Origin: a virus
Strand: one strand, 5' to 3'
IMG/VR virus record: IMGVR_UViG_3300000228_000024
Coordinates: 1 to 33,591 of that record
Length of the DNA: 33,591 nucleotides
Below the pieces are notes generated by a model. It ran no database searches. It saw only the letters and a list, made by a program, of their open reading frames with translations, and was not told the DNA's origin. The number at the start of each line of letters is the position of its first letter. Position 1 is the first letter of the stretch. Shown piece by piece: positions 1 through 33,591 of the stretch. A program made the position numbers and the translations under genes.

Positions 1-270
1 ACTATTCAAGATAACGCAATGGTAGGTATTATTCAAGACAATGCTAGGGTAGATATTATTCAAGATAATGCAAGAGTAGAAGCTATTAAAGATAATGTTT
101 GGGTATACACTATTCAAGATTATGCGTGGGTAGGTATTATTAAAGATTATGCTAGGGTAGATATTATTCAAGATAATGCAAGAGTAGAAGCTATTAAAGA
201 TAATGTTTGGGTAGATATTATTCAGGATAATGCAAGGGTAGTTTTTATTAAAGATGATGCAGACGTAAAT
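1..270 (+). repeat. 27-bp coding tandem repeats with a 108-bp higher-order period
   Basis: About ten 27-base units encode the 9-residue protein repeat. Bases 41-105 and 149-213 are identical, giving a 108-base higher-order repeat (four units) and suggesting recent duplication within the gene. The array extends beyond the left edge of the window. Confidence 0.85.
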
Positions 271-288
271 ATTATCAAAAACAATTAA
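1..288 (+). CDS. Repeat protein, likely beta-solenoid (C-terminal part only)
   Basis: The reading frame is open from base 1, so the gene begins upstream of the window; the ATG at 19 is probably internal. The visible part is built almost entirely of 9-residue units of the form I-I-Q-D-N-A-R-V-x, with variants such as A-I-K-D-N-V-W-V. Regular hydrophobic spacing with Asn/Asp turns suggests a small beta-solenoid, a design frequent in phage-borne repeat proteins of Bacteroidota. No catalytic motif, signal peptide or membrane segment is visible. It lies just upstream of recT, so it belongs to the early region by position. Function is unknown; the fold is an inference from periodicity. Confidence 0.7.
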   Translation, partial: TIQDNAMVGIIQDNARVDIIQDNARVEAIKDNVWVYTIQDYAWVGIIKDYARVDIIQDNARVEAIKDNVWVDIIQDNARVVFIKDDADVNIIKNN

Positions 289-321
289 ACATAATTAAAA
301 ACCAATTAATATTTAAAAAAA

Positions 322-1353
322 ATGAGTGCAGAAGAAAAAAATCATGAAAAACAAAAAACGGCAGTTGCTGTTGTTAAACTATCACAAAGTGAAAGATTCA
401 CAAACGCTGTAACGAAAGAGTTCTCTTCAAATAATGGAGCAGTAACTATTACTTCATTTCAAAAGAAACTTTGCCAAAACTATTTTATAAAAATAGATAA
501 AACATTGAAAGATGCTGAAAATAAAAGACTTGCTAAATCAGAGCAATATCGTGATGCTTTGCCACTAACATGGGAAAATGTAAATATGGCAAAATTAGCA
601 GTTGATGTTATTGCATACTCAAGTGTGGAACTTGACCCAACACAGCCAAACCACATTAATATGATTCCTTACAAAAACACAGCCAATAACAAATATGATA
701 TGGGCTTTGTTATCGGTTACAATGGTATGGAAATCAAAGCCAAAAAATACGGATTAGACATTCCAGATGCTGTAGTTGTTGAATTGGTTTACTCAACAGA
801 TAAGTTTAAACAAATCAAAAAAGACATTCATAACAAAGTTGAAGGCTACACTTTTGAAATTGTTAATGATTTTAATCGTGGTGAAATTGTAGGTGGATTT
901 TGGTATCACTCATTTTTTGAAACTCCAGAGAAAAACAAACTTAGAGTTTACTCTTTAAAAGATATTGAAAAGAGAAAACCAAAATATGCATCGGCTGAAT
1001 TCTGGGGTGGCGAAAAAGACAAATGGGAGAATGGTAAAAAAGTTGGCATAGAAAAAATTGATGGGTGGTTTGATGAAATGGCTTATAAAACAATTTCGAG
1101 AGCAGCCTACAATTCAATTACAATTGACAGTAAAAAAATTGATGACAACTATCTGGCAATTATTCAAAAGGAAACAGATATGGTTGATGCGAGGGTTCAA
1201 AACGAAGTGATTAGTGAAGCTAACAAAGAGCCATTAGATTTTCAAGAGGCAGAGGTAATTGAACCAGAAGTTATTGAGTTAAAACAAGAGCAAGAACCAG
1301 TAAATGAAGAAACTCAAATAGAACAAATCCAAATGACTGGACCAGGATTTTAA
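322..1353 (+). CDS. recT: RecT-family single-strand annealing recombinase
   Basis: RecT proteins bind single-stranded DNA and anneal complementary strands during phage recombination, usually beside a 5'-3' exonuclease. The 343-aa product fits the family: the N-terminal W-E-N-V-N-M-A region around residues 84-90, the central M-G-F-V-I-G-Y-N-G-M segment (127-136), and the T-I-S-R-A-A-Y-N segment near residue 255 are typical of RecT. The last 60 or so residues are rich in Glu and Gln and look disordered, as in many annealases that recruit SSB. A start at 322 follows an A-rich stretch, usual for Bacteroidota. The next gene encodes a metal-dependent hydrolase that could be the partner nuclease. 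Confidence 0.9.
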   Translation: MSAEEKNHEKQKTAVAVVKLSQSERFTNAVTKEFSSNNGAVTITSFQKKLCQNYFIKIDKTLKDAENKRLAKSEQYRDALPLTWENVNMAKLAVDVIAYSSVELDPTQPNHINMIPYKNTANNKYDMGFVIGYNGMEIKAKKYGLDIPDAVVVELVYSTDKFKQIKKDIHNKVEGYTFEIVNDFNRGEIVGGFWYHSFFETPEKNKLRVYSLKDIEKRKPKYASAEFWGGEKDKWENGKKVGIEKIDGWFDEMAYKTISRAAYNSITIDSKKIDDNYLAIIQKETDMVDARVQNEVISEANKEPLDFQEAEVIEPEVIELKQEQEPVNEETQIEQIQMTGPGF

Positions 1354-1361
1354 ATAAAAAT

Positions 1362-1442
1362 AAAGAGGGATTTAAAAACAGACAAAGGTTGCACTATTTT
1401 GATAAAGCATCACAGCGACTGGAAGTAAACCACTCCCTCTTT
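1362..1442 (+). ncRNA. Possible structured RNA between recT and the MBL-fold gene
   Basis: AAAGAGGGA at 1362-1370 pairs perfectly with TCCCTCTTT at 1434-1442. The 63 bases between can form further helices: GGTT near 1387 with AACC near 1428, TGAT/ATCA around 1400-1412, and CAG/CTG around 1413-1421. Together these make a compact multi-branched fold. It could be a cis-acting leader element of the MBL gene (start 1456) or an unusual terminator, since only four T follow the stem. It matches no RNA family I recognise. The pairing is seen; the function is inference. Confidence 0.4.
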
Positions 1443-1455
1443 TAATAATTAAATT

Positions 1456-2196
1456 ATGGAACTAAAAATTATAGGCACAGGTAGTAAAGGTAATGCCTAC
1501 GTGCTAGAAAATGAACACGAAGCATTATTAATTGAATGTGGCGTAAACATCAATAAAATTAAAAAAGCATTGAATTTCAATCTTACTAAAGTAGTTGGAT
1601 GTATTGTAACACACGAACACAAAGATCATTGCAAATCAATAAATGAAGTAATGCTTTCTGGAATCAATGTTTGGACAGGTGGAAAAACGTTTGATGAAGC
1701 AACAGTATATCTGCACCATAGAGCTAATATAATTGCATCAAAAGAAACTGTACAAATCGGAAACTTTAAAGTTATGGCTTTTGATGTAAAACACGATGCT
1801 GCGGAACCATTAGGATATTTAATTGAGCACCCAGATTGTGGCAATGTTTTGTTTTTAACCGATACTTATTATTGTGCTTATACTTTTAATGGTTTGAATA
1901 ATATAATTATTGAAGCTAATTATTCAAAAGAGATTATTGACCGAAAGTTTGGTTCAGAAAGTTGTTTGGAGCTTTTGAGAAATAGAATACTAAAATCTCA
2001 CTTTTCATTGGCTAACTGCAAAGAAATGTTATACGCAAATGATTTATCTAAAGTAAATAACATTGTTCTAATTCACTTATCCGACAGTAATTCAGACGAG
2101 AAGCAATTTAAAAAAGAAGTATCTGAATTGACAGGCAAAAATGTAACTGTAGCCTCAAACGGAATGACAATTAATTTTAATAAAACCCCTTTTTAA
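1456..2196 (+). CDS. MBL-fold metallo-hydrolase, YycJ/WalJ-like, possible exonuclease
   Basis: The 246-aa protein opens with G-T-G-S-K-G-N-A-Y, like the YycJ/WalJ branch of the metallo-beta-lactamase fold. The metal site is complete: H-E-H-K-D-H at residues 53-58, His113, Asp136 in F-L-T-D-T, and His207 in L-I-H-L-S-D. YycJ-type proteins have been described as DNA exonucleases, and MBL-fold nucleases are common in DNA repair. Lying directly after recT, with no RecE- or YqaJ-type nuclease gene nearby, it is a reasonable candidate for the nuclease that feeds RecT. That pairing is inference. It is separated by only one base from the NinB-like gene that follows. Confidence 0.8.
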   Translation: MELKIIGTGSKGNAYVLENEHEALLIECGVNINKIKKALNFNLTKVVGCIVTHEHKDHCKSINEVMLSGINVWTGGKTFDEATVYLHHRANIIASKETVQIGNFKVMAFDVKHDAAEPLGYLIEHPDCGNVLFLTDTYYCAYTFNGLNNIIIEANYSKEIIDRKFGSESCLELLRNRILKSHFSLANCKEMLYANDLSKVNNIVLIHLSDSNSDEKQFKKEVSELTGKNVTVASNGMTINFNKTPF

Positions 2197-2197
2197 A

Positions 2198-2638
2198 ATG
2201 ATTTACAATCCAGAAAATAAACTTCATCAAAAGCAAGCTATTGAAAAATTAAAATACTTTTTTTCTAAAGGCAGAAGATTTGAGTTAAAAGAAAAAAACG
2301 ATAAAAGGAGCATTTCTCAAAATAGTTATTTGCATTTGATACTTACTTGGTTTGGCATTGAAACTGGCTACACACTTGAGGAAGTGAAACAGGATATTTT
2401 TAAAAAACACGTTAATCCAACCTTATTTTATGAAGGAGAATTTAAAGGAATTGTGAAAATTGAAAGATGGCGAAGTACAGCAAATTTAGATACTGCAGAA
2501 ATGACTTTGGCTATTGATAGATTTAGAAATTTCGCCAGCAAGGAGCTCGGAATTTATCTTCCAGAACCAAACGACCTTGTTTTATTACAGGAAATTGAAA
2601 ACGAATTAAGCAAACATAAAAATAAAGAGCATTTATGA
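2198..2638 (+). CDS. NinB-like recombination protein
   Basis: The 146-aa product resembles the lambda NinB (Orf) family, which acts as a single-strand-binding recombination mediator replacing RecFOR. Matching features are the K-R-S-I-S-Q-N-S-Y segment (36-44), corresponding to R-S-L-D-Q-N in NinB, a mixed alpha/beta centre, and the C-terminal helix containing M-T-L-A-I-D-R-F-R followed by G-I-Y-L-P-E-P-N-D. It begins one base after the MBL-fold gene and overlaps the next gene by four bases, so it is translationally coupled in the recombination operon. Identification is by motif only. Confidence 0.65.
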   Translation: MIYNPENKLHQKQAIEKLKYFFSKGRRFELKEKNDKRSISQNSYLHLILTWFGIETGYTLEEVKQDIFKKHVNPTLFYEGEFKGIVKIERWRSTANLDTAEMTLAIDRFRNFASKELGIYLPEPNDLVLLQEIENELSKHKNKEHL

Positions 2639-2961
2639 CACCATTTGAAATAACCAACCAAGCTGTTGAGCAGGTTGAAGAAAACAACAAAGCATATTGT
2701 GATAGACTATGTGCCTTTGCAGAAAATTGGGTTAAAACACAGATGAAACCTTTTACAGCAGACGATTTAAAGGAAGCATTTTTTAACCAAGGAAATGTAC
2801 CTCCAAGACAGCCAAGCGTTTTTGGTGTTCCATTTAGGAAAATGTCTAAAAATAAACAGATTTTCTTTACAGAAAGAACAATGAAAAGTACAAATCCAAA
2901 ATGCCATCAAAGAGATTTAAGGATTTGGATAAGCAAAGAATATCTCTTGAATCAACAATAG
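2635..2961 (+). CDS. Small phage protein, possible winged-helix fold
   Basis: This 108-aa product starts inside the stop region of the NinB-like gene (ATGA overlap). The segment around residues 25-75, with F-A-E-N-W-V, F-T-A-D-D-L-K and P-P-R-Q-P-S-V-F-G, looks like a helical or winged-helix module as in small phage DNA-metabolism proteins. I do not recognise a named family. Position in the recombination/replication operon suggests a DNA-associated role, but no catalytic residues are visible. Confidence 0.65.
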   Translation: MTPFEITNQAVEQVEENNKAYCDRLCAFAENWVKTQMKPFTADDLKEAFFNQGNVPPRQPSVFGVPFRKMSKNKQIFFTERTMKSTNPKCHQRDLRIWISKEYLLNQQ

Positions 2962-3001
2962 AATAGAAAATTAGAAACGATAACATTATAATTATTTTAA
3001 C

Positions 3002-3220
3002 ATGAACATTACAATTAAAAAAGCAAGTATTAAAAACAGCTTGTTCTTGGCATACGAGTATGACCAATCGGTAAACAATACCAAAAACATTATTAAGACT
3101 TCATCTGATGCACCTATTCACGATGATTTAAGAAACGCCTTTTCTTCTTTGGAACCACATTTTGCTTTAATCTGTGAAGAAATTGACGAGAAAACTGCTC
3201 AAAAAGCTATTGCAAATTAA
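3002..3220 (+). CDS. Small conserved-looking phage protein, possibly shortened
   Basis: The 72-aa product has an N-terminal beta-rich part followed by D-A-P-I-H-D-D-L-R-N-A-F and H-F-A-L-I-C-E-E-I-D. I have seen this pattern in small Bacteroidota phage proteins of unknown role encoded in replication regions. After the TAA at 3218-3220 the same frame stays open for 22 more codons and ends at 3287-3289, overlapping the next ATG. The full-length ancestor may therefore have been about 95 residues, with the TAA arising in an AATTAA-like duplication. Function unknown. Confidence 0.6.
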   Translation: MNITIKKASIKNSLFLAYEYDQSVNNTKNIIKTSSDAPIHDDLRNAFSSLEPHFALICEEIDEKTAQKAIAN

Positions 3221-3288
3221 ATTAATGGAGCAGAGGATATTGTACCTACAAATATTGTTAATAGAGTTTTTGATTTATTCAAGAAATA

Positions 3289-3522
3289 ATGAATTTAATT
3301 ACTTATAAATCAGAACTGGAGGAGCAAATCAAGAATTACAAAGATTTTGTTCCTTTTACGAAAGACAATGAATCAATGTTTAAGTTGATGCGTGAAATAC
3401 ACAGATTAGCACTTCTTTCTGATAAGATTAAAGAAATGAATTTCAACCAATTAACGACTGAATTTGAAGTTGAAATAAAACAAAGAAGTTCAATTATTAA
3501 CTATCCAAAAAATGGTATTTAA
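3289..3522 (+). CDS. Hypothetical helical protein
   Basis: The 77-aa product is charged and predicted mainly helical by eye, with no signal peptide or metal-binding pattern. Its ATG overlaps a TAA at 3287-3289 that closes the in-frame extension of the preceding gene, which supports this start and suggests former coupling. It lies 10 bases before the replication protein gene. I do not recognise a family. Confidence 0.55.
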   Translation: MNLITYKSELEEQIKNYKDFVPFTKDNESMFKLMREIHRLALLSDKIKEMNFNQLTTEFEVEIKQRSSIINYPKNGI

Positions 3523-3532
3523 AAATTAAAAA

Positions 3533-4306
3533 ATGGCAAGACCAGAAAGAAACAGTATAGACTATTTTCCATTTTTATGTGAAGAAGGAAATAAGATGTT
3601 TTATTTAGAAGAAACATATGGTAATGATGGGTTTGCAACATTTGTGAAACTTTTAAGAGAATTAGCAAAGACTGACTATCATTATTTGAATTTATCAAAA
3701 CCAAGCACATTGATGTATTTATCAGCAAAGTGTAAAGTTTCAAAAGAGGTACTTGAAGCAATAATAAATGATTTAGTTTATTTAGGAAAATTTGATGCAA
3801 CGCTTTGGAAAGAAAACAAGATTGTGTGGTGCCAAGATTTTATCGAATCAATACAAGATGCTTATAAAAAGCGTAATAATAAATGTATCACTTTAGATGG
3901 TTTACTCACCATTTTAAATAGTTTAGGGGTACTTAAACAGGGTTTAGAGGTACTTAAAGGCTCCGTAAACAAACCAGACCCACCAACAGAAACAAAAATT
4001 GATTATAAAAAATTCATTGATTTTTTTAACGAGAATCGTGGAAATATGCCAGAGATAAAAACTATTTCAAAACCAAGAGAAATAAGAATTTCTAATCTGA
4101 TTAAAAATCACTCAAAGGAAAATTTAATGGAAGTGATTTTAAACTGTAAAAATTCAAATTTCATTCAAGGAATGAATGATAGAAGCTGGGTTGCAGATTT
4201 TGATTGGATTACAAAACCAGCAAACTTCATTAAAATTTTGGAAGGAAATTATAAAAATAAAGAAAATGGAGAATCAGAGAGAAAAAACTCAAATAGAAAT
4301 AGGTAA
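3533..4306 (+). CDS. Replication initiation protein, DUF4373-like N-terminus
   Basis: The 257-aa protein starts M-A-R-P-E-R-N-S-I-D-Y-F-P-F and continues with M-F-Y-L-E-E-T-Y-G and G-F-A-T-F-V-K-L-L-R-E-L. This is the pattern of the DUF4373 (Lin1244/Lin1753-like) domain found at the N-terminus of phage and mobile-element replication proteins, roughly residues 5-95. A linker around 115-155 holds L-G-V-L-K-Q-G-L-E-V-L-K and a Pro/Thr stretch. The C-terminal 100 residues form a helical domain. The linker DNA carries two iteron-like repeats, so the gene may contain part of its own origin, as lambda O does. The helicase loader gene downstream supports an initiator role. Confidence 0.75.
   Translation: MARPERNSIDYFPFLCEEGNKMFYLEETYGNDGFATFVKLLRELAKTDYHYLNLSKPSTLMYLSAKCKVSKEVLEAIINDLVYLGKFDATLWKENKIVWCQDFIESIQDAYKKRNNKCITLDGLLTILNSLGVLKQGLEVLKGSVNKPDPPTETKIDYKKFIDFFNENRGNMPEIKTISKPREIRISNLIKNHSKENLMEVILNCKNSNFIQGMNDRSWVADFDWITKPANFIKILEGNYKNKENGESERKNSNRNR
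3922..3970 (+). repeat. Two iteron-like repeats inside the replication gene
   Basis: TTTAGGGGTACTTAAACAGGG (first copy, 3922-3942) is followed directly by a second copy starting TTTAGAGGTACTTAAAGG and ending in CTCCGTAAAC at 3970. The same two units recur at 4520-4568 outside the gene. They encode part of the linker of the replication protein. Confidence 0.8.
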
Positions 4307-4440
4307 AATTTAAAAAAAAAAAACGAAATTGAAAATTTAGGAATATGTAGAAATAAACTATCTAAAAAATCAAAAATTAATTCTAAAAATGGTACTTTAG
4401 GAGGTAGTCAAAAAAAGTAAACAGAAACCGAATTAAAAGC
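4266..4440 (+). pseudogene. Decayed copy of the 5' end of the helicase-loader gene
   Basis: ATGGAGAATCAGA at 4266 is the same as the start of the DnaC-like gene at 4858. The following bases near 4325-4355 still align with that gene (GAAATTGAAAATTTAGGAAT against GAAATTAAAAATTTAGTAAT), but indels and stops destroy the frame. The ATG lies inside the last 41 bases of the replication gene, which suggests the ancestral junction was an overlap of the two genes. Read with the next entry, this is the left half of a tandem duplication. Confidence 0.6.
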
Positions 4441-4475
4441 ATTAAAAAGAAAAATAATAAATATATCACTTTATG

Positions 4476-4568
4476 TTTAGGGGTACGTAAACTATGGTTT
4501 AGGGGTACGTAAACTATGGTTTAGGGGTACTTAAACAGGGTTTAGGGGTACTTAAAGGCTCCGTAAAC
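4476..4568 (+). repeat. Iteron-like direct repeats (four units), candidate origin
   Basis: Units begin at 4476, 4498, 4520 and 4541. The first two are identical (TTTAGGGGTACGTAAACTAT plus GG, 22 bases). The last two are the TTAAACAGGG and TTAAAGGCTCCGTAAAC variants also found within the replication gene at 3922-3970. Regular 21-22-base spacing places each copy on nearly the same helix face, as is usual for initiator binding sites. Confidence 0.75.
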
Positions 4569-4572
4569 CCAC

Positions 4573-4612
4573 AAAGTAAAGTAAAGTAAAGTAAAGTAAA
4601 GTAAAGTAAAGG
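4573..4612 (+). repeat. AAAGT pentanucleotide array
   Basis: Seven perfect AAAGT units are followed by AAAGG. The array directly follows the iterons and is absent from the parental copy inside the replication gene, so it expanded after the duplication. It could be a slippage product or an easily melted part of an origin. Confidence 0.85.
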
Positions 4613-4857
4613 AGAAAGTTCGGATTTTCCAAATCCTTTCCCTCCAAAAATTGATTATCAAAAATTAATTGATTTTTTAAACACAAATTTTTTTAAACTC
4701 CTAAAAACTAATAAAGGGCGTTTTTTGCCTTAAAATTTAATCAGTAATGCAAAAAATAATTAAAACGAAGTGTTTGTATATAAAAAATAAAATAAGCTCT
4801 TATAACGCATTAAAATAAATTACATAAAATTAAGCGAAAAAATTAAAAATAAAGACA

Positions 4858-5709
4858 ATGGAGAATCAGAAAGAAAATTTAGAAATTAAAAATTTAGTAA
4901 TAGGCAGAAACAAGTATAATAATTTAAAAAGTTTTAAAAATGAAGATTTGTCAGACGAACAAAAAAAACAGATTGAAGAATATGAAAATAGAAATATATC
5001 TGCAAGTCCAGAGAAAATTGAAAAAACTAAAAAATATTTACAAGGGCTTTTAGTGCCAGTAGAAAAAAAAGAATTTTCAATATCCGCAAAAGAATTATGG
5101 GTTTTGTTTAAATCACATTTTCAAATTACAAACAATAAACCTTTTGAAATAACAGAATTTACTATTAAAAACCTTGAGCCAATCATTTATTATTTTTCTA
5201 AAGATGAACGATTTTTTGAATGCGATAATCTAAAAAAAGAACTTTCAGTTCCAAATTTTGATAAAGGTCTTTTGATTATTGGAAATTTTGGAAACGGCAA
5301 AACATCGATAATGAAAGTGTTTGAAAATATATTCAAAGGAATTGTTGGGGTTGGTTTTAAAGGATATTCAGCAAATGAAGTAGTTACAATGTTTGAAAAA
5401 TGTTCATCGGATGTTGATAGAGATGAGTTTGAAAAAATAATGTGGCGTGGTACTCGGTATTTTGATGATTTGAAAACAGAGCGTATTGCTTCAAATTTTG
5501 GAAAGGTTAATATTTTCAAGGAAATTATTGAAGAACGATATAATCGAAAATCGAAAACTTACGTTACATGCAACTATAAAAAAGACTTTCCAGATGATTT
5601 AAATGCAGCACTTGACGAATTCGAAGATAAGTACGAAGGACGAGTTTATGACAGGATATTTGAAATGTTCAACATTATAGAATTCAAAGGAAAATCATTT
5701 AGAAAATAA
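4858..5709 (+). CDS. DnaC-like helicase loader ATPase
   Basis: The 283-aa protein is an AAA+ ATPase of the DnaC/DnaI type that loads the replicative helicase at the origin. Walker A is G-N-F-G-N-G-K-T-S at about 142-150, Walker B is R-Y-F-D-D-L at about 199-204, and sensor I is T-Y-V-T-C-N-Y near 235. The C-terminal Y-E-G-R-V-Y-D-R-I with F-K-G-K-S-F-R-K carries the arginine finger and the ending typical of phage loaders. The N-terminal 110 residues are charged and would contact helicase. No DnaB-type helicase gene is visible, so the host helicase is probably recruited. The start is supported by its duplicate copy at 4266. Confidence 0.88.
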   Translation: MENQKENLEIKNLVIGRNKYNNLKSFKNEDLSDEQKKQIEEYENRNISASPEKIEKTKKYLQGLLVPVEKKEFSISAKELWVLFKSHFQITNNKPFEITEFTIKNLEPIIYYFSKDERFFECDNLKKELSVPNFDKGLLIIGNFGNGKTSIMKVFENIFKGIVGVGFKGYSANEVVTMFEKCSSDVDRDEFEKIMWRGTRYFDDLKTERIASNFGKVNIFKEIIEERYNRKSKTYVTCNYKKDFPDDLNAALDEFEDKYEGRVYDRIFEMFNIIEFKGKSFRK

Positions 5710-5714
5710 AACCA

Positions 5715-6140
5715 ATGAGCAAGATACTAATCGGAATTGATCCAGATGTTTATAAAAGCGGAGTTGCTATTTTAAAAGACAACAAATTAAAACTTCAAAA
5801 CCTCACTTTCTTTGAGTTATTTGAAATGTTGAAATTTTACAAGGAAAGAGAAATTAAACCAATGATTTATGTTGAGTGTGGTTATTTGAATAAATCAAAC
5901 TGGCATAAAAAAATAGGTAAATCTGCATCATTAAACACAAAAATTGGAGAACGAACTGGTGCAAATTTTGAAACTGCAAAGAAAATAGTTGAAATGTGTG
6001 CCTACCTTGGATTGCCTTATTTTCAAATTAAACCTACTCGAAAAAAATCAGATTCAGATTTATTCAAACAAGCAACTGGCTTAAATATTAGAACTAATCA
6101 AGAACAGCGTGATGCTTACTTTTTAATACATGGAAGATGA
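5715..6140 (+). CDS. RuvC-like Holliday junction resolvase
   Basis: The 141-aa product has the RNase H-like fold signature of RuvC family nucleases: I-G-I-D-P with Asp9 on the first strand, I-Y-V-E-C-G with Glu54, and the C-terminal Q-R-D-A-Y-F-L helix with Asp133. A typical resolvase has a fourth acidic or His residue, probably among residues 130-139 here. Phage enzymes of this type resolve four-way and branched DNA after recombination and before packaging. It starts five bases after the helicase-loader gene, in the same operon. Confidence 0.75.
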   Translation: MSKILIGIDPDVYKSGVAILKDNKLKLQNLTFFELFEMLKFYKEREIKPMIYVECGYLNKSNWHKKIGKSASLNTKIGERTGANFETAKKIVEMCAYLGLPYFQIKPTRKKSDSDLFKQATGLNIRTNQEQRDAYFLIHGR

Positions 6141-6259
6141 AATAGCAAACAAAAATAGACATTCAAAACCATAAAAAATCAATTTAAGTATTTATTCTTA
6201 AAAAAAACCTTTCACAACAAAATCTTTAAACATAATATTGCCTTACCAAAAACAAAAAG

Positions 6260-6478
6260 ATGGAACCAATAAAAATCACTCAAATATTCACAATCAGAAT
6301 TATAAGAAATGTTTGGATTGCAAAAACAACATTTTTCAGTCCAGCAAAAACAGAAATAGAAATTAAAGGCGATAGTGAAGATGACGCTTACCAAAAATTA
6401 AAAAAATATTTAAGATTAAAACAGGAACCTACCAAGGTTCAAGAATTAGAAAACGGAAACAAAATTTATAACTTTTAA
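6260..6478 (+). CDS. Hypothetical small protein
   Basis: This 72-aa product has a beta-rich N-terminal half and a Lys/Glu-rich helix near residues 45-60. No family is recognised. It follows a 119-base AT-rich gap without a clear promoter and precedes the PcfK-like gene by 17 bases, so it is probably co-transcribed with it. Confidence 0.5.
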   Translation: MEPIKITQIFTIRIIRNVWIAKTTFFSPAKTEIEIKGDSEDDAYQKLKKYLRLKQEPTKVQELENGNKIYNF

Positions 6479-6495
6479 AATTAAATTATAACAAA

Positions 6496-7011
6496 ATGAA
6501 AAAAGGAACAGAAACATTTAAAAAAACTATTCAGCAGTATTTAGAGAAAAGAGCTTCTGAAGATACATTGTTTGCAGAAACAATAAAAAAAGAAAACAAG
6601 AATATTGATGAATGTGTCAATTACATTTTATCGGAAGTTCAAAAAAGCGGATGTAACGGTTTTGTGGACGATGAAATATTTGGAATGGCGGTTCATTATT
6701 ATGATGAAGATGATGTTAAATTAGGAAGTACTAAATCAATGAAAGTAGTTGTAAATCATCATGTAGAATTAACAGATGAAGAAAAAGTAATTGCCAAAGA
6801 AAAGGCAATGAAATTAGCTATTGAAGATGCCAAAGAAAAAGCAATGAAAAAGTTAGTTGAAAACATTAAACTTTCTGTAGATGAAATAGAATCAGCCAAA
6901 CAACAAGCAATTGAAAAAGTCGTTTCAGAACAAAAAGAAAAACTTTCTAAAAATAAATCAATTAAAAAAGTTGAAATCAGTAACTATGTAGAACAAAATT
7001 TATTTAGCTAA
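6496..7011 (+). CDS. PcfK-like protein
   Basis: The 171-aa product matches the PcfK-like pattern: an N-terminal helical part with E-T-F-K-K-T-I-Q-Q-Y-L, then C-N-G-F-V-D-D-E-I-F-G-M-A-V-H-Y-Y-D-E-D (about 55-74), followed by a long Lys/Glu-rich helix containing several E-K-A-M-K repeats. PcfK was named on conjugative plasmid pCF10 and is frequent in phages and mobile elements of Bacteroidota, always near PcfJ; its molecular role is unknown. The stop overlaps the PcfJ-like ATG by one base, indicating coupling. Confidence 0.8.
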   Translation: MKKGTETFKKTIQQYLEKRASEDTLFAETIKKENKNIDECVNYILSEVQKSGCNGFVDDEIFGMAVHYYDEDDVKLGSTKSMKVVVNHHVELTDEEKVIAKEKAMKLAIEDAKEKAMKKLVENIKLSVDEIESAKQQAIEKVVSEQKEKLSKNKSIKKVEISNYVEQNLFS

Positions 7012-8357
7012 TGAAACCTAAAACTAAATTACAAGTAAGAATAGTGGAACTTTCAAAATCATTACCAGTAGTTTCAGATATTCAAAAAGAATGGTCTAAC
7101 AGTAATCATAAGAAATATTTTGTTAGACATTACAAAGACTTTGTTTGTCTTGAATGCAACCATACTTGGAAAAGTCATTTACCAGAATGTACAGTCAAAA
7201 TAGTAGAAAGTAATTGTCCTAATTGCAAAAATGAAATAGAATTGATAAAAGAAAATAAACCTAAATTTAAGTTCTTTCATATTTTTTCAATTATAACAAC
7301 TATTGAGGAATTTCAAGTAATGCGATATTTTACTACTTGGAAAAACATGAGTAAGAAAGATACGCCAAACTATCACACTGTTGAATTATACCAAGAGTGG
7401 GATACTGATTACATCAAAAAAACTGTTGTAGTTGGATTAAATAAAAAGGGTTCATTTTATTATGATGGATTTTCTTATGGTACAAATTTCGATATTAAAA
7501 ATGCTTATGGACATTTTGGAAGTTATTGTTATTCTATTAATCCAAATTTTGTTTATCCAGAATATAGTGCTTTACCAATTTTAAGACGTAATGGTTTTGA
7601 AAATAATTTTTATGATTGTTATCCAAGAAAGTTTTTTAAAAATCTTTTAATTAGTTCTGAATTTGAAACTTTAGTTAAATTAAAAAATGAAACCCTTATT
7701 GTTGCCTATATGCTTCAATCAGATAAAGTTTTAAGTACTTGGAAACAAATACTAATATGCTTGAAACACAATTTTGCTTTTGAAGATTTTGGTATATGGT
7801 ATGACTACATTATGTTTTTAAAATACTTCAATTTAGATGTGAGTAGTCCAAAGTTCATTTGTCCAAAAGATTTACATAAAGCTCACAATCTTTATATGAA
7901 ACGCAAACAAATAAAAGAAGCAAATCTTAAAAAAATAAGAGAAAAAAAGAGAATTATTTACGAACAAAAAAAGAGAGAAATGGAAGCTATTGCTTTAAAA
8001 CTAAAAAAGAAACATTTCAAAAATTTTGTTATTGAAAATGGTAAATTTAAAATTATTGTGCTTCTTAATGTAAAAGATTTTAAAGCTGAGAGCGAAAAAC
8101 TACAGCATTGCTTATACGCTTCATCTTACCATACTAGAAAAGACTCTTTAATTCTTTCTGCAAGAATTGACAATGAGCCGATTGAAACTATTGAAATTTC
8201 ATTAAGCAAATTAGAAATACTTCAAATTAGAGGTTATAATAATCAACAAACAGAATATCACAATGAAATTTTAAAATTAATGAAAAGTAGTTTGCCAAAA
8301 ATAGGTGGGTTAATTAAAAAGAATCAAAAAGAAATTTATAACAAAAAAGCAGCATAA
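7011..8357 (+). CDS. PcfJ-like protein with zinc ribbon
   Basis: The 448-aa product is PcfJ-like. A four-cysteine zinc ribbon is visible near the N-terminus (C46, C49, C69, C72). A basic helical stretch lies around 300-335. The C-terminal domain has the family pattern K-L-Q-H-C-L-Y with R-K-D-S-L-I-L-S-A-R and E-I-L-Q-I-R-G-Y-N-N-Q. The zinc ribbon suggests nucleic-acid contact, but the family function is not established. It forms a coupled pair with the PcfK-like gene and ends the densely packed early operon. Confidence 0.82.
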   Translation: MKPKTKLQVRIVELSKSLPVVSDIQKEWSNSNHKKYFVRHYKDFVCLECNHTWKSHLPECTVKIVESNCPNCKNEIELIKENKPKFKFFHIFSIITTIEEFQVMRYFTTWKNMSKKDTPNYHTVELYQEWDTDYIKKTVVVGLNKKGSFYYDGFSYGTNFDIKNAYGHFGSYCYSINPNFVYPEYSALPILRRNGFENNFYDCYPRKFFKNLLISSEFETLVKLKNETLIVAYMLQSDKVLSTWKQILICLKHNFAFEDFGIWYDYIMFLKYFNLDVSSPKFICPKDLHKAHNLYMKRKQIKEANLKKIREKKRIIYEQKKREMEAIALKLKKKHFKNFVIENGKFKIIVLLNVKDFKAESEKLQHCLYASSYHTRKDSLILSARIDNEPIETIEISLSKLEILQIRGYNNQQTEYHNEILKLMKSSLPKIGGLIKKNQKEIYNKKAA

Positions 8358-8578
8358 TTAAAATAGGTATTATCAAAATAAAAAAAGGTGAAAAAAATGA
8401 TAAAAAACAAATTACAGGAAGTGTATTAAACCGCAGGGCTCGTTACATATCTTGATGTAACGAGCCCCCGAAACTAATTTTTCCAAATGGTAAAATGAGC
8501 AATGCAAATGTAATAATAAATTTTAATAAAAAATAAAAAGTGGTAAAAAGTAGTTATATAACCATAAAAACCAATATA
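8358..8578 (+). other. Gene-poor strip with hairpin and two micro-ORFs
   Basis: No gene of normal size fits between 8358 and 8645. Two very short ATG frames exist: 8397-8429 (10 codons, preceded by AAAAAAAGGTGA) and 8495-8536 (13 codons). Neither can be supported as a gene from sequence alone. The GC-rich hairpin at 8436-8467 stands out against the AT-rich background. Confidence 0.4.
8436..8467 (+). terminator. 13-bp perfect GC-rich hairpin, terminator or RNA element
   Basis: GGGCTCGTTACAT (8436-8448) pairs perfectly with ATGTAACGAGCCC (8455-8467) around a six-base loop. A T-run (TTTTT) begins only about 11 bases after the stem, so it is not a textbook intrinsic terminator. It follows the PcfJ-like gene and could end the early operon, protect its 3' end, or act as a protein-binding site. 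Confidence 0.5.
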
Positions 8579-8639
8579 ATGAAAAATTATCAACTCACTC
8601 GAATACGACATTAACGGACATTTCGAGTTCCAAAACTAA
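8579..8639 (+). pseudogene. Micro-ORF with a one-base frameshift in an A5 run
   Basis: From the ATG at 8579 the frame stops after 11 codons. If one A of the run at 8582-8586 is removed, the frame reads M-K-I-I-N-S-L-E-Y-D-I-N-G-H-F-E-F-Q-N and stops at 8637-8639, six bases before the next ATG. The restored peptide looks protein-like. The frameshift could be a real lesion, a sequencing error in a homopolymer, or slippage. Confidence 0.35.
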
Positions 8640-8645
8640 TACAAA

Positions 8646-8720
8646 ATGTTTAAATACTGTAAATTTTGTTGTGTAATGCGTCATTTTAGAAACGGCGTTT
8701 GCACACTTTGTAAAAAATAA
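8646..8720 (+). CDS. 24-aa zinc-ribbon-like microprotein
   Basis: The ATG at 8646 encodes M-F-K-Y-C-K-F-C-C-V-M-R-H-F-R-N-G-V-C-T-L-C-K-K, ending in TAA at 8718-8720, four bases before the next gene. Two C-x-x-C pairs (C5/C8 and C19/C22) with basic residues between them form a minimal zinc ribbon or knuckle. Five cysteines in 24 residues is unlikely by chance in such AT-rich DNA. It may bind nucleic acid or a partner protein; function unknown. Confidence 0.5.
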   Translation: MFKYCKFCCVMRHFRNGVCTLCKK

Positions 8721-8724
8721 AAAT

Positions 8725-9591
8725 ATGAATCTATTAGACAAATTTGATAGCGTAGAAATTGAAAACACGCTGAACATACCACAAAAAGATATTCATCATT
8801 GTATAATTATTGATGAACAGTATAAATATTGTGTTACAAAACTAAATCAATGGAAAACTGCTATTTCTGGATTGATGGAAAATATGGAAGCTCCAGATTT
8901 CATCAAGTATGATGTACAATACAAACACCGAGGAAAAGAAGTATTCAAAACAATCAGCCAATGGAATGATAAAAGCGAAAATTCATTCAATTACCTACAA
9001 TTCTCTCCTCTGTACTCCATTGCTTACATTGATACAATGATCCAAAAAGCGAAATTGGTTTATATTCAAAAATTGAAACAATATTTTGGCTCAACTTACA
9101 ATCTTACTTTGGATTTTCTTGATAAAACCTCTCTTTTGAAAGAACCAAACTATAACAGCATTGTAAAAAATATTTTAGATGAAATTGGTACAACTGATTT
9201 AACCAGTATCGGAATTGAAAATTTTAAAGAAGATTTTAGAAGAAAGTTTAGTTGGAGAAATGAAATTAAGATAACGCCATTCAAATTGCAAATTACTTCT
9301 TTTATGTATTTAAGAAGTAAGTGGTCTGGTGGGCATGAATTTAGTTATGATGGAAACCAAACTAAATTAGGTTCTGCATTCGCTTTTTTCGATAAAGAAG
9401 ATTTGAAAGCAAGTTTCGTTAACAACTTTAATGGTGATGTAGATTTTTCAGAACTATATCCAATAAGTGGAAACTCAAAAGTTGAATCTGTAAAATTCTA
9501 CAAAAACGGAAAGGTTGATATTAAATTCTACCACAAAGATGGACCGCAAGAATTCTATGATTTTTATGAACTCTATAAAATTAAGAAGTAA
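8725..9591 (+). CDS. Unknown protein upstream of methylase-helicase, weak DUF4942 resemblance
   Basis: The 288-aa protein shows no clear catalytic motif. The C-terminal third, with Y-P-I-S-G-N-S-K-V-E-S-V-K-F-Y-K-N-G-K-V-D-I-K-F, resembles the end of DUF4942 proteins, which occur in mobile elements near DNA-modification genes; this similarity is weak and from memory. Other visible features are a central Trp/Arg-rich F-R-R-K-F-S-W-R-N and several aromatic clusters. It is coupled by a one-base stop/start overlap to the zinc-ribbon gene and then to the methylase-helicase, implying a three-gene module. Confidence 0.65.
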   Translation: MNLLDKFDSVEIENTLNIPQKDIHHCIIIDEQYKYCVTKLNQWKTAISGLMENMEAPDFIKYDVQYKHRGKEVFKTISQWNDKSENSFNYLQFSPLYSIAYIDTMIQKAKLVYIQKLKQYFGSTYNLTLDFLDKTSLLKEPNYNSIVKNILDEIGTTDLTSIGIENFKEDFRRKFSWRNEIKITPFKLQITSFMYLRSKWSGGHEFSYDGNQTKLGSAFAFFDKEDLKASFVNNFNGDVDFSELYPISGNSKVESVKFYKNGKVDIKFYHKDGPQEFYDFYELYKIKK

Positions 9592-9905
9592 TGAGAAAGT
9601 TAATTGAAACAATAAGATTATCACTAATAGTTTGTGATAATCCTCAGTGCGATTATGAGCTACCTTATTCTGAAGAGGAGGAAAAATTAATTGTAAAATA
9701 TGTAAATATGCCTTGTCCTAAATGTGGCGAAAACCTATTAACAGAAGAAGATTATTTACAAGATGAAAAGTTAATGAGTTCAATTCGTTGGATTAATAAA
9801 TGGTTCAGTTGGATTACTTTTTTCTATTCAAAAAAGAGTTGGTCAAAACGAGAAACAGTTAGTGTTCATGTCCATGATGGTGTTAAAATAAAAACAGAAA
9901 AATAA
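9591..9905 (+). CDS. Small zinc-ribbon protein
   Basis: The 104-aa product has four cysteines in an approximate ribbon (C15 and C20, then C42 and C45 in P-C-P-K-C-G), joined by an acidic stretch of five consecutive Glu residues. A Trp/Phe-rich segment near 67-80 (W-I-N-K-W-F-S-W-I-T-F-F) could be a buried helix or a peripheral membrane contact. It overlaps both neighbours by one base. No family name can be given. Confidence 0.65.
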   Translation: MRKLIETIRLSLIVCDNPQCDYELPYSEEEEKLIVKYVNMPCPKCGENLLTEEDYLQDEKLMSSIRWINKWFSWITFFYSKKSWSKRETVSVHVHDGVKIKTEK

Positions 9906-12900
9906 TGCAGCACTATAATATTTCAGACACAATAATTCCACAAGAAAAAAGAGCGAGTATCAACGATAAGATACTCGCTATCATTTTTAAAGGAAATACA
10001 CAAGGAATTACTCAAGAAGATATTTTCAATGCTTACACTGGTGTAGGTGGTCTTCACGGATTAAACCGTGAAGATTTTGCAAACTATTATCAATACTCTG
10101 AAGCCAAAAAAGAAATTGAGCACGGACAATTTTTTACACCTCATCAAATTTGCAAAAGCATTGTTGAACTCGTTGAACCAAAAGCAGATGATGCAATTGC
10201 AGATATTACTTGTGGAATGGGAAACTTCTTCAACTACTTTACTCAAGAAAATTGTTATGGTGCCGATATTGATAAGAAAGCCATCGAAGTTGCAAAACAC
10301 CTTTATCCTAATGCAACAATCAAAGCCGAAGATTTTAAGTATTTCAAAGTTGAAAGTAAAATTGACTATGTTATCGGAAATCCACCTTTTAATTTAAAAG
10401 TTACTAAATCGGAGAAATCAAGTAACGGACATTGGTATAATGATTACTATGTTCTATCTCAATTCTTCTTTTTTGAAAAAGCATCTGAAATAATTAAACC
10501 TGCAGGTCTGATATTGGCAATTGTTCCAGAAAGTTTTTTAGCTGATGAATTCTTCAATAAATCGCATATTCAAGGAATTGAAGAAAGTTTTGATTTTATA
10601 GGACAATACAAACTTCAAAAAACTGCTTTCAATCAAATGGGAGTTAAATCATTTGCTACCAAGGTTATGTGTTGGCAAAGAAAGTCAGAAAGCACTGAAA
10701 ACAGACCATATTCGAATGAGTTCATCACTTATGATCAACTAAAGGAAAAGATAAAAGTTTGTTTGATTGAAAAAGACAAACTCAAAGCAAAATTAATGAA
10801 TGAGTTAGTCCGTTCGAGAAATGAGAATTCAGAATTTGAATACAAAATAAAGAAGTATCTTTTCGAGATAAAATCACAACAATCATTACAAAAGTATCTT
10901 CCGAAAGCAATCGCACATCTTGACAAATTGAAAAATCAAAAATGTCCAAACGGAATGTCTCACGATGAATGGTATAAAAAGCATCGCATCACTGAACCAA
11001 TGGTTTTATCTTATCTCAAAAAGATGGTTCAAAAGCAATCTTACAATCCAATTGAGAAAATCAAATTAGTCAAAATAAATTATGGTTTCAAAATAAAGCC
11101 ATACAGCGATAAGATGAAATCATTATTGAATAAAACTAATTTAAGCACTTGGGATTTTCATACAATAAAAGCATACAAACTAGATAGAAAGCTAATTCAA
11201 AATAATGTCAAAAACTATTCAATCAATGATTTTATTTTGTTTGAGAACCAAAATTGTATTGATTTACTTTCCAATCATTACTTTAATGTTTTAAACAAAA
11301 AAAGAGGAAAATACGTTATTCAAAATACCTCTTTGAGGGATTTGAAGCCAAATGAAGAAGTTGATCAGTTTCTAAAAGAATTTTCATTTTTGGATAAAGA
11401 TTTGCAGATATGCAAATTCAATGAAATTCAACTTACCGATTTAGGTCTGATTTTGCAAAAGAATTATTCAATACTTGCTTGGCAAATGGGTGGAGGAAAA
11501 ACGGCAGCTGCTTTGTCGTGGGCACAATTCAAACCACAAAGAAATACTTTTGTTGTATCGGCTTCACTTGCAATCAATCTTACTTGGACTGCTTTTCTTC
11601 AGATAAACAATATTACATTTGTTCAAGTTAAAACCGCAAAAGACATTGATAATATCAAAAAAGGCGACTATGTACTACTTTCTTTTGAATTCCTTACACG
11701 TTTTGAGAAGCAATTAAAAAAGTTTGTCAAAATGAATTCTCAAAAAGTAAATCTAATCTTTGATGAATCAGACGAAATCACAAATGCAAGTGCCAAACGC
11801 ACACGAGCTGTACTAAATGTTTTTCGAAGAGTAAAAAGAAAAATATTGACAACTGGAACTACAACCAGGAATAACATTGCTGAACTTTATTCTCAATTAG
11901 AATTGCTTTATAACAATTCAGTCAATATGATTAGTTGGGCTGACTATTACTACATAGAGCAACGTAACAAAGAAGATAATTCAACCTATGTTACTAGAAA
12001 GGAAAATAAATATTTTCAAAAGCCGTTTCCTCCATACTACGGACAAACAATGTTCAAACGATGTTTCAATCCAAGCAAAGGAACTGTCTTTGGAATTCAA
12101 AAGCAAAATCAAGATTTATACAACGAAGAGTTCCTCTGTGAAATCATTGAAAAAACAATCATAACAAGAAAATTCAAAGAAATTGCTGGAGAAAAATACA
12201 AAGTAGAAAACATCAAAGTTTCTCAAGAAATATCCGAGCGTGAAGTCTATCGTAAAATTATCAAAGAATTTGAAACAATTGCTGGAGATTATTTCACTTC
12301 CACAGGTAATAGCAGAAAAGATGCTTTACTCCGAATAATTCGACAATTGACACTTTTGATTGAAGCAACCTCAACACCGCAATTCTTTGATTTTTATAAT
12401 GGCTCTGGAATACCAAACAAAGCAAAAAAGATATTTCAGATTTGCGAAAACAATGACGAGAAAGTTGCCATCGGTTGCACTTCAATAAAAGGAACGAACT
12501 GGTACTTTGAACAATTGCAAGAGTGGTTTCCATTTAGACCTATATTCAAAATTGTAGGCGATGTTTCTTTCAACAAAAGGAAAAGCATCATCAAAGATTT
12601 TGAGAACACTAATAACGGAATTCTTGTATGTACTCAACAAAGTTTGAAATCATCAGTAAATATTCCAACTTGTGATATTGTAATTGTAGAATCGCTTCAG
12701 TGGAACATTCCGAAGATTGAACAATTCTATTTTAGATTTATCAGATACAACTCTAAAAACATTACAAGAGTAATATTCATAAATTATGAAGGAACCATAG
12801 AAACGAACCTTTTGGCACTATTAATGACTAAAGAAAGACTAAATGACTTCGTAAAAACACTAGAATACAAGGATAATTCAGATATTTATTCCGAATATGA

Positions 12901-12994
12901 TATTGACCTCGACATACTCAACGATTTGATAACAAAACAGAAAGATGAAGATGGTAAAATAAATATTAGTTGGGGTGAAGCTTCAACAATTTAA
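9905..12994 (+). CDS. Fused N6-adenine DNA methyltransferase and SF2 helicase
   Basis: The 1029-aa protein has two enzymatic halves. The N-terminal methyltransferase shows G-Q-F-F-T-P near residue 75, the SAM-binding D-I-T-C-G-M-G-N-F at about 100-108, and the catalytic N-P-P-F at about 158-161, as in gamma-class N6-adenine enzymes. The C-terminal half is a superfamily 2 (SNF2-like) helicase: Walker A W-Q-M-G-G-G-K-T at about 527-534, F-D-E-S-D near 618, T-T-G-T-T-T-R-N near 650, and motif VI Q-F-Y-F-R-F-I-R-Y near 940. No separate target-recognition domain is obvious between them. Phage fusions of this type, such as P1 DarB, protect DNA from host restriction; that role is a likely but untested reading here. 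Confidence 0.88.
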   Translation: MQHYNISDTIIPQEKRASINDKILAIIFKGNTQGITQEDIFNAYTGVGGLHGLNREDFANYYQYSEAKKEIEHGQFFTPHQICKSIVELVEPKADDAIADITCGMGNFFNYFTQENCYGADIDKKAIEVAKHLYPNATIKAEDFKYFKVESKIDYVIGNPPFNLKVTKSEKSSNGHWYNDYYVLSQFFFFEKASEIIKPAGLILAIVPESFLADEFFNKSHIQGIEESFDFIGQYKLQKTAFNQMGVKSFATKVMCWQRKSESTENRPYSNEFITYDQLKEKIKVCLIEKDKLKAKLMNELVRSRNENSEFEYKIKKYLFEIKSQQSLQKYLPKAIAHLDKLKNQKCPNGMSHDEWYKKHRITEPMVLSYLKKMVQKQSYNPIEKIKLVKINYGFKIKPYSDKMKSLLNKTNLSTWDFHTIKAYKLDRKLIQNNVKNYSINDFILFENQNCIDLLSNHYFNVLNKKRGKYVIQNTSLRDLKPNEEVDQFLKEFSFLDKDLQICKFNEIQLTDLGLILQKNYSILAWQMGGGKTAAALSWAQFKPQRNTFVVSASLAINLTWTAFLQINNITFVQVKTAKDIDNIKKGDYVLLSFEFLTRFEKQLKKFVKMNSQKVNLIFDESDEITNASAKRTRAVLNVFRRVKRKILTTGTTTRNNIAELYSQLELLYNNSVNMISWADYYYIEQRNKEDNSTYVTRKENKYFQKPFPPYYGQTMFKRCFNPSKGTVFGIQKQNQDLYNEEFLCEIIEKTIITRKFKEIAGEKYKVENIKVSQEISEREVYRKIIKEFETIAGDYFTSTGNSRKDALLRIIRQLTLLIEATSTPQFFDFYNGSGIPNKAKKIFQICENNDEKVAIGCTSIKGTNWYFEQLQEWFPFRPIFKIVGDVSFNKRKSIIKDFENTNNGILVCTQQSLKSSVNIPTCDIVIVESLQWNIPKIEQFYFRFIRYNSKNITRVIFINYEGTIETNLLALLMTKERLNDFVKTLEYKDNSDIYSEYDIDLDILNDLITKQKDEDGKINISWGEASTI

Positions 12995-13011
12995 AAATAA
13001 ATTATTTAAAT

Positions 13012-13040
13012 AAAAAGCCACTTACTACAAGTGGCTTTTT
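13012..13040 (+). terminator. Intrinsic terminator after the early region
   Basis: AAAAAGCCACTT (13012-13023) pairs with AAGTGGCTTTTT (13029-13040) around a five-base loop, 12 bp with flanking A and T runs, so it may work in both directions. It follows the methylase-helicase stop by 17 bases and separates early from late genes. Confidence 0.9.
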
Positions 13041-13044
13041 GATT

Positions 13045-13087
13045 ATAACATATTTTGTTATTTAATAATATATTTTTATTACATTTG
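13045..13087 (+). promoter_or_regulatory. Late promoter for terS with shared AT box
   Basis: The Bacteroidota -7 motif TACATTTG is at 13080-13087. TTTG at 13054-13057, 22 bases upstream, can serve as the -33 element (usual spacing 19-21). The stretch 13045-13070 is 25/26 identical to 13661-13686, and its core TTTGTTATTTA recurs at two other late starts. The transcript would have a leader of about 80 bases before terS. Confidence 0.65.
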
Positions 13088-13119
13088 TTGTATAATGTAA
13101 CCAAAGAAAAAGCAATTAA

Positions 13120-13158
13120 GGAACAAAGTGGTATTCTATGTAATTAAATATTTGTTCC
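13120..13158 (+). promoter_or_regulatory. Inverted repeat in the terS leader
   Basis: GGAACAAA (13120-13127) is mirrored by TTTGTTCC (13151-13158), 23 bases apart, just upstream of terS at 13176. It could be a leader hairpin, an operator, or a terminase recognition site, as such sites often lie in or near terS. Confidence 0.45.
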
Positions 13159-13175
13159 AAAATACATAAAATTAT

Positions 13176-13637
13176 ATGCCAGGTGTTAGATCAAGTAAAT
13201 TAGAAACAGAAAAGCGAGTATTCACAATTCAAGGGTGGATAATCAATGGCGTGCCTGATTATTTGATACTAAAGAACATTGAGCAACAGTTCAAAAACAA
13301 AGATGGAGAATTTATCAAAAGAAGACAGGCTAAGGTTTTACTACAAAAGGCTTATAAGATTTGGCACGAAGAACAGGAGGCTACAATTGAGCAAAAAAGA
13401 GCATTGAAAATTTCTAAATTAAAGCAAGATGCTCGCTCTATGGGTGCTGAATTCAAAAACACACCTCAAGGAATGGCTGTTTTATTGAATTACGAAAAGG
13501 AAATAAACAAATTAGAAGCCTTATATCCTACTACTAAAATTATAATTCAAGGCGACAAAGATAATCCTTTGGTAATAACTAATCCAGAAGATAGAGAAGC
13601 ACGTATAGCTGAACTCATAGCCAAAGCACAAAAATAA
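13176..13637 (+). CDS. terS: Terminase small subunit
   Basis: The small terminase subunit recognises phage DNA and directs the large subunit to start packaging. The 153-aa product has an N-terminal helix-turn-helix-like region (about 12-65, with I-Q-G-W-I-I-N-G-V-P-D-Y and R-R-Q-A-K-V-L-L-Q-K-A-Y), a central helical oligomerisation region, and a C-terminal I-I-I-Q-G-D-K-D-N-P strand typical of terminase small subunits. It is the first gene after a terminator and late promoter. terL follows only after a 1.7-kb cassette rather than directly. Confidence 0.75.
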   Translation: MPGVRSSKLETEKRVFTIQGWIINGVPDYLILKNIEQQFKNKDGEFIKRRQAKVLLQKAYKIWHEEQEATIEQKRALKISKLKQDARSMGAEFKNTPQGMAVLLNYEKEINKLEALYPTTKIIIQGDKDNPLVITNPEDREARIAELIAKAQK

Positions 13638-13660
13638 ATCTAACTTTTTTTAAATTTAAA

Positions 13661-13702
13661 ATAACCTATTTTGTTATTTAATAATAATTTATATTATTTT
13701 TG
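13661..13702 (+). promoter_or_regulatory. Promoter of the exported-protein gene, probably leaderless
   Basis: TTTG at 13670-13673 and TATTTTTG at 13695-13702 are separated by 21 bases, a good Bacteroidota promoter. Only four bases lie between the -7 motif and the ATG at 13707, so the transcript would have almost no leader. The segment 13661-13686 repeats 13045-13070 with one mismatch. Confidence 0.7.
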
Positions 13703-13706
13703 ACAA

Positions 13707-14072
13707 ATGAAATTAAGAACATTACTCTTTATTTTCTCAATCTGTATGATTGGATTAACATCGATGGCATCTACACCATTGATGGAGCAGAAACAGAAAA
13801 CAACTATCAGTAAGATAATTATGTCTCCTGTAGTTGCAAACGTAGTAACATTTGATATTATCAGTTTTGATAATGTTGAAATTCAAATGAGCAACACAAA
13901 TGCTCTAACTTTTGTAAAAGAAAAGCAACTCGTAAATCTTGTAACAACAATCAAAGATGTAGGTTGGCCTAATCGAAAGGCAGTTAATTTTATTATATTT
14001 TATAAAGAAATTCAGAATCAAGAAATAATATTTATCGATCCGCTTACTCGAATTTGCAGAAGCAATTGTTAA
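13707..14072 (+). CDS. Exported protein with signal peptide, phage accessory gene
   Basis: The 121-aa product begins M-K-L-R followed by a hydrophobic stretch (L-L-F-I-F-S-I-C-M-I-G-L) and S-M-A-S, a standard Sec signal peptide cleaved near residue 21. No lipobox cysteine is seen. The mature part of about 100 residues is mixed alpha/beta and ends R-I-C-R-S-N-C, with two nearby cysteines. It has its own promoter and terminator and sits between terS and terL, the layout of a moron gene that could act on the host envelope, for example in superinfection exclusion. No family is recognised; function is inference. Confidence 0.7.
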   Translation: MKLRTLLFIFSICMIGLTSMASTPLMEQKQKTTISKIIMSPVVANVVTFDIISFDNVEIQMSNTNALTFVKEKQLVNLVTTIKDVGWPNRKAVNFIIFYKEIQNQEIIFIDPLTRICRSNC

Positions 14073-14095
14073 AGATTAAATCAATTCAATATATC

Positions 14096-14129
14096 AAAAA
14101 CCCTCTCAAAGTGAGCGAGAGGGTTTTTT
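14096..14129 (+). terminator. Intrinsic terminator of the exported-protein gene
   Basis: AAAAACCCTCTC (14096-14107) pairs with GAGAGGGTTTTTT (14117-14129) around a nine-base loop, followed by a T run. It lies 23 bases after the stop of the exported-protein gene and directly before the tRNA-like sequence. Confidence 0.88.
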
Positions 14130-14133
14130 AAAA

Positions 14134-14216
14134 TGGAGTAATGGTAAATGTGGTTAAATCAGCAGTCTGTAAAGCTGTCACCTTTGGTTTTGTAGGTTCG
14201 ATTCCTTCTACTCCTA
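14134..14216 (+). tRNA. tRNA-Tyr (GTA), imperfect class II cloverleaf
   Basis: The anticodon arm is GCAGT (14162-14166), loop CTGTAAA with anticodon GTA at 14169-14171, and GCTGT (14174-14178). A long variable arm with ACC-TTT-GGT follows, as expected for bacterial tRNA-Tyr. The T arm is GTAGG, loop TTCGATT, CCTTC (14192-14208), with one T-T mismatch. GGAGTA (14135-14140) pairs with TACTCC (14209-14214). The outermost acceptor pair is mismatched, position 8 is not the usual U in this alignment, and CCA is not encoded. It may be a diverged working phage tRNA or a decaying one. Confidence 0.7.
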
Positions 14217-14429
14217 CTAAATAAACAACTCATTCCGACAAGTCGGAACATAGAACCTTTCGGGTTGGTAAAGCTCGTCAAATCATTCTGTGATATGCGG
14301 ATTATAGGTGTGGCGTGTAGAAAATTTGAATCGTGTAGCGTTAGATTATTTTGTTCTTTTTTGAACTTTTTGAACAAAATAATCTTATAAAAAACAAATG
14401 TGGGTTGTTTTTAAATTTTAATATAAACT
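14217..14429 (+). other. Non-coding stretch after the tRNA, unexplained, with hairpins
   Basis: No credible gene is present. TTCCGA/TCGGAA (around 14233-14248) and AACC/GGTT (around 14254-14267) can form small hairpins. CGTGTAG occurs twice (about 14316 and 14332). A segment GGTTGGTAAAGCTC followed by CTGTGAT and later TTTGAATC recalls tRNA D, anticodon and T loops, but no cloverleaf closes. Local base composition is richer in G and C than the surroundings. Confidence 0.4.
14343..14385 (+). terminator. 14-bp inverted repeat, possible terminator
   Basis: AGATTATTTTGTTC (14343-14356) is perfectly complementary to GAACAAAATAATCT (14372-14385) around a 15-base T-rich loop that contains a further GAAC. 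The stem is AT-rich and the downstream bases are ATAAAAAAC, so it may be a weak terminator, one acting on the minus strand, or a processing structure for the tRNA transcript. Confidence 0.5.
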
Positions 14430-14609
14430 ATGATTGAAATAGTAAACGGACGTGTTTTTGTCGAAGGTAAAGAAACAATTGATCCAACTCTTATTGGATA
14501 TGAAATGCTTGACTTTGCAGAAACAACAAAACAAGATATTTTATCAATAACATTAAAAGATGGTGATGTTTTTATTGATGATTATGATAATGAAAAAAAA
14601 TTTTTATGA
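14430..14609 (+). CDS. Small hypothetical protein (59 aa)
   Basis: The ATG at 14430 opens a 59-codon frame starting M-I-E-I-V-N-G-R-V-F-V-E-G-K and ending D-D-Y-D-N-E-K-K-F-L. It is acidic and soluble, with beta-strand-like segments (V-N-G-R-V-F-V, D-G-D-V-F-I-D-D). The stop TGA overlaps the next ATG (ATGA at 14606-14609), which supports both frames as real coupled genes. Family unknown. Confidence 0.55.
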   Translation: MIEIVNGRVFVEGKETIDPTLIGYEMLDFAETTKQDILSITLKDGDVFIDDYDNEKKFL

Positions 14610-14746
14610 TAAATATTGAAGAACTACAAACCAAACTTACCGAATTAATAACCCTACGAGACTATTATCTCAAAATTGCTCGTAATGATGAATCTTTGAA
14701 CGAAGAGATTAGAGCAATACAAAAAATTATCTACGAACATAAATAA
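14606..14746 (+). CDS. Small helical hypothetical protein (46 aa)
   Basis: This 46-codon frame (M-I-N-I-E-E-L-Q-T-K-L ... I-I-Y-E-H-K) has the heptad-like spacing of a helical hairpin or short coiled coil. It is translationally coupled to the preceding small gene by an ATGA overlap and lies 18 bases before the methyltransferase gene. No family is recognised. Confidence 0.5.
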   Translation: MINIEELQTKLTELITLRDYYLKIARNDESLNEEIRAIQKIIYEHK

Positions 14747-14764
14747 TAAAAATTATGAATCCAA

Positions 14765-15367
14765 ATGAATTTAACAAAGCAACGTAAAAAAGATACTGGG
14801 GCATTTTACACTCCAAAAATATGGGCTGATTTAGCGTTAAAATATATTTTAGAAGTAGTTAAGGATATAGAATATTTTGTTTTTTTAGATGTTTGTTGTG
14901 GGGAAGGTGCATTGTTAGAGGCATTACCAAAAGGAGTTGAAAAATACGGAACAACTCTAGAATGGGAAGATGTGGAAATTTGCAGAGGTAAAGGCTTACA
15001 GGTATGGAAATTAGATTTTTTAAAAGAGGATATTTCAGAAATTTTGCCACCAAGTAAAATGGAAAGATTAATAATTTTCACAAATCCACCTTACGTTAAA
15101 CTTTCAGCTAATAAATATCCATTACAACAAAAGTACAAAACAAATGACGCTACTGCTTTATTTTATTACAGAATTTTAAAAGAATTGAACCCTCTATTTT
15201 TATGTAGTTTTAACAAATTAGATTTATACCAAGGACAAATACACGAAAGATTTAGAAATGAAACAAATTTAACTGAAAGAACGATAAAACAATTTTTAAC
15301 CCATTCAAAATCATGGAATTTAAAAGGAGATTTTCCTATTAGTTTCAATATAATTTCAGGAATATAA
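14765..15367 (+). CDS. Small N6-adenine DNA methyltransferase
   Basis: The 200-aa enzyme shows T-G-A-F-Y-T-P (11-17), the SAM motif D-V-C-C-G-E-G (42-48), an acidic residue in K-L-D-F near 84, and catalytic N-P-P-Y (107-110), the pattern of gamma-class N6-adenine methyltransferases. It lacks a recognisable target-recognition domain and is shorter than restriction-modification enzymes, and no restriction endonuclease gene is adjacent. It probably methylates phage DNA to resist host restriction. A competing ATG at 14755 is in another frame and stops after ten codons. It lies between terS and terL, an unusual place. Confidence 0.8.
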   Translation: MNLTKQRKKDTGAFYTPKIWADLALKYILEVVKDIEYFVFLDVCCGEGALLEALPKGVEKYGTTLEWEDVEICRGKGLQVWKLDFLKEDISEILPPSKMERLIIFTNPPYVKLSANKYPLQQKYKTNDATALFYYRILKELNPLFLCSFNKLDLYQGQIHERFRNETNLTERTIKQFLTHSKSWNLKGDFPISFNIISGI

Positions 15368-15381
15368 AATGAATTTATTAA

Positions 15382-16851
15382 ATGTTAGAGAACCTCACAG
15401 ATGCTGAAATATTAGAACTTGACTTTCTTTTAACTCAACGTAGAGCCTATGAATTAAAAGAAAGTTTGTTTGAATTCGTAAAAGAGTTCTGGAATGTAAT
15501 TGTTACAAATGAATATGTACATAACTGGCATATTGAGTTCTTATGTAATGAGGTTCAAATAGTATTAGAATGGGTAATAAAAGGAGAGGTAAAACTTTAT
15601 GATTTAATCGTAAACATTCCACCAGGAACATCAAAAAGTACAATTATTTCACGTATGGCACCTGCTTGGCTTTGGGCAAATGATTCATCAAAAACAATCA
15701 TATCAAATACGATTGATAGTAAGAATGCAACCGAGTTTTCTACTTCTACAAAAGATTTAATTCAAAGCGAAAAGTATCAATTGTATTTTCCAGAAGTCAA
15801 AATTAGACGAGATGTTTCTGCAAAAACTTTTTATCAATCAAGCAAAGGCGGTAAAAGATTTTCGTTAACCACTAGAGGTTCATCAACTGGTAAGCATGGT
15901 GATGTTTTGATTGATGACGATCCGATGGATTATACAACGGCTCAAAGTCCAATCGAAGCCAAACGATGTATTGAAGGATTCAAAGCTTTACAAACAAGAA
16001 AAAAGGACAAAGAGAAAGTTCCGTATATTCTGGTTATGCAACGCCTCTCAAAAAAGGATACAACTGCTCACGCTTTGAAAGTTTTGTCAGATGTTCGCCA
16101 TTTATGTTTACCAGCTGAAGACAAATACAACAATATTAAACCAGAAGAAATAAGGAAGTTTTATATTGATGGAATGCTAGACCCAAAAAGGTTGAGTAGA
16201 GAAATTTTGGATAAACAACGAAAAGGGCTTTTAGATGACACAAAACCTATTTCAGACATAGCTTTTGATATTCAGTTCAACCAAGCATCATTATCCGATG
16301 ATAGTCTTTTATATCCAAAAATTAATATGGTAAATCATTTGCCTGCTAATCGTGAAGGCGTACTTAGGTATTCATTTACTGACGTTGCGGACACTGGAAA
16401 AGATTATTTATGTACTTGGTTTATTGAGGTTAATGAAGGGAGAATTTATGTTTATGATTGCATTTATACGCAACAAGGTAGTGCCGTTACAATACCATTA
16501 TTGAAATTGAAAATAGAACAAAACAATTCTATGACAAATAAAATTGAAACAAATAACCAAGGTAGTGTATTCGTTTCTGTTTTGTTAGGGCAAGGTGTAA
16601 ATGTATCTGGTTATTATAGCTCTGGAAACAAAGAAGAGAAAATAAGTGCGTATGCTTCGTTTATGTCTTATTATTATTTTGTAGAGCCAAGAGTGGATCA
16701 GCAAGAATATAAACAAGCGTTGAAGCATTTAGAGAGCTATCCTAAAGATGGCAAAGCAGAAGATGGACACGATGACGCTGAAGATTCATGGACTGAATCA
16801 AGCAGATATTTATACACGAATGCTCGCTATTTATTTACACAAAATCAATAA
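15382..16851 (+). CDS. terL: Terminase large subunit
   Basis: The 489-aa protein is the packaging motor ATPase and nuclease. Visible motifs are Walker A P-P-G-T-S-K-S-T (80-87), Walker B D-V-L-I-D-D-D (174-180), the coupling segment Y-I-L-V-M-Q-R-L-S (215-223), and the RNase H-like nuclease start Y-S-F-T-D-V-A-D-T-G (330-339, Asp334) with a late acidic cluster D-D-A-E-D-S-W near 470. Its stop overlaps the ATG of the next small gene by one base. An ATG at 15369 is out of frame with this protein. Confidence 0.92.
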   Translation: MLENLTDAEILELDFLLTQRRAYELKESLFEFVKEFWNVIVTNEYVHNWHIEFLCNEVQIVLEWVIKGEVKLYDLIVNIPPGTSKSTIISRMAPAWLWANDSSKTIISNTIDSKNATEFSTSTKDLIQSEKYQLYFPEVKIRRDVSAKTFYQSSKGGKRFSLTTRGSSTGKHGDVLIDDDPMDYTTAQSPIEAKRCIEGFKALQTRKKDKEKVPYILVMQRLSKKDTTAHALKVLSDVRHLCLPAEDKYNNIKPEEIRKFYIDGMLDPKRLSREILDKQRKGLLDDTKPISDIAFDIQFNQASLSDDSLLYPKINMVNHLPANREGVLRYSFTDVADTGKDYLCTWFIEVNEGRIYVYDCIYTQQGSAVTIPLLKLKIEQNNSMTNKIETNNQGSVFVSVLLGQGVNVSGYYSSGNKEEKISAYASFMSYYYFVEPRVDQQEYKQALKHLESYPKDGKAEDGHDDAEDSWTESSRYLYTNARYLFTQNQ

Positions 16852-17021
16852 TGAAAGTTTATTCATTAAATACTGACGATATCATTGAAGTTATCCGAAT
16901 AAAAGGAGATGAAGTCATAAAAAAGGAGATGAAATTATCCGATTGGATAAAATTAAAAAAACAAATCGGATATAGGTATATCGCTTATCAAAAAGGATTT
17001 TCAAAATACAAATTAGAATAA
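16851..17021 (+). CDS. Small hypothetical protein (56 aa)
   Basis: The ATG shares its first base with the terL stop (TAATG), indicating coupling. The 56-aa product is strongly basic (M-K-V-Y-S-L-N-T-D-D-I-I-E-V-I ... Y-R-Y-I-A-Y-Q-K-G-F) with a Trp in S-D-W-I-K. No family is recognised. It may belong to the packaging module by position. Confidence 0.5.
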   Translation: MKVYSLNTDDIIEVIRIKGDEVIKKEMKLSDWIKLKKQIGYRYIAYQKGFSKYKLE

Positions 17022-17046
17022 TTTTAATCAATAAATAATTAGGAAA

Positions 17047-17301
17047 ATGGAAGTAACAGGAAAAGTTGTTATTATTGGACAAACAGAAAGCGTAGGTCAA
17101 AACGGATTTACAAAGAGATTATTAGTAGTTGAGGTTGATGGACAATATCCTCAAAAAATTCCAATTGATTTTGTGAAAGATAATACCCAAATGTTGAATA
17201 AAATTTCAGTTGGTCAAGTTGTAACAGTGAAAATTAATTTACGAGGAACTGAAAGTAATGACAAATGGTATTTGAATGCTCAAGGATGGAAGATAGACTA
17301 A
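17047..17301 (+). CDS. DUF3127 family protein, OB-fold-like
   Basis: The 84-aa product matches DUF3127, a family largely confined to Bacteroidota: G-F-T-K-R-L-L-V-V-E (20-29), Q-Y-P-Q-K-I-P-I-D-F (33-42), V-G-Q-V-V-T-V-K-I-N-L-R-G-T-E and W-Y-L-N-A-Q-G-W-K-I-D at the end. The beta-rich pattern is that expected of an OB fold, so nucleic-acid binding is possible. In this genome it lies between terL and portal rather than with replication genes. No recognisable SSB gene is seen elsewhere in the window. Confidence 0.8.
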   Translation: MEVTGKVVIIGQTESVGQNGFTKRLLVVEVDGQYPQKIPIDFVKDNTQMLNKISVGQVVTVKINLRGTESNDKWYLNAQGWKID

Positions 17302-17391
17302 ATCTTAAACTAAATAATTATGTTAAGACCAACAGATATGAAAACTATTGATAATGTTGTGAAAAACATTTAATATAATTTGCTCCTTATT

Positions 17392-17420
17392 AAACCACTT
17401 CAAAAAGGAGTGGTTTTTTT
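17392..17420 (+). terminator. Intrinsic terminator after the packaging unit
   Basis: CCACTTC pairs with GGAGTGG around a five-A loop, flanked by AAA and a run of seven T. It separates the terL/DUF3127 unit from the portal promoter. Confidence 0.85.
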
Positions 17421-17431
17421 ATCATTAAAAA

Positions 17432-17479
17432 TATTATTTTTAATTATTCTAAATAACAAATAAATTTTCATTACATTTG
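17432..17479 (+). promoter_or_regulatory. Late promoter for the head and tail operon, inverted AT box
   Basis: TACATTTG (17472-17479) is a good -7 element, 20 bases before the portal ATG. No TTTG lies at the -33 position. Instead 17432-17465 is the exact reverse complement of 32647-32680, and TAAATAACAAA at 17450-17460 is the core shared with the other late promoters. An activator may replace the -33 contact. Confidence 0.65.
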
Positions 17480-17499
17480 CTTATTGATATTTATTCTAT

Positions 17500-18699
17500 A
17501 TGATGAGTTTTTTTAAAGATACTTCTATTGGTAGATTTTTCAGTAATACTCTTGGAATAAATCCAAAAGATTTTTCTGCTGACATATTTTCAATGAGTTC
17601 ATTTGGAATAGGTGTAGCGGCTAATTCGTATTATTTAGGTTCTGTTGATTTTGTATTACTTCAAGAAAGAAATTTTATTTTGAATAATGTTATTTCTAAA
17701 ATATCGAAGAAGTTTTCAAACGCAAATTTCACAGACGAAAAGGATAGCGAATTGTTAAAAAAAATTAATAATCCAAATAGTTTTCAGTCAAAAGAGGAGT
17801 TTTTAAAAGAGTTTGCAACCTACATTATCTCTTCTGGTTATACGGCTATCTTGAAAAAATATGTGTCGTTTGGTAATTTTGATACAATGGAATTAATAAA
17901 CATTAATCCATGTACGTTGGATTTCAATAAAGATAATGTCACATTTCAATTTGAAAATAAAAATATCACTGTTAATAGTTCCGAACTTATTATTTTTTAT
18001 GATATACGAAGAAACAATTTTGATAAAAAAGGTTATAGTAGAATAATTCCATTAAGGTCTCAATTAGAGAATATTTCTTTGGCTCAAAAAGCTAAAAACA
18101 TTCAAATACAAAATTCTGGAACTACGATTGTTTCTCCAAAAACATCTTCAAATGCAAGTAATGTAGATGAAGGATTGAACGCACCAGTCCCTGTTATGGG
18201 TGGTGGTTTAAAATCCCAAAAGAATGAAATGGAAGATAAATTAAACAATCGTGGTTTAGAAAACAGAATAATTGTTTCATCAAAAGGGTTGGATGCTGTA
18301 AATCTATCTGAAAAGCTAAATAATATTGATTTCTATAAAATAATAGAATCGGATGCATTGGCTGTTTATGATGCTTTTGGATTCCCTATTGAATTATCGC
18401 CTTACGGAAAAAATGCAACTTTTGAAAATAAAGGTCAAGCAGAATTATCTCTTGTTGAAAATGAGTTAATACCTTTATTAAATAGTTTAACAAATTCACT
18501 TAATTCTGAATTTCCAAACAAAGGAAAGATTAAAGGTAATTATAATCACATAGGAGTTATGTCTATTATAAAAAATAGAATTATGGATACTAATCAAAAA
18601 ATAATTACACAATATAAAACATTATTTGATGATAAAATAATCAATGAAAATGAGTATAAAAAAATTCTAATCGAAAATAAGATTTTACATGAAAAATAA
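17500..18699 (+). CDS. Portal protein (HK97-like)
   Basis: The 399-aa product fits phage portal proteins, which form the dodecameric channel at one capsid vertex. Supporting features are the order after terL and before protease and capsid, the N-terminal L-Q-E-R-N-F-I-L-N-N-V-I-S-K-I-S segment, the central G-Y-S-R-I-I-P-L-R-S-Q-L-E-N-I-S-L-A-Q-K helix region (about 180-205), and D-A-F-G-F-P near 290 followed by E-N-K-G-Q-A-E. These match HK97-type portals. ATGATG offers two starts; the first is used here. The last 11 bases overlap the next small gene. Confidence 0.88.
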   Translation: MMSFFKDTSIGRFFSNTLGINPKDFSADIFSMSSFGIGVAANSYYLGSVDFVLLQERNFILNNVISKISKKFSNANFTDEKDSELLKKINNPNSFQSKEEFLKEFATYIISSGYTAILKKYVSFGNFDTMELININPCTLDFNKDNVTFQFENKNITVNSSELIIFYDIRRNNFDKKGYSRIIPLRSQLENISLAQKAKNIQIQNSGTTIVSPKTSSNASNVDEGLNAPVPVMGGGLKSQKNEMEDKLNNRGLENRIIVSSKGLDAVNLSEKLNNIDFYKIIESDALAVYDAFGFPIELSPYGKNATFENKGQAELSLVENELIPLLNSLTNSLNSEFPNKGKIKGNYNHIGVMSIIKNRIMDTNQKIITQYKTLFDDKIINENEYKKILIENKILHEK

Positions 18700-18820
18700 C
18701 GGAAATTTAAAACTCGAAGAAATTAAAAAGATAGCTGAAGAAACTAAAAATGAAGAATTAGCTTCCGATATAAAAAAACGAATAAAAAACAATAAAATTG
18801 TTGAAAAATGGCAAAAGTAA
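18689..18820 (+). CDS. Small charged protein (43 aa) between portal and protease
   Basis: A 43-codon frame opens at 18689 inside the end of the portal gene and overlaps the protease start by 13 bases. It encodes a Lys/Glu-rich helix (L-E-E-I-K-K-I-A-E-E-T-K ... V-E-K-W-Q-K). Without it there would be a 108-base gap in an otherwise gapless head operon. It may be a small assembly factor; no family recognised. Confidence 0.5.
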   Translation: MKNNGNLKLEEIKKIAEETKNEELASDIKKRIKNNKIVEKWQK

Positions 18821-19617
18821 AAATCAAAAACTTTGCGTCTGACGATGAAAAGTTTAAGTGGCTTCATGATAATCAAGCAATATTAAAAGCAGAACGTAAA
18901 TCAGAACCAAAAAAAGCTGATGGCTTTGGCTTTGTTTCTTTTGCTATTGATGAACGTGGAGAAAAACTTAAATCGGAGGAAATAAGCCAAGATGTAAATG
19001 TTTTGAATGTTCGATGTGTTATCAATACAACTGGTCTATTCGATTCTCATAAAGATTTACATGTTCCTGGTATCTGGAAAAAATCTCTTTCAGAGTCAAA
19101 GTTATTATACTTATGTCAAGAACATGATTTAAGCTTTAAAGGCATTGTTTCTGACGAAGTAAAAGCATTTACAAAAAAATATAGTTGGAAAGAACTAGGA
19201 TTTGATTTTGAAGGCGACACAGAAGCATTAGTATTTGATTCTGTTGTTTATAAAGAAAGAAATGAATTTATGTTCAATCAGTATAAAAATGGATATGTTA
19301 GAAACCATTCTGTTAGAATGCAATATATCAAAGAGTATTTCTGTATGAATTCTAACGATGCTTCACACACACAATACAAAGAGAATTGGGATAAATATAT
19401 TCCATTATGTGCCAACAAAGAAGCCGCTGAGTTATATGGCTGGATGTATGCCGTTACAGAAGCAAAAATTATTGAAGGTTCTGCGGTCGTTAATGGAAGT
19501 AATTTCGTAACACCAACATTAGAAGTAATAGAAAATAATAAACAAGCCGAGAAATCACTTGACCATAAAGAGCCGTCTACCGACACTCAAACTAGAAAAA
19601 AAGTATTTATCAATTAA
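18808..19617 (+). CDS. Prohead maturation protease, HK97-like (S78)
   Basis: The 269-aa product lies between portal and capsid, where the prohead protease belongs. D-S-H-K-D-L-H-V-P-G-I-W-K-K-S-L (79-94) corresponds to the conserved start of the fold, L-C-Q-E-H-D places a catalytic His at 106, and Y-V-R-N-H-S-V-R-M-Q-Y puts the probable nucleophile Ser at 168. Such enzymes cleave the capsid N-terminal scaffold and themselves during head maturation. The C-terminal 40 residues are polar and may be an autocleaved tail. Family assignment is by motifs and order. Confidence 0.78.
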   Translation: MAKVKIKNFASDDEKFKWLHDNQAILKAERKSEPKKADGFGFVSFAIDERGEKLKSEEISQDVNVLNVRCVINTTGLFDSHKDLHVPGIWKKSLSESKLLYLCQEHDLSFKGIVSDEVKAFTKKYSWKELGFDFEGDTEALVFDSVVYKERNEFMFNQYKNGYVRNHSVRMQYIKEYFCMNSNDASHTQYKENWDKYIPLCANKEAAELYGWMYAVTEAKIIEGSAVVNGSNFVTPTLEVIENNKQAEKSLDHKEPSTDTQTRKKVFIN

Positions 19618-19635
19618 CAACAAAAAATTAGAGTT

Positions 19636-20880
19636 ATGTTTCAATACAAAACTGATGCCCAATTAGAGGTAATGTCCGCAGCGGAAAGAGATACTTACGC
19701 TAGTGAAAAAAGAAATCACGAAGCATCTGTTGCAAAAAAAGCAATGGATGAAGCTATTAAAACTTCAACCGATCAAATCGTAAAAGAATTTGACGAAAAA
19801 TTGACCGCTAAAGAAACAGAAATTACTTCTTTAAAAGAAACAGTTGAAGCTCAAGGAGTTAAAATTGTTGAAATGGGAGTAAAATCTAATCCATTAGAAG
19901 GAAATTCTTTGATAAAAGAAATCGAAACCCACAAAGAAGGTTTAGAGGGTTCTGTTAAAAAAGGAAGAGATTACGAATTTGCTCTAAAAGCTGATACTTT
20001 GAGAGCAAATGTAGTTGGGAATCCAAACGCTCTTGACTTGACCGATATTGGTCAATTGGCACACAGAAGTATTACTGTTTACGATGTTTTTAGAAAAGTC
20101 CCTGTCCCTGCTGGTTCAAATGGAGTTGTTCGTTATGTAGATTGGGATCAAGCAACAAGTATAAGAGCTGCTAAAGCTATTGCAGAAGGTACTGATTTTG
20201 TTCAATCAACTGCAAAATGGAAAACAAGTACTTTGACAATTGAAAAAGTTGGAGATATTATTCCAGTAAGTGAGGAATTAATGTACGATGCTCCTTTGTT
20301 TGCAGCAGAATTAAAAAACTTTCTTGAAACAAATATTGCTATCAAAATTGATACGGATTTAGTTTCTGGAAATGGTGTATCGCCAAACATCAATGGTATG
20401 CAAAATCAAATTCCAAATTATGTTCCAGTAGCATCAGGAATTCAAGATTGTAGTATATATGATTTATTGGTTAAAACTAGAGAAGCTATTACTTCTCCTT
20501 ATGGAGGTAAATATTCTCCAAATGTTGCTTTTATGAATATTGTTGATATCAACAAAATGAAATTGAAAAAAGATGGGAATAATAATTATATCATGCCTCC
20601 TTTTGTTGATAAAAATGGAAACACTGTCAATGGACTTTTAATCATTGAATGTAATTCTTATGCTCCAAATACTATGGTTATCGGCGATAATCGCTATGGT
20701 GCTATTTACGAAATCCCTGGTATTTTAGTAGAAACTGGTTACGGAACTGGGGACTTTGAAAGTGATATGATGAGTTTAAAAGCCAGAAAACGCTTGAACT
20801 TATTAATTAGAGATGTTGATAGAACGGGGTGGTTAGAAGTAACAAGTATTTCTGCTGCTCTTACAACTTTAGCAACTTAA
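19636..20880 (+). CDS. Major capsid protein, HK97 fold, with N-terminal scaffold domain
   Basis: The 414-aa protein has a Lys/Glu-rich coiled-coil region over residues 1-100, typical of the delta domain removed by the prohead protease. The HK97-fold body follows, with V-P-V-P-A-G-S-N-G-V-V-R-Y-V (about 155-168), V-G-D-I-I-P-V-S-E-E-L-M-Y-D (about 205-218) and I-D-T-D-L-V-S-G-N-G (about 238-247). The end contains R-K-R-L-N-L-L-I-R-D-V-D, characteristic of the P-domain region. Gene order fits. A cleavage site near 100-115 is expected but not proved. Confidence 0.92.
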   Translation: MFQYKTDAQLEVMSAAERDTYASEKRNHEASVAKKAMDEAIKTSTDQIVKEFDEKLTAKETEITSLKETVEAQGVKIVEMGVKSNPLEGNSLIKEIETHKEGLEGSVKKGRDYEFALKADTLRANVVGNPNALDLTDIGQLAHRSITVYDVFRKVPVPAGSNGVVRYVDWDQATSIRAAKAIAEGTDFVQSTAKWKTSTLTIEKVGDIIPVSEELMYDAPLFAAELKNFLETNIAIKIDTDLVSGNGVSPNINGMQNQIPNYVPVASGIQDCSIYDLLVKTREAITSPYGGKYSPNVAFMNIVDINKMKLKKDGNNNYIMPPFVDKNGNTVNGLLIIECNSYAPNTMVIGDNRYGAIYEIPGILVETGYGTGDFESDMMSLKARKRLNLLIRDVDRTGWLEVTSISAALTTLAT

Positions 20881-20884
20881 CATC

Positions 20885-21130
20885 ATGGTAAAAGTAAAAT
20901 TCACATCAGATTTTTCAGTTAAGCGTATTGGAGACGTTATTGAGTGTGATTCTCAATTAGCATCACAACTCGTAAATAATGATAAGGTAGCTGAATATAC
21001 TAATAATGATGTTACAAAAATTGAAGAAGAAAGAGAATATCTTGAACCTAATTTGAAAGAAGAAGATTCAGATATTAGTACTGAAAAAGTCGTTAGTACC
21101 GTGGAAAACACTTCTAAAAAAACTAAATAA
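20885..21130 (+). CDS. Small head-associated protein
   Basis: The 81-aa product directly follows the capsid gene. Its first 35 residues (V-K-V-K-F-T-S-D-F-S-V-K-R-I-G-D-V-I-E) form a small beta module common in proteins encoded after capsid genes. The remainder is acidic and probably disordered. It may be a head decoration or completion protein. It overlaps the connector gene by one base. Confidence 0.6.
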   Translation: MVKVKFTSDFSVKRIGDVIECDSQLASQLVNNDKVAEYTNNDVTKIEEEREYLEPNLKEEDSDISTEKVVSTVENTSKKTK

Positions 21131-21768
21131 TGTTCACGAAACTATCTAATTTTACCTATGGTAATTATAGAATTGCCAATATCCAAGCTGATGCTTTAGA
21201 TAATAATTTTGAGTTACTTATTCATATTCAAAAGTATGAGCAAGAAAGTTTAAGATTGTTACTTGGCGATAGCTTGTATGAGGAATTCATATCAAATTTA
21301 GAATTAGATAGTGACGGTTTTTACAAAGTTAAATCCACAGCAGACCAGAAATGGAACTGGCTATTGAATGGGACATCATATATTGCAACTGCTTTGGGTA
21401 GTGGTTGCAATTGTGGTTGTCAAAACAATGAAAACCATTATTGGGGAGGGTTGGTTAAAAAAGTTGCTACAATTCAAAACAAGGATGTTTTTGAAACTTT
21501 AATGGCTTATTATATATTTTATAATTGGTCATTGAATTATAGAACATCAAATCTTGGTATTGGTGAAGGACGTTCAAATTCTAAAAGTGCTACTCAAGAA
21601 TCTTCTAAAAATAAAAGAGTTGATGCGTGGAATGAGTTTGTACGTTTGGCATACTTCGGATATTCCTGTACAGATGTTTCATTATTAAAATTCTTGCAAG
21701 ACCATAAAGAAGAGTTTCCTAATGTAAATGAGTTTTATTTACAACCTATGACTTACTATGATATTTAG
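21130..21768 (+). CDS. Head-tail connector protein, DUF6712-like
   Basis: The 212-aa product has the position and general pattern of Bacteroidota phage adaptor proteins (DUF6712-like): an N-terminal helical part with Y-E-Q-E-S-L-R-L-L-L-G-D-S-L-Y, a central W-N-W-L-L-N-G-T-S-Y, and a C-terminal helix containing N-E-F-V-R. An unusual loop, G-C-N-C-G-C-Q at about 92-98 with His103 nearby, could bind metal or form disulfides. It overlaps both the preceding gene (1 base) and the next gene (11 bases). Confidence 0.65.
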   Translation: MFTKLSNFTYGNYRIANIQADALDNNFELLIHIQKYEQESLRLLLGDSLYEEFISNLELDSDGFYKVKSTADQKWNWLLNGTSYIATALGSGCNCGCQNNENHYWGGLVKKVATIQNKDVFETLMAYYIFYNWSLNYRTSNLGIGEGRSNSKSATQESSKNKRVDAWNEFVRLAYFGYSCTDVSLLKFLQDHKEEFPNVNEFYLQPMTYYDI

Positions 21769-22270
21769 TTTAAACACAATATTAGAGCCAGTTGCTACGA
21801 AAGTGATACACGATAATAAACCTGTATCATATAGTTGGGGAGACATTGATGCCCTTCATAAATGGATTGAATCTATGAATAAAAAGCAAGTAAATGCAAG
21901 TTTAGGCATTGATGGTAGTAGAAAATATCCGTTAATATGGTTAGTTGAGGGTTGGAAAGGTAAAGAGAAAAATCCAGGCATCGAATTTTCTAATGTTAGT
22001 TTTCATATTGCGATAAACTCACGAATTGAAACACTGAATGAAAGTAGAATTGAAAAATTTGATACACTTTATAAAGTTGCAAATGATTTTATAAAGGGAT
22101 TAAAAAAAATATCACATATTGAAGAAAACAATATTGGTTATTTTCAAAAATCAAATCTCAATACAGTATCTACTTCAAATGAAAATAAGTCTTACACATC
22201 TGATATTTGGGATGTATTAATAATTAATATGGATTTACACATAGTAAACAGAACCAATTGTTTTAGTTAA
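21758..22270 (+). CDS. Probable head-tail joining or tail terminator protein
   Basis: The 170-aa product overlaps the connector gene by 11 bases and precedes the tail tube gene. Features are Y-P-L-I-W-L-V-E-G-W near residues 52-61, a beta strand N-V-S-F-H-I-A-I-N-S near 73-82, and a C-terminal W-D-V-L-I-I-N-M-D-L-H-I strand. That alpha/beta plan with W-D-x-L-I is shared by tail terminators and head-closure proteins. The exact role is inferred from gene order. Confidence 0.6.
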   Translation: MIFSLNTILEPVATKVIHDNKPVSYSWGDIDALHKWIESMNKKQVNASLGIDGSRKYPLIWLVEGWKGKEKNPGIEFSNVSFHIAINSRIETLNESRIEKFDTLYKVANDFIKGLKKISHIEENNIGYFQKSNLNTVSTSNENKSYTSDIWDVLIINMDLHIVNRTNCFS

Positions 22271-22298
22271 AATTTAATAAATTTAAAAAATAAAAATT

Positions 22299-23180
22299 AT
22301 GTCAATATATTTAGAAATTTGCAACAGAGGGAAATCAAAAACAAACAATACAGGTGCTAGCGAGCAATGTTTTGAGGGGGTAATGGAGCGTATATTTGTA
22401 GCTAAAAGTAATTTTAGATTTGATAATATAAATGCGTTTAAAGATGCAACTATATGGAAAAATGCCATTAGAAATAAAGACATTGTTCCTTTATATAACG
22501 CATACGAAGTTACTGGAGCTAATATTGAAGCCGTAAAATTTGAAAGCGGTAATTTTTCAGAAGTAACAAAAAAAGCAATAAAAAAAACAACGTTTGAATG
22601 CTTTTTAGGGTTTTGTTCGCATAGAGCATTAAAAAGTTATGCTAATTCAGAATATACTCAAATATTTGAATTAACAGAAACAGGCGTGATTTTAGGGATA
22701 AATACAGAGGATGGTAAAATTAAAGGGCAAGATGTTACTTTAACTATTGACCTTAGAGCAATTCAAGTATCAGCTAAAATTCCTTTTACAAAAGTAACTC
22801 TTACGTATAGAGACTATGAAGAATTAGAGGAAAATGTAGTTGCAATAAAGCCAACATGGGAAACTGAAACGCAATTAGCTGGTATTTTTGATTTATACTT
22901 AGAACAAGTTTCCGCAACGGCAACTACTATCAAATTTACGGCATCCGCTAGTTGCTCTGGGGGTAATAATTTTATAGCATCTTTAACAGCTACAGATATA
23001 GTTGTAAAGGATATAGCAGGCGTTGTTCAAGTTGTGTCATTTGTTGTCGCAGATGCAAATGGTGTTTATACTTTGACTGGAACAGGATTTGCCAACGGAT
23101 ATACTGTTTCTTTAAACGCAGTTGTGGTTCAACCTACAATTATGTATGAAAGTCCAAGTCCATTAGTTATAACTATCTAA
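22299..23180 (+). CDS. Major tail tube protein with C-terminal Ig-like domain
   Basis: The 293-aa product is beta-rich and sits between the joining protein and the chaperone/tape-measure genes. Residues 1-195 would form the tube subunit. The C-terminal 90 residues (Thr/Val/Ala-rich, with Y-T-L-T-G-T-G-F-A-N-G-Y-T-V-S-L) look like an Ig-like domain displayed on the tail surface, as on lambda gpV. Cysteines at 8, 24 and in F-L-G-F-C-S-H are notable but uninterpreted. Assignment is by order and composition. Confidence 0.7.
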   Translation: MSIYLEICNRGKSKTNNTGASEQCFEGVMERIFVAKSNFRFDNINAFKDATIWKNAIRNKDIVPLYNAYEVTGANIEAVKFESGNFSEVTKKAIKKTTFECFLGFCSHRALKSYANSEYTQIFELTETGVILGINTEDGKIKGQDVTLTIDLRAIQVSAKIPFTKVTLTYRDYEELEENVVAIKPTWETETQLAGIFDLYLEQVSATATTIKFTASASCSGGNNFIASLTATDIVVKDIAGVVQVVSFVVADANGVYTLTGTGFANGYTVSLNAVVVQPTIMYESPSPLVITI

Positions 23181-23380
23181 TGAATAGTTATAATGGGATA
23201 ACTTTCGCAAAGGGCTATAATAAGTCCTTTGCGGAATTTAAAGAAGAGTTTGGTTCAACTCATATCTTTAATGAAATCCACCCATACGAAAGAGAAAAAG
23301 AACTAAAAAAAGCATTCAAAATAGCTACTGATGGCAACTCTTCAAGAACAACTAACGAAATTAAAGAAGTTACAACCTAG
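23180..23380 (+). CDS. Small hypothetical tail-region protein
   Basis: The 66-aa product begins at the tail tube stop (one-base overlap). It is polar, with E-F-K-E-E-F-G-S-T-H-I-F near the middle. The last 50 bases overlap the next gene in another frame, a long overlap for this genome. Function unknown; it could be a small tail assembly protein. Confidence 0.55.
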   Translation: MNSYNGITFAKGYNKSFAEFKEEFGSTHIFNEIHPYEREKELKKAFKIATDGNSSRTTNEIKEVTT

Positions 23381-23780
23381 TAGGTTGCAAGATGACTTGT
23401 TTAAGTTTATAAAAAGTATTGAAAAGGAGTTATTAGATAAAAATAAAGATCAGATATTTAACAAAAGCAAAGATATACATGGAAACCCGATAGGTTTTTA
23501 TTCTTATGCAACAGAAGTAATATCAAAAGGCAAAAAGAAAAAAGGCGAACCTTTCACCGGTTTTGATACTGGGGATTTTTTTAAAGGTTTTTATATGCAA
23601 GAAGTATCTGGAGTTTTACGTTTTGGTTCTTCAGATTCAAAAACACAAACAATCCTAAACAGTAAAAACTGGTTATCCAATGAGCTTTTTGGATTATCTG
23701 ATGAAAATTTAAAGGAGGTAATCGAAAAAAGATTACTTCCTTTTTTTATTGAAAATAGCAGAAACATTTTAGAGATATGA
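23331..23780 (+). CDS. Hypothetical tail protein
   Basis: The 149-aa product has a helical N-terminus (M-A-T-L-Q-E-Q-L-T-K-L), a Lys-rich loop (K-G-K-K-K-K-G-E), and an aromatic segment F-T-G-F-D-T-G-D-F-F-K-G-F-Y (78-91) before a helical C-terminus. It lies within the tail module ahead of the probable chaperone and may be a minor tail completion protein. The chosen start requires a 50-base overlap; no later in-frame ATG gives a comparable product. Confidence 0.6.
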   Translation: MATLQEQLTKLKKLQPSRLQDDLFKFIKSIEKELLDKNKDQIFNKSKDIHGNPIGFYSYATEVISKGKKKKGEPFTGFDTGDFFKGFYMQEVSGVLRFGSSDSKTQTILNSKNWLSNELFGLSDENLKEVIEKRLLPFFIENSRNILEI

Positions 23781-24361
23781 TTTACAAAAATCTTGATACA
23801 ATACCATACAAACTATTTGTAAAAATTGCCGATACAGGCGATGTTTCTTTATTGAGTGAGAACGAAAAAAACATTGAAGAGTTACAGGAAATTTGGGAGC
23901 AAATATACGATGAGCATTTGTCAAAAAATCAAACCACAGAATCTAAAAAGACATTCAAATTATATAAAGAAATTGATAGTTTGCTAATTCTAAATAAAGT
24001 TATTTTAATGGCGTGTGAATGTTTAAGATTTGAATTTAACCAAGAATTATTTGACATGATAACTGATTTTGGTTATCAATTATCTATCACAGATACTGAA
24101 TTATATTATGTGGACATTAAACGAATAGAACGAGAAGCAGAAGCCTATGTAGTTAAAGCAGAAAATTATAAAAATATGTTGCCTGAAAAAAAAGAAAATA
24201 ATAGTTCAGAGTTTAATGTTGACGATATAATGGCTCTATACTGCACTATTCTTGGATTTAATATTGGAGATTTTAATGCCGTTACTTACAACGCTTTCTA
24301 TGGCTATGAGAAACAGGTAAACGCAAAAATAAAATCAATGAATCAGCAAAATAAAAACTAA
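23777..24361 (+). CDS. Probable tail assembly chaperone
   Basis: The 194-aa product lies immediately upstream of the tape measure gene, the usual place of a tail assembly chaperone. It is helical and acidic, with a C-terminal segment (A-L-Y-C-T-I-L-G-F-N-I-G-D-F-N-A-V-T-Y-N) and E-K-Q-V-N-A-K-I that would contact the tape measure. No overlapping second frame or slippery site was recognised, so the frameshift product common in other siphophages is not evident. Assigned by position. Confidence 0.55.
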   Translation: MIYKNLDTIPYKLFVKIADTGDVSLLSENEKNIEELQEIWEQIYDEHLSKNQTTESKKTFKLYKEIDSLLILNKVILMACECLRFEFNQELFDMITDFGYQLSITDTELYYVDIKRIEREAEAYVVKAENYKNMLPEKKENNSSEFNVDDIMALYCTILGFNIGDFNAVTYNAFYGYEKQVNAKIKSMNQQNKN

Positions 24362-24363
24362 TC

Positions 24364-27300
24364 ATGGCAAACAAAAACGGCATTATAACAAGAAAAGACA
24401 TTATAGAAGATGAAGCTTTAAAATGGGGTCCTGAATATGGAAATCAAGTTCAGATAGCAATTGATAAAAACAAAGAGTGGTCGAAAAGTATTTTGGAAAT
24501 TATTAAAAATCAGAAACTGATTAAAGATGCTCCAAGTCAGAAAGAATATCTATCTGCCCTACAAGAGGCAAATTTAGAAGTAAAAAAATCTATTCTTTTA
24601 ATAAAAGAAAGAGAAGCAGCTGATTTATCTGCCGATAAGATAAAACGCTCCAATATTGCAACAATGGAAGCCGAGCGTAGGCAAAGAGAAGCATCTGAAA
24701 AAGCAATACAACGAGACAATAATGAAAAGGAACGCTCTAAAAAATTGACAATTGAAGAGAGGATACAGAATGAGATAAACAACAAAGCACTCAAACAAGA
24801 AGCATTAGAGCGTTTGGGATTGGTTTCTGCTTACACAAAATTAAACAAAGCAAGAGCCGAGGCAAAAGACAAACTTCGAGAGTTAATTGCTAGTGAAAGT
24901 GCATCTACAGCAGAAATTAAAAAAGCACAAAAGGAATTTGAAAGGCTTGATGTTAAGGTTAAAAACGCAGACCATACTGTTGGCGATTTTAGTAAAAATG
25001 TAGGTAATTATCCTACTTCATTTAAAGGTGCAATAGGGGGTCTTAAAAATTTAGCAGGGGCATTTGGTATAACCGCAGGGGTAACTGCGTTTGTATCTGG
25101 TTTGAAAGATGCGTTTAATACTATTAAAAAATTTGACCAAGGAATAGCCGATTTAAGTGCAATAACAGGGGCGAGTGGGAAAGATTTAGATTATTTAAAA
25201 AACAAGGCTATTGATTTAGGTAAAAACACTAAAGGAGGTGCTATTGCGGTTGTTGAGGCTTACAAGTTAATTGGTTCTGCTAAACCCGAATTACTATCAA
25301 ACGTAAACGCTTTAAATAAAGTTACAGAGGCTACCCTAACTTTAGCACAGGCTTCTGGTATGGAGATGCCACAAGCGGCTACCGCTTTAACAGATGCTAT
25401 GAATCAGTTCGGAGCTGGGGCAGACGAGGCTGGAAAATATATAGATGCTTTAGCAAATGGGGCTAAATATGGGGCTTCTGAAATACCACAAACAACAGAG
25501 GCTTTATTGAAGTTTGGAGCTGTAGCGAGGTCATCAAATATAAGTATAGAAGAAAGCACGGCATTAATTCAATTATTAGCAGAAAATGGGATAAAAGGGG
25601 CAGAAGCTGGCACGGCATTAAGAAATGTTTTACTAAAAATATCAGCTCCAGACGCCTTACCAAAAGAAGCACAATTAGCAATGAAAGATTTAGGTATATC
25701 TTTCGAGATGTTAAAAGATAAAAGCATACCAATAGAAGAAAAATTTAACGCATTAAAACCATTATTAAAAGACAATAAAGACTTAATAAAAGTTTTTGGG
25801 TCTGAGAATATTGTAGCCGCTCAAAATTTAATTGAGCATACGGATAGACTAAAGGAATTAATACCTAAAATGGGTGAGTATGGTACTGCTCAAGAGCAGG
25901 CTACTATCAGAATGGATACGTTAAGCGGAAAGTCAGAAAAACTAGCAAGCACTTATGATAGTTTTATATTGTCAATTGGAAGCGGAAGTGGTACTGTTTC
26001 TAAATTTTTCAAATTATTTATTGATGGAAGTATATCCGCTTTAGAAGGGTTAATTAGATTAAATACTTCTTGGGAAGATTTAAAGAAAAAAGCAGCGGAA
26101 GCTGGGAAAGAAAAAGGAGTTACTGAGTTCGATAAGAGGTTTAAGTTTGCTAAAGAAAACAAACCAAAAGCTAATTTTATAACAGATGAGGTTGGGGATA
26201 ATAAAGAGATAGCAAAAAGAATCAAAAAAGATGCCGAAGAGCAATATAAAATTTATGAAAAAGAATATAATGAAACTGTAAAAAAATTAGCAGTATTAAA
26301 AAAACAGAGTGAGAGTGCATTTTCAGACCCATACGCAATTGATCAAGCAGCTGATGCTGTTCTTAGGGAGCAAGAAAGGCTTACAAAAGAACTTGGGACA
26401 CAAGCATCTATTATAAGAGAAGCTGGAGCGTTTATAAAAGGCAAAAAAGAGCCAGCTCCTACATTTGATAAACCGATTATTAAGGAGGAGGATAAAAAAG
26501 AGGACAAGAAAGAGGACAAGGATAAGGATAAAATAGATAAAGAGAAAAGTCTATCTGATTCATTGTACGAATTGAAAAAACAACGCTTGGAACAATTTAT
26601 AAAACTTAATGAGGAAATAGTTGCGAATGAATTAGAAAGCGACGAAGCTAGAATACTGGCACTTACCAATAGTCAAATAAAACAACACGACTTATTAGTT
26701 TTAGAGAGAGACCACTTATTAGAAAACGATAAATTAAATGCTAATGATAGAATTAGAATTAATGAAGATTACTCTTATAAAATAATAGAATTAAACGAAA
26801 AAACAAAAGAAAAAATAGATAAAATAAACGAGTTTGATTCTGCAAAATATCAAAAAAAATTAGAATTAGAGGTAAAAGGAGAACAGACAAAAGAAAACAA
26901 TTTAATTGCAAAAGAAAACGAAAAGTTTAAGAAAATACTAGATAATAAAAAACTTTCAGAAAAACAAATTGAGGAGGAAACAAAGAAACATGAAGAACGA
27001 TTATTCCAAATAAAAAAAGATGCCGCTATTGCTGTAGCAAATCTTCAAGCGAATAATTTAGAAGCAGAATTACTGGCATTTAAAGCACAGAGTGATGGTT
27101 CTGCTAAATCAACAGCCTTAATTACAGATTTAGAATTAAAATTATCAGAAGCTAGAAAAAAATTAACGGAATTAGGGCTATCGACATTTGAGAAGGGGGA
27201 AGAAGAGAAGTCTAAATCTGCAAGAGAACAAGCCGAAAATATTTTAAACATTTCAAGCGAAATGACCGATGCTCTTGCTGGCTTATCAAGGGCTTTTTCA

Positions 27301-28026
27301 GAGGCTAAGATTGCAAAAATAGACGAAGAGATTAACAAAACAAACGAGTATTATGATAAGCAAATAGAACTTGCAGGGAATGATAATGTACAAAAAGAGC
27401 TATTAGAAAAAGAGCGAGAGAAAAAGAATGCCGAATTAGAGAAAAAGAAAAAAGACGCTAAAAACAAGCAGGCTAAAATAGATAAAGCTGTGGCAATTGC
27501 ACAGGTTACTATAAATACAGCCCTTGCCGTTATAAAAGGATTCTCTGAAAGTACTTATGTTGGTGCGGTATTAGCTGGGGTTCTTGGTGCAATTTCACTA
27601 GCAACTATAATAGCAACCCCAATACCAAAATACAAGCATGGTAGAAAAGGTGGGAGAGAAGAATTAGCCTATGTTGGAGATGGTGGAGTGAGTGAAGTTA
27701 TCGAGAGGGTAACTGGTAAGGTTGAGATTACGCCAGCTACAGATACTTTGGTTAAGTTAAATGCTGGAGATAAAGTACATAGTTCGGTAGATGAATATTT
27801 GAGACTTCAAAAAGCATCTTTACTAACAAGTATTGATATTCAAGGTAGAAAAGTAAGTGATTTTCAAGCTAACCAATTTTTTGAAAAGAGGAATAAAGAG
27901 TTAGTAGAGGAGATGAGGCTTACAAGAAAAGCAATAGAAAAAAATAAATCTAGTGTTGTGGTAAATACACCAAAATTAGATATAAATCATGAGCTTTGGA
28001 AAATGAAAAATACTAACTGGAACTAA
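24364..28026 (+). CDS. Tail tape measure protein, TP901 type
   Basis: The 1220-aa protein sets tail length. After an N-terminal coiled-coil region (about 60-205) comes the TP901 core (about 230-540), seen as G-I-A-D-L-S-A-I-T-G-A-S-G, A-L-T-D-A-M-N-Q-F-G and G-T-A-L-R-N-V-L. A Lys/Asp/Glu-rich linker around 705-735 is followed by long coiled coils. A hydrophobic stretch at about 1041-1085 (with V-L-A-G-V-L-G-A-I-S-L-A) could insert into the host membrane. The ATG starts three bases after the chaperone gene and the stop overlaps the next ATG. Confidence 0.93.
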   Translation: MANKNGIITRKDIIEDEALKWGPEYGNQVQIAIDKNKEWSKSILEIIKNQKLIKDAPSQKEYLSALQEANLEVKKSILLIKEREAADLSADKIKRSNIATMEAERRQREASEKAIQRDNNEKERSKKLTIEERIQNEINNKALKQEALERLGLVSAYTKLNKARAEAKDKLRELIASESASTAEIKKAQKEFERLDVKVKNADHTVGDFSKNVGNYPTSFKGAIGGLKNLAGAFGITAGVTAFVSGLKDAFNTIKKFDQGIADLSAITGASGKDLDYLKNKAIDLGKNTKGGAIAVVEAYKLIGSAKPELLSNVNALNKVTEATLTLAQASGMEMPQAATALTDAMNQFGAGADEAGKYIDALANGAKYGASEIPQTTEALLKFGAVARSSNISIEESTALIQLLAENGIKGAEAGTALRNVLLKISAPDALPKEAQLAMKDLGISFEMLKDKSIPIEEKFNALKPLLKDNKDLIKVFGSENIVAAQNLIEHTDRLKELIPKMGEYGTAQEQATIRMDTLSGKSEKLASTYDSFILSIGSGSGTVSKFFKLFIDGSISALEGLIRLNTSWEDLKKKAAEAGKEKGVTEFDKRFKFAKENKPKANFITDEVGDNKEIAKRIKKDAEEQYKIYEKEYNETVKKLAVLKKQSESAFSDPYAIDQAADAVLREQERLTKELGTQASIIREAGAFIKGKKEPAPTFDKPIIKEEDKKEDKKEDKDKDKIDKEKSLSDSLYELKKQRLEQFIKLNEEIVANELESDEARILALTNSQIKQHDLLVLERDHLLENDKLNANDRIRINEDYSYKIIELNEKTKEKIDKINEFDSAKYQKKLELEVKGEQTKENNLIAKENEKFKKILDNKKLSEKQIEEETKKHEERLFQIKKDAAIAVANLQANNLEAELLAFKAQSDGSAKSTALITDLELKLSEARKKLTELGLSTFEKGEEEKSKSAREQAENILNISSEMTDALAGLSRAFSEAKIAKIDEEINKTNEYYDKQIELAGNDNVQKELLEKEREKKNAELEKKKKDAKNKQAKIDKAVAIAQVTINTALAVIKGFSESTYVGAVLAGVLGAISLATIIATPIPKYKHGRKGGREELAYVGDGGVSEVIERVTGKVEITPATDTLVKLNAGDKVHSSVDEYLRLQKASLLTSIDIQGRKVSDFQANQFFEKRNKELVEEMRLTRKAIEKNKSSVVVNTPKLDINHELWKMKNTNWN

Positions 28027-30251
28027 TGGGAACTATTAATACATCTTTTAACGATAGAGTTCGTTATACTTTAAAAAATAAACATTACGGCTCGTTGGTT
28101 ATAATAGAGCCAATAGGGTGGGAAGATGACGAAAAAGAGTACTCAAGAAATATGCAATATCATGGTATTGTTGCCAAATTTTCTAACTCCTTAAAATTTA
28201 TAGAAGATGGAGGAAAATATATTCAATTAGTTTTAGATACCTATGGAATAAATGAGGAAATTAAATTAATACGAGAGGAAAAGCACCCACATACGGATTT
28301 GTGGACTTTGACATACTATGGCTATTTAGATTTATCCACTTGGGCTAAAGAAAATAATCAATTAAGTGTTAAATTTAACTCTGGAGGATTAGAGCAATTA
28401 TTAAAATCTCGTGAAGGAGAAAATATAGAAATAGATAGGCTTACCACTATTGATGGAGGAGTATTAGACGAACTTAAAAGTGTAAACGTATCTATTGAAG
28501 GAAGGGAAATATTTTTAAATACTAATTATAAAGTAAAAGAAGTAGAAAATAATATAACTTTAAACAATGCAGCTAGGGGGACTACTAGAGGGAGTACTTA
28601 TTGTATTCCTTTGAAATTGGTAAACAAATCGCATGAAGAAGCACACTCTCCAATAGCTGGGACGATGGTTCAAGATAACTACTGGGAAAGGACAGAAAAT
28701 GGAGAAACTGGTTTAATGTTTTTTGCTATTTCTGAGAGGAATAGATTTTTAAGAGTTAAATTCACTTTAAAATTTAAAGCCACTTTTGCAGCTTATAGAT
28801 ATGTTAATTTCTTTATGTTTTTTGTAAGATTAGCTCAATATAGAAATGGGATAAATTATAACATTAAACTAAATAGGTTTTTATTTAGCACTGGTAATCC
28901 TTTAGATGTTCATAATAGAGATTTCTCATTCACTTTTGATGAGGTAATAAATGTAGAGATAGGGGATAGTTTAGCTCTTGTTTTAGACCAAAATTTTGAC
29001 GGTCGTAATGGACAAGATGCGTATGTAGAAATATCGGTTACAAATATAGAATGTGATTTAACAATAGATGAGGATTCTTCTTACGAAAAAACAACTACAA
29101 AAGCTGTTTTAATGCATGAGTTTGTAGATAGATTAGTAAATATTACGACAAATAAAAAAAACTCTTTTTACTCTGATTTTTTAGGGAGAGTTAATCTAAA
29201 TTATCAGTCAGATGGAGATGGTGCGTATTTAGCATGTACGCATGGATTTTGGGTTCGTGGGTTTGATAAGTTACCAATTCCAAGTGAAGAGCCAAAAGTT
29301 GAGAATTTATTTAAACCATTAACAACCTCTTTTAAAGACTGTATAACCTCTCTAAATTCAGTATTCAATATAGGTATTGGAATAGAAAAGGTTGGATATA
29401 GCGAAAGAATAAGATTAGAAGGTTTGGAGTATTTTTACAACAGGAATGTTACGATAAATTTACAAAATCAAGTTAAAAAGGTAAAAAGAAGTATTGCAAC
29501 AGAACTAATTTATTCTAGCGTTACAGCTGGTTACGAAAAGGGAGGTATTTATAAAGAGGCATTTGGTTTAGATGAATTTAATGCAAAATCTAACTATACA
29601 ACAACTATAAGTAGAATTAAAAATGAATTAATTAGATTATCTAAATATAGAGCTGATAGTTACGGAATGGAATTTGCTAGACGTAAAAACATTTTTTTTA
29701 ATAAAACAGAAGATACACCATACGATAAAGATGTTTTCTTTTTAGATTTAAAACAAAACATAGATGGCTTATTTACTCAAAGAAAATGGCAAGATGACTT
29801 AGAGAAACCACCTACTGGTATTTTTAGTCCTAATACCGCCACTAATTTAAGGTTCTCTCCTTTGAATAATATTTTACGTATGGGGTGGGTAGTTTCTTCT
29901 GGACTTATAAAATATCCAACTGATTATTTTAGATACGGAAGCTCAACTGCAAATAGCAAATTAACCACAAAATTAATAGGCAAAAACGAATATAGTGAAA
30001 ACAAAGATATATTAAATTCAAAATTAACAAGACCAATATACGCTCCTGAATGGATTGAGTTTGAGTATATATGTGATTTTGAGGTAATGCAACAAATCGA
30101 GGGTAGTACAACTATTTTAGGAAAAGAAGTGCCAAACTTTTACGGATTAGTTAAATTTATTAACGAGAACAACGAAACAGAATATGGGTTTTTATTTAAT
30201 TTAAAACCAAACAAATCAGGAAATTGGAAAGTATTAAAAGCAAACAAATAA
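28026..30251 (+). CDS. Distal tail or baseplate hub protein
   Basis: The 741-aa product follows the tape measure, where the distal tail/hub protein is encoded. It is beta-rich and starts M-G-T-I-N-T-S-F-N-D-R-V-R-Y-T-L-K, with a typical hub-like N-terminal half and a C-terminal W-I-E-F-E-Y-I-C-D-F and Y-G-F-L-F-N-L-K-P segment. Similar large proteins are common in Flavobacterium phages without detailed assignment. It starts in the overlap with the tape measure stop. No enzymatic motif seen. Confidence 0.7.
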   Translation: MGTINTSFNDRVRYTLKNKHYGSLVIIEPIGWEDDEKEYSRNMQYHGIVAKFSNSLKFIEDGGKYIQLVLDTYGINEEIKLIREEKHPHTDLWTLTYYGYLDLSTWAKENNQLSVKFNSGGLEQLLKSREGENIEIDRLTTIDGGVLDELKSVNVSIEGREIFLNTNYKVKEVENNITLNNAARGTTRGSTYCIPLKLVNKSHEEAHSPIAGTMVQDNYWERTENGETGLMFFAISERNRFLRVKFTLKFKATFAAYRYVNFFMFFVRLAQYRNGINYNIKLNRFLFSTGNPLDVHNRDFSFTFDEVINVEIGDSLALVLDQNFDGRNGQDAYVEISVTNIECDLTIDEDSSYEKTTTKAVLMHEFVDRLVNITTNKKNSFYSDFLGRVNLNYQSDGDGAYLACTHGFWVRGFDKLPIPSEEPKVENLFKPLTTSFKDCITSLNSVFNIGIGIEKVGYSERIRLEGLEYFYNRNVTINLQNQVKKVKRSIATELIYSSVTAGYEKGGIYKEAFGLDEFNAKSNYTTTISRIKNELIRLSKYRADSYGMEFARRKNIFFNKTEDTPYDKDVFFLDLKQNIDGLFTQRKWQDDLEKPPTGIFSPNTATNLRFSPLNNILRMGWVVSSGLIKYPTDYFRYGSSTANSKLTTKLIGKNEYSENKDILNSKLTRPIYAPEWIEFEYICDFEVMQQIEGSTTILGKEVPNFYGLVKFINENNETEYGFLFNLKPNKSGNWKVLKANK

Positions 30252-30255
30252 AATT

Positions 30256-31080
30256 ATGGCAAATTCAATAATAACAATAACATTTAATAATGATATTCCA
30301 ATAGATGGAAAGTTCTATTTAGGAATAGGTCATAATAATTCAGACGGTTGTGGTTCTGTGGGAATAAATAAGTATAAATTTATATGGAAAAATTTAAGAA
30401 GCTCTAGTTATGAAGTGGAAGTAGGACTGCCAACATCTATTTTAGGGGAACGCTCTGCCATTAATTTTATAGAAGCTATTACAAGAGATATATTGTCTGT
30501 TAATAGATATATAATAAATAGAAATGCAAATGTAGTAACTATAACGGCAGAAACTACAAGTGGTAATGGAATTAGCAATTTCACTTACTTTTACAGTCCA
30601 GTTACAATCACAAATTCTATAACAGGACAAAATGACGTAGGCGTAAATAACCAAAATATAGGTATTGCTATAACTAATGTAACATGTGAAGAGTTTAATA
30701 TTGGTTCGATACAGCCTAGGGTATCTACAACGCCATGTAGTAGTGTTTTAATGGCTGTATATACAAGTGAATTAGCAACTAAAATAATTTCTCCAATAGC
30801 AATAAATAATAATACTGAAAACCCATTTATATTTGATGCTATAAGACAACAAGATTTAGAAGTAATTGTTGAGAATATAAATGGGGTTCAAGTAAGCAAA
30901 CTAATAACAACTCCTTATATTTTAGATGTTAATAAGTTTCATTTACAAATAAATAACTCCCCTAATGGAGCTTCTGTTATTGTAAATAATGATACAATGT
31001 ACGGACTTATTTTTAATTATTCATTAGACGATATAAATTGGAATACATTAAATATTTTTAATGGGTTAAGTAGTTGGTAG
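30256..31080 (+). CDS. Minor tail protein, 5' part of a frameshifted gene
   Basis: The 274-aa frame is beta-rich with repeated small domains (I-T-I-T-F-N-N-D-I, V-T-I-T-A-E-T-T-S-G-N-G). It ends I-N-W-N-T-L-N-I-F-N-G-L-S-S-W at a TAG. The ending is abrupt: proteins of this type continue after N-G-L-S with G-S-Y-T-L-Y-I-R-D-Q-Y-G-C, which is exactly what the +1 frame encodes from 31076. Removing one T at 31074-31075 would join the two into about 688 residues. The N-terminal part resembles adhesion-like tail proteins of Flavobacterium phages. Confidence 0.75.
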   Translation: MANSIITITFNNDIPIDGKFYLGIGHNNSDGCGSVGINKYKFIWKNLRSSSYEVEVGLPTSILGERSAINFIEAITRDILSVNRYIINRNANVVTITAETTSGNGISNFTYFYSPVTITNSITGQNDVGVNNQNIGIAITNVTCEEFNIGSIQPRVSTTPCSSVLMAVYTSELATKIISPIAINNNTENPFIFDAIRQQDLEVIVENINGVQVSKLITTPYILDVNKFHLQINNSPNGASVIVNNDTMYGLIFNYSLDDINWNTLNIFNGLSSW

Positions 31081-32320
31081 TTATACTCTTTATATAAGAG
31101 ACCAATATGGTTGTAAAATAAATAAACAATTTGTTGTAAATTCCTATGGTATTAAAGACCCTTATTTTTATATATCAAAAGCTAATTCTATTAGATATGC
31201 AAATAGAGTTACTTGGGAAGATAGTAAAAATTACAAAACAGACGAAAATACTTTGAGTTGTGAGGTAGATGTACAAATGGCTTATAAAGAATTGCAACAA
31301 TTTCAGAGTACAGATATAATTACGACACAATTCAAATCTAACTATTTATCAAATGTTGCATCAATAATAAAAGAAGACGAAACTATTGTAGATATTCCAG
31401 TAGTCAAAAAAGCAAAATATATTAGAATTAAAGACAAGCGAGATGCTATAAAATACAATTTAGAAAATGGCAAAACTGGAATTTATTTTTTACAAGGGAA
31501 TATTTATGACTATGATACAGGAGTGGCAACAGGGGAAAGTTATACTTTAAATGGTTATTTACCTTTATGGGGGGTTATAGGAAATTTTTTATTAATGGAT
31601 ATGGTATGGTATTTAATAGAAGATATTGTTTTTAATAGTTCAAGAAACGCTGATGTTATAGTAATTAGCAATATTTATACTGGTGCAGACGTTGTTGTTC
31701 AAGTAGGGACTATTTACAATCAATTAGATTACGATGTTTACGAATATTCTATTAATATGATAGACTATGTTAATCAAAAATTCACAGTTAAATTAGTAAA
31801 TTCAGACCCTTATTTTACAACTATAACGCATTTATCAGAGACAATATGGTGTAAAGTAAAACACGAAAACGTACTTGAAATTAAATATTACAACACTACA
31901 AATACAGATGTAATGTATAGTACAGGGATTATACATAAAATTAGGATACCTTATTTAAAAGTAAGCGGCAAACTAGAAGAGAATAGTGAAATATATAAAA
32001 CAGATACTAATGTAGTTTTACTAAATACAGACTTATATGAAATAGACGAGTTTAAGTTCGAGCCAGTAACAAAAGAGTTATGGAGAAAAATAATGATTGC
32101 ACTTTCACACGAAAAAGTGTTTATTAATGAAGTTCAGTATGTTAAAAGTGGAGGTTTTAATACAGAAGGACAATTAGAACAGTCAAATTTGTATGTTTTA
32201 ACAGCTACTATGATTAAAACTGGTAATGTTTATAATTCTCAAACAAATGGAAATCTTGACATAAGTGCCTTTGAAATACCAGGTTTAATGACAACCCAAA
32301 ATGGGTATATTAAATACTAA
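31076..32320 (+). CDS. Minor tail protein, 3' part of a frameshifted gene
   Basis: The frame is open from 31070 to 32320 but has no ATG until 31277; a TTG lies at 31253. Its first residues, G-S-Y-T-L-Y-I-R-D-Q-Y-G-C-K, continue the previous frame smoothly, and later sequence (A-V-F-like beta strands, W-Y-L-I-E-D-I-V, L-W-G-V-I-G-N-F) looks like a structural tail domain. It is probably the C-terminal part of the protein starting at 30256. Independent expression from 31253 or 31277 is possible but would lose the beta domain at the junction. The bidirectional terminator at 32326 ends this operon. Confidence 0.65.
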   Translation, partial: GSYTLYIRDQYGCKINKQFVVNSYGIKDPYFYISKANSIRYANRVTWEDSKNYKTDENTLSCEVDVQMAYKELQQFQSTDIITTQFKSNYLSNVASIIKEDETIVDIPVVKKAKYIRIKDKRDAIKYNLENGKTGIYFLQGNIYDYDTGVATGESYTLNGYLPLWGVIGNFLLMDMVWYLIEDIVFNSSRNADVIVISNIYTGADVVVQVGTIYNQLDYDVYEYSINMIDYVNQKFTVKLVNSDPYFTTITHLSETIWCKVKHENVLEIKYYNTTNTDVMYSTGIIHKIRIPYLKVSGKLEENSEIYKTDTNVVLLNTDLYEIDEFKFEPVTKELWRKIMIALSHEKVFINEVQYVKSGGFNTEGQLEQSNLYVLTATMIKTGNVYNSQTNGNLDISAFEIPGLMTTQNGYIKY

Positions 32321-32325
32321 AACAC

Positions 32326-32362
32326 AAAAAAAACGGATAATTAAAAGTTATCCGTTTTTTTT
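32326..32362. terminator. Bidirectional intrinsic terminator between convergent genes
   Basis: AAAAAAAACGGATAA (32326-32340) pairs perfectly with TTATCCGTTTTTTTT (32348-32362) around a seven-base loop. It ends the tail operon on the + strand and, as its right arm lies within the minus-strand gene's 3' end, that gene as well. Confidence 0.92.
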
Positions 32363-32610
32363 ACTTTAAGTTCTTTTTTATAAATTAAAACACTTTTTTT
32401 AGTTTCGTCATCAATAACTGAAATAGTTTTGTTTTCATTATTTATTATAGTATTGTTATTATTAGTAGTATAATGGTGATGTACTGATTTATCCACATAC
32501 TTTGTATTATTATCATTATCACTGCCAAACAAAACTTCGCCAACCCCCCTTCCAAGAAGCCAACCTCCACCTACTAAAACAACAAAAAGCACAAGTATAA
32601 ATAATAACAT
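32341..32610 (-). CDS. Small membrane protein on the minus strand, accessory gene
   Basis: The 89-aa product starts with a strong membrane segment (L-L-F-I-L-V-L-F-V-V-L-V-G-G-G-W-L-L, residues 2-19). A polar, Asn/Asp-rich tail (30-65, with H-H-H-Y and N-N-N-N) and a Lys-rich end follow. There is no lipobox. It is the only minus-strand gene supported in the window, with its own promoter and the shared terminator, so it can be expressed apart from late genes. The layout suggests a moron acting at the host membrane; holin or spanin is less likely because no second lysis gene is near. Function unknown. Confidence 0.7.
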   Translation of the reverse strand: MLLFILVLFVVLVGGGWLLGRGVGEVLFGSDNDNNTKYVDKSVHHHYTTNNNNTIINNENKTISVIDDETKKSVLIYKKELKVKKTDNF

Positions 32611-32614
32611 ATAC

Positions 32615-32622
32615 CAAAATTA
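32615..32622 (-). promoter_or_regulatory. Minus-strand -7 promoter element, leaderless start
   Basis: On the minus strand the sequence reads TAATTTTG, then GTAT, then ATG of the 89-aa gene at 32610. The TAnnTTTG motif four bases before the ATG implies an essentially leaderless mRNA, like that of the exported-protein gene at 13707. A -33 element is not clear. Confidence 0.55.
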
Positions 32623-32646
32623 CAATAAATAATTTATTTATTATTT

Positions 32647-32700
32647 ATTTATTTGTTATTTAGAATAATTAAAAATAATAAATAATTTTTATTACATTTG
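32647..32700 (+). promoter_or_regulatory. Late promoter for the tail-fibre-like gene with shared AT box
   Basis: TACATTTG lies at 32693-32700, 19 bases before the ATG at 32720. The box 32647-32680 is the reverse complement of 17432-17465 over all 34 bases and contains TTTGTTATTTA (32652-32662). The core TTATT-TAG-AATAA is a perfect 5+5 inverted repeat. The box lies between divergent promoters and could serve both. Confidence 0.65.
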
Positions 32701-32719
32701 TTAAATAAAACAATCCGCT

Positions 32720-33591
32720 ATGAGTTTTGAAAGTATAGTCACCCAACAATTAACTGATATTACAAATGTAATTAATGGTATTAATAATAACGCAAAAAAA
32801 ACAGAAGACTTACCCATTCAAAACACATTAATTGGGGATTCTAAAATACGTATTTCCACAAATGGAGTTTCAGAGAGTTTAGAATTACAAAAAATATTAG
32901 ATATTATCCCATCAGATTTACAAAATAAAATAAATAAGTTAGGTAGAATATCATTAGTTACAAATACCATTACTATTGAGGCAAGTAGCGAGTGGGTTAT
33001 AAATAATATAATATATATAATTAATTCAAATACAGATATAGTTATTCCATACACAACACCTACATATACTAGAATAGACATTATTGTTGCAAATGAACTT
33101 GGGCAGTTTGAATTGATACAAGGAATAGAGACAACTGGAATAGAAACCCCACCATTCATTCCACAAAATACACTTTTAGTAATTGAAGTAATTGTTAGTG
33201 AAAACACAATAAGTACTCGAAACCAAACTATTGTAGGGAATATATATATATCTAAAAAAGAAAAACTTATAACTACAAATAATGTTTTGTCTGGAACTGA
33301 CCAATTTATAACACTAGAAAGCGACGAGAGTGGTTTTTACACCTTTACAAATCCAGGTCTTCAAAGTATAGCAGGAATAATAGGAAATAGCACTATTTAT
33401 GCAGGAAAAGAAATAACTATACAAAACTATACAATAAACGACTTAATAATAAAAAATGATAATGGTAATTATATCCCTTTTAACACAATATTAGGAGGGG
33501 ATATTATACTACGTAGTGGAGAACTTGTTCTTTTTAAAATTTCAAATAATTTGAGTGTTGCATTAGAAGTGTTTAGAGGTTATATGGGTAC
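32720..33591 (+). CDS. Tail fibre or structural protein, N-terminal part
   Basis: An ATG at 32720 opens a frame that runs to the window end (290 codons, no stop). It starts M-S-F-E-S-I-V-T-Q-Q-L-T-D-I and contains short helical segments (about 45-70), then beta domains with Y-T-R-I-D-I-I-V-A-N-E-L-G-Q-F and I-P-Q-N-T-L-L-V-I-E-V-I-V. Flavobacterium phage tail fibre or host-binding proteins show this R-I-D-x-V-V and P-x-N-T-L-x-I pattern. It has its own late promoter. The 3' end and any tip domain lie outside the window. Confidence 0.7.
   Translation, partial: MSFESIVTQQLTDITNVINGINNNAKKTEDLPIQNTLIGDSKIRISTNGVSESLELQKILDIIPSDLQNKINKLGRISLVTNTITIEASSEWVINNIIYIINSNTDIVIPYTTPTYTRIDIIVANELGQFELIQGIETTGIETPPFIPQNTLLVIEVIVSENTISTRNQTIVGNIYISKKEKLITTNNVLSGTDQFITLESDESGFYTFTNPGLQSIAGIIGNSTIYAGKEITIQNYTINDLIIKNDNGNYIPFNTILGGDIILRSGELVLFKISNNLSVALEVFRGYMG

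Follow-up and report, generated by a model that had tools for sequence, protein, structure and literature searches.

A short word recurs at four putative promoters of an uncultivated phage, which raises the question of what reads it, and whether the same regulator acts at all four. The sequence analysed, referred to here as the window (33,591 nucleotides), corresponds to a linear IMG/VR virus record of 33.6 kb. Its genes are arranged as in a Bacteroidota phage, with those for replication and recombination in the left part. The late region contains a TerS-like gene (13176-13637, named from its place and its relatives), the gene of TerL (start at 15382), the portal protein gene (PF04860; 17500..18699, plus strand), which opens the head operon, and the major capsid gene (start at 19636) with the tail genes after it. 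The word, TTTGTTATTTA, is present at exactly four sites, at 13054, 13670 and 32652 on the plus strand and at 17450 on the minus strand. The -7 element of Bacteroidota sigma-A promoters, TAnnTTTG, is located beside every copy, at 13080, 13695, 17472 and 32693. The corresponding promoters are named P1 to P4; their predicted start sites follow from the position of the -7 element only, and their presumed lateness from gene content.

The sequence-only reading of this DNA had described the four elements as copies of one phage-specific box, and its measurements are reproduced. The segments 13045-13070 and 13661-13686 are identical in 25 of 26 bases, and the 34 bases of 17432-17465 are the exact reverse complement of 32647-32680. 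All four copies of TTTGTTATTTA are intergenic, where a first-order Markov model of that sequence (2,745 bases) predicts 0.08, and the pattern read backwards has no occurrence in the window. At one mismatch there are 11 matches compared to 9.3 expected, which is the chance level, and the 11-mer alone is therefore a weak definition of the site. In 300 simulated intergenic sets, no exact inverted repeat was longer than 18 bases. It could be argued that the shared words are chance matches in AT-rich DNA or copied promoter pieces without function: the intergenic DNA is 77% A+T, the one-mismatch count has no excess, and P1 resembles a surplus, degenerate copy placed at a recombination junction. Outside the window, P1 was found in the near twin L019 alone; in the remaining TerS relatives its place is taken by a coding gene. 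Nevertheless, the four exact copies, the repeat of 34 instead of at most 18 bases, and conservation across phages with ~60% identical proteins render this explanation extremely improbable; the conservation contradicts it for P2, P3 and P4, but not for P1.

Instead of one shared box, the window contains two distinct motifs that have 11 bases in common, box B at P1 and P2 and box A at P3 and P4. P1 and P2 are canonical Bacteroidota promoters with a -33 TTTG, a spacer of 21-22 bp, and the -7 TAnnTTTG. The -33 TTTG, which in sigma-A promoters precedes the -7 element by ~17-23 bp, lies 22 bp before it in P1 and 21 bp before it in P2, and is missing from P3 and P4, in agreement with the sequence-only reading.

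Box A is a 23-bp palindrome, TTATTTAGAATnATTCTAAATAA, of which the 34-bp repeat at P3 and P4 holds a degenerate copy. The box A of P3, TTATTTTTAATTATTCTAAATAA (17434..17456, plus strand), has two mismatches to TTATTTAGAATNATTCTAAATAA and is followed after 15 bp by the -7 element TACATTTG (17472..17479, plus strand). The box A of P4, TTATTTAGAATAATTAAAAATAA (32656..32678, plus strand), is the P3 element inverted, positioned 14 bp ahead of its -7 element TACATTTG (32693..32700, plus strand). Since the element is a palindrome, the opposite orientation of the two copies matters little. The suggestion that TTATT-TAG-AATAA could be a dimer site is borne out in that the P3/P4 element is palindromic, but those bases make up only about half of the palindrome. 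The two boxes are the sole sites in the window with four or fewer mismatches to box A. The gene driven by P4 (32720..33591, plus strand) runs off the window end and is incomplete; it is a probable tail or receptor-binding protein gene, and its homologs in other phages also have box A upstream. A small membrane-type protein is encoded on the minus strand at 32341..32610, with transcription directed away from P4, so that the P4 box A sits between divergent genes. Two Flavobacterium prophages, G037 and G038, show this arrangement too; G037, the prophage of Flavobacterium sp. 1355, has box A at C4:34218 and 48577.

The palindrome is present upstream of the portal gene, between a terminator and the -7 element, in the relatives L007, L008, L061, and L062, the first two of which have TerL proteins ~60% identical to that of the window. 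A scan for TTATTTAGA-N5-TCTAAATAA retrieved the 23-bp palindrome, often perfect, before TAnnTTTG in many phages. Most relatives have a box A with 0-3 mismatches that ends 11-15 bp ahead of the -7 element, in place of the -33 element. When up to five mismatches are tolerated, 79 promoters have a box 8-18 bp from the -7 element; the distance is 11-15 bp in 70 of them and exactly 12 bp, the mode, in 34. The fixed spacing could partly reflect the descent of copied promoter pieces, and such copying does happen, as the 34-bp identity between P3 and P4 demonstrates.

The association was also evaluated in phages picked through TerS or TerL, without reference to box A, with P4-gene homologs sought in the whole records so chosen. 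The ~220-aa head gene (MAVKPEIIKARLKALFPKANLSQKRLD...) has a canonical or variant box A at 13 of 13 promoters, and the P4-gene homologs at 15 of 16, two of the 16 being near copies; the exception is G004, with a poor match to box A. The variant box, TTATTTAG-N-CTAAATAA, occurs in five phages at both promoters, and its sequence may also be seen as a pair of degenerate Fur sites that overlap with an offset of six bases. The box class agrees between P3 and P4 in all 13 phages in which both are readable (five variant, eight canonical). In the TerS tree the variant is scattered, with five changes, two of them forced by well-supported branches. Because of the agreement in class, one factor probably reads both P3 and P4 in each phage, although exchange of the entire late module as one block could also produce this agreement. 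The proposal of a single regulator thus holds for P3 and P4, but not for P1 and P2, which carry the different dyad of box B.

By its sequence, box A is a Flavobacteriia Fur box, and the P3/P4 element is therefore not phage-specific, as had been assumed, but the host's own. The published Fur box of Riemerella anatipestifer is ATTTAGAATTATTCTAAAT, accompanied by EMSA on four promoter fragments with predicted boxes (PMC5609570), and the rhuB gene of the same species adds the box ATTTAGAATTATCCTAAAT, again with EMSA (PMC10986502). Box A comprises the 7-1-7 palindrome TTAGAATnATTCTAA within ATTTAGAATnATTCTAAAT, from which the window copies differ by 2 mismatches in 22 positions. The phage sites share with the R. 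anatipestifer boxes this core and an intergenic position shortly before the regulated start (PMC5609570); they differ in preceding phage structural operons, whereas those precede iron genes.

Cellular genomes, mainly of Bacteroidota, contain the exact 23-mer of box A in at least 119 stretches. Among the cellular matches listed, it is intergenic in 115 of 119 and within open frames in four, and the 101 neighbouring proteins scanned include 13 with a TonB plug and three with a FUR domain; HmuY, VIT1, and E1-E2 (P-type) ATPase genes also adjoin it. With two or fewer mismatches, box A is present in 78 of 81 Flavobacterium genomes, where a reversed control pattern is nearly absent. Its neighbours there, judged from their translations, include hemA, sufS, imelysin-like, TonB-type, and other genes, and box A thus lies upstream of iron-regulated host genes. 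The exact 23-mer of the window, TTATTTTTAATTATTCTAAATAA, recurs in many Flavobacterium genomes. At the four loci that were read (L389, L397, L399, and L406), it precedes genes of homologous ~480-aa secreted proteins that look like the CarboxypepD-reg/TonB-type. Host boxes with a nearby -7 element are mostly 4-6 or 24-26 bp from it, in contrast to the fixed 11-15 bp of the phage boxes, which lack a -33 element; several host-genome boxes at 11-14 bp belong to prophages.

The identity of box A points to a Fur-family protein as its reader, which may come from the host or from the phage. Among 26 phage records, no full Fur protein was found above the Pfam cut-off; however, profile searches detected a Fur-type DNA-binding domain in five of 34 phage records (L007/G003, L054/G029, L053/G014, L046/G028, and L041/G009). 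A sub-threshold match to Pfam FUR at positions 2-63, corresponding to an N-terminal winged helix, is present in four of the five proteins. In L007, L054, L053, and L046, the domain is fused to an N-terminus homologous to that of a small protein (IEIVNGRVFVEGKET...) encoded in the window at 14431..14607 on the plus strand. The window copy has no Fur-type domain, and the profile search found none elsewhere in the window. This small protein was rejected as a general regulator, as most phages encode it with a C-terminus that has no relation to Fur. PDB sequence matches to protein A and Pumilio are repeat-summed artefacts. At least two of the proteins with the Fur-type domain, those of L007 and L054 (112 amino acids each), end right after the DNA-binding domain, without the C-terminal metal-binding dimerisation domain. 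Because that domain is missing, the phage proteins are called here Fur-type domains rather than Fur proteins. The fold predicted for the L007 protein has a pLDDT of 73.5, and its first 19 Foldseek matches are all Fur, PerR, or Mur proteins, with a best E-value of 0.02 and none below 0.001. The Fur-type domain is present in three of the five variant-box phages and in none of the eight canonical-box phages; the association with the variant box is only suggestive, because G028 has the domain yet carries a canonical-like box.

As 29 of the 34 phage records have no detected Fur-type domain, host Fur is the obvious reader. A possible but less probable reading is that iron-loaded host Fur acts as a lock that represses the late operons and is relieved by titration during replication, by low iron, or by a phage product that removes Fur. 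Many of the phage boxes match the host Fur box perfectly, and the Fur protein of R. anatipestifer acts as a repressor (PMC10986502, PMC7976709). A lock would fit less well with the constant 11-15 bp of the phage boxes, set against the 4-6 or 24-26 bp of most host boxes, and with the phage promoters themselves, which may be weak unaided because the -33 element is absent.

The same phage-particular spacing, together with the variant box of five phages and the agreement in class at both promoters, could alternatively be due to a late activator of the phage that is not related to Fur and whose site resembles a Fur box by convergence. That no Fur domain is detectable in most phages with box A also speaks for this. 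We consider such an activator unlikely: the 22 specified bases are identical to a host site of the Fur regulon, too close for easy convergence, and no common regulator gene was found to stand out beside box A among the phages.

The second motif, box B, was defined from a gapless alignment relative to the -7 element of 27 sequences, comprising the P2 region after TerS and the window P1. Its consensus, AATAACATATTTTG-N-CAAAATATGTTA, leads into TAnnTTTG and includes the -33 TTTG 21 bp before it. The axis of the dyad falls 16 bp upstream of the -7 element, and 323 of 486 mirrored positions pair around it, compared to 221 for the next best axis. Paired positions vary together: the inner eight pairs score 139 versus 110 after shuffling between sequences, a value that none of 5000 shuffles reached, and the outer ten pairs 184 versus 168 (three of 5000 shuffles); the relatedness of the sequences inflates these pair counts, and the shuffle values are therefore not strict probabilities. 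Judged from this alignment, box B resembles an operator, a dyad that overlies a normal promoter and is preserved by compensatory changes.

P1 (13045..13087, plus strand), upstream of the TerS-like gene, has the left arm of box B, ATAACATATTTTG, which includes the -33 TTTG (13054-13057), a degenerate right arm, and the -7 element TACATTTG (13080-13087, plus strand). In P2 (13661..13702, plus strand) the dyad surrounds a canonical promoter, formed by the -33 TTTG (13670-13673), a 21-bp spacer, and the -7 element TATTTTTG (13695-13702). P2 would drive the gene of a 121-aa short secreted-type protein (13707..14072, plus strand), predicted to be nearly leaderless, and this gene is followed on its 3' side by a hairpin-T terminator (~14100-14128) and a tRNA-Tyr (14134-14217). 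In relatives, P2 often lies behind a T-rich stretch or a terminator. The short unit that it drives is a ~124-aa secreted-type peptide whose start is 4-23 nt past the -7 element, a tRNA, or a short transcript with a hairpin-T terminator. An RNA terminator hairpin is a less favoured reading of box B, since the entire dyad precedes the predicted start and extends from -33 to -7; a cruciform or hairpin function is possible. It was also rejected as the site of a host regulator, as GTAACATATTATGTTAC with up to one mismatch was found in just four of 81 Flavobacterium genomes.

Box B most likely represents a separate control of P1 and P2, read by a factor other than that of box A. A single regulator reading the TTTGTTATTTA core at all four promoters would account for the exact 11-mer at each of them, and would be compatible with the box-B half-site AACATATTTTGTTA found between box A and the -7 element at P3 of L037 and at both P3 and P4 of G008. 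This is very unlikely, however: the 11-mer itself is not conserved in relatives, which keep box B at P2 and box A at P3 and P4, with no single box common to all four promoters. The half-sites within the box-A promoters of L037 and G008 indicate that the two controls can be combined. The window offers no clear case of box A and box B meeting within one promoter.

The evidence favours, at somewhat better than even confidence, the reading that P3 and P4 are promoters of two structural operons controlled by a Fur-family protein at box A, and it supports the earlier expectation of regulatory sites at promoters preceding structural genes. Box A, centred ~24 bp upstream of the -7 element, would take over the place of the -33 element in a fixed geometry. 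Its binder would most likely be host Fur, or a phage-encoded Fur-type domain where one is present, and binding would switch both late structural operons. P1 and P2 would be promoters of the ordinary -33/-7 type, controlled through a second dyad operator, box B, with P2 driving short variable cargo. Box A stands in for the -33 element at a constant distance, in the manner of activator sites at promoters without an upstream element, and on this ground we lean slightly towards activation, with plain repression nearly as probable. Several observations weigh against control by the Fur family: Fur is usually a repressor, a host activator that is always present would provide no timing, a Fur-type domain is detectable in only five of the 34 phage records and not in the window, and the window boxes carry two mismatches each. 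A more speculative version, which we put forward tentatively and regard as rather doubtful, is that the phage Fur domain, freed from its metal sensor, would be an iron-blind late activator on copies of host Fur boxes, whereas sister phages without the domain would use host Fur and gate virion production by iron.

The individual elements of this arrangement are known, namely Fur boxes, -7 promoters, and activator boxes standing in for -35. E. coli Stx1 prophages likewise have a phage promoter with a host Fur box, that of stx1, but the gene under its control is cargo; in the present case such boxes precede both structural operons, and do so in many phages. In the middle promoters of phage T4, a MotA box at a fixed distance replaces the -35 element and recruits host RNA polymerase. 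Box A likewise replaces the upstream element at a fixed distance, and activation would be the analogous outcome; in contrast to MotA, it is the site of a host regulator, and no co-activator is known here. P2 is reminiscent of lambda pR'/Q and of morons in being isolated between the terminase genes, with an operator over -33 to -7, and its short transcript stops at a terminator in several relatives. The differences are that no Q-like protein was identified and that the cargo is a secreted-type peptide, tRNA, or short transcript.

Late transcription control in Bacteroidota phages is little known, and in the open-access literature we found nothing on it, nor any report of Fur boxes in such an arrangement before structural operons across a broad group of phages, or of phage Fur DNA-binding domains without the metal sensor. 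INPHARED contained no named-phage match for the late-region DNA, the TerS, or the ~220-aa head gene of the window. Fur boxes, perfect or nearly so, at a constant distance from the core of the structural promoters suggest that a Fur-type protein, either from the host or in some phages a phage-encoded counterpart, controls the timing of the structural-gene switch-on in uncultivated viruses of Flavobacterium-like bacteria. A cryptic repeat in raw metagenomic DNA would then be explained by a named regulator. If this is true, a host iron-regulator site on both structural operons in many phages would offer a directly testable handle in cultured lysogens such as Flavobacterium sp. 1355, and would tie virion production to the iron state of the host.

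The window's near twin, L019, is 96-98% identical to it and is without the window segments 6178-8559 and 8655-12999, the second of which encodes a methylase-helicase fusion. The difference is a gain or loss of a cassette directly to the left of the packaging genes. Between promoter P1 and the TerS-like gene, positions 13090-13175 hold an apparent remnant of a coding gene that has lost its frame; the matching gene in relatives ends in ...EQ..ILDIIKSLFPNT. This stretch probably marks the recombination junction through which P1 entered. Further left, 27-bp tandem repeats at the left end of the record (1-297) encode a 9-residue protein repeat of the DNARVDIIQ type, and positions 3918-4568, within and after the gene 3533-4306, contain a duplicated block as well as GTTTAGGGGTACTTAAACAGGG repeats of 22 nt.

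Proteins with a predicted Fur-type DNA-binding domain are encoded at L358:1345-1683 (record G003), L054:4022-4357, L053:7681-8025, L046:6982-7365, and L041:11251-11703. The metal-binding half is not recognisable in these five phage proteins. In most of them, the Fur-type domain is fused to a small N-terminal IEIxNGRVFVxGKET domain, the C-terminus of which is freely variable among relatives.

Box A, the Fur-type palindrome of which promoters P3 and P4 carry degenerate copies, occurs in its exact form in a second recurrent context, in L240, L243, L246, L247, L251, L259, L272, and approximately 12 further viral contigs. There it is flanked by GCATTATAT... on one side and GGAAT... on the other, with no TAnnTTTG (-7) element at 8-20 bp from the box. 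These contigs possibly belong to another virus group altogether.

Downstream of P2 in L036 and L049, structured-looking stretches without clear long genes precede tRNA-Phe or tRNA-Tyr genes. In L037, L051, L054, and L055, a hairpin-T terminator follows the P2-type promoter within about 50-80 nt, with no clear gene, and these short units are candidate small RNAs.
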